Source: Polytrichum commune (taxonomy: Eukaryota; Streptophyta; Polytrichopsida; Polytrichales; Polytrichaceae). Taken from it: a stretch of DNA of 64,000 bases. The notes below the pieces were generated by a model. It searched no databases and was not told the DNA's origin. It saw nothing but the letters and a program-made list of their open reading frames with translations. The translations under genes were made by a program, and so were the position numbers. The stretch spans positions 36,957,081-37,021,080 of the forward strand of contig OX485809.1 of NCBI GenBank assembly GCA_950295325.1, written 5' to 3'. This document shows, in pieces, positions 1-64,000 of the stretch. Within the stretch, counting starts at the first letter, position 1. The number at the start of each line of letters is the position of its first letter.

Positions 1-470
1 TGACCTTGCAAATGATGACGTTCTTTTCAACATTGTCACCTATGATACTGCACTCAAGCGCAACGACGGTGACACATTCTGGAGGGGCCCTAAAGAGAAG
101 GCAGTGTCCCTGCTCCAGCTTCTAATCAGTGGCCTTAGCCCTCCAGGCGGGATTATATGTGACCTCACTGCTGGAACTGGTATGAGTAATTTCTGTAACA
201 TTCCCATGCCTCTAGACTTAGGCAATTCAATCACCTTCTACTAATTCATTTGTTTTGCTCTTTGTAGGTGCCTCGGTTCTTGCAGCACAATCTACTAACA
301 GGGCAATAGTGGCACTTGAGGGAGACAAGGAATTGTACGAAGAAATTTTGCACCCAATACAGGTCGCAGCCTCGGAGTCTCTAGGGGTCGATCCAACTCA
401 CGTTGTAGACCTTGACGAGGACGACGACGATGCCCTCCCTCAACAGGGTGCAGTTAATCTATGTGAGTAA
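1..470 (+). CDS. Amino-methyltransferase (N6_N4_Mtase-like) gene, 3' part
   Basis: Two exons are visible. Exon 1 runs from the window edge to 179 and exon 2 starts at 268; a GT-AG intron (180-267) joins them in frame. The protein reads ...RGPKEKAVSLLQLLIS, then SPPGGIICDLTAGTG, then ALEGDKELYEEI. This matches the C-terminal half of beta-class DNA amino-methyltransferases, in which a K-x-LL helix precedes the SAM-binding motif I (D-x-x-G-x-G) and an acidic residue follows strand 2 (ALEGD). The catalytic (S/D)PP(Y/W) motif would lie upstream, outside the window. After motif I comes an acidic stretch (DLDEDDDD). The reading frame stops at 470, but a good donor (GTGAGT at 463) suggests another exon. 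Nuclear N4-cytosine methyltransferases of this class are known in Marchantia (DN4MT) and bdelloid rotifers. The substrate here is unknown. Confidence 0.6.
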
Positions 471-562
471 GTTTGTTGTCATCTTAAACTTAATGTTGAG
501 TATGTTGCATTTGATTGGAAGTATTCTAACAATCGTAATTTCTCCTCTGTTGGTGCAATCTG

Positions 563-760
563 ATGGATCAATACTTCGGCTCGCCGACTAGTCCTACCAT
601 GCGACTTCCTTCTTATGCCGAGGATATGGCAGTAGCTTATGCCAAATACTCCTCCCATAGCTCTAGTGCCTCTTCTAGTCCACGTGAGAGATACGATCCA
701 AGAGTACTTAGATACATAGATCAAAGTGCTTCGGAGAGTGAGGATGAGTTTATTCCTTGA
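563..760 (+). CDS. Possible last exon of the methyltransferase gene
   Basis: An open frame of 65 codons begins MDQYFGSPTSPTMRLP and ends in an acidic tail (SESEDEFIP) before a TGA. It is serine-rich and low in complexity. It follows the donor at 463 at intron-like distance, but no convincing acceptor AG lies just before it; the AG at about 590 is one option. It may be the C-terminus of the upstream methyltransferase gene or a chance frame. Confidence 0.3.
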   Translation: MDQYFGSPTSPTMRLPSYAEDMAVAYAKYSSHSSSASSSPRERYDPRVLRYIDQSASESEDEFIP

Positions 761-1925
761 ACTCCATTTTGTATTGGATTGTATTATTTTTGGCTTTTAG
801 ATTTCCGGCGCAAGTCTCATACTTGCTCTTCTTTATTTCATTCCCATAATGTCAACCCGCATTGCATTTTTCAATTATTATTGTAAATATTTTTAGTTTG
901 TGGATTAGCCCTTAAGTATAGTTCAAGTATCCCTAAACGGTATGCCTCTCACAATCTTAACCGCTAATGTAGCATCCACCCATTCAAATATAAAGTTGGT
1001 GCCTCACACACCTCCTCCTTGTTTCACTAAATCATAAATACTCAATAATACTTAAGTTGCACACCATACAACACTTTCTATAATGTTCACCCTCAAATGT
1101 TAACCCTCGGGAAACGATCATAGTTAACATTTATTAAGGTGTTAACAGTTCCCAATTATAAAATTGTTTTATCGACCAATATACAAATCTTAACATTTAT
1201 AAATATAAGCATTTTTGAAGAGTCCTTGTGAGAGAATACCATTCATAAAATTGCAAACCCAATCAAAACTTTATTCAATATGAAGTTTAGAAATCATGGG
1301 TGAAGTATGAATCATGGGCATGCACAACTTGCAAATATTTCTCAATTTGCACCAACAAACCCACATACTTGGACACCCACATGAACGTGTTTCCATGTAC
1401 CTTCTAATGGAAGTTCTCATGTGCCTCCATTCTTACACTTCCGTCACTAGAACTAAACGTAGCCAAACGTAGTCTTTCCAAAGAGTAGTTATGGTTGCAT
1501 TTCATTCGTTAACATATATAGAGTCAAATTTAAAAGTGTGCAATATGTGGGGAGTAGAATAAAGTTAACAATTAGAAAGGGTTAACATTTATAGGTGTAA
1601 CATTAATAGAGTGGACTATATGTGGGGAATTCTTTTCACATACCTCCTTCGTGTTTCCTTCATATAGTAATTTTTATTTGATTTACAGTGATATGTACTA
1701 TAGTACACAAGTTTGGTAATTGTATTTATGACGTAATAGTGATGTAAGCCCTAATTTTGTATTTTATTATAATATATATATGTTTCAAAAATATGTAAAC
1801 GTTTCAAATGGGGAAATGTTGTTCTATTTCCACGGTAATAGAGACCCTAACTCATAAAATTTTCTAAAAATAGATCTACCCTAAACCCATAATCTTACGG
1901 TTATAGGTGCATTTCCCCTCTCAAT
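761..1925. other. AT-rich intergenic stretch, nothing recognised
   Basis: No long open frame, RNA gene or clear repeat was seen. The sequence is AT-rich with short phrases such as 'gttaacatttat' recurring, which suggests decayed repeats. Confidence 0.5.
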
Positions 1926-4900
1926 TCATGTCTCAAATGGAGTTCTCCGCTCTCCAAATCGCCGCTCTCCGCTCTCCGCTCGCATACTAACTTTCCCCAT
2001 TGACGCCTTTGCCCTGTGACGCTTGTACTCCTTCTCGTCGGTTGCGTCCAGATAGGAATTGACGACCAAGCCAAGCATCTGCAGCATACACTAGAACATA
2101 TCAGCAAATACGAACGTGCGTTCGTAAAAGTCAGTAATTCCAATGACTTCATGCCTAACCTATTATTTCAGGTGCAGACCTTGGTCTTTACGAACGTGCG
2201 TTCGTAAATATCAAGCTTAGTATAATAAATAATATTACTAAGACTAATAGACCATTGAACATTACGAACGAACGTTCGTAAACAAATGAGAGTGGGCTTA
2301 CCATGGCCGCGTACAAAAACTTGTTGCCCTCGTATACGCTGTATACCGTCTCTCCATGGGTTGTCAAACTTTGGAGAATGGATATGTAGAATTCCATCCT
2401 GAGTTCAACTGCGGGAATGACAGTAAATAACGTCTCCTGGAATAGATCCTTGGGAGGTGGGTGCGGGATGTTGTATATCTTCTTGAAGACATTGCTAGCC
2501 TTGATAGGGACCCTCCCATCCCTTAGCTGGTTGAAGGTCAGGAAGACGAGGCTGACTGCTCCCACCTGCTTGTTTCCCCTGGCCTCGTTTATTACAACGA
2601 TCCCTTCTGTCTTCGCGGGAACATAGGTGTTGTGGTAAATACTGTACTCGAACTTGATGGTCTTCTCGTACAGTTCCAGGATTTCCGACAGCCTCTCGTG
2701 CTCGACAATCCATAGCCAAACGTGGGGCTCCCTCATGGCCGGAGATTTGTACTCCATGAACTTGGCCATGAATGGGTTGTAGAATGGCAGGTCCTTTGTC
2801 CCGCAGCTCGACGCACCCGGGATGCTCCTGAAATCGATCAGGGCAAATGGGCATCCCCGCCGGTCCTCCCTAACATCCGCCCTGGTGAAGCTACCGTCCC
2901 ACTTAGAGAATGTGGTCCTCTCCAGGCCGGTGGTGACAGTGCAAAACCTCGCCACTCCTTCGAATGTTGCTGTCCTCTTCCTCTCCAAATTTTTTTTATA
3001 AAGGCCCACCTCCTGGGCATCCGTCTCGGACCTCTTAGTCCGTTTGTTGCCCTTTAGTTTCAAAGATGCGGTGTGCTCCCTGACCAGACTTCGCATTGAG
3101 GGGCCTCTAATATTATAGGCTTGCTTGAACACCTTCCAGTGATTCCACTTGACGTCGCCGTCGACGTCGAAGATTTGGTATTGAGGTGCCAGTGCGCTCA
3201 ATTCCCTCATTGCTGCTGTCTTCAGCTTTCGATGCTCGCACCACTCCTTGATGGAGTACGTCCCGGGCTTGTGTTTGGGTCTCTTCAAAAATATTTTTGG
3301 ATAGGGAAGTTTCCTTCCTTCTGTTTTCATTAGAGCGTGCACGGCGCACCGCTTCAACTCCGATTCTGTCAGCCCTTGGAGGGGTCTGAAGAACTCCCTG
3401 AGCAGCGGGGGGCACTCGAAGTTCTCAACGGCATTGTACTTCTCCTCCGTGTCGGGGTTGGTTAAATCTCCCGAAGTGTGGGCGTCAAAAAACTGGGTCC
3501 ATAAATCCCAGGTGTCTGTTGTACAGCATATGAGCCTGAGCTCACCTTTCAACTCCAGCACCGACTTGGTTGAAGTAGACTTCATGTCGATGGAGGAGAA
3601 TTTGTCCACCATAGCGTCGCAGAACGCCTGCATATTAAAATGGATGTCGGTCAAGAGTAAAATACGAACGCACGTTCGTAAAATGCAAACAAGAAAGGAA
3701 ATATTGAGCTGATGTTTACGAACGCACGTTCGTAAACTTACCTTCCACTGTGGAGAAGGTTTCTTGGCGTTCTCCCTCTCCTTAGGGGGGCTACCGTGTG
3801 CCACCCAGACGTCTCTTGCAGCAACAATATTCGCAGCCCATGACACCTCAAAAGCTTTCGTCTTGTTTCCGCTATTCAAATACGTTGATATTTTGCGGAG
3901 CTTCTCCCAGTCGTCAGACCACACCAGAAACGACTTCCAATAGCGCAAGTCGCCCTTCAGCTCGTGCTGGAAGGCGTCGTCATTCAGAACGATCTTCACA
4001 GCCTCCAAGCTGTGTTGTCCGTCGATGATCCAGAAATCTCCGTTGAGGATTCGTGGCCAATCCCTCTTCGTGGGACGGGTAGTGAAGTCCTTTGGCATCA
4101 CACAAACTGTTTGCCTATCCCACTTGACGTTGTTGTAGAGGTTATTCAACTGCCACTTCACACCCCCGGTCTCCCGAGACCTCACTACCCACTTGTTTGG
4201 AGATTTTTCACATTTGAAGCAGTCGACGTTGAATGTGAAGAATCGACCCATTGGCCAGCAGTCCTTCGAGTAACTGTTAAAATCTCGAAGGATGCGAGTG
4301 GCCTTCGCACCGTCCGGTACCTCTCCTTTCTGCAACGGAGCCGGCATGACTAGCGGGGAACTGACCTCTGCGCCCTCAGTTACGCCAAACTTCTCCATGT
4401 CGTCCCTCGTTCTCTTCGAAGGAGTGGAATGTCTGCTGGTACCTTCCGTCAATCTGCTCGCAGTGGGAACAGGCCGCGGAGCACTTCTGGATCCGCCTGC
4501 ACCGGATTGCGTTGGTTTCTTGGGACTCTTCTTCTTCTTGTTTGCCTCCAACACAACACTGTTGGTCTTGGAGATGTTCAAGCACAAAGCGGTCAATTTC
4601 CTGACTGTCCAGTGTTGACTTAGGCTATATCTTGTGAAGAGTTTTGTCAAGTCGAAACGCTTTCCCTCCTCTTTAACATGCATCTGCGCGTAGTTGTGGG
4701 AGAAGGTGTATGCCAAGTAGTCCAGCAACACGTTGACATGGTCATTGTTGTACTTCATGTTGAGGATTACGTAATTGCCCTGTGCCTCCACGGAATCTAT
4801 CTCCCATGTTGCCATCTGCACCCACTGCTCTGGTTCATCGTCGTTGGTATTGAGCTGGTAGACGAAGCGGAGGACGAATGTTCCATCCTCTAACATCTCT

Positions 4901-5037
4901 AGAAGCGCCGTCCACTCTTTCATGAAGTCCTCCTGTGGGACATAATTGTCATTCCCATTGTCGTCAATCACCGACTCTGGGACACTCTCCAACTTCTGCC
5001 CGAACATCTCTATCGCGCTTCTGTTAGGGATGGCCAT
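1926..5037 (-). CDS. ParB/DGQHR-like protein, three exons
   Basis: Three exons on the minus strand join in phase 0 at canonical GT-AG sites: 5037-3742, 3627-2302 and 2078-1926, giving about 924 residues. I chose the ATG at 5037 because an acceptor-like TTTTGCAG lies directly before it. Around residues 333-345 the protein reads NGDFWIIDGQHSLEAVK. This resembles the DGQHR/ParB-Srx motif, in which D-G-x-H-R sits in the nucleotide or DNA-binding pocket of DndB and ParB-like proteins; here the last position is S, not R. A Lys/Pro/Ser-rich basic linker (KKKKSPKKPTQSG, about residues 170-230) precedes it. No other domain was recognised. Both introns carry 22-bp palindromes (2 and 3 copies), and eight more lie upstream at 5071-5579. 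The exons carry none. Function is unproved; a DNA-binding or DNA-modification role is inferred. Confidence 0.5.
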
Positions 5038-5579
5038 CTGCAAAACAACAAATGTAGTCAGGATCGTATTTACGAGCGAGCGTTCGTATTTAGCAGACAG
5101 AGTTCTACAATTTTCAAATGTTTTAAACAATGGTTGTTGAGATATTTACGAACGTGCGTTCGTAAATGTGTTCTGTTTGAGAGGCTGGTCTTTTGGCTTT
5201 AGAAGTTTGTGGGTTTTAAATACCAATGTGTTTATATTATTTTGTTTTGTTGTGACTTATACTGATTTATATCTTCAAGTTGTTCAACATTTGTTTACGA
5301 ACGCACGTTCGTAAATCTTTTGACGGGCACAAGGCAGGTCACTTACGAACGCTCGTTCGTATAATGAGGTATGGGCAGGGATTGTGTGTTTACGAACGTG
5401 CGTTCGTAAATACTCAGACTGTTATGTATTCCTTGTTTACGAACGCGCGTTCGTAAACACATGAACAGAGGATGGGTTGCGTGTTTACGAACGTGCGTTC
5501 GTAAACACATGGACTGGGAGGGGTCACAACAGGTTTGGTTTGCAGGTTGTGTTCACATTTACGAACGCTCATTCGTAAA
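2109..5579. repeat. Palindrome cluster 1 (13 copies) in and around the ParB-like gene
   Basis: Copies of TTTACGAACG-NN-CGTTCGTAAA, some shortened or imperfect, lie at about 2109, 2188, 2262, 3663, 3715, 5071, 5145, 5294, 5344, 5389, 5435, 5484 and 5558. Centres vary (TG, CA, CG, CT, AA, GA). The first five fall in the two introns of the ParB-like gene. The other eight lie upstream of its start, the last seven about 50-150 bp apart. The copies at 5071 and 5558 each have one arm mismatch. Spacers between copies share no obvious sequence. Confidence 0.9.
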
Positions 5580-5599
5580 TGTGAACTTCTTGAATGCGT

Positions 5600-6420
5600 T
5601 GTGTCTGTACATGTACGTATACATATATGTATACGTATATGTATGCACTTCAGCTCTGAAGAATGCTTGCGTTCGTGCCTGCAACAGTGGATCAGAACCA
5701 GGATACTCAAACCAAATCAGTGCAGAATTCATAAAGCATACACAACATGCCAGATCTCATGCACAAGAAGTTGACAATACAAACAAAACCCATGGAATTC
5801 AACAATGCAGAAATTCAGAATGTTTGGGAAGCGAGTTTAGAAGGATTACTTCACTCACATTGCAATGTGCTTGACCTTCTTTCTTCTTGCTGGAAATTTT
5901 GGAACACTCCTTGTATGCAATTGAATGAGACCTAAACCCTAGCAACTACTCATGTGCACTAAAATTGCAATCTTGCAACTCTCAAGCTCCCTTCTTCCAA
6001 GCTTGCAACTATCAAGCTCACAAAAACAACCACTAAAACACAGCATGCAACTCTGAAGCCTACAAACTTCAAGCTGTCACCTAGCAAGCTGTCTTCTCCA
6101 AACTTGCAACTATGAAGCTCACAAAAACAACAAAAAAAAGAAAGCTTGCAACCTGCACAAGCTTACAACCTCAGAAGCTCTCTACTCCTGATGCGCACAA
6201 CTCTGAAGCTCTCTAATCAGATTCGTTCCAAACTGAAGAGAAAGATGCACTCCTAAGATGCCAAAAAAACACATAAACTAAAGGATTCTAAATTTCGCCA
6301 GAGCTTCGCTCCGCTCTACTTCGCTCCTCCTCTCTCTGCTGGGAATGAGAATGAGGAGGAGGGGCGCGGGGAGGTAGCCGGCACCGCTAGGGTTTCCCTG
6401 CGGTTGCCATGTGGCATCCC
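5600..6420. repeat. Non-coding stretch with degenerate CTTGCAACT..AAGCTC repeats
   Basis: From about 5960 to 6240 the phrase 'cttgcaact-t-aagctc' recurs six or more times with irregular spacing, for example near 5974, 6003, 6045, 6102 and 6145. No gene was recognised. The open frames here come from low-complexity sequence and palindromes. Confidence 0.5.
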
Positions 6421-6429
6421 TCCACTGGC

Positions 6430-6600
6430 CCGCGCTTCACAATTATGGGATGGGAAGGGATGAGCATGGGAGATGGGAAGGGATGAGGAGAGGGGGATGG
6501 GAGGGGATGGGAGGGTGTGAGGGGGATGGGTGGGATGGGATGGGGGGAAGGGACATGGGTGGGGATGGGATGGGTAGATATGGGTAGATGAAGGGGGGTA
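6430..6600. repeat. G-rich GGGATGGGA minisatellite
   Basis: A strongly purine-rich tract on the plus strand has many runs of three or more G (gggatggga, gggaaggga, ggggatggg). It could form G-quadruplexes on that strand. No coding content was seen. Confidence 0.75.
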
Positions 6601-6608
6601 GGGGCAGT

Positions 6609-7814
6609 GGTGATTTTTCACAAGGTCCCTAACATGTCTAGGGACATGTTCATTAAAAAAAAACATTTCCAGTGGACGGGTTCTTAGAAAATGAACCGGT
6701 TTTTGGACGTGTCAAATTTATTTTGGACGGGTTCTAAAAATAATGTTTTTATAATTTTTGTCTCAAAAACATAAATGGTATAAATATCTATTACATTATG
6801 TCATATATGACATGTGAATATAAGCATAATGCAATCAAACCACTAATACCCAATCAAAATATCAAATTGAAGTGCATGATTCACCTGCATACATTAATTC
6901 ATCAACCACAAAATTTAGAACCTTTTTAACATAATGTCAAAGATTATAATTGAAGGTACACTTAGCAATTGAATAAGAATCATTATATATGAATATGATC
7001 AAAAAATTTAAAATAAATAACTACTTACCCTTCAAAGAAGTGGATGAATTCTCCTATCCTTCATGTTTCTCCAAGTTTCTCCAAACAAGCATCACTGCAT
7101 TCCAATTTATGTTTTCAACTGGAATATTTGCACATGAAATGCGCATCAAAGCATCTAAAGTTTCTAACTTCAAACTAGTACGTAGATGATTTTTGATTAG
7201 GTTTTGTTTAGGAAAACCCCTCTCACATATTGCACTGCATGACACAAAAAGGTAGGTTGAATCTCCTTGACCGCGAAGCCTACCAGTTCTTGTTCCAAAA
7301 AAAAAACTCAAATCCTTCACCCAAAACCTCATAATCCCTCATGCCTAAAAGATATAGAAAGAATGTGTGTCAGAGATACCTAACTAACTCAGATTTGTCA
7401 ATGGGAAGAGCTTCAATACCTGCTCGATGGGAAGAGCTTCAAAACTCAAATGGAAGAAATTGGGGGGGGGGCAATGTCGTGGAGGGAATGCGGGTGGTGG
7501 CAGCTGAAATTAGCAAAAAGACATAGTATTGATGGCATTGATTTAGAAGCAAGATCCTATTGTTTCCAAGTGCAACCAATCACATGTCAACATCTTTCGG
7601 TTTATCTTTATTAATTGGTTTTTCTCTTTAACCTTTTCATGGACGGGTTGGTTTAGAAATTACCTGTTTTGGAACGGGTTGTTTTTTCTTTAACCTTTCC
7701 ATGGACGGGTTAGTTTAGAAATAATTACCGGTTTTGGGACGGGTTGCAATTTTTTTTGCCTTTCAATTCAAGGTTTTTGGACGTGGACGGGCAAAAACTT
7801 TGTAAAAAATCAGC
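6609..7814. mobile_element. Probable non-autonomous DNA transposon (~1.2 kb)
   Basis: The ends form an imperfect inverted repeat: the left end reads GGTGATTTTTCACAAGGT, and the right end read inward is GGCTGATTTTTTACAAAGT. The phrase 'ggacgggtt' occurs near both ends (about 6675, 6723, 7643, 7703 and 7738), in direct rather than inverted form. No transposase was seen inside and no clear target duplication was found, so the boundaries and superfamily are uncertain. Confidence 0.4.
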
Positions 7815-8969
7815 CTTCGGTGGGGGGGTTTAAAAAAGAACAACTATACAAAATGTACAAGTAACACTTGTACAACTAAAACCCAAAACCATGAACATTT
7901 ATAGAATTAACACTAATTGTTTTTAAAAAGAGGACCCTAAGGTTTAATACAAAAAAAAACATAAACGATAGTATATATAATTCAACTTAACTATTAATTG
8001 AATGAAACATTCTACAATATGTAACACTTATAACGACTTGAATGTATAAGTAATGAGTTCACATTAAATTCATGATTTGTAAACCCTATATGTAATGGAT
8101 GCGTCTATCACATTAACTTCAATAACTTAGTAAACATGCTTGAATTTTGTTTATCGTCATTCATCTGAGGACATTTTAGATTGAACTTGTGCATTGCAGC
8201 CATGTGGTCGAATACACTAAACCCTAAACCCTAAACCCTAAACACTATCACCAACCCTAAACTCTACATCCCTGCATCTTTGTATCTTACATGGTAGTCT
8301 TGTATGTGGCCATGTTGTGATCTATGGGCATGTCAAAATGATCTACCGATGTTCGATGGATTGGAAATTGCTTTATTCGATTCATATCAATCGTAATAAT
8401 TGAGAATCATGCCGATTGTCATTTGGAGATTCTAAATTAATTGAATTGAGACAAAAATTTGGTTTATGTGATTAATGAAACTTGAGAGTTATGATGAAAT
8501 AATAACTTAATAGTTATTATAGAATTTGATCACACAATCCATACTTAATATTATTGTAACTTGCATGTCTTAGGCCCTTAATTCATGCGTCAATGATTTT
8601 CTGTTCATGGGTCCATGAGTCCCACTCCCACCTTATTGAGTGATATAAATATAGTTTCTGTATTTAGTTTCTTTCATATATCAGGGTTAAGAAGAGTTAT
8701 GGATGGTATTTCCATTGAATTGATTCAAGTTCCATTAATTCTCGGTATGTTCCCTTCCTTTGGGGTCTATTTCTCATTTCATGTGCAAATATTTTCATGT
8801 AACTATGTTTCATAATTTCGTTCACTTCAATGCCTTTATGTCTAATATAAGTTGTATCCGATTTGGAAACTATACGTATGGAAGTTTTAGTTTGTAATTA
8901 CAAGTCCATATTTGAAATTTAAAGTGCGTTCTTAAATAGTCTCAAAATCAACTAAATGACTCCAATTAC
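7815..8969. other. AT-rich intergenic stretch with a short telomere-like motif
   Basis: No gene was recognised. At about 8217-8243 there are roughly 3.5 head-to-tail copies of AAACCCT, the plant telomere unit, in an otherwise AT-rich context. Confidence 0.5.
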
Positions 8970-9088
8970 CAAATATACCATTATTGTATTAGATATGAAT
9001 TGTTAATTAACTTGGACTTCACACCTTGGTTGCAAATCATTTAATCTTCTATGTCAAAATTCATAATATTTAAATATCATGTAACATA

Positions 9089-9124
<36 letters not shown>

Positions 9125-9229
9125 TTTGGTGGTTCAGACCTTGGTTACATCTAAGGTGTGCGACCGATTTACATTTTTTTCCAATATAATGTGCGTGCAT
9201 GCAATACATGTTGCATACAAAATGCTATA

Positions 9230-9420
9230 ATTTATATAATTGGTCATGGCGGGAATCGCATGGCGGGAATGGCATATTGGTAGGTCTAGGTAGGGGGCGG
9301 GAATCCGCTTTTTAAAGAGCATCCAAGAGATTTTGAACCACCGGGGGGAGGTACTTAAAGCTTTTCCCCCCACGGGAGAGCTATTTTCTGCGGCTGACGG
9401 GAGGTGTGCGCTCTAGAGAG
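9230..9420 (+). pseudogene. Remnant of a small conserved frame in copy 1
   Basis: The frame around 9299-9412 reads GIRFLKSIQEILNHRGEV and then LKAFPPTGELFSAAD. It is closely similar, with conservative changes, to the open 99-codon frame at 63562-63263 in copy 2. In copy 1 it is interrupted by TAG codons, one before and one after the conserved core. It may be a small accessory protein, a 5' exon or simply conserved leader DNA. Confidence 0.35.
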
Positions 9421-9521
9421 TCGTCGGAGCGCGCTCAAGCCACCCTCCTGTTCGCCAACCGTACTCCTCACAGGTACAAGACATAGCATATCCCTCATAT
9501 ACCGCCGCAAATACCGGATAC

Positions 9522-10509
9522 TTACGAACGCGCGTTCGTAAGTATGAGGTCCCATCACTAGCACAGTTGGATCGGACGGAATGTTGTGGGTTTACGAACG
9601 TGCGTTCGTAACTACCAAAGTAGACAAGAGTCGACGTTGTGACACATGTATATCAATCATGTGCAATGCGAATGGTGGTTTATTTACGAACGTGCGTTCG
9701 TAAATGTGGCATCTACGTTTTTATGTGTGTACAATTATAAATATAATGGTTGTTCATTTACGAACGTGCGTTCGTAAGTACGCCATCTATGATTTCATGG
9801 TGTATACATTCAGATGGGGGTTGTTGTGGTTTTACGAACGTGCATTCGTAAAGATGAGGTCCCATCACTAGAACTGTTGGATCGGACGGAATGTTATGGG
9901 TTTACGAACGTGCATTCGTAACTATCAAATTAGACCATAGTCGACGTTGTGACACATGTATATCAATCATTTGCAATGCGAATGGTGGTTCATTTACGAA
10001 CGTGCGTTCGTAAATGTGGCATCTACGTTTTTATGTGTATACAATTATAAATATAATGGTTGTTCATTTACGAACGTGCGTTCGTAAGTACGCCATCTAT
10101 GATTTCCTGGTGTACACTTGCAGATAGCGATTGCTGTGGTTTTACGAACGTGCGTTCGTAAACATGCTATCTATTTTGTCCCGATATACTCTTGGAAATT
10201 CGGGATAGTTGTGGTTTACAAATTTTGGTCGTTAATACAACATGCGAGTTCTGTACTGGTTTCTAGAAAAAACTCCTCGTTTATAAACCTTTATACCCAA
10301 ACTCATTCATCCTATGCTATACGAACGTGCGTTCGTATAAAAAACTTGTACGTTCTGCTCATGCAGGTCAATGGTCTGTAATTAACGAACGCACTTTCGT
10401 AAATTCCATCTGCGATCAATATGATAGCACATTGAAAGGCTTTCTAAGTTATTGACTTCCACACACAGGCACATTCACTATTGCAGTCGTATACGAACGG
10501 ACGTTCGTA
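9522..10509. repeat. Palindrome cluster 2 (12 copies) upstream of transposase copy 1
   Basis: Copies lie at about 9522, 9591, 9683, 9757, 9831, 9901, 9993, 10067, 10141, 10320, 10383 and 10492, mostly 70-90 bp apart. The usual form is TTTACGAACG-TG-CGTTCGTAAA. The copies at 9831, 9901 and 10383 each have an arm mismatch. The array ends about 110 bp before the likely start codon of the transposase. Confidence 0.92.
9547..10166. repeat. Tandem duplication (~310 bp unit) inside cluster 2
   Basis: The block starting 'aggtcccatcactag' at 9547 is repeated at 9857 with few changes, including the following spacers and four palindromes. The period is close to 310 bp, so the array has grown by duplication of multi-palindrome units. 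Confidence 0.8.
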
Positions 10510-10616
10510 TTTAGAACTTGACTGATTTGACATGCTGCGTTGAATGTCGTCCATGTTGGCTGTCATTCTTTCGTTTACGTTTGGGTCTCCTGGTGCCTCT
10601 GGTTTTTGTAGGTGGG

Positions 10617-13600
10617 ATGGCGATGCATGTGGGTGGTAGTTCTCTAGAGTTGTCAACAGACATGTCGTCCTCCGTTCGTGAATGTGAAATTTCATCCTCA
10701 TCCGCGGGTAGTTTTGACGACACAAACGTGGAGGGTGTGTCATTGCGTACATCCTCTCATGATTCTTTTCAAGTGTACGACCGTTCTCTACATTCCGGTG
10801 TGGACGACGATGACATTCCTTTGTGTGCAAGATACGGTAGGGAGAAATGGGTGGGCCTTGATGTGGTTCTACTTAATGATCTAGGTGTCCCGGTGGCAAA
10901 TGGCATATGTAGAAACTCCGATCCCCGTGAATGTGTTGATGCCAATCCCCTTGGTCTCCATGATGTTGGGGTGTGCATCTTGAATTCTTTGCTTCCGCTT
11001 GAGGTCCCTGTGACTTGGAGGTTTTCATTACGCCGATGGCCCCTTCGTCGGGTTCTCCATGAAGAAGTAAGCTTGTGGGATCATGGGCGACGGCATGAGC
11101 AAGTTCAATCAACCTTGGTTTCCAACACTCGTCCTCGCAAGGGCCTCCGTAGATATGATTCTAGCCGCGCGCCTCCTGATGATAAAGAGCGTCGACGGGA
11201 TCGCATATTAGGAGACGATTCTATCCGTCTCGTATCCACCAAGGACTGTTGTGCAAAAAGATGTTGCCAATTTTTCCCCCGCGAAAAAATTAAGTCTTTA
11301 CGTCAGGAGATGTGGCTCGCGGATTTTCGTATGAGGTCAGCAAAGAAACTCGAGGTCCATAGAAATTTGCACCTTGATGCCCATGGCCATAAGGTGGTGA
11401 CCCTCGAGAATGTGGAAGTGTGTTGTACCGCATGGTATACCATTCATGCCGTCTCCAAGGCTGACTTTTATAGGTTTAGAAAGTATTCATCATTGGGTCG
11501 TCGCTCTCGATTTCATGGCAATGCGGGCACAAAGAAACCTAGGGAGGCTACACTCCAAGCCTCCGCCACACTCTCCACGATCATAGTGCCATTGGCCGAT
11601 GCAATGCCCCACAAGACGAGGACATTGTCGACAGGGGAGAAAGTTGTTCAAATGGTGTTGCCCACGGGCACAAAATGGAAGAACATATTAACGGATATCA
11701 ACGAAGTGGGTCGCATAGCGGGTTGTGGGCCCATTTCTTTGTCCAAGTTGAGTGTCATTAAAAACCAACAATTTGCATAATACATTTTGAAGAGACCTGG
11801 TGACAAGTTCGCGAGGTGCACGACGTGTGAAAAATACAAAGGTCTTCGAGATGCCCACCCTATAGGTACTGAGTCTCATACCAGGCATCAGGCAAAATAT
11901 ATTGAACATGTCAACAACCAAGAGGCTCACCGTCAAGATTACTACAAGAACCGTGCTCTATCCATAATGAGGCCTACAGAGGTTCTAACAATTATCCATG
12001 ATAAAATGGACCACTCGAAGACCGCATGCCCTTGTTATGCTCGCAAAATAAAGGCCACGGATGGTCTTTTCAAGTTGTCCGTATCTGTAACAGGTTTGTA
12101 TGGCATCACACACCTATATTCACCCTAAATTCTATTTTATTGGGTGGATTTTCCAAATGTTCTACTTCAGTGGTCTCTTCATTTTTTTGGAGATTAACCC
12201 ATCGTTTGTTTTTTATAGGTATGATTGCCCACGGCCATGGGGACGTAAAATATGCCCATTATGGTTTGGATTTTTACCCTGGCGATGCTAACCACACGGT
12301 GGATTCATTTGCAAAACTCTTGCGCGATCTAGAGAAACCGCCGATACAGTCTTCACGTGCATTGTTTGATGGGTGTGGAACGACACCCCTTTATGAGGCA
12401 GTGCTTCCGGGTAAGGAGGTTTGTATGTCATCATTGCCGGAAGCATCCGGAGAGCTTATTTGTGCAAAACCTTTGCCTCCAACTCTCCACGTTCAACTTG
12501 ATAATTGCGCAAAGGACAACAAATGTCGATACGTATGTTGTTTTTGGTCTTTGCTTGTGGTAAAATGTATCTTCAAGGAGGTGTTTGTGTCTTTCTTGAT
12601 GGTGAGACACACACATGACGACATTGATGCGTCCTTCGGACGGTGGAGCATGAAGTTGTATGAGGAAGATTTTCCAACCATACCACTTCTTATGAAATCG
12701 TATATGGATTTGGACCATATGCCGGTGATTCCGCACATGATCGAGGAAGTACCAGATTTTAAGGCCTTCATTAAGCCATACATGTTGAAAGGAGGGGACC
12801 GTTTGGTGGGACACACCAAAGCACAACAATTCCGATTCTATATGAGGGATGATAGTCTCCCGGCCATGCAATTCAAGCTTTTGTGCACATCTCCTAATTG
12901 GGGCCCGGATGATGGTATACTAGTATGGCGTCAAGACAATGATGAGAAATGTTTGCTCCCGGATGGGGATCCAAAGCCTTGTAAACCCGACCCCATGAGG
13001 AATGGACCGGAGATCATCAAAGGCATATCCGGATTCATTGAATATTGGAAGGAGTTGTGTGAGGAGGACATCACTAGACGTGTTAGAGATACTCATGAAC
13101 CATTGATTTCATATTGGGATCGCATTCGCTCGGCACTAGTGACAGTTGATGGCGACACCCGTACGACTTTGACACAAGGGTTTTGGCCACAAAGTCGTTT
13201 GACGGTTGTCGAGTCCGACACCATGTTTTTCAGCAATGGAGACGTTCGTGAAGAGTTCGCAATGGATGAACATTACGTTGGCCCTGCCCGCAATCGACCG
13301 GCACCGTCGTTTCATGTTGGGGTTGATTGCCACGAAGGTTATATGGTGCTCTTACGAGCTGGGGATGAGGAGCATCCCAAACCAATTTGGTTGGTGAAAG
13401 CATTGTTTTCACCCAATTTTGTTCGAACTAGCCCCAACTTTCGTCAAATTAAGGTGGAATATTGCCGTCCAAACACTAAAGACCAGAACGTGCTTCGCAC
13501 TTATTTAGGTTGGGACACCAAAAAGAATTTCAAGTGGACAGTGGACTCAGCGTACAAACCGGTTTGGATAAACACGGATACTATACTTTGTGCTTGGAAG

Positions 13601-13737
13601 CCGCGCAAAGGTTCCAAAACATAATCAATGACCATCTCCAAAAACATATAGATTTTGCCAAGGACAATTTGGCACGTATTGCAGCTGCGGAAAATGACTC
13701 GGACAATGGATATGAAGCGGAAGATGGAGATGGGTAA
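10617..13737 (+). pseudogene. RNase H-like transposase gene, copy 1 (broken)
   Basis: Exon 1 (10617-12093) and exon 2 (12219-13737) are joined by a 125-bp GT-AG intron. The start is the ATG of MAMHVGGSSLELS, where similarity with copy 2 begins. The protein has a Cys/His-rich middle (CCAKRCCQFFP; CTTCEKYKGL; CPCYARKI), then in exon 2 GHGDVKYAHYGLDFYPGD, LDNCAKDNK and HTHDDIDASFG. Such D-N-C ... H-T-H-x-D-x-D motifs occur in DDE/RNase H-fold proteins of the DUF7869 kind, which are often transposon-borne. Breaks relative to copy 2: a TAA stop at 11778-11780, a TAA near 13622, a 1-base deletion shortly after it, and R for the conserved G before HTHDD. The product is probably non-functional. Confidence 0.7.
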
Positions 13738-14140
13738 ACATAACATACTAGGTGGGAGTTAATGGCGAGAGGCATGTGAGCTTAGCAAGCTTGGTTTTTA
13801 ATAGACTTAGTAGACTTGTCACATTCCATTGTGGCATATGTTTGGGATGTGTCATCCAACTTTATAAGACCCTTACTTTTGGGATGGGCACCCTAAACTC
13901 TAAAATGACATAAACAATTTGTTTTTAAAAGTCCATTGTTATTTTTCACATGGACTACACGTTTTCATTGTAATTGAGACTTTCTATTTTTAGTAATGAT
14001 AATATTCTTTGCATGCGAATTTATAAATCATCATGTTCTTGATGTTCCCAATATTCTATATGCCCACAATATTGGCATCCCAAACTATGGGCATATTTAA
14101 TTTTGACACTTTCAAAAGTCTCCGATTAACGAATATAGTG

Positions 14141-15441
14141 TTCCAACATACTTGCAATTGACCGAATTTTAATATTAGTTTCATGTATTCAAATCCACTT
14201 ATAACTTTTGTATAATACAATGAGCACAAATTTCCCAAGCATTGAGCAAAAATTATGATTTCACTTATACTAAGAAAGTGAAGAGAGTTTTCCCAAGCAT
14301 TGAAAGTTTCCTGCACCTTGGCACATTGGGCTCCCGAAACACTTGATCTTTAGGGGCACGAATTTCATAACATAAAGAAATTTGGTATGACCTTCACTAA
14401 TTTTCCACATGCACTATTAGTCCACCCTCACCAAATGGGATAATCAATGTACTTAGACCCCCATGTTGACCTGGTAATAGTGGATGGGCCCTAGCTCAAA
14501 GAGGTGGGCATCTAGCCCTGACCCTCTCTTGGCTCTCTTAGGGCGTGTTTACACCAAAGGCATGTAGCCCAATATCTTATGAAGGGCACAAGCCTTTAGT
14601 GTAAACCAAAATCCCATCACAAATTCCAACAGGTCTACCTCCAAGAGCCATCCCAACCACAATCCTGGCCAACATTATCCATACTTGCCATGTAGGATTC
14701 CATGTAAATCTTTCGTCCTCTAAAGATGGTATGGGTTGTAGTCCACAACAAATGTACCCTCATGTAAACCTAAAACAAGGGCTTGTGAAATTCTTACCCA
14801 GTGAGAATCCAAAGATTCTCAAGAGCCATGGCCTAATGGCTCTTGTGTAAATAAATCATTATATTCCGCAATTGGAGACTTTTTTATGATTTTGAGACTA
14901 CTTAAGGACATGTTTTTCAAATAAAGAACAAAGAAAACACAAATATATATTCAATGTGACTTAATCAAGCGATTCGCTTGGACAAAATTGACCAATTTGA
15001 CACAAATACATGTCATCACAATAAGAAATTGGACTAGATATTAAATCATTTGCATTTAATTTGAGACATTCGAAAGTCTCTGATTAACGAATATAGTGAT
15101 ATAAGCCCTTGCATATTCCAAGTGCGAGAGCTTGAACCCTAAAGTCATGCATGTCGTTGGAGCAGTCTCGATTCCCTCCTCTCCTCTCCTCTCGCAGCAA
15201 TCTCTCCTTCTCCCGTGAGGGTTTCAAGGAAAGGAGTTCATCAGTTTGGAGAAGTGTGTTCATAACCGTGCTTATAGGAGCCAACCATTCAAGAATTGAT
15301 TTGTGGGTGAAGTGTCTGAGATCGTGATCAAGAGCGACTGCATGAGTGACTAAGGTGTGATCAGGTGAGGAGCAAGGAGCGATCAGGTGAGACAGTGGAT
15401 CAATTTGAAGTTGGGTCAACCGAATTAACCAACGGGACTGC
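14141..15441. other. Intergenic stretch with a possible extra transposon end
   Basis: No gene was recognised. Around 14865-14905 the sequence 'ttttgagactacttaag' is the inverted partner of a similar phrase at about 8933-8950, so a longer or older version of the element may reach from about 8.9 to 14.9 kb. Confidence 0.35.
15078..15098 (+). repeat. Solo copy of the transposon 3' end
   Basis: The phrase gtctctgattaacgaata followed by tagtg repeats the 3' terminus found at 14140 and, inverted, at 58281. The preceding ~20 bp (gagacattcgaaag) also resemble those ends. It may mark the end of another, deleted copy. Confidence 0.6.
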
Positions 15442-15449
15442 ATTTGGAT

Positions 15450-15675
15450 CTATGATCGGGGAGAACCGGCAGTTAGTTACAGATGAACCGGTTGAGTTTG
15501 AGAAATAGCCGGTTGAAGTTCAAGACTGCAGGAGAAATACCGATCACTTTAGAGGAATTCATGGAATATAACTCAAATTCATATAAAAAAACTGAAGGAT
15601 GTCGACATGTAACCGGTTGGACTTGCAAACACTAGGATCTCAACCGATTATGCCCAAAAATCTCCCCGATCACTG
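15450..15675 (+). mobile_element. hAT-type MITE, copy 1 (226 bp)
   Basis: The ends are inverted repeats (TATGATCGGGGAGA and, read inward, CAGTGATCGGGGAGA). An 8-bp direct repeat ATTTGGAT flanks it at 15442-15449 and 15676-15683. Eight-base duplications and CA(G)TG-like ends fit the hAT superfamily. There is no coding content. Confidence 0.8.
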
Positions 15676-15705
15676 ATTTGGATTCGTAAAGAAAGTAGCC
15701 AGGCT

Positions 15706-15881
15706 CAATGATCAGGGAATTTTTTGGACATAATTAGTTGATATCCTAGTGTTTGCAAGTCCAACCACTTACATGTTGGCATCCTTCAGGGTATATTCTA
15801 TAGATTCTTCTAAAATGATCGGTAATCTCTCAAACTCAACCGGTTCATCTGTAACTAACTGCCGGTTCTCCCCGATCATAG
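15706..15881 (-). mobile_element. hAT-type MITE, copy 2, inverted (176 bp)
   Basis: This is an internally shortened copy of the same family in opposite orientation, 30 bp from copy 1. The flanks GCCAGGCT and ACCAGGCT agree at 7 of 8 positions and form its own target duplication. Copies 1 and 2 together make an imperfect large inverted repeat just upstream of the DCL promoter. Confidence 0.75.
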
Positions 15882-15973
15882 ACCAGGCTTCCTACATTGG
15901 TCACACGACAAAAAAGTAAAAGAACAATGCCTTAAACTTTTAGGTACAACTTTTACTTTAGGTAATGAGTTGG

Positions 15974-15983
15974 TATATATAAG
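15974..15983 (+). promoter_or_regulatory. Likely TATA box of the DCL gene
   Basis: TATATATAAG lies about 170 bp before the DCL start codon and about 90 bp after the inverted MITE. It is the best TATA match in the upstream region. Confidence 0.5.
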
Positions 15984-16150
15984 GGATTCTATAAGAATGA
16001 TAAGCTTCTTATGCACATCTTCTTCTTCTATTTCCACAAGTGATCAGTTGTACTAAAGTGGACTCCTTCAAAGCTAGTGACTCGTTTCTGACCAAGTGAA
16101 GATATTGTATTCAAGGATGCTCCACTATCAAACATCATTCCACCATCAAA

Positions 16151-18904
16151 ATGTCCAACATTCAAGTACCATGTAATATGGGTGTCAAAGTCCAAGAAGA
16201 TCATAAATCTACCAATGGCAACATTAAAAACAAAAGGCAGGATGAATTGTATCCCGTAGAAGAACCATTGGCTCTAAGTGGAGATTGGCACATCAAAAGT
16301 GATGAAGTAATATTTTTTGCATATTTGATGTCATTTGACATTGAAACAAACACATCAGATCTATTTGCAAATTTTGTGTTGCTCGTGTCAAGTGAGCTCA
16401 AGGATGATGTCGCGCATTTGGAGATCCAATTGTCCCTCGAACAAGGAAAAGGATTGGCCAAGCTTTCACCATTGAAGAAAATTAACTTAACATTGCACCA
16501 AAGGCGTGATGCTATGAACTTTCAAGAGATATTGTTCAATGTATTATACAATAGTTCGTCCAAACCAATAAACAAAGCCCAAAAGAGAAGTGAAGGAGGA
16601 CTCAACATATTGCCCATCCTCAAAGAAAAGAAGCATTTATGGAGTTGGAATAACTTGTATTTGTTGTTACCAACTACTCCAACAAGTCATGGTAAAGATA
16701 TTCAAACTGATCTTGAAGGTGTGATTGATTGGGATTGTGTTCGAGCAACATCACATGCTATCGCAACACTACATGAAATAACTTCATGTGCCAAGGCGCC
16801 TGTTCATGGACATGGTGTTGTATGTTCACAAGGTAATGACCATGAGTCTTCATTATATCTTGCTCGAGGTTACCAAGTTTCAAAGCCCCATGACCTTGTA
16901 GACAAAGTTGTATTGACCCTTCATACGCAAAAAATTCATAATGTTGTCGGTGTCCTTCAAAACACAACGGCTCAAAGCTTAATGCATGGTAACAAACATG
17001 GCATGACCTATGAGGAGTACTTCGCAAACAAGTATGGAGAACTAATACATCCTAAACAACAACTCCTTCGTTTACAAACTCAAGCTCCACATGCTCGTGA
17101 CCTTCTTGCCAAAGACTATACGGTATGCCAAACCTTGACAAATGTCAAAATGAATCAAAACAGAAAGAGGGTAAGATCAAATCATGAATGCGAGGATGAC
17201 GTGGCGGTGGGAGAAAAGTATAACATAGAGATGCCACCTGAATTATGTTTTCAAATGGGTATTTCAACATCTATAGTCCGTTCAACTCATCTAGTGCCAT
17301 CTGTGATGCATCGCCTCAAATGGGCAATAATTGCGAGCCAACTACGAACATCCATTCATTTGTCTCAAAATATACATGTGTTGAGGATATTGGAGGCGCT
17401 TACAACATGCCGGTGCCAACAATCTTTCAATTTAGAGGCATTGGAGTTTCTTGGTGACTCATTCTTGAAATATGCTCTAAGTTGCATTTTATTTTTGGAA
17501 CCAACTAAGCATAATGATGGAGCTCTTAGTTATGAGCGCACTTTAAGAAGCTCGAATACTAAACTATCTTGGCTAGCAAAAAAGAAAGGTTTAGCTTCGT
17601 ACATTCAAGATTCCCAATTTGATGCAAAGCGTTGGGTTGCACCAGGCATGTTGGATAAAAACCAAATACAACACAAGAACGTCCCTGATGAAAACCAAAG
17701 CATTGTAGATATTAACCAATCAAATGTAGTTGGTATGTTTGGCAATTCCCAAAGAAAATACCAGCATTTGGAGTCAAAAACTTTAGCGGATGTTTTGGAA
17801 GCCCTAATAGGTGCATACCTTGTTGAAGGTGGTAAAAGAGAAGCCATGGAGTTCATGGTATGGGCAGGAATCATCGAATCTGTAGAGTTTGATCCTTTGC
17901 AAGTGAGTTGTGCACGCAAATGTCCATCTCTTATGGATGTGGGTTGTGATTATGGGGTGGATTTCCAATGTCTAGAGAAGATCATAGGCTACACATTTCA
18001 CAACAAAGGTTTGTTGTTGGAAGCTATAACTCATTCATCTTGTCTTGTGAACAAGATTGATGGGATCAATAGCTACCAACGCCTTGAGTTCCTAGGAGAT
18101 GCAGCCCTAGATTTTCTTGTATCACAACATTTATTTGAGGCATACCCAGGATTAACCCTTGGGTTGCTTACAAAGCTACGATCGGCGTCTGTCAACAACG
18201 AAAGATTTGCACGAATAGCAACGACGCATAAATTACATAATTTTTTACGTTGCAACAAGTCAAATGATTTGCATCGCAGTATTACAACCTTCATAAAATC
18301 CTTTGAGATGGTTGGGGTGACCCAAGAAATGGACCCTTCAAAAATTGCATTTGGGATGGATGGGCTTAAAGCCCCAAAACAACTCGCTGACTTGATAGAA
18401 AGCATTGCAGGCGCCGTCTTGGTGGATTCCGGGTTTGATACACAAGTGGTGTGGGATGTTTTGAAGCCTTTGTTGTTGCCCATTGCCACCCCAGAAACAT
18501 TAGTTGTGCACCCTGTTTCCGAATTACAAAAATTATGTACAGCCAAAAGATATCACATGAATGTCACCACCATCAACAAAACTAACATCAGCAATGGCGA
18601 CATACCAAATGAAACGGAGCATCGATATGCACAATATCGATATGAAGTTCAACTTCCAGGGGGAGTGGTTGTGGAGGGCACATCCACCAACACCTTGCCA
18701 AAGAAGATGGCTCAAATGGATGCTGCTCAAAAGGTGTTGGCAAAGTTGCAAGCTCTTGGATATAGGACAAAGCATTGTGTGAAAGAAATGCGCAAATGGG
18801 AACTTTTTCAACAAAGTATGAAAGTTGAAGGCAATAATATTTTTCCCCATGAATATCAATTAAACCACAGTGGGGCCATGGAGACCGTAAAAGCGAAATG
18901 TTGA
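16151..18904 (+). CDS. Helicase-less Dicer-like RNase III, DCL3-like
   Basis: One uninterrupted frame of 917 residues. The order is: platform region (about 55-140; PLKKINLTLHQRR is typical just before PAZ); PAZ (about 225-320; TYEEYFANKYG); RNase IIIa (EFLGDSFLKYA at about 431; LADVLEALIGAYL at about 545); RNase IIIb (RLEFLGDAALDFL at about 643; LADLIESIAGAVL at about 746); and a C-terminal dsRNA-binding domain (about 785-875; LPKKMAQMDAAQKVLAKL). The acidic residues of both catalytic sites are present. The ATPase/helicase and DUF283 regions of canonical plant DCLs are absent. RNase IIIb through VHPVSELQKLC looks most like DCL3. Plant DCL genes normally have many introns; this one has none, so it may be a retrocopy or a moss-type minimal DCL. 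It has its own TATA box and an AATAAA-like signal near 18978, and probably cuts dsRNA into siRNAs. Confidence 0.88.
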   Translation: MSNIQVPCNMGVKVQEDHKSTNGNIKNKRQDELYPVEEPLALSGDWHIKSDEVIFFAYLMSFDIETNTSDLFANFVLLVSSELKDDVAHLEIQLSLEQGKGLAKLSPLKKINLTLHQRRDAMNFQEILFNVLYNSSSKPINKAQKRSEGGLNILPILKEKKHLWSWNNLYLLLPTTPTSHGKDIQTDLEGVIDWDCVRATSHAIATLHEITSCAKAPVHGHGVVCSQGNDHESSLYLARGYQVSKPHDLVDKVVLTLHTQKIHNVVGVLQNTTAQSLMHGNKHGMTYEEYFANKYGELIHPKQQLLRLQTQAPHARDLLAKDYTVCQTLTNVKMNQNRKRVRSNHECEDDVAVGEKYNIEMPPELCFQMGISTSIVRSTHLVPSVMHRLKWAIIASQLRTSIHLSQNIHVLRILEALTTCRCQQSFNLEALEFLGDSFLKYALSCILFLEPTKHNDGALSYERTLRSSNTKLSWLAKKKGLASYIQDSQFDAKRWVAPGMLDKNQIQHKNVPDENQSIVDINQSNVVGMFGNSQRKYQHLESKTLADVLEALIGAYLVEGGKREAMEFMVWAGIIESVEFDPLQVSCARKCPSLMDVGCDYGVDFQCLEKIIGYTFHNKGLLLEAITHSSCLVNKIDGINSYQRLEFLGDAALDFLVSQHLFEAYPGLTLGLLTKLRSASVNNERFARIATTHKLHNFLRCNKSNDLHRSITTFIKSFEMVGVTQEMDPSKIAFGMDGLKAPKQLADLIESIAGAVLVDSGFDTQVVWDVLKPLLLPIATPETLVVHPVSELQKLCTAKRYHMNVTTINKTNISNGDIPNETEHRYAQYRYEVQLPGGVVVEGTSTNTLPKKMAQMDAAQKVLAKLQALGYRTKHCVKEMRKWELFQQSMKVEGNNIFPHEYQLNHSGAMETVKAKC

Positions 18905-20912
18905 TAATTTAATGTAGTCATTTGTTAGAGGAGCAAATCCATTTGATATTTCTTCTGATGAGGTTTTCCAATTGATTAAATAAAATTTGATATAAGGTTG
19001 CAAAAAAAATTAAGTCCACAAGGGAATATTATGACTTGTCTATGCATTATTCTTTCATTAAAACCATCATTTCTTTACAGGATTGTAATTTTGTATCTTT
19101 CTTGAAAAGCATGTTGTACATAAGTTGATATTTAGCCATGGAAGACAAATTCATCAAGTAATGCCTTGTTAAGAACCCGGTTGAGAAGGGACACATAAAA
19201 AAGACTTCAAACTTGACATGCAAACTAAGGCCCATGCACAAGAGCATGACATCTATCTCCATGATCCATCAAAAAGGTGTGTGGTCCAATAATTATGGAA
19301 AAACTCCGATAATTGCGAGGTTCAACTACTGAATCAGCTTGAGCATTGTATCATTTGAACAACAATTGTGAATCGTGAAGATTGCCATTTTAAGTTCCAG
19401 AATTGGAGTTAGGACGCAAAAGGTGTTACAAGGTCAAAATGAAAATTTCTCACTTTTCAAACAATCGTATAGGCCATCCCAATTTTGTGAACTAGAATGA
19501 TATCTACATTGGAGCAGAGAGTCGATCTCATCGTAACATGTTATTTAAATTTATGAGAAAACTGTACAAAACTAAGTTTCCATAAGTATGGCACTCAGTC
19601 TTACTAGGTGTCCAATTAAAGAAGAGCAATCAACTTATTAGGTCAACATACCTTAACATCACCAACTTCAAGTGGAGAAGGAAATTGCCAAATGGCATCC
19701 AACCAGTTGTACAGTAGTCTCAGTTAACACCACAAAGTCTATGGAGAGTACTCAATTTGCATAACATTAAGTAGCAAGCTCAGAATGACCTTCTCAAAAG
19801 AGCATGAAACCGGCGCGTGCCAGTTTGATGCTCTTTCAAGAGCAAAGATAACGCTACCTTGAGTTTTACTTAGGCTATTTTTAATCTATTTGGGTAGTTA
19901 CTTTCAATGCTTAGAATTAGTTATGTCGGTTTCTAGGACAAAACTAATGCCAAGTGGTGGTAAAGGTTCTAATCTAGGCTAAATTACGATCTAAACAAAT
20001 TTAAATAACTATAAAACAACAAGAAAAGTTGGTGAGGTCAAAAAAGTAGTTACACTTTTTGGAAAAATCTCCTGACACCCGCATTGGAAACCTCTTTGAT
20101 ACCTCTTTGAAGCTACTATATTTGATTAATTATTCATTAATTCACCCTTGCTTTGCAAGCTTAATTTTCCCTTCTTGTTGAGGTAATATTGCGGGTACTC
20201 AAAGGATACCATGCTAGCATTGCTACTTAATGTTATGTTCGCAACTTACTTGATTTACTTTAAGTACTTCTCACATAGTAATGGTGTATCATATAAGTTA
20301 TATTGGTGAGAAGAAAGTATCTATAACACATGCAAATCCAAGGGATACCTCATACCAAGCTCTAGGGAACAAATTAGGGAAATAGGTTCATAGGGTTCTT
20401 AAAGTTCTCAATCAAGTGAACAAATGAGGGAGCACTACAATACTAGAATTGTGGTGTCTAGAACAAACTTCCCATTTGACATGGGTGGTCGTTCAAACAT
20501 GATCTCATTTACATGTGCCAAGTTCAATCTATGAATGTCATAGATTGCCATATGATTGTCTATTAAACTCAACTATACTAGAAACTTGGATCTTGATTTT
20601 TGTCCTATGCTAATCGAAAGCTCATGCTATGAACTTGCTTCAGGAAAAACACATGGAAATCCATTGCTCTTTTAATCAAAATATTCATAAAATCAAAAAG
20701 ACAAAACACAAATAAGAACTAGAGAGACAAGAGATGAGAAACAATGCTAGCCTCTGGGGCTGGTGTGAATGAGGGACGATGCACCTTGAACATAACCACG
20801 AGCCATATCAAATGAGAACCATACTTATGGCATTGATGTTACTTTTAGTAGTCGAGGCAAAAAAAAAAAAAGCATAGAAAAGGGTGTGTCATATAAATAT
20901 CAATACGCCGTT
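18905..20912. other. Intergenic stretch, nothing recognised
   Basis: After the DCL stop there is an AATAAA-like signal near 18978. The rest, about 2 kb, shows no long frame, RNA gene or clear repeat. Confidence 0.45.
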
Positions 20913-21433
20913 CATGGTTTAGCGTCACATACACTATTTGCGAGGAGCCTAAACTAGATGCCTAGAGGACTCAAAGTGTCATGTCCGTTAATTGCCAATG
21001 TGTTATTATTCATCGACATAAGTAAATTTTGTGAGTGAGAAATCATTTACGTTATGACATTTAACGAGCACATTGGGACACTTGCAGTGATAGTTTTGCG
21101 TTTTTGTATGCAAGGGGAAGATATTTTTTAGCATACTACTAGCAAGTGTCATGTGTTTACATTCCAGCATGCAAGAGGAAGATATTGTTGCACATACTAA
21201 TGCCAAGTGTCATATATGTACACTTTTAATCAACTTGTAGACCATTGTGTAACATAGGCATACACCCCATAACATTATTGAACGCACTCTTGCCAATATG
21301 TAAGTCAACACACTTACATGCCCAGTGTCATGAGGTGACACTAATGGTGAAGTCGCTACATAGTAGGGTAACCTAGCATATGCCTCAAAGCAAGGTTAGT
21401 GACACTATCATGCATGTGACACTAAATTCCATG
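20913..21433 (+). mobile_element. GTGTCAC-type MITE, copy A (~520 bp)
   Basis: Left end 'catggtttagcgtcac' and right end 'gtgacactaaattccatg' are inverted repeats. Internal 'aagtgtcat' and 'gtgacact' motifs recur. It is the same family as 23933-24424 and 24443-24899, and copy A has the most diverged ends. No coding content was seen. Confidence 0.75.
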
Positions 21434-21732
21434 AATAGCATAACTAGATATGGGCCTTGCCAACAATGCCCATTTCAAGGCTCACGGCAATTCCAATGGC
21501 ACCTTCAAGGTGTGGAGCCACCCACAACTCAAACATCCCCACATCTTGAAGCCAAAGGTTTGTTGATAAACTCAGCAAGGTGCAAATCCGCTATGTGGCA
21601 ACCACACTAATCTTACTGCAAAATCCAGTCGGAGATAACCCTAAATTACTGGGTGATAGTGGAAAGGTACACATTTTCAAATGGAGTAGTTGGCAATTAG
21701 ATTCCCGCTCTGAAATCTTCTCTCTACATGAC

Positions 21733-21779
<47 letters not shown>

Positions 21780-23377
21780 AGCTAGAGAGGTAGGAAGCCA
21801 AGAGCCCACCCACCGCAAGGTAGGCAGTAAACCCCACCCCGCCCCAAGAAGATTCTTGAGTAGGGTAGGGCCAACGGGCTCAAATTCATGTCGGATTGCC
21901 CGACGTCGATTATTTATTTATATAGTGCAAAATCGGAATGGGTCACACTAAGGGTGAGTTTTCAAGTAGGCCACTCGGCCACCGGATTCTAGTGGCAATG
22001 TAGATGCTACACGGTGGAATCTACATTCCATTAGAATATGGTGGGTGAGCGGCCTACATGGAGATTCATTCTAAATACCATAGCTATCTATAGTACTCGG
22101 AAGAACTCTCCATGAAAGGTTGACCTGCTGTCCATGGAGAATCCTGAAGGCCATTCGACTTTGTTTGTTGCATTACAACAGCATTCCTGCCAATAACAAT
22201 AAAACCATAGCAATGAGGTGATGAATACTTTCAAGAAGATCAAGTCTGGGCTCGATCTCACTGGATGGAGAAGTCCAGAGACAAGAAAGGAGTGCTCAAA
22301 AACATAAAGCTGATCTCCTGCTGTTTGAGTTTGTGCGAGAGCAAGTTCTTTCTCAAGCCAAAATAAAGTATGTTGCGAAGATTGCATTCTATTTAGCCAT
22401 AGACAGACAAAAGAATAAGAGTAGAACACCGATATAGAAGCTATTGAATACAGGAGGTCAATGCCTCAACCAATAAGGTATCGGGTAGAGCCTCTCATGA
22501 ATAAAAACCCAACTGAAAGTCTCACAAAAATTCAAAGAACTGCAGAGTAATGTGTCAAGGGGTTACTGACTTCTTCAGGTCTGACTTCCTCTTACTTACA
22601 GTAAGTTGTATAGGAAGATTGGATGGCCGACATGTACATTTGATTAACAATTATTCAATGAGCAAGGTGATTATTCACTTTGGGGGTTTATTATGTTCAC
22701 AAAAGTCTCTAATCCTGTAAAGCCCAACCATCCAAATATGCATTTCATCTCAGACCACCAGCTTCATCGGCCAGAGCTATCAAAGAAAGTCAATAGAGGT
22801 CATTAGCAACTCAGCAGAGACTTTCTTTTATCATGAATGGCAAATCCACATACAGAATTTTGATGTTTCACACCTGATGATCACCTTCTGATCAAGTATG
22901 GGATTCACTTGTTCAAAATCAAAGGTAACAATTATCCAACTAACAGATTATCTGATAAGTCAGAATATCATTCAATTTGAACTCTGGCAGCAAGCACTTC
23001 AGCACTTCGCCTCTTGATCCAAATTACAAATTGATGCTCCAACTAGCTACTATAACTTGATTCTTGTTATTGTCCTGATTCTCTAACCCTCAAGATTGCA
23101 TGCCTTTTGGGAGAAACTCACAGATAAATTGATCAACTCCAGGCTCTAACCTACTCCACGTCTACTATTTAATATACATAACCTCTGCACCAATCAGGTG
23201 TACAACAAGCCAATTCCCACTCCATGAATCCCTACTGCTATTGATGTGACTTAGTAGATGAAGGCAGGGAACTGTTTCCCCACCAATTTGGTCATCAAAG
23301 CCATTGAAGTGCAACACTGAAGTGAAAGCAGTGCCATTAACTGTCAGCCTTCGCAGCCTATATAAACAGAAGTTATC
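21434..23377. other. Region downstream of PEX13, nothing recognised
   Basis: About 1.9 kb with no recognisable gene. It holds a 44-base poly(A) run and may include the 3' UTR of PEX13 at its right edge. Confidence 0.4.
21734..21777 (+). repeat. Poly(A) run of 44 bases
   Basis: An uninterrupted A tract. It could be the tail of a minus- or plus-strand retroposon or simple slippage. No coding body was identified next to it. Confidence 0.9.
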
Positions 23378-26300
23378 TCAAGGGAAGGGCCTGTTGGTGG
23401 GGGCGTTTCCCCACACGGCATCAAAGGTGTTGGCTCCATCACCAGGAGCAGCAGGAAGGGCTGGCGGTGGGCTTGCAAGCTTTGTTCGAGCTTTGCTGCG
23501 CACACCAAGAAATCGTAGAACAAATCGAGCAAGCTCCCCATAAAGCATCCCAGCTCTATCACATAACTGTATAACACAAAAACAGGGATCTTTATTAAAT
23601 AAGGGATTTCATTATGGGCACGAAGAGAGAGACACTGTGAGAGAGAGAGAGTGAGAGAGAGAGAGTACACTGTTAATAGATATAGAAATGAATTAGAAAG
23701 CGGCAAAGTATTCCTATTGTACTGAAGAAATGCAAAGATCCATGTTCCGGAACTTATGTTTATACAATAGGAGTATGATAAAACACAAGACATCACAAAT
23801 GACAAGATAAGTTATAAGCTACTGCAGAGATGAAGACACATAAAAAAGTTAAATTTTTTTTTTTTTTTTAAAAAAAAAAAAGTAAGAACACCAAACCAAC
23901 TACACCACTTATTTCATAACCATACTACTCCATTTATGGTATTTAGTGTCACTTACCCTATTTTGTAGGGTTTGCTAGTGTCACTTATATTGATGATTAA
24001 CAACTTCACCATGAGTGTCACCTCATGACACTTGGCATTTAAGCACACTTACTAATACCTTGGCGTGAGTATGTTCAATAGTGTTATGATGTGCAAGCCT
24101 ATGTTACAAAATGGTCTACAAGTTGACTAAGTGTACACAAATGACACTTGCCATTAATATGCTCAAGAATATCTTCCTCTTGCATACTAAAATGTAAACA
24201 CATGACACTTGCCGTTAGTTCACTTAAAAATCTCTCCCCCTTGGATACTAAAACACAGGACTATCATCTTAATGTGCTACTCTAAATGTCATAATGTAGA
24301 TATTTTTTCACTTAAAGAAATTTCTTATGTTAATGAATGGAATCGTATTGGCAAGTGGCAGGCGTGACACTTTGAGACCTCTAGGCATCTAGGCATTTAG
24401 TGTACGTGACACTAAATACCATTAACAATTGTCACTCCACCGCTTATGGTATTTAGTGTCACGTACACTATTTGCAAAGGGCCTAAACTCAATGCCTAGA
24501 GGTATCTAAGTGTCATGCCTACTAATTGCCAATATGATTCCATTCATCAACATTAAGTGATTCTTTTAAGTGAAAAAATATCTACATTGAGAGTAGCACA
24601 TTGGGATATTCTAGATGATAGTCTTTGTGTTTTCGTCAGCCAGGGGAAGATATTTGAGCATGCTAATGGCAAGTGTCATTTGTGTACACTTTAGTCTACT
24701 TGTAGATCATTTTGTAACAAAGGCAAACACCTCATAACACTATTGAACATACTCATGCCTAGATATTAGTAAGCGCACTTGAACGCCAAGTGTCATGAGG
24801 GAACACTAATGGTGAAGTTGTTGATCATCAGTGTAACCTAGCATACATCTCAAAATAGGATAAGTGACACTATTTACGAATGTGACACTAAATACCATAA
24901 ACAATGTAGTACAATAATCAATGATTGTTTTAGAAGCAATTATACATCACATCAGTATAACCATGTGAAAAATCAATGACATCCATCTTCAGACAAAGGC
25001 ATGTACCTGGAGAAGTGCCGATATGAAGAAGTGTAATGCATGAGTGTTCTCGTCCACCAGCATTGAAAGCCGTCCAAAAAATGTCAAAAATGCATTCAAC
25101 TGCATAATGTCCAACACCAGTGTCAGGGAAGCCACATAAAGATAAACCTTGATTGGTGTTTGGTACTACAATCACCAAAAACAACAGTACCTATGTTTGA
25201 CACTCTTGGATTTCAGACTACCAGCCTGTCACAGCAAAACACATCCAAATTGCAGTAAAACTCTTTTATTCACTTCAAACCTGAAACACAACCTCAAGCC
25301 CCACGATTGTTCAAATACATTGCAGAGATCTCCAAGATTCAATCAATATAGCAAGAGGAGAAACAATAGGGAAAATCACATACCCCACGAAGCATTTGTT
25401 GCCAGACATTTGGTGGTTGAGGAGGTGGTAGCCCGCCCATGGGATCATTTGGATCTCCAGGTCCCCCGTACCCATAAGGACCTACAGCCCCAGGTCCCAT
25501 GCCGCCATATCCACCCATTCCACCCACTCCTCCATATCCACCACCCATTCCTCCATACCCACCACCCATTCCTCCATATCCACCACCCATTCCTCCATAT
25601 CCACCACCCATTCCTCCATAGGAACTACCCATTCCTCCATACCTGTTGTACATACCGCCCCCTCCATAGGAACTACCTAAGCCCCCACCAAGTCCTCCAT
25701 AAGTGCTTCCATAACCACTGCCATAAGTGCTGCCCCCATAACCTAAACTGCTGCTACCACCATAGCCACCATAAGTGTTACCATAACCCCCAACAGCAGA
25801 ACCCATTCTGCCATAGGAATTTACTGCTCCCCCATACCCTGTGATCAACAGAAAACATGGAGGTGTTCAGAGTCCTATGCAAGGGAGCAGAGCTAAACAA
25901 GGTACAACTCAGAAGCCACAAAAATGGAGTATATTACCAACATCTATAATTATAAATCCTTGAGTTGCTACACCAATAACTTAATAAACAATCAGTAAAA
26001 TAAAACACAGGAACAGGAACAGTCCCTCTATAAGAGAGGCAAAGATAATTAGTATGAATCGAGCCATGATTACAGAAAGAGTTCATATATTTATATTTGG
26101 GTGTCTTTATCCTATTGACTTCATCATACTTCGAAGTGAAAGAGGACAGAGAAGAATCACTGAGAAACTCTTACCCAGCATTCCAGGATTTTTTGAAGTT
26201 AACAACAAAAAGGAGCAGAGTCACCAAGAAGGTGAAGAGTTAGAACAGGCAGGACTCGGTAAACCCAGATTATAGCAGACACAGCTCTAGGTAGAAACAG

Positions 26301-27771
26301 TTGATACAATGATCTGATAAGACCTAATAACTGATGAAGAATATGTGCACGTTGCTCTGAAAGAGAACTGACCAGAAGTATTTTGCTCCCAAGGTCGAGG
26401 GGGCATCTGCCGCCCTGCAACAGGCCCTGTTTGGTTTGTGTTTCCATTCTCATCAACTTTGCCTGTATCAGTAGTGCCAGCACTTGCTACAGTTGCAGCT
26501 GTACTAGGTGCATTTGAAGGGGGTGCAAATGGAGATGGCCCACTGCTGCTTGTCTGAGTTCCTGCCCGCTCCCAAGGTTTTAAAGGTGCTTGGCGCCCTG
26601 CAATTCAGTGCATTAGGCAGTGGTTCAAAGAAAAAATTGCAATCATTTAGCCAGTACAGTACAGTTAACGTTTTTCTTGAAACAAACTACACTATTCCAT
26701 TGAATGATAACACATTTCAAAACCTGATAGGAACAACCTCCAGTCAAATCCAGAAAGAAGGCACATAACTAAAACACCAGAAGGTTCTCATAGTGCTAGG
26801 GATCTTGTATTCTGGTGGAATTACCCATTTCTGACCAAGCAGCAGATTATGAGTAGCATATCCAATCATCTGTCTAAACTGTACTCGAAACTAGGAACTC
26901 ATATTTGCGCCAGCTTAGACAAACTGACAATTGCAGTGGGTCCACTTGTTAACATTCCTAATTAACAATCTAAACTATGGAAGGGCAGCAAAGCGATATT
27001 AAAGAATAGATATAGCCTTGTCTGCCGGCTTAACTAGGTGACCCGTTATGGATGATCATGAATGATGTGAAACCCTAAAAAGCCAAATATCCACACTTTA
27101 AGGATGTACAGGCCTCCTTCCCAACTGTATTCCTTCATGCTGAAACAACCTAAAAGATGTCCAAGGCAGAAACAAGGGCCTCTGCACTAAAATTACCGAT
27201 GACTTGCTCACTCAATACAAGACCATGTGCAACACAATCTTCCAGACTCCGGCAAGTTCACTTCATAGTGAAATCTAAGACGAGTATACAGATATAAGAC
27301 CTTCTATTAGATAAGCTCAACTCGATTACAGACAACCTACGGTGGTGCAGATTGAAGCGTGACCAAAAAAAAATGGGACAAAATGCGTAAACCGTCAACT
27401 CCGTTTCTTTCAGGCCCTTGATCAGATAAACAATTTAACACTAAACACATCTCATTACAAAATCCGCTCAATTGGACTCGCGACATATGTTCCACGGGGA
27501 ACCTCTGCCTTAAAAATGAAGACCTAAGGCGGTAGAAAGGTGTGATTGAAAGGGCAGGTACACATACAACACAAAGTACAACACAAAAAGAATAATTAAC
27601 ATAGAACATTAGCGGAAATATCTCATTGAAGGCCAGGAGCTCAGCAGCGAGAACAAAAGAAGAAAACCTAATCACAAGCTCACAAGCAGTTCACCGCGAT
27701 TAAAAGATATCAGGTCACTGGTAGGAGGTAAATTCCTCAATTGCAAACTACAGCATACCTGTGGCAGCCAT
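23378..27771 (-). CDS. PEX13: Peroxisomal import docking protein PEX13
   Basis: Five exons with GT-AG sites: 27771-27759, 26597-26373, 25838-25384, 25099-25007 and 23566-23378, giving 324 residues, close to Arabidopsis PEX13 (304). PEX13 lies in the peroxisome membrane and takes part in docking and import of PEX5/PEX7 cargo. The N-terminus carries two PWE motifs (LKPWERAG, RPWEQNTSG). Residues about 80-210 are Gly/Tyr/Met-rich with GGMGGGY repeats; such YG-rich parts of PEX13 are known to form a meshwork in the import pore. Exon 4 (FFGRLSMLVDENTHALHFF) and exon 5 (LCDRAGMLYGELARFVLRFL) give the conserved membrane-proximal region. It lacks an SH3 domain, as other plant PEX13 proteins do. Intron 4 (~1.44 kb) contains two facing MITEs. 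All joins keep frame and no breaks were seen. Confidence 0.93.
23933..24424 (-). mobile_element. GTGTCAC-type MITE, copy B, in PEX13 intron 4
   Basis: The ends 'ttatggtatttagtgtcac' and its inverse are clear. It is in reverse orientation relative to copies A and C and separated from C by only about 18 bp. Confidence 0.85.
24443..24899 (+). mobile_element. GTGTCAC-type MITE, copy C, in PEX13 intron 4
   Basis: Left end 'ttatggtatttagtgtcac' and right end 'gtgacactaaataccataa' are a perfect inverted repeat of 19 bases. With copy B it makes a head-to-head pair that could fold into a long hairpin in the PEX13 pre-mRNA. Confidence 0.88.
25500..25625 (-). repeat. Minisatellite coding the GGMGGGY repeats of PEX13
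   Basis: Near-identical units of about 21 bp ('ccacccattcctccatatcc' on the plus strand) encode GGMGGGY repeats. High DNA identity between units suggests recent expansion within the exon. Confidence 0.85.
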
Positions 27772-28415
27772 GTCCAATCACAGGCGTTCCTCCGCACAAG
27801 TCTCATCAGATCTCCATCAACGCAAGGTAGAAACCAAAGCGGTCTCTCCGCCACACCGATCGATCGCAAGCGCCCCAATTGATCCCAGTGGATCGCACTT
27901 CAAATCTGACACCAACAAATCCAAGCGCAAACCCTAACGATAGTCGAGCCTTCCAGAGAGATAATATTTTGTCCTTGTTCACAACACCGCGCCGAAGCTA
28001 CACAATTCGTGATGACAACAAGCAACAGAGCGCCACACCCAGATTAAACCCTAGAGTGGAAGAACAGCGGCAAATGGAGGCCAAAATGCGTGAACTTTTC
28101 GGGGATTTTGTGTGGCTCAGTGTTCGGATGAGTGGAATGGTGTGAGAATCGGAGCAGAATTTGCGAGAGAGGAGCGGGGCGGCACCGATTGCGTGCGCCT
28201 TCGGCCGCTCACTGGCAAGCACAAGATAGACGACGAAGTTGAAGGGCACCGTCAAAGCAGGATTACGACTGGATGAATAGTGGAAGAGATGCTGTCAAGT
28301 TTTCTTCATCCACTGTATCTGAGATTTTAGTGCCACGTCGCCGGATTGTTTTCTGACAGGTGGACGGGCTGCCCGCCGCTGCCCGGAGAAGGGTTTCTCG
28401 AGGGAGAGGGAATTA
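27772..28415 (-). promoter_or_regulatory. PEX13 upstream region
   Basis: About 0.64 kb between the PEX13 start codon and the Harbinger-like element. It should hold the 5' UTR and promoter. No clear TATA box was seen. The open frame 27879-28145 on the other strand has no recognised similarity and is probably chance. Confidence 0.4.
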
Positions 28416-29927
28416 GGCCAAGGTTCCATGTACCGGTCCCGGTCCATTTTTTAAATGGGTGAGAAACAGGTGACATCATCTAAAAAATGGGTGATGTCAC
28501 CCATTTTATGCAGGGTTACTTCTATGTGGGGTGTCGATTTATTTCGATTTCCTATTTTTTAATTAAATTTGGTGAGTGATAAGACATGACACTTTATGAA
28601 GGTCACCGGCAATGGAGATCATCATCATTTAACTTTTCATATTTGATTTGCACATCAATTCCCATACATTTATTGAATGAATCCCGAATTATGTGTTGTT
28701 CATATGCGTAGGTTGGTATTACTGTCATGTATGGAAATATGTAAATATTTATATATACTATTTTTTTGGTTGAAATTGTCATTGTACATTGTTTATAAGT
28801 GATTTTTGATACATTTTTTTTATTAAACCCGACACGTAACATGGGCCATTATTAGTACATATTGACTAGAATTAAGATAATGGTAGTCTAGAATGAATTT
28901 AAAGTAAAAGCACATAATTCATTATTCTTGTGTTAATAGATTTGCAAAAATAACATGCGTTTACATGATTTAGGGGTTGCCTCGTAGAAGAATTGATTTA
29001 TTACATAGAAGAGATTCCTCATGTGATTGTCAATATGTGGTTCAGCTTATTGACGCAATCCATGAATATTCTGATTAATTTGGCCAAGATTGGGTAAAAG
29101 GCTATAGCATGACAACCTAATTTAAAATCATAATAAATCTAAGAATGTCGACAATTTTGATTAATGTTGACTACATTGTAAATTTCAAGTTACACTATTT
29201 TTTTTTAATTAAATGCAAGAGTATGGACTATACCCAAGTGCCCCCGGTTTTGGTAAGTAAATGGCCTACTCATTGCCGGATTGTTGTTTGGGTAATTAGA
29301 GTGAGGCCACTGGTTGTCAACATTGCATGTACTGATACATAGAGATTTTATAAGTTTATACCCCTAATTGATGATCTAATTATCAATGTAACCACTACAT
29401 AAAGTGAAATAATCATGTGTTTGTTTTAATAAAACTTAATTGTGACACCTAAATGATACCAAATTAGTCTTTTAAATATTTTATGAGTGTTTCCTTTAGT
29501 TTGTTTGCCTTATATATATATATATATATATTATTGTTAAGATCTAGATTCTAAAAACATCATAAAATATGTGTTCCTTAGGAGTACTCCTCAAAAGAAA
29601 GGGCTTGAAGAACAAAGTGGCCTTTAGTACCCAAGGGTGTACCCTAGGTGACCGGCCGATCTGGTCACCGGAGCTTTCTAACTGGCACATGTCTTTCTTG
29701 TGACCGTTAGGACCGCCGGTCCTTTGGCACCCGTTCTTGCACAACACAAAATGTGGGACACCCATCCATGGGGGGTACCATTCCTTGGAAGAGAGGGATG
29801 GGCACATGGCACCACCCTTTTTTCACCAGCCCACCCATTTATTTAAATATAAATATATATAGATATTTAAAAATCAATAATAATTTTATGAAAAAACGGT
29901 CCATGACTGGTACATGGAACCTTGCCC
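28416..29927. mobile_element. PIF/Harbinger-like non-autonomous element (1.5 kb)
   Basis: The left end reads GGCCAAGGTTCCATGTACC and the right end read inward is GGGCAAGGTTCCATGTACC. TTA flanks both sides (28413-28415 and 29928-29930). A TTA duplication with GGC/GGG-starting inverted repeats is typical of PIF/Harbinger. Inside are a small hairpin at about 28470-28502 (GGTGACATCA ... TGATGTCACC) and a TA repeat near 29512-29530, but no transposase. Confidence 0.8.
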
Positions 29928-29930
29928 TTA

Positions 29931-30783
29931 GAGCAGAGGCGATCACTTAAGAGATTTTGTGCCAACTATCAGCCATAAACCCCCACCCTTATGCGTCGTA
30001 GTCCGGGTGAGAGCCTATGGCTCACATGCACTTACTAACAATCTCGGCCTTAGGATCCAACTTCCGATGCCCCAACACATAATTATTAAACACCCCACTT
30101 TTATTCACGAAACACAACTCCACAAGTATTTAAAAAAAAATTCCATCCTTCTAGTCATCTACTCTGCCTCATTCTCTGAGCCCTAACCCTACCACAATTA
30201 CCATGCTAAGTGTTTGTCATGGTTGCCTCAAAGTCATCCTTTGTGCTAGCCCTAATGTAGATAGATATGAACACATGCCCTTTCAAGGGGCCGGCGTGAA
30301 TTGAGTGTCTGTTCGTCTCGACAATGGGCCAGAGCCCACAGGACAAAGGACCATTGTTGCAAGACTACTCTTCCCTTTCGGAAATAGACACTTTAGTAAC
30401 TGAAGATAAGTCCTAGTACCTCGAAAGGTGTAGGTAGGTCATATGGGTATATATTTGTGTGGGATTTATTTTAGGATGCCAAGTCATGGTTCCAAGGTTG
30501 GTTGGAACGTTTGTGCTACCATTTGGGCAGTCCGGGTTCGATTCCTGTTGTGTCCGTTTGAGCGTTATAATGGTATACATGACTTGGTGCTGCTAGTGAT
30601 TTTATCATAGGCAGGAAAGTTTGTTTTAGAACCAACCGGCCATATCCCTACTTCCTGAGACAAGTGTTTGTATTGAACTAGACATGTATTATAAATATAA
30701 TTATTTTGTTTATTGCTTTATTGCTTTATTATTGTTTTTTTATTGCTTTTTTTGTTTTTTCTTGCTTTTTTCTTTATTTGTTT
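29931..30783. other. Stretch between Harbinger-like element and LINE
   Basis: No protein gene was recognised. It contains a tRNA-like promoter motif (see 30485-30560) and ends in the T-rich tract (30720-30785) that is the A-rich tail side of the minus-strand LINE. Confidence 0.4.
30485..30560 (+). ncRNA. Possible tRNA-derived SINE head
   Basis: GGGTTCGATTCC at about 30534 matches the pol III B box (GGTTCGANTCC). About 35 bp upstream, 'tggttggaacg' resembles a diverged A box. No full tRNA cloverleaf or anticodon arm was convincing, so this may be a SINE or an old tRNA remnant. Confidence 0.35.
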
Positions 30784-33700
30784 TTATTGGTCTAGGGGGA
30801 GGGGTCGGTTATTTTCTATTTTTCGTTTGTGTAGTATAATTGATCCGGCGTGCTGAATGGCGATGGTATTGATTTCTTTGAATGTGTGTTTGATGGTAGT
30901 TTTTGATAGTTTAAGTTTTGTTTCAAGGAGTTCCATTGAGGGGGTGTGCGTTGTTCCTCTAACACATGTTGTGATGACTATAAGTGGGTCAACTTTCCAA
31001 CCTAGGTCTATGATGTCATTTATCAAGGGTTGGTACTTTTGTATTTTGTTTACAATTGTTTCTTGTGGAAATCTATCGTTACAGTAGGTAAATTCAATGA
31101 ATTGTATAGTGAGGTTGTCTGATGGGTGTGATGGTGGGTCACTATTGTATGGGTGACCTTTTATGCATAGGATATCTGGTTTGAATCTAGCGTTGCATTG
31201 GCATCTTTGTTGTTCGCATGAACATGTTACTAGCCATGGGGGTACTGTGTTTTCTTGGGGGTTGTTGTTGAATGAACATGCGTTCATGAGGATATAGCAT
31301 CTTGATTCTTGTGATGATAGGATTAATTTTCTCAATTCCCATACTGCTTTGTTATGTCTTTTAACTGTTATGGCATGGATATGGTGGTGGTTGCATTTCA
31401 GCAGTACGTGAAGCCAAGTGTCCGCATCTTCGGAGTTGCATATAGAACATGTTATTGAGGGAAATCTCTCCCTACCAAAAAATAGTTGTTTCCTTGCATT
31501 ACCCATGTATTGGCCGGTGCGGAATTTTAGTATGTTAGTTTTTTGGGCGTCTGTAATCATAGGGTTATGCCAAAAGTTATTGGATAGTTCATTATCAATG
31601 TCTGGGTTAGTGGTCCATTTGCTGATGTTAGGGAATTGGTTTGCCATGATTGCAGTGTTTTTTTCTTGGTCATGTTTGATAAGGTATGTTTGTAGGCATC
31701 TTACAGGACCTTTGTCTGGTCGTTTCATAGGACCCGGCCATATGTCTTTTTGAAAGTAGAAAGGTGTGGTGTGTGCATGCTTGTATGGTTTTGAAGCGAA
31801 GGAATACCTTTTTCTGGCTCCTATTTTTGCAAGTTTGTCTGCTTGTTCATTTCCTTCAATGTTAATATGTGCTTTGACTTTGTAGAATGTGGTGGGTTGG
31901 GTTCGTGTTTTTAATATATCTACCATGTTTGTTAATATTGCTTTATCAGCGTGATTGTTATGTATGGTAGGATGTTTGATGTGTGTGTTCAAATTGTATA
32001 GGCAGTTGAGGCAGTCTGTAAATATGTGTGCGGGTTCGTTGGGGTATTTTTTAGTTATTAGCTTGAGTGTTTTATGAATGGCCATTAATTCTGCTCGGAA
32101 GCATGTTTGTAATCCTGGTAGTCTTTTTGATATTTGCATATCTATCTTGGTTGAGTTGTATACTCCATATCCAGCTTTCTCTTTTTTCCAATGTCCATTA
32201 TCTTTTTTTAAGGGGGGTATGAAGGAGCCATCGGTATAGTAACTATGTTGTGGTTTAAATTTGGGTGTGGTATTTGTTGTAAAGTTTGGAAGTATTGGTG
32301 TGTTAAGTGTGGTCTGGTAGATTATAGGTGGGTATATGAGTTTGTTCCACTTTTTGCATTTATTGACTGGCGTATTGTGCGGGATGGGTAAGGCATAGTG
32401 GATGTAGTATTGTGGGATTTGTAGGTTTTCGAGTGTTATTTTGAGTGTGTTTATTTGGTGTTCAGTGCCAATATTGTGATTTTGATGGTGTATGCATAAA
32501 ATTCTTATTGCAAGTGGTTCTGTTTTAGTTATTTGTCTTTCTTGGGGGATTGTTGGTTCTTTGTATGTGATTGTGTCTACAGCAAATTGGGTGATGACGT
32601 GTGTGTCTGGGAATGGTCCGGTATAAGGGGAGGGGTCTTGATACCAGTTTATGTTTGGTAGTACTACTATGGTGATGGTATTTGGATCATTTTTGGCTGC
32701 TAGTCTCGCCCAATGGATTGCTTGTTGGGTTGTTTCTTCGTTGTATGGATGACCGTAGCCTATGCCCTCCCATTTGTATTCGAAGGCGGTTCCTAGTGCT
32801 CCAAAGACTTTGTCTCTCGCATAAAGGGAGTAGAATTTTAAGATTTTCGTTGAGCACGATACTGGTGAGGAAAAATATGAGTGTGAGATATCAAAGGTGG
32901 TAATGAGATAATCAATTATGCTTGTGGGTAGGGTGTGTAGTGTTGTTTTTGTTGAGGTGTTTTTGGGTATTTTACTTTTGTATCTTTGGTAGAGCCATAC
33001 TATTTCTTTTTCGAATGTTTGTGTTTGTGGCACTATTCCATGTGTGTTGTGTCTTGCTTTGTTGTATTGTTTCCATAGCCATTTTAGTCTGGTTGTTGAT
33101 ATGGAGGTAAGGTGTTTCCCGTTATCTTCATATATGTGAGTTATCTCATTGTTTATTTGTATAGTATCTTTGTCGGTGAGAATATCTTTTTCTGGGTTAC
33201 ATTCTGTTATGAATATTTGCGTGAGTGGGATAGTTGTGGATGGAGGGATGAATCTTGTGTCTCTGTTTTGTTCAGGAGTGAAGTGTGTGTTAAGAATTTC
33301 TCTATAATGTTTGTGTTGTAGTGTCGTGTAGTATTCTGTTAGTAGTGTAGTGTTATGTGTGATGACTGTTGGGTGGTTAAGCGGGAATAAATCTCTTTGT
33401 GGCATCCATTTGTTGTATATAATATTGTTTTAGAGAGTCCATTGGCATAGGTATGTGTTGAATTTCTTTGTTATTTTGTATTTATCTTTTATGGTTTTTG
33501 TTTTGTGGTCTAGTATTTTGTTAATGGTAAATCTTATAGGATTGTTTACGATATTGTGGGGTGGGTTTGGGTGAAGATGTTGTTGTGTATTTAAGGGTTG
33601 GGATAGGTTATCTGGTACTCTCGGGATTAGGTTTTGATTGTTTGAGATGTATCTTGGTTTTAGTGTGCGGGCGGGTAGGTGTCTTATACAAGGGTTTGGA

Positions 33701-35409
33701 CAGTTTGGTGTGCAGCTTGGGTAACAAAACAGTTGTTCAGCTACTTGTAGTGCATTTTTTTCTAGTTTGGATGGTGATTTGTGATAAATTTTGAAGTCGT
33801 CTGGCGTCATAAGGTTTGTTCCGTTAGGGAGGGTAATGTGTTGTATTTTGTAGATGTTATGAATTAATAATTTATGTAGGAGTTTGAGTGATAAATCTGG
33901 GTTGAGGTGTGGGAGTTCATTTGTAGCGTGTACGCCATTCTTATTCTAGTTCTGTCATGTGTAGTTGGAAATTTTCACTTGTGCTTTTGAGGTGAATGTC
34001 TTCTTCTGTTTTTAGGAGGAATAGTGTGCGTATGGTTGGTGATCTAATACAGTCATGTTGTGTTATTCTTGGGATTTTTTCTGCACCGCCATATTTAGCT
34101 AATATATGGTGTATGAGTCCTTTATATATTATACCTAGTCTTCCTTGGTTGTTAAGTGCATTTCTTAGTTGTTCGCCAATGCATCTTAGAAATGCATTTT
34201 TTAATGAAAAGGCTTCGAGGCCAAAGAGTTCGTGGGGTAGTTGGGTTATTACATTTGTTGTACATTTTGGTAGTCCGCATATTTTTTTTGGATTCCTATA
34301 ATTTTTTTGTCTAGTTTTTTGATGGTTGGGAGTGAGTATGGGACTGCGTAGAAGCTGTATGCTATGCCTGCTCTAATGACTGTGTCAACCATACTTATTT
34401 TTTGTTTGATTGTGGCAGGGCATTTGGCTAGCTGTTTACATTGGTGGTTTATTTTATTTGTGGTGATATGTGTTTGGAATTTCTATTTTAGTGAGGGTAC
34501 TAGTTGAATTCCGAAGTATGTATATGGTTCATTTTGGTGTAGAACAGGGATTGGTTGGTTTCTGTAGGATATATTGTGGTTTTGTATTTGGGTTTTGAAT
34601 TTTTCAGGGTTTACTTTGAGTTTGTTGGGACAACCTGTGATAGCACACTTTTGTACACCTAAGTCCATTCCGGCCTATTCGCAGAATTTATCTAGTTTGT
34701 TTAATTGTGTTTGTATTGATTGGAGGTTATTTGTTATTGCGGCTAGGTCGTCAGCATATGCTGCAGAGCTAATGGTTAGTTTTGATGTACCAAATGTATA
34801 CCCGTTTTTGCCCCTCTGTAGCCATCTGAGTAATGGTTCTAAAAATATTAGAAATAGGTATGGGCTTAAGGTGTCACCTTGGATGGTGCCTCTTTGGATG
34901 GGTATTGGTTTTGTTTTGTCGAAGTGTTCTCCAGTGAATATGGTGGTAGAGTTTGCGTAGATATTTCCAATTAGTGTTACTGCATCTGTTGGGTATCCAA
35001 GGTCTTTCATTATAGCTAAGAGTCTTGCGTGGTCAAGGGAGCCGAATGCATTTTTAAAGTCTATGTATAGGAGATATATGTTTTGGTTTGTGAATCTAGC
35101 ATCTTCTAAGGTTACTATGAGTAGTTGTAATTGTCTAGATGTGCTTCTTTCTGCTCTGAATCATTCTTGACTGTCATATAATATTTGATGTTTTTCGCCA
35201 TATGCTGATAGTATTAGTGTTAGTGTGCTAGTAAATAGTTTGTAGATTGTATTTGCGAGTGTTATGGGTCTGTGGTTTGTTAGTAGTGATGGGTCCCCTT
35301 TTTTGTACAAAAGTATGGTTAGACTTGTTTTCCATGATGCTGGGATTTTTTTTTGTTTGTAGCAGTGTGTAAAAAAAAGAAATAACATTTTATGAAAGCT
35401 GTCAGGCAT
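30784..35409 (-). pseudogene. LINE ORF2: reverse transcriptase, RNase H, zinc knuckle
   Basis: The pieces 35409-35161, 35010-34675, 34668-34483, 33810-33430 and 33405-30784 all lie in one frame, separated by in-frame stop codons. RT signs: WKTSLTILLYKKGD, NHRPITLANTIYK, QRGTIQGDTLSPYLF and the catalytic AYADDLAAI (about 34755). A Cys cluster follows (CYPSCTPNCPNPC). RNase H signs: YYTDGSF, FRAELMAI, IFTDCLNCLYNL and GNEQADKLAKIG, carrying the expected D-E-D-D residues. A CCHC knuckle (CSICNSEDADTWLHVLLKC) comes next. A C-terminal RNase H is known in several LINE clades, including plant L1-like and I-like elements. The clade was not fixed. Confidence 0.85.
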
Positions 35410-35758
35410 ATTTTTTAGTATTGAATTTGGAATTTTGTCTGGGCCTGGTGTTTTGTTATTGGATAGGTGTTTTAGACATAAGTCGTATGTTTCTTGGTCG
35501 AAATGCTTATGTAGTGGTGTTTGTGGGTCTCCTCTTGTATCTATTATAAATCCATCAAGGTTGTGCCATGGGTATTGTTTAACTCCACATGTACAATTAT
35601 TTGTGTGTTCTGGTTGGTAGTAGCATGTTGGTACAGTAGGTTTGTTACTTATTGATTGTTGTATATGAATTTCGTTTGCTATGTCTTTTGGATGTTGTTG
35701 TTTCTGTCTTTAATGCAGTCTAACGGTGGCGTATCTTGGTTCTTAAAAACTTTGTTAT

Positions 35759-37780
35759 TTATTTTTTAGGGCTTTTTTCATATAGTTGTCTGTATTTTGA
35801 GATGGCCTTTTTAACGCATTCTTGGGTGTATTTGGTTGTAATTTTTCGTGCTTGTTTGTTTGCTGTTTTGGCTATTTCTGCTATTATTTTGATCCATTCT
35901 TGTGGATTTGTGTCTGGGTGAGGTGGTGGGGGGATGGTGATGTGGTTATGGCTTCTTAATTCTTCTATTATTGGGTGGTTTTGCCAAAGTGGTATAGTTT
36001 TTGTAATGTAGATTGTTTTTCTTATTAGGTGGTATGTGGATAGATGTTTTTTCCAATGTTTTTGTAGCTTTCTTGGTAGGAAACCTCCCTGTTGGATTGT
36101 GCGGTGTGTTAGTGTGGGTAGTGGGAGGGCGCTGCAAGTTTCTTGGGTTTTTTCTGATATTTGTTGTACTAAATAGTCTAGTTTGGTGCAAGATGTTTGC
36201 CATTGGTCGATTGTTAATTGTTCATTCATCAATATTGTGGTGAGTCCGTTTATTTGGAGGGAGTTTTCTTCGAAAAATAATATTTTGAGATTTTCAATGT
36301 TATCTTGTGGGATGGGGTTTAGAATCCTTGGTGGTTTTTGTATTTTTGGTTGTGTGGGGCGGGCTATGAGTGTGTTGGGTGGTATTTGTAGTATTACTGG
36401 TGAGTGGTCTGAGTTCAGGTTGTAGTCATGGTTTGTGGTTGAAGTATATAGGGTGTTATTGGGTGTCTGGATATAGTATCCATCGATTAAGCTTGTTTGG
36501 GTATAGTTTTGTCCACCTTGTCTGGTAAATGTACTATTTGTTGGTATGTAGACTAGATTTAGTGTGTCTGTGAATGTGCGCCAATCCATGTCTTCTATTT
36601 GTGGGGGTGTTATGTCGGATTCGTTTTGTCTTCCTATAAAGGCTATGTCTCTGTTAAAGTCTCCGCATAGTATGTAGGAGTGGTTAGGGTGTGCTATGAT
36701 TTGCTGAGTTATTTGTTGTTGGATTTTTGGGATGTATTGGATGTCATTTAAGTGGGATGGCATATACATATGTAGGATTAGCCATGGTCGTAGGGGTGCG
36801 TTTTGTATATGTATAATTTGTAAATATGGTGAGATCTCAGTTGGGGTAGGTATTTTGGTAATATTTCCTGGGTATGCATATTTGTTATTTATTAGAGTGA
36901 GGAGTCCTCCTCTTGCCGGTGTATATGGCATTCCATGTTGTATACATCGTGTTAGGGCGTGTGTATTGTTAAAAATTAGCTTGTTTTCGGGAAATAAGTT
37001 TTGTATATGTTTTGTTGATTTTGTTGCGGTCAGTTTGGTTTCTTGTATGGTGATGATTGCCGGGCTTGTTGTGGTGTCTGCGATTATGTTGTGTATGTTT
37101 GGTAGGGCTGTGTTTAGAGATGGTGCATTCCATGTGATGATGTAGGTGTTATGGTTAGTTGTTTGTATCTCTTGATTTTGTGGAAGTGGTATGTTGGGTA
37201 GTGGGGGTGGGTGTGAGTATTCCAATAAGGGTTCGTAGCATTTGAGAGATTCTTTTAGTAACTTTTCAGGTAGAAATGGGAATTCGTTTTTTAGTAGTTG
37301 GAGGTTTGGTGAGTTGTTGTTTAGCTTTATAAAATCATATAGGTGTTTGTGAATGGTATTGGATGGGTTGATTAGGCTTTGGTTGGTGGTTATGAATTCT
37401 GTGTATGAATGTGTTTTTAGGATGTGTCTTTCTGGGGGGTTTTGGAGAAGTGCTATTTTTTCAAGGAGTGTTGTTGTCCAGTCTGGGTTTGGTATGTATG
37501 TTAGTTGGTGGTCACATGTTTCTAGTAGTGGGCTTATTGTGGTAATGAGTGCATATAATATACATTGGGGTGGGTGGTGTTGGTTTTCTTGTGTGTATTT
37601 TGCGAAGTGTGGGTATTCTATAGATGTGACCATATGGTTTGGGTGTGTTGTTTTTAAACATGCAGCAAACTGTTTTGCTAGATGTTGGTATTCTGGGTGT
37701 AGTTTTATTGTACAGGGTATAAAATATATTTTACTCCTACTTCTATGTGATGGTGGATGCGTCTTGAGTATGTTTGGCAT
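35759..37780 (-). pseudogene. LINE ORF2 N-terminal part: APE-type endonuclease
   Basis: A 673-codon open frame. From about residue 215 it shows the apurinic-like endonuclease motifs: TWNAPSLNT, ITIQETKLT (catalytic E), ARGGLLTLI, ILCGDFNRDI (D-x-N) and SDHSPVIL (D-H). Its job would be nicking of target DNA to prime reverse transcription. It is separated from the RT part by a frameshift between 35759 and 35409. Confidence 0.85.
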
Positions 37781-38407
37781 TGGTCCCGGGTTGGTTTTGA
37801 TGTCTCCACCTAGGAGTATTAGGAGTTTTATGGAGTGGTTGTTTGGGTAGTTTGATATGTTGGTGGTGTTGTTTTTGTTAGTAAGGTGTTTTTGTCTTTT
37901 GGTTTTTTTAATGGATATAGTGGATTTGTGATTAATGTTATTTTGGTGTAGTGGGTTATTATGTTTTTGAGTGTTATGGGTTTTAAATGATGTTTTGAGG
38001 TACTCTATGTGTGTAGGTTGTTTTGTATTGTTTTTCTTATGTTTTTGTTGTGTGTAGGTATTATATCTTCTTCTTTTTATTAGTGAATTGTATGGTTTGT
38101 GTAATGTTTTGAGTGGTTGATATATTTGTGTTTTGTTTTTCTTTGTTTTTCTTTTTTTCTGGCGAGGCCGGTAGGCCGAGGCCGTTTTAGTTGGTTTATT
38201 TTGTATTTATTTGGGGGTTGTGTTTTGTAGTGTTGTTTGACACTTTTTATTTGAATGGGTGGATTTGTTGGTTTTGTTGGTTTTGTTGGTTTTGTTGGTG
38301 TTATTATTATTATTATTTTTATTTTTGGGGGTTTTTTGAATATTTTAGAGTATCTATAGATACTAGTAGGTAGGTTTTATTTGTTACCGTAGCATTGGTT
38401 ATCCATG

Positions 38408-39705
38408 CTAGTTTGTTGTTGTGTCCATATTTCCTTCTATGGCCGAGGAACTAGCCATTTCCAATGCTTGCATGGTTGTGGCTAGTTGCCTCTTGAGTAG
38501 GGTCATTTGGGTGAATAGGGTAGATGTAGATTTTTCTACAACTTTTTCCGCGATTTGTAGTTGTTCGCTCCGTAGCTCTTCTTTCATTGTGGTGATTTCC
38601 TCACGTATACCTACTATTTCCTTCATAATGTCCTTGTGTAGATTAACCTTCGCGGGTATATTCTCGAGTGTCTCAATAGTGTTTGCAAGGGCAGTGTTCA
38701 CATCACTGAACCCTAGCCTAGTGAGTTCGCTAGCACTAAGTGCATTAGCCCCGTCTAGGCTCCGAGGGTGGGGGTAAATTCTACGTATTTACCGAGTAGT
38801 TTTACCGTCTTTTTTCCAAATTTTTTGTAGACCATAGCATTAAGACATTGGATATTGCACGAGCCTAGGTGCTTACCATTTTTTTCGTCTCGCTTGAAGA
38901 AGAAGTTGACCACGTTTTTTGGCCCCATATGCTCTTCGATGCTTGTCTCTATTTCTTCAATGCTTTTGGCTTTGTTGAGGTTCTTGGCGATTAGAATAAG
39001 CGCGTTCTTCCGTGCAATGTCGTCCTTGGATGCAATTGTTCGATCGGCGAGCTTCCCGTCTAAAATCTCGTGGTTGTAGGTTAGTTGATTCTCTTTCATC
39101 CTATGCGCTTGTTCCGGGGAAGATGCTACAACCCATGCGAAAAGGTTTTCCTTTTTTTTTTGGACATTGGTGATTTCATACTCCGTGCCTCTTTGAAAGC
39201 TCTCTTCTATGATTTTCTCAAACATTTCGTACCACTCTTTGGATGCTAACCCCTTGCTCGTGATTTTAACCGACAAGAGGTTATTCAAGGCGAGGGAATC
39301 ATATGTTTTGCATATTTTTCCCCGCTTGAATTTACCCTCGTCAAGTTTGAGAATGAAGGGGCGGAGTCCTTGAAGGAGCCCCACCCCGTCAATCTCGGGC
39401 GTTTTTAGGTGGAGTTTAATTACCCCGCTCCATTTCGTGGACTTGTGGTAGCACATTAAGGCAATAGGCTCCCCTATTATATTCCCTAGTTCTATGTCCA
39501 TCTCCTTGAGCCTGGATTCTATCAAAGGCATAACCACATCCTTTTCCCACTCACTTTCACCCATCTCAAAAAATATTGCTATTTGATAGTCAAACGAGAA
39601 GCCAAACCTGTCAACCTCCACATCCGACGGGATTTGTGTAAGGTTGAAGTGTTGGCCACTCTTACCATCCTCTCTTGAGCTCGGGGGGGGGGGGGGGGCA
39701 GTCAA
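38408..39705 (-). pseudogene. LINE ORF1, frameshifted
   Basis: The first part (39705-38755) encodes 316 residues with a central region suggestive of a nucleic-acid-binding ORF1 protein (EYEITNVQKKKENLFAWVV). Its frame ends at 38755, but another frame continues (SLDGANALSASELTRLG) into 38701-38408, a coiled-coil-like stretch (KEIVGIREEITTMKEELRSEQ is heptad-like). A single frameshift near 38770 would explain this. Plant LINE ORF1 proteins bind the element RNA. Similarity to a named family was not recognised, so the call rests on position. Confidence 0.6.
39683..39698 (+). repeat. Poly(G) run of 16 bases at the LINE 5' side
   Basis: An uninterrupted G tract on the plus strand (C tract on the LINE strand) within the first codons of ORF1 (APPPPP). 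Such a run is prone to length errors, so the start frame of ORF1 is unsure. Confidence 0.85.
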
Positions 39706-41902
39706 TGGTTGGAGTAGCTACCTACGTGCGAACAAATGATAGGGTATTTTAAAAACATGGGAGCTAAAAATTATAAATGGACTTAGAGTAATATAGGGTA
39801 TCAGAAATGACACTAGACATCTTTAAAGTACTATAGGGTATGGAATAATAGGTCCCATTAGAAAATGAAGTAGTTCTAAAATACCCCCCTTTATATTATT
39901 ATTTTTTACCAAAAGTATGAAAATGCTACATTGTGAGTTATCCTAAAATATAGAAGAGCTTAGTGGCCTCTCATTATTAGGTGTGTAAGAGCTTGGCTGT
40001 CTTCAAACTCATGCACAATTAGTTTAATCGTCGGAAAAAATGGCTTCCCCTCCCCTCCCCTTGCCTTGTGCCTCTCAGGCAACAACCCCCTTGCGCTGGC
40101 TCTCTTTCTCTCTCTTTCTCTCCCTCTCTCTCTCTTTGCCTCCCTCGTTCGCCCTTTGCCCGCGCTTCCCTCTCTCTCGATGCTCCAGCTGCACTCCCTC
40201 GGATTGCACCCCAATTACTGCTGCCTCGCCACACACACCGCCAACCTTCCTCGCAACATCGTAAGTCTCCGCATCCCTAGCCACCTCAATTTCAGGATTT
40301 TAGGATTCGATGGCTTGCAGATCCGCGTGTTCCCACCGACAAGATGCTTGTGTGAGGTTTAAAGGAATGCACACTGTGTGGTTAGAGAGAGAGAGAGAGC
40401 CTGTAGAGATGGTTGTCTGTAAGGTACCGTAGATGTATTGTCTTCTTGCCAGTGTTGGATATGCGATCTTACTGCATCGGCTCCGTAGATTTAGTATTTT
40501 GAGTCTTTCTTGTGAGTTTAAAATTTTCATTTTTCATTTTTTGTATGGAGAGAGGAGTTGGCGGTGGAGATCATCACGACTTCAACCTTTGGGACTTGGT
40601 CGCTGGTTTTTATCCGAAGGTGAATTGATGTGATGATCAAAATTTTCTGAAGCTCACCATCGGGTGACAGTGTCAAGCTTGGGGTCGACAAAGTCGATGT
40701 CATTAGTGAGAAGGATGCGGGCAGAGTATTGTACTGTAAGTTTCCCCAGCCTCTTGATCTATCCTCACCTCCAATAATTGTTGGACTTCTTTTTGACTTC
40801 AGCATTGCATTTGATCTGGGCCTTAAATTATAATACGCCAGCTCTCAGAAACCTCACAGTCTGAGCTTTACTACAACCTTCTTCTTGGAATATTGTGAAG
40901 AGCGATTTTCTAATAGCTGCTCCCTGTATTTAGAAAGCACCAGAACTGATTTATCACCAAGAAAGAAAGTAGTCTCCGAGAACTTGAAAGCCAGCACATG
41001 AGGAATATGATACTTCTGATGAGAGGGCCTGGTTACTCAAGCTTCAGCAGCAATTCTGGTATTCCTGAAAGCTCCGCTTGTTTTTCATTACAGTCCTTTA
41101 GATCGTGGCAATCCTGAAAGTGAAGCTACCTGGTCCACTAATTGCATCTATGAATATCGACGTACATACTTCCTTCTCTGTATTGGTATCTTCTTCCTTG
41201 TTAGTTGCGCTTTCAGTGTCCTGCTTCCAAATCGAAATCAATCCTCTCTCGTGAGAAAGTGACAGAGAGAGCCAAATCAAAGGGGCTCTTCTTGATTGTC
41301 CTTGCCACCTACTCTCGTTGTTCAACAGTGCACGAGCTGGAAGGCTGCAGCTGCAGCTACATACTCACTTTCCATGTACGTAATGTTAGCTTTCAAAATT
41401 TTGAAAAAGAGAGGAATGCATAGACTGTGACTTCAAAATTCTTGTCCTCGATCGGCTTCTTTCCACGGCCAGCCCCGGAGAAAGTCACGAGTTGATGAAA
41501 GCTGCCATCGAGGCTGCCATCGACATTGTTTTGGTGTATTCCGGGTGCGTAAAGAGGTCTCTGCCTGAACTTACTAACAGCTCTCGAAGTGCTTGCATCG
41601 AACCATTCATTTGAACAAAAATTATGAAGCAGCAATTCAATGCACCTCTGTTTCAGCCCTTGATGCTGCTACACATTGAGCTTATATCTTGTGCACAGAG
41701 GCTACATTGCGCTGGTCATTCACGACAACTCGTCAATGGCAGCATTGACGACGGATATTAATAGACACTGCAGTGTAGGGAGCGCCAGTTGACCTTGATC
41801 AAAAGTTCAAGAAAATCCGCTTGGGAGAAACAGTCGAGTTATCTGTTTGTATGTGTTAGTGGAGTGAGTGGTTGTTTCAAGAAGTAGGGGTTAATCTGGT
41901 AC
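39706..41902. other. Stretch without a recognised gene
   Basis: Short open pieces occur on both strands. One reads GDSVKLGVDKVDVIS then EKDAGRVLYCKFPQPL on the plus strand at about 40663-40830; it could be an exon remnant, but no family was recognised. A GA/CT-rich tract lies at about 40100-40150 and (GA)n at about 40386-40400. Confidence 0.35.
40040..40260 (+). CDS. Possible first exon, weak
   Basis: An ATG frame with a Ser/Leu/Pro-rich N-terminus (MASPPLPLPCASQATTPLRW) ends at a strong splice donor (ATC|GTAAGT at 40261). The composition resembles an organelle-targeting leader, but it comes from a CT-rich repeat tract and no downstream exon was identified with confidence. Confidence 0.2.
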
Positions 41903-42128
41903 AATGATCAGGGAGAACCGGCAGTTAGTTACAGATGAACCGGTTGAGTTTGAGAAATATCCAGTTGAAGTTGGATACTTCAGGAGAATTACTGATCATT
42001 TTAGAGGAATCTATAGAATATACCTCAAATTAATATTGAAAAACCGAAGGATGTCAACATGTAACCGGTTGGACTTGCAAACACTAGGATCTCAACCGAT
42101 TATGCCCAAAAATCTCCCCGATCACTGA
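41903..42128 (+). mobile_element. hAT-type MITE, copy 3 (226 bp)
   Basis: Same length and orientation as the copy at 15450-15675 and closely similar in sequence. The flanks TCTGGTAC and TATGGTAC (7 of 8 identical) form its target duplication. No coding content. Confidence 0.8.
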
Positions 42129-42136
42129 TATGGTAC

Positions 42137-43011
42137 CCTGCAATGGCATTCAGAAAATCTTGTGGGGTAGTTTTGCATGTGGTGATAGAGTTTGGTTATC
42201 ACGGATATTTATGGTGATCAGTAAGAATCGGCTAGGCCTCAAGAGAGGCTGAGCTGTGAGCTGTTGATCACTTGATTATTTGACTGAGAGGTTTTTGTTG
42301 CCACAAAGAATCAGGAAAGACGACAAGTGAAACCATGGTCCTCAGTTTAGGTAATCAAATATGAGCTTTGGGGCCCCCGAAATATTGAGGCTCGAAGCAG
42401 AAAGGGTTTCCACCCTGGAATATTAAGCATAATCCATATTTATGTCTGGCATGTTATCCACTAAGACATAATCGAGTTATGTCTGGCTGATTGTGATTCT
42501 CTTCAGCAAATTTTGTGCAAAAGAGGAATCAGGAATCTAGAGATATCTAAGAATTGGAATCGCAGATACTGACTGTTTGGGAACACAGGGAAGGTAGGGG
42601 TTTTTACTTGATTCAGCAAGTGGGGAATACTCTTATCTTTCCCACATAATAAATACTAGGAAATGGTGAAATGCGTTTACCATGTGGAATAGTGTTGCTT
42701 AGCTTAGAAAGGAACTTGGAAACATATCTTCAAGAAACTACGAGTATCCCTCCAAGTGCAGAGTAACCCTAGTTTCGCAAAACAAAGGATGATTTTCAAA
42801 AACCAAAAGTTAGAAGAAAGAGAAAAGTGGTCATCCCACTCCTTCGACCACCTGGATTGATGACAAACTTGTTTCATGCCCACATTGAACCTACACTACA
42901 CTACACTACACTACTCCCTGCCAATAAAACCCTAAAAACAGAGAAACACGAGAAAAAACCTTCCCAGCCGAACTTCCAAGCCGAAGAGAAATAATCCGAA
43001 CTTCCTCTTGG
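42137..43011. other. Stretch downstream of the Tnp2-like gene
   Basis: No gene was recognised. A (CTACA)n microsatellite at about 42892-42913 reads 'cactacactacactac'. The 3' UTR of the minus-strand transposase gene probably lies at the right edge. Confidence 0.4.
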
Positions 43012-46000
43012 TCACGAAACGATCCTATAATGTATTCTGTCTCGAGGTTGAAGATCGTCCATTGCATAAGCAACACTGTATTGTTGTCCAATGTGTGCAG
43101 GACATGTCACTTTCATGAACTTGCACAAAAGCATTTCCACAGGACGAATGGAAGTGTAACTGTATGGAAACATACGATTGTTCAACACAACATTCATGCC
43201 AGTGATTTCATCAATGAGATCTACCAGACGGCCATCAACCTCATCTTGCAAATGAAGGTAATAGTCTGCAGAGAAGAAAACTCGGATCTCTCCACCAAAT
43301 TCGTGAGTAAAAAACCTTCTGATTCTGGCCTTATATGGTGTAGCAACATCAGGATCTTGCTTTACAATAACGTCACATCCAGGCCTGCATAGCTTTCCTT
43401 GCAACAATATGTATTTCACCTCCTTCATCAAAGGGCTCCATTCACTTTTATTCCAGTCACCAAGGATCCCCTTCTCCTGCAAATATACAGTAACATATTC
43501 TTCAAATTCCACAGGCATCTTTTCCAGTTTAGTATCTTTTCTTCGCACTAGGATCCCTTTCGAGGCTGATGTCATAGTACATGCATTAGGGTCAATCCTC
43601 TGTATAATACTCCAAATCTCATTTGCCCTCTCAATAGTAGGAACTTGAATGACACACTTTGAGTGCCATGAAGGGCATGAAATGTCATTGTCTGCATTTG
43701 GGCAAATGCCCTCTGGAATGATCAAATACTTGTGGACACACAACATGCTCCTCTGTTGTGCTGAAAGACCATCTCCATCAACCTGAAGTTGTTTCCTAAC
43801 AGTGGTAAAAATCTGCCTTGAATAAAACTGAATGTATGTCACTTCCATCTCTTTGTTATTGGTAGATATTTTGTGGTACTTGGACACTAGGCGCTCGTAT
43901 GAATAACACCAATATAGCTCACTTGGCATAAAACGTAATATATCATCAATAATGTGAGCTGCTCCTGTAAATGCAAATGCACTTGATTAGCTAAAGACAT
44001 GCTTCCATTACAAAACCATCCATTTCAGAAAAAGTGGTTCCTAGGTAAACATGATTCAAATAATATGAAAGAAACATTAAAAATATTGTAGGGGTCCTTA
44101 CCAGCAACATGTTCCAAAGGAGCCCCATTTGGCCCATCTAGCTCCTCTGACAATACACGCCAAGAATGGAGCATCCTCTTAACAACCAGAGTGTCTCTCA
44201 CTGTCCAACCATTTACTCTAGTATAGTTGAAGAAGTAGTGACTAATGTCCACTAAAGGAAGCCCTAGTTGCTACCTTTCATAAGAAATTTGCCCTTGAAC
44301 CAAATTTAGAACATGAGGAAGAATCCATTGGATGAATAATTGGTTTTCTTCAGCCATATATGATGTGTGCAGGTCCACAGGGCTATTTGGCCATCTCCCC
44401 TGTCTCAACTCGTAAGGCCGTGCATTTGAAACCATAGAACACAGTTGCTTCACTTCTTCCATATTGACTCCAACCTCTATTAGTTCCAAAAATAGCTTTG
44501 AAATATAATTCTTGAAGAGGTTCAAGCTAGTAATATGCATAACATCAAAAACCAAGTCCAAACTAATGTCGAAATCGTAAAGGTGAAACAACCTCCAAAG
44601 TACAGATTCCCCTGACACACCACCTTCCTGCAGTATAGCTTCTTTTACTTGTTCGCTTGGTGCTCGTTTCCATCTTGTTACAGTGGCACACAACTCATCA
44701 CTAAAGCGCCTTGGTGGGGGCTCAATGAATTGTTGTCGATTATTTCCATACACATAATGTCCGTTCAAAAGGGAGGAATGGTATACACACCTTCGACATG
44801 GTGCTTTTCCAGATGCCTTCAACATTCCAATCTTCGTTTGTGCAGGATGATCGCCAGTCACCATCATCAGCATCACCCTCAAAACAACAGGACCCCTATC
44901 AGTACAAAGATGCCTGCTTATAACCTGAGGAGGGTATGCAAAGTTAGCACTGAACCCTGTTACAAACAAAGATTCCAACTCTTCCACTAAAGGCTGCAAA
45001 AACAAAGTCTTTGCTTCTTTGATCCGTATAAGAAAAACCTCTTCTATTGAGTGTAGTGGAATGAATAGAACATGAAGGATGTTGAGGCTGCCCATTTTGC
45101 CACTGTTCAAAACTTGCACTTCTACCACCCAGCAACTCCTCATAGTATGGCGTGTGGGTTGAAAGCCATTCCAATGGGCCACTATACCAATGTTTCTGGG
45201 ATCTCCCTGTAATAGATCAAGAATTTAATGCAAATTAATGAAACACCAATATTAAAGCTCAAAGTAGATAGAACTAAAAAGGTAAAAAATAAAGGTAATT
45301 GAAGAAAACCAAAGTACGTACCTGACACATGGATTTTGGTGCAACAATTGAATGTCGACATTTCCTGCACAAAAACTTATAAGCTTGGAGGTTTTCATCC
45401 CAACTTCTTGGATCTAGTAGCTCATCACACTTTCTTGGAAATGCTTTATGGCTTGTTTTGCAATTGGGTTGAGGACAAATTATTGGAAGCTCCCATTCTT
45501 TACTAGGATTCCAGAAATCTTGGTTTATCCTTACTTTCATGCCATCCCAGAAATTCTTGATAGGATTCACAACATCCTCTACACTCTTCCCCATCCATGT
45601 ACCATTATTCCTCCACATTTCTAAAATCTCATGGCAGAACATTTTTGACTGTATAATCAATGATAACTGAGGCCCAATTGGTAAGTAATCAAATGCCTTC
45701 ATTTTTTTCCTTGGTAGTTTGCATTTTGGACACATTTCAGAACATAATGGGCAATCTCGTTTGTTGACCCCATGGAGCTCACACTGAAGAATTCGGCCAG
45801 ATCTGTAGCAATCCTCATCACTTGGTCTCAAAACCACCCCTTCATGAGCATATTCCACTGTCCCAACACACAACCTCCATCTTTCTGGAGTCACCATTCC
45901 AAGTTGTGAATACATATCCATCAATTTCTTCCAAGACTTCGGAACTGAATAGCCTTCTAAGGTCCCATCCCATCCCACTGGTAACTGTGACATGAGAAGT

Positions 46001-46542
46001 CCAAGAGGTTGGTGATCTAAATTTACTTGAGCTTCTGCAACTTGCCCAGTGGAGGTAAATCCTCCTAAAAACTGCTTCATCAGAAAATCTTGTAAGCCAA
46101 TGCCTGCACCTTGAGCATCACAAACTGATTGAACATATATAATTTGGTTTAATATGGCCTGTTCCAGTGTCCTTGCCTCCCTGCCCTCACCTTCATCAAG
46201 TGCTTGCCTGCCCTCACCATCACCAGGTGCTTGCTTGCCCTCACCTTCACCAGGTGTTTGCCTGCCCTCACCATCATAGTATGCCTCGCTGCCCTCACCA
46301 TCACATTCTGCTAAGGCAATATCCGAGTCTTCATCAATGTCCATATCCAGTGCTGAGCGATCCTGTTCTTCATATTCAACCACCTCCAACTCTGTTCCTT
46401 CAAACTCCTTCAGAAGTAAAAGTTCAGCATCATCTTGCCTTTGCAAGTGATCTCTTGCAGTTGACATCATAACTAGCCTTCCTCCCATGTTCACACAAAT
46501 TTTGCATGGACATTGAATCCTTCGATCCCTGCGTTCAGACAT
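43012..46542 (-). pseudogene. Tnp2/CACTA-like transposase gene with one premature stop
   Basis: Three exons join in frame at GT-AG sites: 46542-45322, 45206-44102 and 43964-43012, about 1092 residues. I chose the ATG of MSERRDRRIQCPC. Features: an N-terminal CxC segment (CPCKIC); an acidic linker with four ~10-residue GEGRQ repeats; a Cys cluster (CPLCSEMCPKCKLPRKK); CPQPNCK ... CRKC; then TGDHPAQTKIGMLKASGK followed by CRRC, and DLVFDVMHITSLNLFKNYI. The last two match the GD-PA ... GK-PCR-C and D-MH-LN pattern of Transposase_21/Tnp2 proteins (CACTA superfamily). One in-frame TAG at 44271-44273 interrupts exon 2; the frame is open on both sides. No terminal inverted repeats were found, so it may be an old, recently silenced copy or a domesticated gene. 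Confidence 0.7.
46183..46290 (-). repeat. Minisatellite coding the GEGRQ repeats
   Basis: About four imperfect 30-bp units ('ccctcaccatcaccaggtgc' on the plus strand) encode the repeated Gly/Glu/Gln linker of the transposase. Confidence 0.8.
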
Positions 46543-48929
46543 TGCTTTTCCTAATTTCGGTTGTGCATTTGCCCCCACCCACCTGGTTCGCTAAGTAAGC
46601 ACTAAGAAATTGTCACTAAGAACACATGTGCGCATATGCTAACCACAGGTTCTTCAGGTGCATCCTGATAACAACAAACAACCCAAATGGTAAAGCACAT
46701 CATGACCATCGTCATCCAGATTATGTCACAAATATCCTACTCACCTACAGTGTCCTAACAGCTCAAGAACTGCAGAAAGTATTGAGCCACTATCAAGTGC
46801 TATAATCTTGTGTTGTATTGGACACAACGCAAGAATGCACCATCACATAAGCAAGAAACATATTTTGCATGTACTCTAGCACGAAGATCAAACCTTAGAG
46901 TCATAGTCCCATTTCTCGCCATAGCCGTGCTCTCGCTCTTCAGCGTCAGAGCTCATTGCTGGAGGAGACGACGAATTCCGTAATTCGTGTCATCCAGACG
47001 ACGATATTCATCTTACAAGCCAGAAAATGGAGCACAGATAGAACACTTCAGCATATCTGCATATTTTCTACGAGTCTGTTCAAGTATTCCCTACCTAACC
47101 CTGCACAGCACGGATATTATGCACAGCCAACGTCACCTTAAGCATTTCAAGTGCACCTCTGAACAATAATGAAGAGCTTTGAGGAATAATCCAATCTGAC
47201 ACCTACGTCCTCACTTTAGAACAAATTTGTCTCTCCAGTCTATATAATGTGGAGATAGGATAACATCTATCGCCAATTAGTTCCCCATGTTTCCTTATGA
47301 AATGAAAACATAAAAAAAAAGCTTCAACAGATGCCACGGTTAAGTTCCTCTACCTTACTTCTCCCATTCCGCCCTCGCTGTGCCCACACATGAACAGACA
47401 TCGAACAAATTTTTGCCTATGGGCCCCAGTTGAACCTCCTCACACCCTGATGAAGCAGCAATATGAAAAGAGCATCAGGATGATGAGAGAGAGGATGATG
47501 ATGTTTCCGCTTTTCCCCATTTCGTTTACTTATTACCCATGGAATGGAATGTATGGATGTAAAGGATGGATGTATGGATGGATGTAAAGTATGGATATAT
47601 GAATGGATGGATGGAGGGATGGAGGGATTTCGAGAGGAGGAAGAGAGCAGCGGCGTCATTTTTGTTTTCTTTCTTTCTTAATCTTCTTTCTTGGTGCTTG
47701 CTGTGGTACTTTTGGGCCACCCCCTTTCGAGGGAGCCTAAAAGTATCACACAAGCCCTTCGGTGAAGGTGGCCTGCATTTGCAGGCGCCCAAGCCGAACC
47801 CGGATGATAGGTGTATAACGTGAGTAGTTAGATTTTTAAGGGAGATTAAATATGCGTCGTAGTACCTCCGGAGGTTAGGCCTTAGTTTTTTACTAGTGTG
47901 GCTTTAAACTCCACTAACCAATTTCATATCTAGTTCTAACCTTAACCTACAACCTATTCTACGCGCAGACGCACCAGCCTTGAAACCAAGGCAATCCTAA
48001 TTTGTGAATTGGGATGGTTCTGATACACCCAACCGGGTGTGACTCATACCACCCTAACTCAACGAACGGAATAACGACAATTTGATGGACCATTCAATTC
48101 TTCCTATTTATTTATTTAGTTCTATTTAGTTTTCTAAGCGGGGGAACTTGGCCTAAGTCCCACCCTTCACACAAATTCCTTCTTAATTACTTACTTTTGT
48201 TTGCACGTCCTAACTCACTACATTAACATATTAGGCATCACCCCTTACCTCGGGTCTCTTGCCAACAAGGGTTTACGATTTATTTTGTATGTTTTGATTG
48301 TTAAATGTGTTTACACTGGATAGACCACGAAATGCAACTCAATGGGACCAGGGTGACGGGCGACCTGTAGGTTCAACCTGTTGCGCAATCTTCATAAATT
48401 GGGGCCATTACTCCCAATCTATGGGGCCAACAACATAATAGTGGATTCGCGGGTCATTAACCCCACCTTTCCACCAACAACATTCAGAGTGGTCGTGTCG
48501 GTGATTAATCCGACTTACCACACACGAAACTTGCTAATAAATGAAGCTACTACCACAAAACATACCAAGGGCCCCGAAAACAATGGAATTGGGTACTCCC
48601 TTGGCGGTCAAGTGGTCAAGCCACTTGACCTTACGAGATAGGTGAGTGGATTTAGAAATGCGTACCTTAGCCGTGCTCCCTCCAATCCTAAATGGAAGGC
48701 TTAAGGTTAGTTAATTTACCTCAATTTTCCTCGGTTGATTTGGGCTTGATGTAGGCCGAGCCGCTACCTCCTTCCTTGCTCCACTTTCCGAGCGTCGACC
48801 TTGCCTCCTTCTTTGTAATTAGTTTGGTAGTAAGCGTACCTTAGTTAACAATTAAAATATAAAGTGTTATTCTGCCCTGTAATTTAATCCTAAGCATAAT
48901 ATTTATACTTAGTGCACCAAATTATCTTT
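46543..48929. other. Stretch without a recognised gene
   Basis: The right edge of the transposase gene's promoter should lie near 46543-46950. A GGATG-type simple repeat (tatggatggatg) occupies about 47530-47630. No convincing exons or RNA genes were seen. Confidence 0.4.
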
Positions 48930-49700
48930 CCAATGATCTAAAAATCACTCTAATCGGATAAGAAATGCAAAAGTTATGAGGGTTGGAAGTGTGAGGTCGA
49001 TTCAACCGACCCTTCCAACCCACCTATCTACCTTCTAACTTCAAAAATTCATAGCACATTCCTTACTACTTGGATCTAGGCTTTCCTGATACCATTGGAA
49101 AGCTATGAACAAGCTCTAACGAGAAAAATTATGACATCAGCAGGTTAAGCTAATAGAAATTCAGCGGACTCCTTGTAACACAGCAGTCAATCAAGAAGGC
49201 TTAAACTATGTATCTCGCCTTCAACAATTCATATCTAATTCAAATCTTAGTCAAATCAAACGTTCTATATGACCCTGGAGAGATATTAAAAAGATGTATT
49301 TGATAAAAATATGTGATTAGAAAGGTAAGCCGAAGTGAACCCAGCAGGTCCTCTGTAATGCAGCAGTCAACCAAAAGTTCTCAAACTATGTGTCCCATCT
49401 TGCACAATTCATATCTAATTCAAATCATGCTCAAATCAAATGTTCTAAGCCATTTTGGAAAGCTACACAAAAGTTCTACTTGGGAAAAATATAATTTCTT
49501 GGAATTAAAATTCCTATTGGGCTCGCAGGTCTGATCCAGCAGCCGCTACCCACAAGACCACCCAGTTTTTCTACTCCATCTTTGAAAATCCATAACTAAT
49601 TGTCATCTCAACCAAATCACAAATGGGAAACGGCTATGGATAGCTATATGAAATCTCTCTAAGAGAAAAATGATAAGTATCTTGTTCTAGCTTTTGAACT
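48930..49700. repeat. Degenerate tandem repeats of about 180 bp
   Basis: Blocks starting near 49145, 49345 and 49520 share the order 'cagcagtcaa(t/c)caa', 'aaactatgt', 'caattcatatctaattcaaatc' and 'tcaaatcaaa-gttct'. A weaker copy lies at about 48960-49140 with 'attcatag' and 'cattggaaagct'. Units have diverged strongly. It may be an old satellite or part of a retrotransposon LTR. Confidence 0.6.
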
Positions 49701-52700
49701 AAGCCTTCAGGGCATTGGCAGATGAGGTCTATAATGCCTCTACTCAAAACTCTACCATCCAACCTACCTCTACAAAAGAAGGAATAATTTTGTTGGTGTG
49801 TTAATAAACACACAACCTAACTAGGAGAGAGAAAGTAGAGGAGGTTCTCAAGCCTTTCTTTTAGACCATTGAGAATACATGCTAAAGGATTTTTTCCTAA
49901 CTACATTGAAGCAGGGCTTCGCCCAAAAACTAGAGAAAGAGAGAGAGCTACAAGGTGGAAGGAGGGGTTTTTAAACCCTCTCACAAAAGGGTTGGACCCC
50001 TCCTCCACCGGATCCATTTTTCAAACCCTTTCCCGAAATTTTGGCTCGGGGGTTTTCCCGGTTGAGGTTGCCACCCTCTCGCCGAGGTGGCTCCGACAAA
50101 AAACCTTTAGAAATCTTTCTAATTTTTCCGCCATCGAGTTGGCAAGGGGGCAAGTGGGCAAGTATCCCCCTTGCTTTTTTTTTTTTTTGTCTTCAAAATT
50201 CTTCACGCCGATTTTATCTTCTTACGTAAAACACCTCCAATAGTCTTGTGTGCCTCACACTAACTAATAAACTAACACTTGCTTAGCTAGCATCTACTAA
50301 CAATTGCTTAATAACTAGCATCTACTAATATTTGCTTAGCTAGTTGTTTTTACTAGCTAGCACATTTTTTCTACTTTGCTATCTTCTAGCACTACTTAGT
50401 TTCATTTTGACCTTCCTTCTTCTAGGCTAAATGCTAAATGAACTAATTTTTCCTAAATTCCCTATCAATTCTAATTTTTAATGCTAACATTCTAACTAAA
50501 AGTGATCCCGCAGAGTGGTGGACCACTCAAAGGGTTCACACTTGCTGCGAACACATGCTCGAGGCCAACGGATGGCCCGTGCCGCAATTTTGTTCTTCCG
50601 ATTTTTGTGACCTTCTATTTCCTCCGAGTCAAAGTATGCATTGAAGTGAGATCAAGGGATTGGAAAGAGATCTTTGGCTGGATTTGCAATGGCAACGGGT
50701 AAGGAAGTCAGGCGCGTTTGAGTTGGTGTTTTTTGTTGCGTTGCTAACGAGTGTGTGATGCATTTGCTGAAGTATGAATGATATGTTATCATATCTGAAT
50801 GATCGCTTACTTGTTGCATTCTGCTTAGCCATAACCTTTGCATGTCAATGCTTCTCCGATCATTCATGACCATCTTTCTAAGTTTTGTATGGATTACCAT
50901 CTTGATTCTAAGTTTTGCATTGGCTCCCTAGCAATTTGCTGAACTAGAGGTTTTGTTTTCAGTTGCGTGCCGATCGGTTAATCCATTACCATCTTGAATC
51001 TTAATCTTGAATGATCAGCGAATGCTCATTTCCGCAGGCATCCACTATCCTCGAGCCACCGCTGAGGTACGAAATATTGCACTAGTGTTCATCCACTCAT
51101 CTAACTTAGAATGCTTAATAAGGTCATCTGAGAGCTCTCAGTTTGAGTTACCACGCACGCACTCTTTGAATTCCAACATAGATGTCGATCCGCCACATAT
51201 TGTGCTAGAGGTTGGGGAATTTGTTGCAGTTTGGTGAGTGGTATTATCTTGGTCAGGTCGTGAGGAATTTCTTCCTAACGTAGTTTCAGCAACACCTGCA
51301 ATCTTTATGATTCTCTAAACTTTGAAGGACAGTAGCCGGGTGGGTGGTAACTTGTGAAGGTGTGTGCTTTTGAACTGCTTGGCTTCGAGGAGATTATACT
51401 GGCACCAGGGCGCTGAAGGTAAGCACATCGTAACTATGCTCTCTGCATCCACTTCTCGTAGGATGTGAAACACGAAATCAGTGCAAGAGGATTAGCAAAT
51501 CCAAGTCCTGCTGGTGGTCACTTCCCTCATGTGTTTTCGGAGCTTGTATAAATTAATCGTATTCATTGCCAAGTGAAGATCTTTTTTCAGTATCATGTCT
51601 TTTTGATGTTCGTATTTAACTTCCATGTTTGCTCTGTTTGTTTGGACTGGGTTATTAGGGTTTGCTTGTGCTAGGTGTTAGATTGGAAGTTTGCGATTGG
51701 GAAGTGAAGGTTGATGCGATCAATTGGATTAGGAGATGATTGAGGCTGAATTGTCCAAAGCTTGAAATCCAAGTGGTTTCAGAATCATAATGCCCCAAAT
51801 TACCCCTTCCCTTTCGCTTAAATTCGTTTTATTCCGGGTTGTGTTCGTTCTGTCTTTGGTGGTGAGCTATGATGATCCACACACTAGTAAAATGCCAGTT
51901 CTGCTTCTGAAAACCGTGAATGAGAACTGGTCAAGTCTGAGCTCTATCTGTCACTACTATCGAGAATGAGGTGTGTTATGTTGGCGGTGATGACAAGAAA
52001 ATTTCGTCAAGCTCAACAGACTTGATATGGGGATAACGTCTGTGATGATAAACAGGCTTGTTTCTCAAACATTCGCAGTGGCCGCCTAAAGCTTTCGCCC
52101 TGCCGGGCTTGAGAGCTAATGCAGCTTCCAAACCTTCCTTGGATATCTGCGACGTTGGCAGTGAGAAATGATAGGATGTGTATGCGAGGCTAGGATTACA
52201 CAAGTATCCGCGCTTCTGAGGGAAAACCCTGTGAAGCACAGAAATACATAATGGTTGAATTTCTTGACATGAGCCTCGTAGACATTGTCATTCAGTTGTG
52301 TTTGTATTAAACGTTCGATATTGGAGTAAATGTGACTCTTGTTCATTTGAGACTTGGAGCGGGAGCGGGATAACAACGGAGCGTGTTCTGTTTCGCCCTA
52401 CGCTTCGTTCTGGTGAATGTTTTGGAGCGGAAGCGGGAGCTGCACTGGAGGTTGTTATTCGGGAGCGGTGACTTTGTTCATTGGATAAGGTAAGTTTGAT
52501 ATCATTTGATATGGTGGTGGAATACTGGAGTTCTAGATTGGAGAAGTACTTGGTTGAATTGGATGTGCGGTTGTGTTGTTTTTTCGGAAGATTAGGAAGA
52601 ATTCGGAAGAATTTCAGGAGTGGACGGAAGAGTACCTGCGTAGGAGAATTTCGGGACTGGACGGAGTGTTGCTGTGGAGTTTGTTGTTTTCTTGCCGCGG

Positions 52701-52924
52701 CCGGGAAGGTGAGTGTTATGAGCTGTCGTAGTCGTTGCGGTCTTTGATTGCATTTAGTGTGATGTTTCGTTTTGTTTGTGACGAGTTCTTTGACAATGTT
52801 GTTTGCTTTTTTTAACGTTGTTTGGTATTGCTCACTTATTAGTTGACTCTAGTGCAAGCATTTCCTTCTATGAATTGTCGTTTTTAAAGGTGTAATTGAC
52901 TCCTCAGTGGATTGATGTTTACAG
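49701..52924. other. Upstream region of the split host gene, mostly unrecognised
   Basis: The interval has several donor- and acceptor-like sites (for example donors near 52490 and 52709), so non-coding or short 5' exons of the gene at 52925 are possible. From 50240 to 50400 the phrase 'gcttagctag' recurs. No protein family was recognised. Confidence 0.35.
51039..51232 (+). CDS. Possible exon, unknown product
   Basis: An open frame between an acceptor (TTCCGCAG) and a donor (TTTG|GTGAGT) ends in DVDPPHIVLEVGEFVAVW. No family was recognised; the V-G-x-F-V ending faintly resembles small beta-barrel readers. It could belong to the gene at 52925. Confidence 0.25.
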
Positions 52925-55291
52925 GTGAGACAAAAACAAGAAAATGAAGCCAATAGAGTGTGATGCCTCTACTGGAAAAAACGAATATGAGAAGCTCCGA
53001 GATTCCATAATGAGGAGAAACGCTATAGTCTTGAAGAGTTTAGGATTGCCGTCATTTGAGAGCAAAACCCCTGCAGGTTCTGTAGTTGCCAAACTCCCAT
53101 GCAAGTTAGGTTCAGCATCTACGCTCCCCCAAGCTGCAGTAGTTGCCAAATTGCCGGCAAGTACAACACCTAAGCTGGCTTCAAGTTTCGTCGTGAAACT
53201 GCCCTCAAGTGCATCAAGTAAGCCTGATTTGGTTGAAATTCCTACTTACAACCAAATATTTTGTCCTCCACCACAACGCTACAAAGAGCCTGGCAAGTTG
53301 TATGGAAAGGAAGTCCTCAGAAAGTATTTCTACAGCCAGTACCTGACCTTGATGACCAATCGACGCATTATGAAAGGATGGTTGGTGGATAGAGGATTGT
53401 TTGACAATCCTCCCAACCTCAAAGATGCAGGAGCCAACATTGAATTAAAAAAATTCATTGAAGAAAGGCAATTAGAGCTAGCTGCTTTGAATTTTGGATC
53501 CACTACTTATAAGTGGCAACCAAAAGAGATGTATGAGACAATTAAAGAAATGTTGCACTATGCTAGAAGAAAGATGAACTCAAGTGCAAATGATGTTGTT
53601 CAAGATGCAAACAATGCAGATGGTGGTGTTCAAGAGGTATGAGCTCTTTTTTAAATATGTATATTCAAATTATCAAAGACTCATGTATCTTATACTACTC
53701 ATTCATTATCATTTTATTGTTGCAACACTACTATCTAATTTAATTCAATTGGAGACTTGTGAATGCAGGTTGAAATTGTAGTTGACTTGGTTGTGGGAAC
53801 ACGCGAACACCAAAAGATCCGGATTGGCGGTTTTAAGTGCCAAATCCGGGTTGTCCGGATGACCCTAGTATCGTCCAGGGATTCTGTGAAGTGTAGGAGG
53901 TCTAAAACTCTCCGTACCTGCTTTTTTCCTCTTCCTTAGCCAAATTTCCGGAAATCCTAATTTCCGGATATTTGGTCTTTGGGGACATTCTTAGCCTTTT
54001 TCCGGAGTGTGCCTCTCCGGATGTTATTTCTAGGTCCTCTTTATAATACTTACCCACCCCTTTACGTCTACCCTCTAGAATAGGTGGTTTCTTCCGGTGA
54101 AGACGTCCTTGATAAGATTAGAATCCGGAAACTCCCTCACAACCAATCCGGATTGATCAGGTCCGTCCTGGCAGGTCACGCAGAGAGATCCGGATTGTTC
54201 CTTGAGACCACAGTGACCAGAAGAGTCCGGATTCCGACCGGAGATCTTACTCGACGGGATGAGTTGGTGACCCGTACCACTTTCCGGATTGTCCCGTCCA
54301 CCGGTGAGGAGACCCCTTCAGAAGATTAGATCAGTCCGGAACCCTTCCGGACCTTTGCCTAATCCTCCCCACGGCTATCTCACCGGGACGTTACCTAGAC
54401 ATCCGGAACCATGAGGATCTCTTCCTACTACACTCCGGAGGTGGCCTCCAATCCGGAATCCTTACTGATCCGGACCTCTCCTTCCCCGTTCGACGGATCT
54501 GTCCGGCTACCTCTACCTTGGATTCTACTCAATCTGAGCTAACTGGGCGATCCGTACCACCAATCCGGATAGGTCCGTCTAAGGACGGTGGGACCTCTTC
54601 AGAAGATCAGATTGGCGTAAGTCCGGATCCCTTCCGGATCTCACCCAATCTTCCCAGCGGCTATCCCACCTAGACGTTACCCAACCCACCGGATTAATGA
54701 GGTTTCCCTCCCACTACACTCAGAGAGGATCTACAAGGCGATAACCGGATCTGATCCGGGTCTCCTCTCTCATGTCCTATCCGGAACTCCTATCCCTCAT
54801 GCTCTCTCTCTTTCTTCCACTAGCAATCTCCGGATCATTCACGCAAACATCAATCAAGAGAAGTCAAGGAGTGAGAGGTAAAGACATTTATTCAGAATAG
54901 GAGTAATCGCAATGCAACAATTGAGAAGGAACGCTTCTCAAGCTCCTTATTCAGCCTTAAGTAGAGGCTCAAAAATCCCTAAACTGAGGACGGCGGCCCA
55001 AGCGGCAGCCGCTTAAGAAAACCCTAACCACACCCGGTCTCCCGGATTTCCCGGATCCAGATCCGGGTTTTCCGCTGACACTTACCAAGGGAAAATTTTA
55101 TTAATCGTCTTCAAAAACTCCTAAGTCCTACCTGCCTACCTCTATTCTGCCTAACTAATCTAGCTACTCTCCTAACTAAGAAGACCGGTGCTTCTTCGGA
55201 GCCGATCCCTCCCTTGAGTGACTCCCTAACCCGCTGATGGCAGATGAACCCCCTGCCGGCGATGCCTTCTGCAGCCGCATGAGCATCCTCC

Positions 55292-57240
55292 TCATGTTCG
55301 GAGACGGAGCAACCTCGTCCTCCGAATCCGCTCGGTCCGTGGGGTAGCGGTCCCTGGTGTTCCGGAGACTGTCCCTGGGGTTCCGGAAGCTGTCCCCATC
55401 CGGATGCTTCGGACTGGAGAAGGATCGCTTCCGGTGCCCTGCTCCGGATTCCGCCTGCCCGAGATCGAAGCCGTCCGCGGATCCCTGTTGGAGGCCGCCC
55501 TTGAGGGTGGCGGAGGAAAGGGACTCACCATTTGGCAGTCCCGTGGAGACGATGGCGAGGCGTGGGTCATAGGGGCCTTGCCCCTACTCGGGGTTGCCTC
55601 CCGGTCAGAAATCTGGTGCCGGATCGGCGTCCTAGCCCTATCCGGAGTCCGGGACCTATCCGAGTTCCGCGGCACAGGGGACTGGCCCCTTCCGGATCGG
55701 ACCGACCCGGTGCTTTTCCGCCTCACCTGGGGAGAACGGACTCTTTCCGGAGCCCCTCCGGAACTACCAGGCCGAGAGCCGCCTCCTTGCTGGCTGGGTC
55801 CTGCAGAGGCCGGCGGATTCTGAACCAGGGCTACTTCACCAACCACCTCGTAGAGGGTTCCGGTTGGTGACCCTGGCGGACCCGGATAGAGCACCCTTCG
55901 CAGTGTTCCGCTTGGCGGGACCACCCTCTGGATTTCCGCCAAGAGATCCTTCATCGTTCGTGAATACTTCACGAGGATGGGGAGGGTCTGCCTGGCGGAA
56001 GCGGGATCTCCGGACTCCATCATCCGGTCGTAGAGATGTGCCTTGTTAACGATCTCCGCCGGATGACCCACCAGTTCCCGGATCCGGCTGAAGAGCACTG
56101 CCTGCTCCGCATGGTACTTCCGGATCTCCTCGCTCTTCTAACTCAGCTCCTGAGTCATGGCCGCTACCTGTGCGGTGAGGTGGGCGTTCTCCGTCTTGGC
56201 CTGTTCCAGCTCCTTCCGGTCCGCCCTCTTTGCCAATTCCCGGAGAATGTTTCCGGGTCCGCAGTCGTCCAGAGCATGGTTCGCCCCCCTGACGATGTGC
56301 TCCAGTCGGTAATATTGGGTCTTGAGGTCCTCCATGCCCTCCTGGAACCGTTTGAACGGATTCTCCGGAAAGTCCCAAGCGGATAGGTCCACATTCCGCC
56401 ATGGGGTCTCCCGGCTGGGTCCGGCTTCCGGATGTTGGTGAGGGGGAGGAGGAGAGAGTGGCCTCGAGACGGTTGGCGGCGGGCTTCCGGGTGACGAGGG
56501 AGGTGCTTCCGGAAGAATAGGGTCTCTGGAGGTCTCCGTCTCGACGTCTCCGGCTTCCGGAAGCAGCTTGTAGGTGACCTCATCCGCCGCTATTGTGAGC
56601 AGGTCCTCCTCCTCTGCCGTGATGCAGTCGAAATGCTGGTAGGGTGCAAAATGAAGGGGGAGAGGAAAGAGGGTTTCCGGCCAATATGGGGGAGGGCCCG
56701 CCCCACTATCTCCTGGATAATCAGCCCCCAGTTCACCGGCCGGACTCCGGACATGGCACCGAACAGCGTGTTAGCCATGGTAAGGCTAATCCGCTTCGGC
56801 TTGTCCGGGTTAAGGATAGGCAGGAGGAATTCCAATACCCTCCTCTCTCTTAGGTTCCGGCAGTTCCCGGGGTGGAAGCCGTCCTTCGGATCCGCGTCCC
56901 CTCTAAATTTTCCGGCGAACAAGCCGTCGCAGCGGCCGGCCCATCCTTCTGTAATCCCCCGAGGAAACCCGTAGACCCTGTTCCAAATATCCGGAGTCCA
57001 GTGTTCCAGATCTCTCCTCTTTGTCCCTAACCACTGATTTCCCCTCTCAAACTTAAACTCTCGGAGAGTATCTTCGGCTCGGAGGTTCCAGGGTTTGGCT
57101 AGCAACCCCGCGCAGCCCATAACCCGGAGATCCTCCGCGAGCTCCTGTAGCTCCCTATCTTCCCTCGGAATTGCAGGGATGAGGGCTTTGAGCGGAACCG
57201 GGATAGGTTCCCTCTGATCCTCTTCCCGTGCTTCCGGCAT
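55292..57240 (-). pseudogene. Gag-like protein of the TCCGGA-rich element, broken
   Basis: The ATG at 57240 starts MPEAREEDQREPIPVPLKAL. The part with ANTLFGAMSGVRPVNWGLI resembles the N-terminal region of plant retrotransposon gag or 'putative plant transposon' proteins. Near 56640 a frameshift leads to another frame (ITAEEEDLLTIAADEVTY), which runs through a coiled coil (KELEQAKTENAHLTAQVAAM) to an in-frame TAG at about 56138. The same frame then continues (IRELVGHPAEIVNKAH) into an Arg/Ser/Pro-rich basic tail ending at 55292. The basic tail could bind nucleic acid. No protease, RT or integrase was seen. Confidence 0.55.
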
Positions 57241-57861
57241 TTTCCTCTTCTCTCAGTTTCCGGCTCAACCACGGAAACTCCCTCTCTTCTGGATTCCTTC
57301 CCTTCCGTCTAATTGCCACAGAGTCCCGGCAAGCCCACTGCCGGTGACTGAAAAGTGCAGAGTCCCAGCAATCCCACTGCTGGCGGCTCGAAAGAATTAA
57401 CACCTCACCACTCGTTCTCTCAACAGGTTGCCCTTTTCAGAAAAAAAATGGGAGGGAGAAGGAAGGGACCCTTAAATATCCTTCCTCCCTCTTCCTTCCC
57501 CTGTTACCGTTTGGTTTAACGGAAAACGGTTACCAACCGTTTTCCGGCGGTTCTCCCCAATGGTTTTACTAACATTTTTACCAACGGCTTTCTTTTCCCC
57601 CAACCGCCATAAGGCCCGTTATAACCGCCACTTCCGGGCCGTTGGGTAATCTTGGCGCGTCCGTTACTTGGTCCGGACCAATGGTTTGGACCATGATTAC
57701 ATGGTCCGCCCATCCTATTTGACGGACCGGTCATAGTACTTATTTAGAGTGGTTTTATCGCACGAGGCGGGGTTAGAATACTCTATTTCCTGGTATAATT
57801 AATTTTGTCCTAAAAGACCCTATTATCTTCAGATAAGCAAGGTAAAATACGGAAATTGAAT

Positions 57862-57890
57862 CCGTATTTCCGTATTTCCGTATTTCCGTC
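57862..57890. repeat. Three tandem TCCGTATT units near the element end
   Basis: Head-to-tail copies of 'tccgtattt' (period 9) lie 20-45 bp from the right terminus of the TCCGGA-rich element. Confidence 0.75.
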
Positions 57891-58683
57891 AAATTTGGAC
57901 TCCCACATTGGTTGACCAAGATGATGGTGAAACCCAGGAAACTGTATTGGAGCCAGTACCTGACCTTGATGACAGTGGCCTCACAAACAATATGGCTCCA
58001 CCTGCTGCTTGCAAAGGTTTGTCTACAGGCGTCTATGTCAAAGAGACATCCATGATTCTAGAGTTGTTTTTATTTTTGTGGTTTGAGTTTTTGGACTCAT
58101 TAGTGCTACTGCATCTGTATTGCAGTCCTGCTTGACTGACGTTTTTTCATTATTGTGCCAGGGTTTCGCATTGACAAAGTAGGCCTCAGTCCGAATGGAA
58201 CGTGTGATTTTGTTTCTGGCCCAGCCATTGAGGTATGCAATTCTCCACCAGTTACATGAGATGAGTTACAAGCCAACTATCACTATATTCGTTAATCGGA
58301 GACTTTTGAAAGTCTCAAAATAAAATATGCCCATAGTTTGGGATGCCAATATTGTGGGCATATGGAATGTTGGGAACATCAAGAACATGACAATTTAAAA
58401 ATTCGCATGTAAAGAATATTCCTAATACTAAAAATAGAAAATTGCAATTATAATGAAAACGTGAACTCCATGTGGAAAATAACAAGCGAATCTAAAAAAC
58501 AAATGGTTTATGCCATTATAGAGTTTGGGGTGCGCATCCCATAAGTAAGGTTCTTATGGTTTTGGATGGCACATCCCAAACGTATACCACAATTGAGTGT
58601 GACAAGTCTACTAAGTCTATTAAAAACCAAGACTACTAAGCACTAATGTTTTTTCCCGCCGTTAACTTTCACCTATGTTATGT

Positions 58684-61600
58684 TTATCCATCTCCATCTT
58701 CCGCTTCATATCCATTCTCGGCGTCATTTTCCGCAGCTGCAATACGTGCCAAGTTGTCTTTGGCAAAATCTATATGTTTTTGGGGGATGGTCATTGCTTC
58801 TGTGTTGGAACCTTTGCGCGGCTTCCAAGCACAAAGTATAGTATCCGTGTTTATCCAAACCGGTGTGTACGCTGAGTCCACTGTCCACTTAAAATTCTTT
58901 TTGGTGTCCCAACCTAAATAAGTGCGGAGCACGTTGTGGTCTTTAGTGCTTGGACAACAATATTCCACCTCAATTTGACGAAAGTTGGGGCTAGTTCGAA
59001 CAAAATTGGGTGAAGACAATGCTTTTACCAACCAAATTGGCTTGGGATGCTCCTCATCCCCTGCTCGTACGAGGACCAAATACCCTTCATGGCAATCAAC
59101 ACCTACACGAAACGACGGTGCCGGTCGATTACGGGCAGGGCCAACGTAATGCTCGTCCATTGCGAACTCTTCACGAACGTCTCCATTGCTGAAAAACATA
59201 GTATCGGACTCGACAACCGTCAAACGACTTTGTGGCCAAAATCCTTATGTCAAAGTCGTACGGGTGTCGCCACCAAGTGTCATCAAGGCTGAGCGAATGC
59301 GATCCCAATACGCGATCAACGGTTCATGGGTATCTCTAACACGTCTTGTGATGTCCTCCTCGCACAACTCTTTCCAATATTCAATGAATCCGGATATGCC
59401 TTTGATGATTTCCGGCCCATTCCTCATGGGTTCGGGTTTGCAAGGCTTTGGTTCCCCATCCGGGACCAAACATTTCCCATCATTGTCTTGACGCCATACG
59501 AGTATACCATCATCCGGGCCCCAATTAAGAGATGTGCACAAAAGCTTGAATTGCATGGCCGGGAGACCATCGTCCCTCATATAAAATCGGAATTGCTGTG
59601 CTTTGGTATGCCCCACCAAACGGTCCCCTCCCTTCAACATGTATGGCTTGATGAAGGCCTTGAAATCTGGTACTTCCTCAATCAAGTGCGGAATTACTGG
59701 CATATGGTCCAAATCCATATACGATTTCATAAAAAGAGGTATGGTTGGAAAATCTTCTTCATGCAACTTCATGCTCCACCGTCCGAATGATGCATCAATG
59801 TCGTCGTGTGTATGTCCCACCATCAAGAAAGACACAAACACCTCCTTGAAGATTCCTTTCGCCACGAGCAATGACCAAAAACAAAATACATATCGACATT
59901 TGTTGTCCTTCGTACAATTATCAAGTTGAACGTGGAGAGTTGGAGGCAATGGTTTTGCACAAATGGGCTCTCCGGGTGGTTTTGGCAATGACGACATACA
60001 AACCTCCTTCCCCGCAAGCACTGCCTCATAAAGGGATGTGGTTCCACAACCATCAAAAAGTGCACGGGAAGAATGTACCGGTGGCTTCTCAAGATCGCGC
60101 AACAGTTTTGCAAATGAACCCACCGTGTGGTTAGCATCCCCAGGGTAAAAATCCAAACCATAATGGGCATACTTTACGTCCCCATGGCCGTGGGCAATCA
60201 TACCTGGAAAAAACAAACGATGCGTGACCAAAATAATCAAATAACCACTAAACGGATGTATGGAGTTGGACATTTGCCAAACACACCCAAGAAAATTGGA
60301 TAGACTTTAAACACGTAGTTGTGATTTCATACAAACCTGTGACAGCTACGGGCAACTTGAAGAGACCATCCGTGGCCTTTATTTTGCGTGCATAACAAGG
60401 GCATGCGGTTTTGGCGTGGTCCATTTTATCATGGATGACTGTTAGAACCTCTGTGGGCCTCATTATGGATAGAGCACGATTCTTATAGTAATCTTGATGG
60501 TGTGCCTCTTGATTGTTGACATGTTCAATATATTTTTTCTGGTGTCTGGAATGAGATTCAGTGCCTATGGGGTGGGCGTCTCGAAGACCTTTGTATTTTT
60601 CACACGTCGTACATCTAGCGAACTTGTCCCCGGGTCTTTTCAGAATGTATTCCGCAAACTGCTGGTTTTTAATCACACTCAACTTGGACAAAGAAATGGG
60701 CCCACATCCCGCTATGCAACCCACTTCATTGATGTCCGTTAAGATGTTCTTCCATTTTGTGCCCGTGGGCAACACCATTTGAACAACCTTCTCCCCTGAC
60801 GACAATGTCCTCGTCTTGTGGGGCATTGCATCGGCCAATGGCACTATGATGGTGGATAGTGTCGCGGACGCTTGCAGTGTAGCCTCCCTAGGTTTCTTTG
60901 TGCCCGAGTTGCCATGAAATCGAGAGCGGCGATCCAACGATGAATACTTTCGAAACCTATAAAAGTCAGCCTTGGAGACGGCATGGATGGTATACCACGC
61001 TGTACAACACACATCAACATTCTCAAGTGTCACCACCTTATGCCCATGGATATCAAGGTGCAAATTTCTATGGACCTCGAGTTTCTTAGCCGACCTCATA
61101 CGAAAATCCGCAATCCACATCTCTTGACGCAGAGATCTAATTTTCTCCCGCGGGAAAAATTGGCAACATTTCCTCGCACAACAATCTTTGCCGGACACTA
61201 GACGGATAGATTCGTCCCCCAAAAGCCGATCCCGTCGACGCTCCTTATCTCCGCGAGGCACACGGTTTGAATCATATCTACAGAGGCCTTTGCGAGGACG
61301 TGTTGTGGCCAACAAAGCTAATTGTGTTTGCTTATGCCGCCGCTCATGATCCCACAAACTCACTTCCTCATGTAGAACTTGACGAAGCGGCCATCGACGC
61401 AAGGAAAATCTCCATGTCACCGGAACCTCTACCGGAAGCAAAGAGTTCAAGATGCACACGCCAACATCATCGAGACCTAGGGCGTTGGCATCGACACAAT
61501 CACGGGGATTGGAGTTTCTACATATGCCATCTGCCACCGGGACACCAACCTCGTTGAGTAGAACGACATCAAGGCCAACCCATTGCTCCCTCCCGAAACC

Positions 61601-61813
61601 GGCACACAACGGAATGTCATCGTGGTCATCTCCGGAATGCAGAGATTGTTCGTGGACTTCCAAAGATTCATGGGAGGATGTATCCACAAACACCCCCCTC
61701 ACGTTTGGCACACCATTACTATCTGCCGACGGGGAAGACAGTTCACATTCAGCATCGGATGACGATGCATACGTCGACAACTCCAATGAACTATCACCCA
61801 CATGCAACGCCAT
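58684..61813 (-). pseudogene. RNase H-like transposase gene, copy 2 (one premature stop)
   Basis: Exon 1 (61813-60337, 1477 nt, the same length as in copy 1) and exon 2 (60203-58684, 1520 nt) are joined by a 133-bp intron, giving a 998-residue frame apart from one stop. Motifs are as in copy 1, with the conserved Gly kept: LDNCTKDNKCRYVF and GHTHDDIDASFGRW. The C-terminus (AAAENDAENGYEAEDGDG) is acidic and intact. The stop is a TAA at 59245-59247 where copy 1 has CAA, consistent with a single C-to-T change. The Cys/His clusters in exon 1 may bind zinc. By analogy with DUF7869-type proteins it should act on element DNA in the nucleus; catalysis is not shown. Confidence 0.72.
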
Positions 61814-62135
61814 ACAGCCTAGACCAACCACCAGGAAATGATCAACCCAACCACCACCGCAATGCATACAAGAGAGGATAGAATATATGTGGAGATAAAT
61901 GGTCCAAAATTGACAAACAAATTTTGGTGCACCATTGGAGAACCTCACGCACAAAGACGAACGCGCGTCCCAAAAAAACGTTTTAAGCATACGTCTAGAT
62001 TGTTCACTAATGTAAACAATACATGGACAAAGAGGAGAACACTCGTTAGTCGTCCAGGAGGGCCCTGCTGTTCGGACCAGCGCCTATCCCCATACAACCG
62101 ACGACGAAATCAGAAATCCGAGAACGCCACATGCA

Positions 62136-63305
62136 TTTACGAACGCGCGTTCGTGACCTCAGTAACTTCTCCATGTACATCCGGCGGCCTTCGAGATCCC
62201 TCAAATGAGAGCACCCTGAGGAATATCGGTTTTGTAGGTCAAAGTACCATATTGACTTAGGAACCTGCGCGATATACTATCACAAGAGAACACTTGTCCA
62301 TACGCACAAAATTAGCAAATCTGCAGATGATGCCTGAATCAACTCCAACAATATTTTGAACACTGAGCACCTCCATATTGTGAATTTGAATATGTTGATT
62401 TTTGCGTACCTACCCATTTACGAACGGACGTTCGTAAATGGGTGCGACCCCGTGTTCACATCCTTCACGGACGAGCGATGAGCATATTTTTCTTGCTATT
62501 CTGTGTTTTCGTAAATTATTGCCATACTGATGTGCATGAATGAAGATGTGTTGCTGGATGCGTAGACAATAATGACATGTGTTTACGAACGAACGTTCGT
62601 AAATTCCCGACCATCAGGTACCAATAGATACGGGTCAAATAAGTATGTATGATCCTCGAAGGCATATTTACGAACGCACGTTCGTAAATGACTGTCATGT
62701 ATTAAGTGCATGTGACTAACCATATGAGTACCTCAATCCATAACATGCTCTCATGTGGAATTTACGAACGCACGTTCGTAAATAAATGCCATGGATGATG
62801 TGCATGTGACTATCCATGAGTAGCTCAATCCAAAACATGATCTCCTGTGGGATTTACGAACGCACGTTCGTAAAATTACCGACCATCAGGTACCAATAGA
62901 TACGGGTCAAATATGTATGTATGATCCTCGAAGGCATATTTACGAACGCATGTTCGTAAATAATTGCCATGGATTATGTGCATGTGACTATCCATGAGTA
63001 GCTCAATCCAAAGCATGCTCTCAGGTGGGATTTACGAACGCACGTTCGTAAATTACCGACCATTAGGTACCAATAGATAAGGGTCAAATATGTCTGCATG
63101 GTCCTCGAAGGCATATTTACGAACGCACGTTCGTAAATAACTGAGATGGATTACGTGCATGTGACTATCCATATGAGTAGCTCAATCCAGAACATGCTCT
63201 CATGTGGAATTTACGAACGCGCGTTCGTAAATCCTTGCCATGTCCAGGTCCGAATCGTTTGTCTAAACCTGAAGCTCTTCATCTTTACGAACGTGCGTTC
63301 GTAAA
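62136..63305. repeat. Palindrome cluster 3 (11 copies) upstream of transposase copy 2
   Basis: Copies lie at about 62138, 62413, 62582, 62667, 62761, 62853, 62939, 63031, 63116, 63210 and 63284. Most have centre CA and spacing near 90 bp. The copies at 62138 and 62939 are imperfect. The copy at 62413-62442 is extended to a 30-bp palindrome (arms CCCATTTACGAACG). Longer units containing 'ctcaatccaaaacatg' and 'caggtaccaatagata' recur with a period near 177 bp. Confidence 0.92.
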
Positions 63306-63562
63306 GTTCCGGTATTTACGGCGGTATATGCGGTAGGTACAGCCTGTACTGTACCTGGGTGGTGTAGGGTTGGCGCACACGAAATGGCTTGAGCGCGTTC
63401 GGTGAGGTCTGTAGAGCGCACACTTGCATGTGCCGCTGAAAAGAGCTTTGTTGTGGGGGGAAGAGCTTTAAGTACTTCACCCTGCTGGTTCAAAATCCCT
63501 TGGATGCTCTTTAAAAAGCGGATTCCCACCGCCTTCTTTGACCTAACAATCTCCCATTCCAT
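63263..63562 (-). CDS. Small conserved frame at the 5' side of copy 2
   Basis: A 99-codon ATG frame (MEWEIVRSKKAVGIRFLKSI ...) precedes the palindrome array on the same strand as the transposase and runs into the first palindrome (RTHVRK). About 40 residues match the remnant in copy 1 with conservative substitutions. No family was recognised. It may be an accessory protein, a 5' exon or conserved regulatory leader. Confidence 0.35.
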   Translation of the reverse strand: MEWEIVRSKKAVGIRFLKSIQGILNQQGEVLKALPPTTKLFSAAHASVRSTDLTERAQAISCAPTLHHPGTVQAVPTAYTAVNTGTLRTHVRKDEELQV

Positions 63563-63810
63563 CCATGCGGAATTATATAAATAGCACTGTCATGTATGGA
63601 ACATGCCTTGCATGCACGCCAACATATTGAAAATATATAAATCGGTTGCACACCTTAGTTGTGACCAAGGTCTCATCGAAATATATGTATATACATATAT
63701 ATATATACACATAATGTCTAAATATGGAGATGGTTAACATTGAATATTTAATGATTTGCGACTAAGGTATGAAGTCCAAGTTAATTGACAATTGATGCCT
63801 AATAAAGTTA

Positions 63811-63828
63811 TGAATGTCGAAGTCATAG

Positions 63829-63867
<39 letters not shown>

Positions 63868-64000
63868 CAATGAGGTCAGAGTGGCTAAGAAACATGTTGC
63901 GGACGCCCCTAAAATTATAGGTATCATATGTTTCACATCAAAAAATGACCGTAATATGGTCACCAAGTGCATGAATACAACTAAAAAATCGGGTTAATCC
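63811..64000. other. Window end, microsatellites
   Basis: (TA)n at about 63826-63846 is followed by (CA)n to about 63869. Nothing else was recognised in the last 130 bases. Confidence 0.5.

Follow-up and report, generated by a model that had tools for sequence, protein, structure and literature searches.

In Polytrichum commune, four related DUF7869 transposon families carry four different palindromes of one geometry

Results

Four related transposon families in one genome each carry a palindrome of their own, and the centre of each is a free 2 bp. This exclusive pairing of family and palindrome is the strongest new result of our analysis. Besides the palindrome of the family described below, the genome holds those of three related DUF7869 families, GTTTGGGTCG-NN-CGACCCAAAC, CCCACGGGTG-NN-CACCCGTGGG and GGGTGAGGCA-NN-TGCCTCACCC. 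The arrays of the window (the whole 64-kb stretch of DNA that was analyzed) are parts of copies of one DNA transposon of about 16 kb. That sister families use different palindromes of the same shape suggests that the element encodes a switch protein of its own, which may co-evolve with its landing sites.

A pattern scan of the whole window found 36 palindromes with at most three mismatches each, 19 of them exact, whereas 100 dinucleotide shuffles of the window gave a mean and a maximum of 0. They form three arrays, at 2107-5579 (13 sites), 9521-10511 (12 sites) and 62136-63305 (11 sites), which confirms the number and arrangement reported in the initial annotation, with coordinates that were right within 1-2 bases. 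Within the window, additional half-sites are few and have no partner arm. The centre was also correctly described as free: all 16 dinucleotides are present when five loci are pooled, TG and CA being the commonest. Three palindromes (2107-2282) are placed by the site scan and the sequence immediately beyond the donor site of exon 2 of the element's second gene (gene 2), in a putative intron, and eight (5069-5579) upstream of that gene, in its putative 5'-UTR intron and promoter. The twelve at 9521-10511 and the eleven at 62136-63305 lie upstream of transposase copies 1 and 2, respectively. Some of this multiplicity comes from tandem duplication, with a 310-bp direct duplication at 9522-10166 and units of 94/177 bp at 62666-63242.

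The expectation that arms would be kept above spacers was borne out. Between the window element and a sister family, 14 of 20 sites have arms identical at 18 or more of 20 positions (14 of 18 when gap-free sites alone are counted), compared with 144 of 2122 gap-free control windows, and the surrounding spacers are 62-63% identical. A search of Rfam at the palindrome regions gave no family that reached its cut-off.

The palindromes had been thought to occur in these three arrays only. This holds within the window, but the whole genome contains 2909 exact sites, against 0 for the reversed control pattern. The roughly 100 exact matches listed come from one stretch, the leading 2.6 Mb of C1, where five clusters hold most of them and single hits are few. 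Clustered linkage to the genes is upheld: for 30 of the 40 arrays listed, a transposase with the expected orientation was on the list at a distance of 499-1117 bp, and for 10 there was none, in a pairing based on the 72 scored of 1588 transposase candidates.

The element that carries the arrays has the ends AACACTATATTCG...CGAATATAGTGTT and contains a DUF7869 transposase gene and the divergent gene 2, with arrays upstream of each. The earlier proposal that each array is tied to a transposon or a ParB-like gene was right about the linkage, although the two are divergent genes of one transposon. Read by eye, a 4-bp target duplication is present in 8 of the 10 copies with both ends seen and absent from the other two; three further copies, whose far end lies outside the stretch fetched, are not among these 10. 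The termini read 5'-CACTA...TAGTG-3', as in CACTA/EnSpm elements. Since 10/10 copies have AA before the left-end CACTA and 7/7 right ends seen have TT after TAGTG, the true end may be AACACTA; the AA is absent from window copy 2 and from an extra end at 15098.

Copy 1 (1998-14142) has lost its left part and has gene 2 on the minus strand and the transposase on the plus strand, with palindromes. Its homology to a more complete copy (C1b, C1:49.68 Mb) runs from 1998 to the terminal repeat, which end comparison places at 14124-14142 on the plus strand (...GATTAACGAATATAGTGTT). Copy 2 (58281-64000, minus strand) shares 97-99% identity with C5a, a complete copy. Copy 2 has the terminal repeat CACTATATTCGTTAATC (58281-58297, plus strand), preceded by AT, versus AA in other copies, and its gene 2 lies outside the window, from C7:37021081 onward (L007).

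Coding sequence makes up 49% of C5a, yet 28 of its 30 sites fall in non-coding DNA, either upstream of the two genes or within putative gene-2 introns; the other two lie within a coding exon. The sites closest to the element ends are 3857 bp and 2425 bp away. A 9.5-kb derivative without gene-size frames retains 46 sites, both ends and the 4-bp target duplication, indicating that the sites are kept in cis. In four copies, the share of cells with CpG decay was 10/376 for palindromes, compared with 35/1288 for coding DNA and 18/472 for the remaining non-coding DNA, and given this similarity a clear protection of the palindromes from methylation was not seen.

DUF7869 (PF25273) is the sole profile match above cut-off for the transposase gene. 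In copy 1, the gene consists of open frames at 10515-11780 (plus strand), interrupted compared with relatives, and 12005-13624 (plus strand), which carries the DUF7869 match (E=3.3e-38). In copy 2, an open first exon frame of 611 aa (60248-62083, minus strand) is followed by a second at 59245-60306 (minus strand; DUF7869, E=3.7e-40); the C5a counterpart of the latter is longer. The gene has no match to tnp2 (Transposase_21) above cut-off, and comparisons of the protein with PDB and phage sequences found nothing useful. Outside these elements, a separate ORF at 44271-45224 has a weak Transposase_21 match. The open-licence literature yielded no paper on DUF7869.

Gene 2 of copy 1 has an open frame with the motif DGQH (WIIDGQHSLEA) and distant relatives as exon 1 (3742-5037, minus strand). 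Exon 2 (2302-3627, minus strand) has no known domain, and is delimited by its open frame and phase-0 junctions; relatives were found for it too. The splicing that we infer would remove a 114-bp intron (3628-3741, minus strand) with two palindromes, at 3661-3682 and 3715-3736, the second of which adjoins the splice donor GTAAG. A palindrome pair occupies the matching position in C5a. Exon 3 is helical, and in complete copies gene 2 has a NIF-type phosphatase exon as well. The name "ParB-like" given to this gene earlier rests on the DGQH motif and finds no support in our scans. Pfam gave no family above cut-off for exons 1 and 2, and the DGQH domain had sub-threshold unrelated matches or none in Pfam, NCBIfam, PHROGs, PADLOC, PDB sequences and contig/phage scans. 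No ParB or DGQHR family appeared among the profile matches for gene 2, in lists reaching E values up to 1 or 10. AlphaFold models of two gene-2 segments, built from single window sequences, had pLDDT of 35.0 and 35.6. A degenerate motif reminiscent of methyltransferases was suspected in the last part of exon 2 and dropped, as it had no profile match.

The separation of the four families by palindrome is complete in the sequences compared. Cross-matches between families were zero at up to 4 of 20 mismatches in the nine sequences scanned, of which one comprises 44 kb of other window DNA, and three of the four palindromes number 2909, 1095 and 819 in the genome, with controls of 0. A related gene 2 is present in all four families; in the three sister families it has DGQH/NGQH in 3/3, and the phosphatase was seen in 2/3. 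Between two families with different palindromes, gene-2 exons 1 and 2 evolve faster than the transposase, being 34-36% identical, versus 58-66% for the latter. Locus L043 has no perfect palindromes, but 38 G41-type sites when mismatches are allowed. Among four shorter DUF7869 stretches, L049 and L050 have one G39-type site each, whereas L047 and L048 (2.5-3.2 kb) have no site of any of the four types; in L048 the inter-gene region appears deleted, and the L047 sequence covers about 0.7 kb upstream of the frame. At the G39 locus, gene 2 was not found by tblastn. A gene 2 with the G39 palindrome occurs from C1:34010280 onward (L054); a G39-type transposase lies some 17 kb off, at C1:33993299-33993721, the two stretches having been read separately.

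Discussion

The idea that the palindromes follow the pattern of sites for a dimeric protein, rather than of a satellite, is supported by the conserved arms, the free centre, the scattered intron sites and the replacement of the palindrome in sister families. On these sequence patterns, we consider it probable that a dimeric protein encoded by the transposon binds the palindromes in a sequence-specific way. From arrays that precede both genes and pairs within the putative introns of gene 2, this protein would act on the element's own transcription. Most likely, it would counter host silencing and so maintain the activity of the element's genes, in the manner of VANC in VANDAL elements. If the specificity of the binder shifted in a family, its sites would shift along, while the geometry of two inverted half-sites of about 10 bp and a 2-bp free centre would stay constant. 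The binder would more probably be gene 2, with its DGQH domain, helical exon 3 and NIF-type phosphatase, than the transposase.

Could the transposase nevertheless be the binder? Its N-terminal part could bind the palindromes, which would then serve, in the manner of accessory transposase sites, as enhancers or synapsis points inside the element, leaving gene 2 another role. The transposase does accompany the palindromes in all four families examined, and CACTA elements, in the available part of their description, encode a protein that binds their repeated motifs (PMC2613891). One site of sister element G40 lies 258 bp from an end. Yet in C5a the sites come no closer to the ends than 3.9 kb and 2.4 kb, and many seem to be in gene-2 introns, which is odd for end recognition. 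Furthermore, families A/B and G40 have common ends despite their different palindromes. We regard this alternative as unlikely.

A more elaborate scheme, modeled on ParB-parS, appears quite improbable to us: a DGQH dimer would load at the family-specific palindromes within and upstream of the element's genes and spread along the element, its fused NIF phosphatase would keep the element transcribed through an effect on RNA polymerase II or chromatin, and families would switch palindromes while keeping the geometry. Slightly more doubtful is that the palindromes work as RNA, in intron or leader hairpins controlling the splicing or translation of element transcripts. Perfect palindromes with 10-bp arms could fold as RNA, the symmetric change of arms between families would also suit a stem, and sites occur in putative introns, one directly at a splice donor. 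But upstream of the transposase frame the arrays extend for about 1 kb, the arms are preserved as sequence beyond mere pairing, the constant 2-bp centre would make a very tight loop, and Rfam gave no family there at cut-off.

Functionless repeats that tandem duplication and gene conversion had spread within the element would explain the duplicated units of some arrays, but this is very improbable given that arms are conserved among diverged spacers, that isolated intron sites away from the arrays have the same palindrome and that the sister element's sites are all of another one. Many transposons carry sites for host transcription factors, but it is equally hard to credit that a hijacked host transcription factor or insulator protein binds here, since the window's other 44 kb contain no match to any of the four palindromes at up to 4 mismatches, and a separate host factor would be required for each of four unrelated sequences that share one geometry.

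If our preferred reading of an element-encoded binder is true, the VANC principle of Arabidopsis, in which an element has its own sequence-specific regulator and multiplies its targets in non-coding DNA, would have arisen twice, the second time in a transposon unrelated to VANDALs. A single genome with four families, each with its own dyad and a related partner gene, would be a natural panel for following how a DNA-binding protein changes its specificity together with its sites, and a source of orthogonal protein-site pairs. DUF7869, too, would gain a possible setting.

The element resembles several known systems, each in part. CACTA elements (En/Spm, soybean Tgmt*) are described, in the available part of the source, as having subterminal motifs, a 3-bp duplication and a tnp2 transposase, with motifs that vary between families and a diversity of binders thought to parallel them (PMC2613891). 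Ends starting with CACTA and repeated motifs with proposed binding by an element protein are common to both. Here, in contrast, the duplication is of 4 bp rather than 3 bp, the transposase is DUF7869 rather than tnp2 (Transposase_21), and the motifs of C5a are gene-proximal or intronic rather than subterminal, the G40 site 258 bp from an end aside. Chapaev (CMC) elements, in the accessible sections of two accounts, have 3-4 bp duplications and CAC...GTG termini, with A/T adjoining the duplication in Chapaev3 (PMC4079192, PMC12730594). The 4-bp duplication falls within this range (PMC4079192), and the present element shares with these the CAC...GTG termini and with Chapaev3 the A/T beside the duplication. 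However, their hallmark C(2)C and H(3-4)H (PMC12730594) were not seen between the second D and the last E of the DUF7869 protein, in an alignment by eye with the last acidic residue assumed, and those sections contain no comparable palindromes (PMC4079192, PMC12730594).

We found no description of this element in the open-licence literature, judged from titles and abstract openings. In bacterial ParB-parS, a protein acts beside multiple palindromic sites. Here, too, a protein with a suspected ParB/Srx-type motif is encoded beside multiple palindromes, but in a eukaryotic-type transposon and without sequence-profile support for ParB. The initial annotation knew of no plant element built this way; as far as the available sections of the sources go, VANDAL/VANC and CACTA/TnpA share the principle, while their proteins and motifs differ.

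VANDALs are Mutator-type elements, which sets them apart from the DUF7869 transposase, CACTA-like ends and 4-bp duplication found here, and VANC differs from gene 2 with its NIF phosphatase exon. According to the accessible part of the VANDAL21 study, VANC21 recognizes a 9-base asymmetric motif, YAGTATTAY, arrayed in one orientation, unlike the dyad of 20-24 bp with a free 2-bp centre described here (PMC5735166). The same sections place the motif clusters of VANDAL21, often tandem, in non-coding DNA ahead of the transposase gene and within accessory-gene introns, and report that related families differ in motif and encode the anti-silencing protein themselves, its effect being shown for VANC (PMC5735166). 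Our element is similar in these respects: element-specific clusters lie in non-coding DNA, upstream of the transposase and in what are here putative introns of the accessory gene, and the motif differs between related families that have a related accessory protein.

Palindrome arrays and the transposon that carries them

The palindromes are real and well organised. The window (C7:36957081-37021080) holds 36 sites of the form TTTACGAACG-NN-CGTTCGTAAA at up to 3 mismatches (0 expected), 19 of them exact, in the three arrays that the initial annotation had described; it had seen none elsewhere in the window, and positions 14201-58200 contain none even at up to 4 mismatches. The genome-wide search that it proposed gave 2909 exact matches in 408 Mb, against 0 for the reversed control pattern. 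Among the matches listed, all in the initial 2.6 Mb of C1, most fall in five clusters, each made of two arrays about 3.0-3.4 kb apart, and a few are single matches elsewhere. The proposed linkage to genes holds for 30 of the 40 best array matches, in which a transposase on the list sits at a distance of 499-1117 bp, on the expected side; the other 10 lack a listed one and may be decayed copies, or may reflect a transposase list drawn from 72 of 1588 candidates.

Comparing copies resolves these features into a single DNA transposon. Hence, the "transposon" and the "ParB-like gene" to which the arrays had been tied are both present, not as separate entities but as the two genes of one element. 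Its complete copy C5a (C5:44632885-44648988, 16.1 kb) has the inverted ends AACACTATATTCG/CGAATATAGTGTT. Both ends are visible in ten copies, namely C5a, seven of ten sampled copies (the far end of the remaining three lies outside the fetched stretch), the sister element G40 and one deletion derivative. By eye, a 4-bp target duplication lies directly outside AA/TT in eight of these ten and is absent in two. The 99.6-99.7% identity of C5a to another copy, C4a, makes recent movement of the family probable. Of the two copies in the window, one (copy 1, 1998-14142) is missing the left part of gene 2; the other (copy 2) runs from 58281 onward, with its gene 2 outside the window.

The product of gene 1 belongs to DUF7869 (PF25273, E=4.1e-40). 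It has conserved acidic motifs, DxMD, xDN and HTH(D/E)D(I/V)D, that resemble those of DDD/E transposases and that we infer to be catalytic. Exon 1 of this gene is full-length and without a stop in 41 of 72 scored matches (from 1588 candidates). Gene 2 has the opposite orientation and the order exon 1, exon 2, exon 3 and a NIF phosphatase exon (PF03031, E=2.9e-16), with putative joins placed by reading frames and GT/AG signals. Exon 1 carries WIIDGQHSLEA, and exon 3 has a weak HAUS-augmin3 match (E=8e-4), under its cut-off.

Other features share the window. The terminal sequence occurs a third time (CACTATATTCGTTAATC; 15082-15098, minus strand), 958 bp past the CACTA end of copy 1 and without the adjoining AA; a non-autonomous relative may have its end here. 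About 2 kb from copy 1 stands a Dicer-like 934-aa open frame (16100-18904, plus strand) with PAZ and two RNase III stretches (Ribonuclease_3, E=1.2e-40). A LINE-type element (30784-38206, minus strand) has an endonuclease frame with a GDIKTNPGP stretch, which resembles a 2A peptide. Its other frame combines RNase H with a PCIF1_WW match (E=1.5e-11), which we think unusual for a LINE. Frames at 43012-46590 (minus strand), with weak, below-cut-off matches to Transposase_21 (E=1.2e-4) and DUF6729 (E=0.0027), may represent another element of CACTA type, distinct and decayed, that lacks the window palindromes. Two consecutive C/D-box snoRNAs, SNORD14 and snoU36a, occupy 52037-52276 (plus strand).

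Placement and conservation of the palindromes

Although C5a is 49% coding, 28 of its 30 sites are non-coding and two lie in exon 3 (binomial P 6e-7, a rough value since array sites are not independent). They are found 5' of both genes and in all three inferred gene 2 introns, with two apiece in the two short ones (~114-140 bp); one window site immediately adjoins the splice donor of an inferred intron. The nearest sites are 3.9 and 2.4 kb from the ends of C5a, and hence are not classical subterminal repeats. The palindrome is also present in all six further gene 2 loci examined (L033-L038), which are 61-72% identical. A 9.5-kb derivative without gene-size frames (L031/L032; C1:639072-648558) retains both ends and a 4-bp duplication. 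It holds 46 sites, some of them in 160-bp tandem units whose palindrome centres are mostly GG or AG.

The arms are kept above the spacers, as had been claimed. Intergenic DNA of the window element and C5a is ~62% identical, and 14 of 20 window-defined sites (14 of 18 gap-free) match at 18 or more of 20 positions, versus 144 of 2122 gap-free control windows. Against the sister copy C1b the figures are 14 of 24 (14 of 20 gap-free) versus 167 of 2081. The "both" class of sites, biased by selection, was left out of this evidence.

Related families carry different palindromes

Five further DUF7869 loci, picked as different subfamilies (150 of 1492 candidates scored), all lack the window palindrome, and every one has another recurrent palindrome, again with a 2-bp centre: GTTTGGGTCG-NN-CGACCCAAAC in G40 (L040/L044; 42 sites), CCCACGGGTG-NN-CACCCGTGGG in G39 (L039/L045, with L054; 23 sites) and GGGTGAGGCA-NN-TGCCTCACCC in G41, L042 and L043 (26, 29 and 38 sites, many mismatched). 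Across nine sequences, inter-family cross-matches number 0 at up to 4/20 mismatches; a single isolated G39-type match in L037 is probably due to chance. Genome-wide, the G40 type occurs 1095 times, the G39 type 819 and controls 0. Two short DUF7869 stretches have none of the four palindromes: L047, which covers ~0.7 kb upstream of its frame, and L048, where each of the two genes seems to lack its first half and the DNA between them seems to be missing as well.

G40 is a complete 16.6-kb sister, with ends, 4-bp duplication and gene order as in the window family (identity 58-66% in the transposase, 34-36% in gene 2 exons 1-2, 43% in NIF). Its palindromes occupy comparable positions, including between exons 1 and 2, and 5' of the transposase they form 17 near-regular 78-bp units with one palindrome each (L040 3643-4909; C5:946143-947409). 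Pairwise profile comparisons (E 3.7e-7, 1e-13 and 2e-6) also identify a related gene 2 in the other two families: that of G39 has NGQH and a NIF match (E=1.6e-8), and that of the G41 type has DGQH, as the sequences of G41 and L048 show. The 13 kb examined of G41 showed no NIF exon. The G39 gene 2 (L054) lies ~17 kb from a G39-type transposase on the same contig. Since two other copies share 13.2 kb from the transposase side at 99.7%, both genes would belong to one large element.

A candidate binder

Each element has palindromes of one kind and its sister those of another, with no change in geometry, placement or partner gene; co-evolution with a dimeric binder acting in trans would produce such a pattern. 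Across the four families, it is poorly accounted for by chance, by drift of a satellite or by a host factor. A self-encoded dimeric regulator acting on the palindromes as its operators is, on sequence comparison, a likely mechanism in outline. Sites for a dimeric protein rather than a satellite had been proposed from the start; the family-specific palindromes and kept geometry fit that reading.

Where palindromes differ, gene 2 has changed more rapidly than the transposase has, which favours gene 2, weakly, as candidate binder. Its name fares less well: profile searches gave no ParB or DGQHR family match at E up to 10, only sub-threshold unrelated ones, and a PDB sequence search gave no meaningful match, so "ParB-like" rests on the DGQH motif, which we take to be ParB-like. 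AlphaFold models of gene 2 segments, from single window sequences only, reached pLDDT 35.

Over four copies, CpG decay affects 10/376 cells in palindromes, 18/472 in other non-coding DNA and 35/1288 in coding DNA. In the DNA beyond the palindromes, non-CpG transitions stand at 58/6940 and 67/9508, and CpG decay there runs about fourfold higher, a ratio that methylated DNA should show; within palindromes the non-CpG figure is 5/88. The palindromes are not clearly spared in this small test, which leaves local germ-line demethylation without support.

Comparison with known systems

On the features tested, the element belongs to none of VANDAL, CACTA or Chapaev/CMC. Chapaev elements are described with CAC termini and 3-4 bp duplications (PMC4079192), and the CMC motif set (PMC12730594) was not seen in this DUF7869 element. 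Soybean Tgmt* (PMC2613891) offers a CACTA form of motif and binder diversity but differs in its subterminal motifs and 3-bp duplications; here the duplications are of 4 bp and the C5a sites are not subterminal. The closest working parallel is VANC21/VANDAL21: motif clusters, often tandem, lie 5' of VANA and in VANB/VANC introns, and related VANDAL families carry different motifs (PMC5735166). By analogy, the moss element could work like the VANC/TnpA systems.
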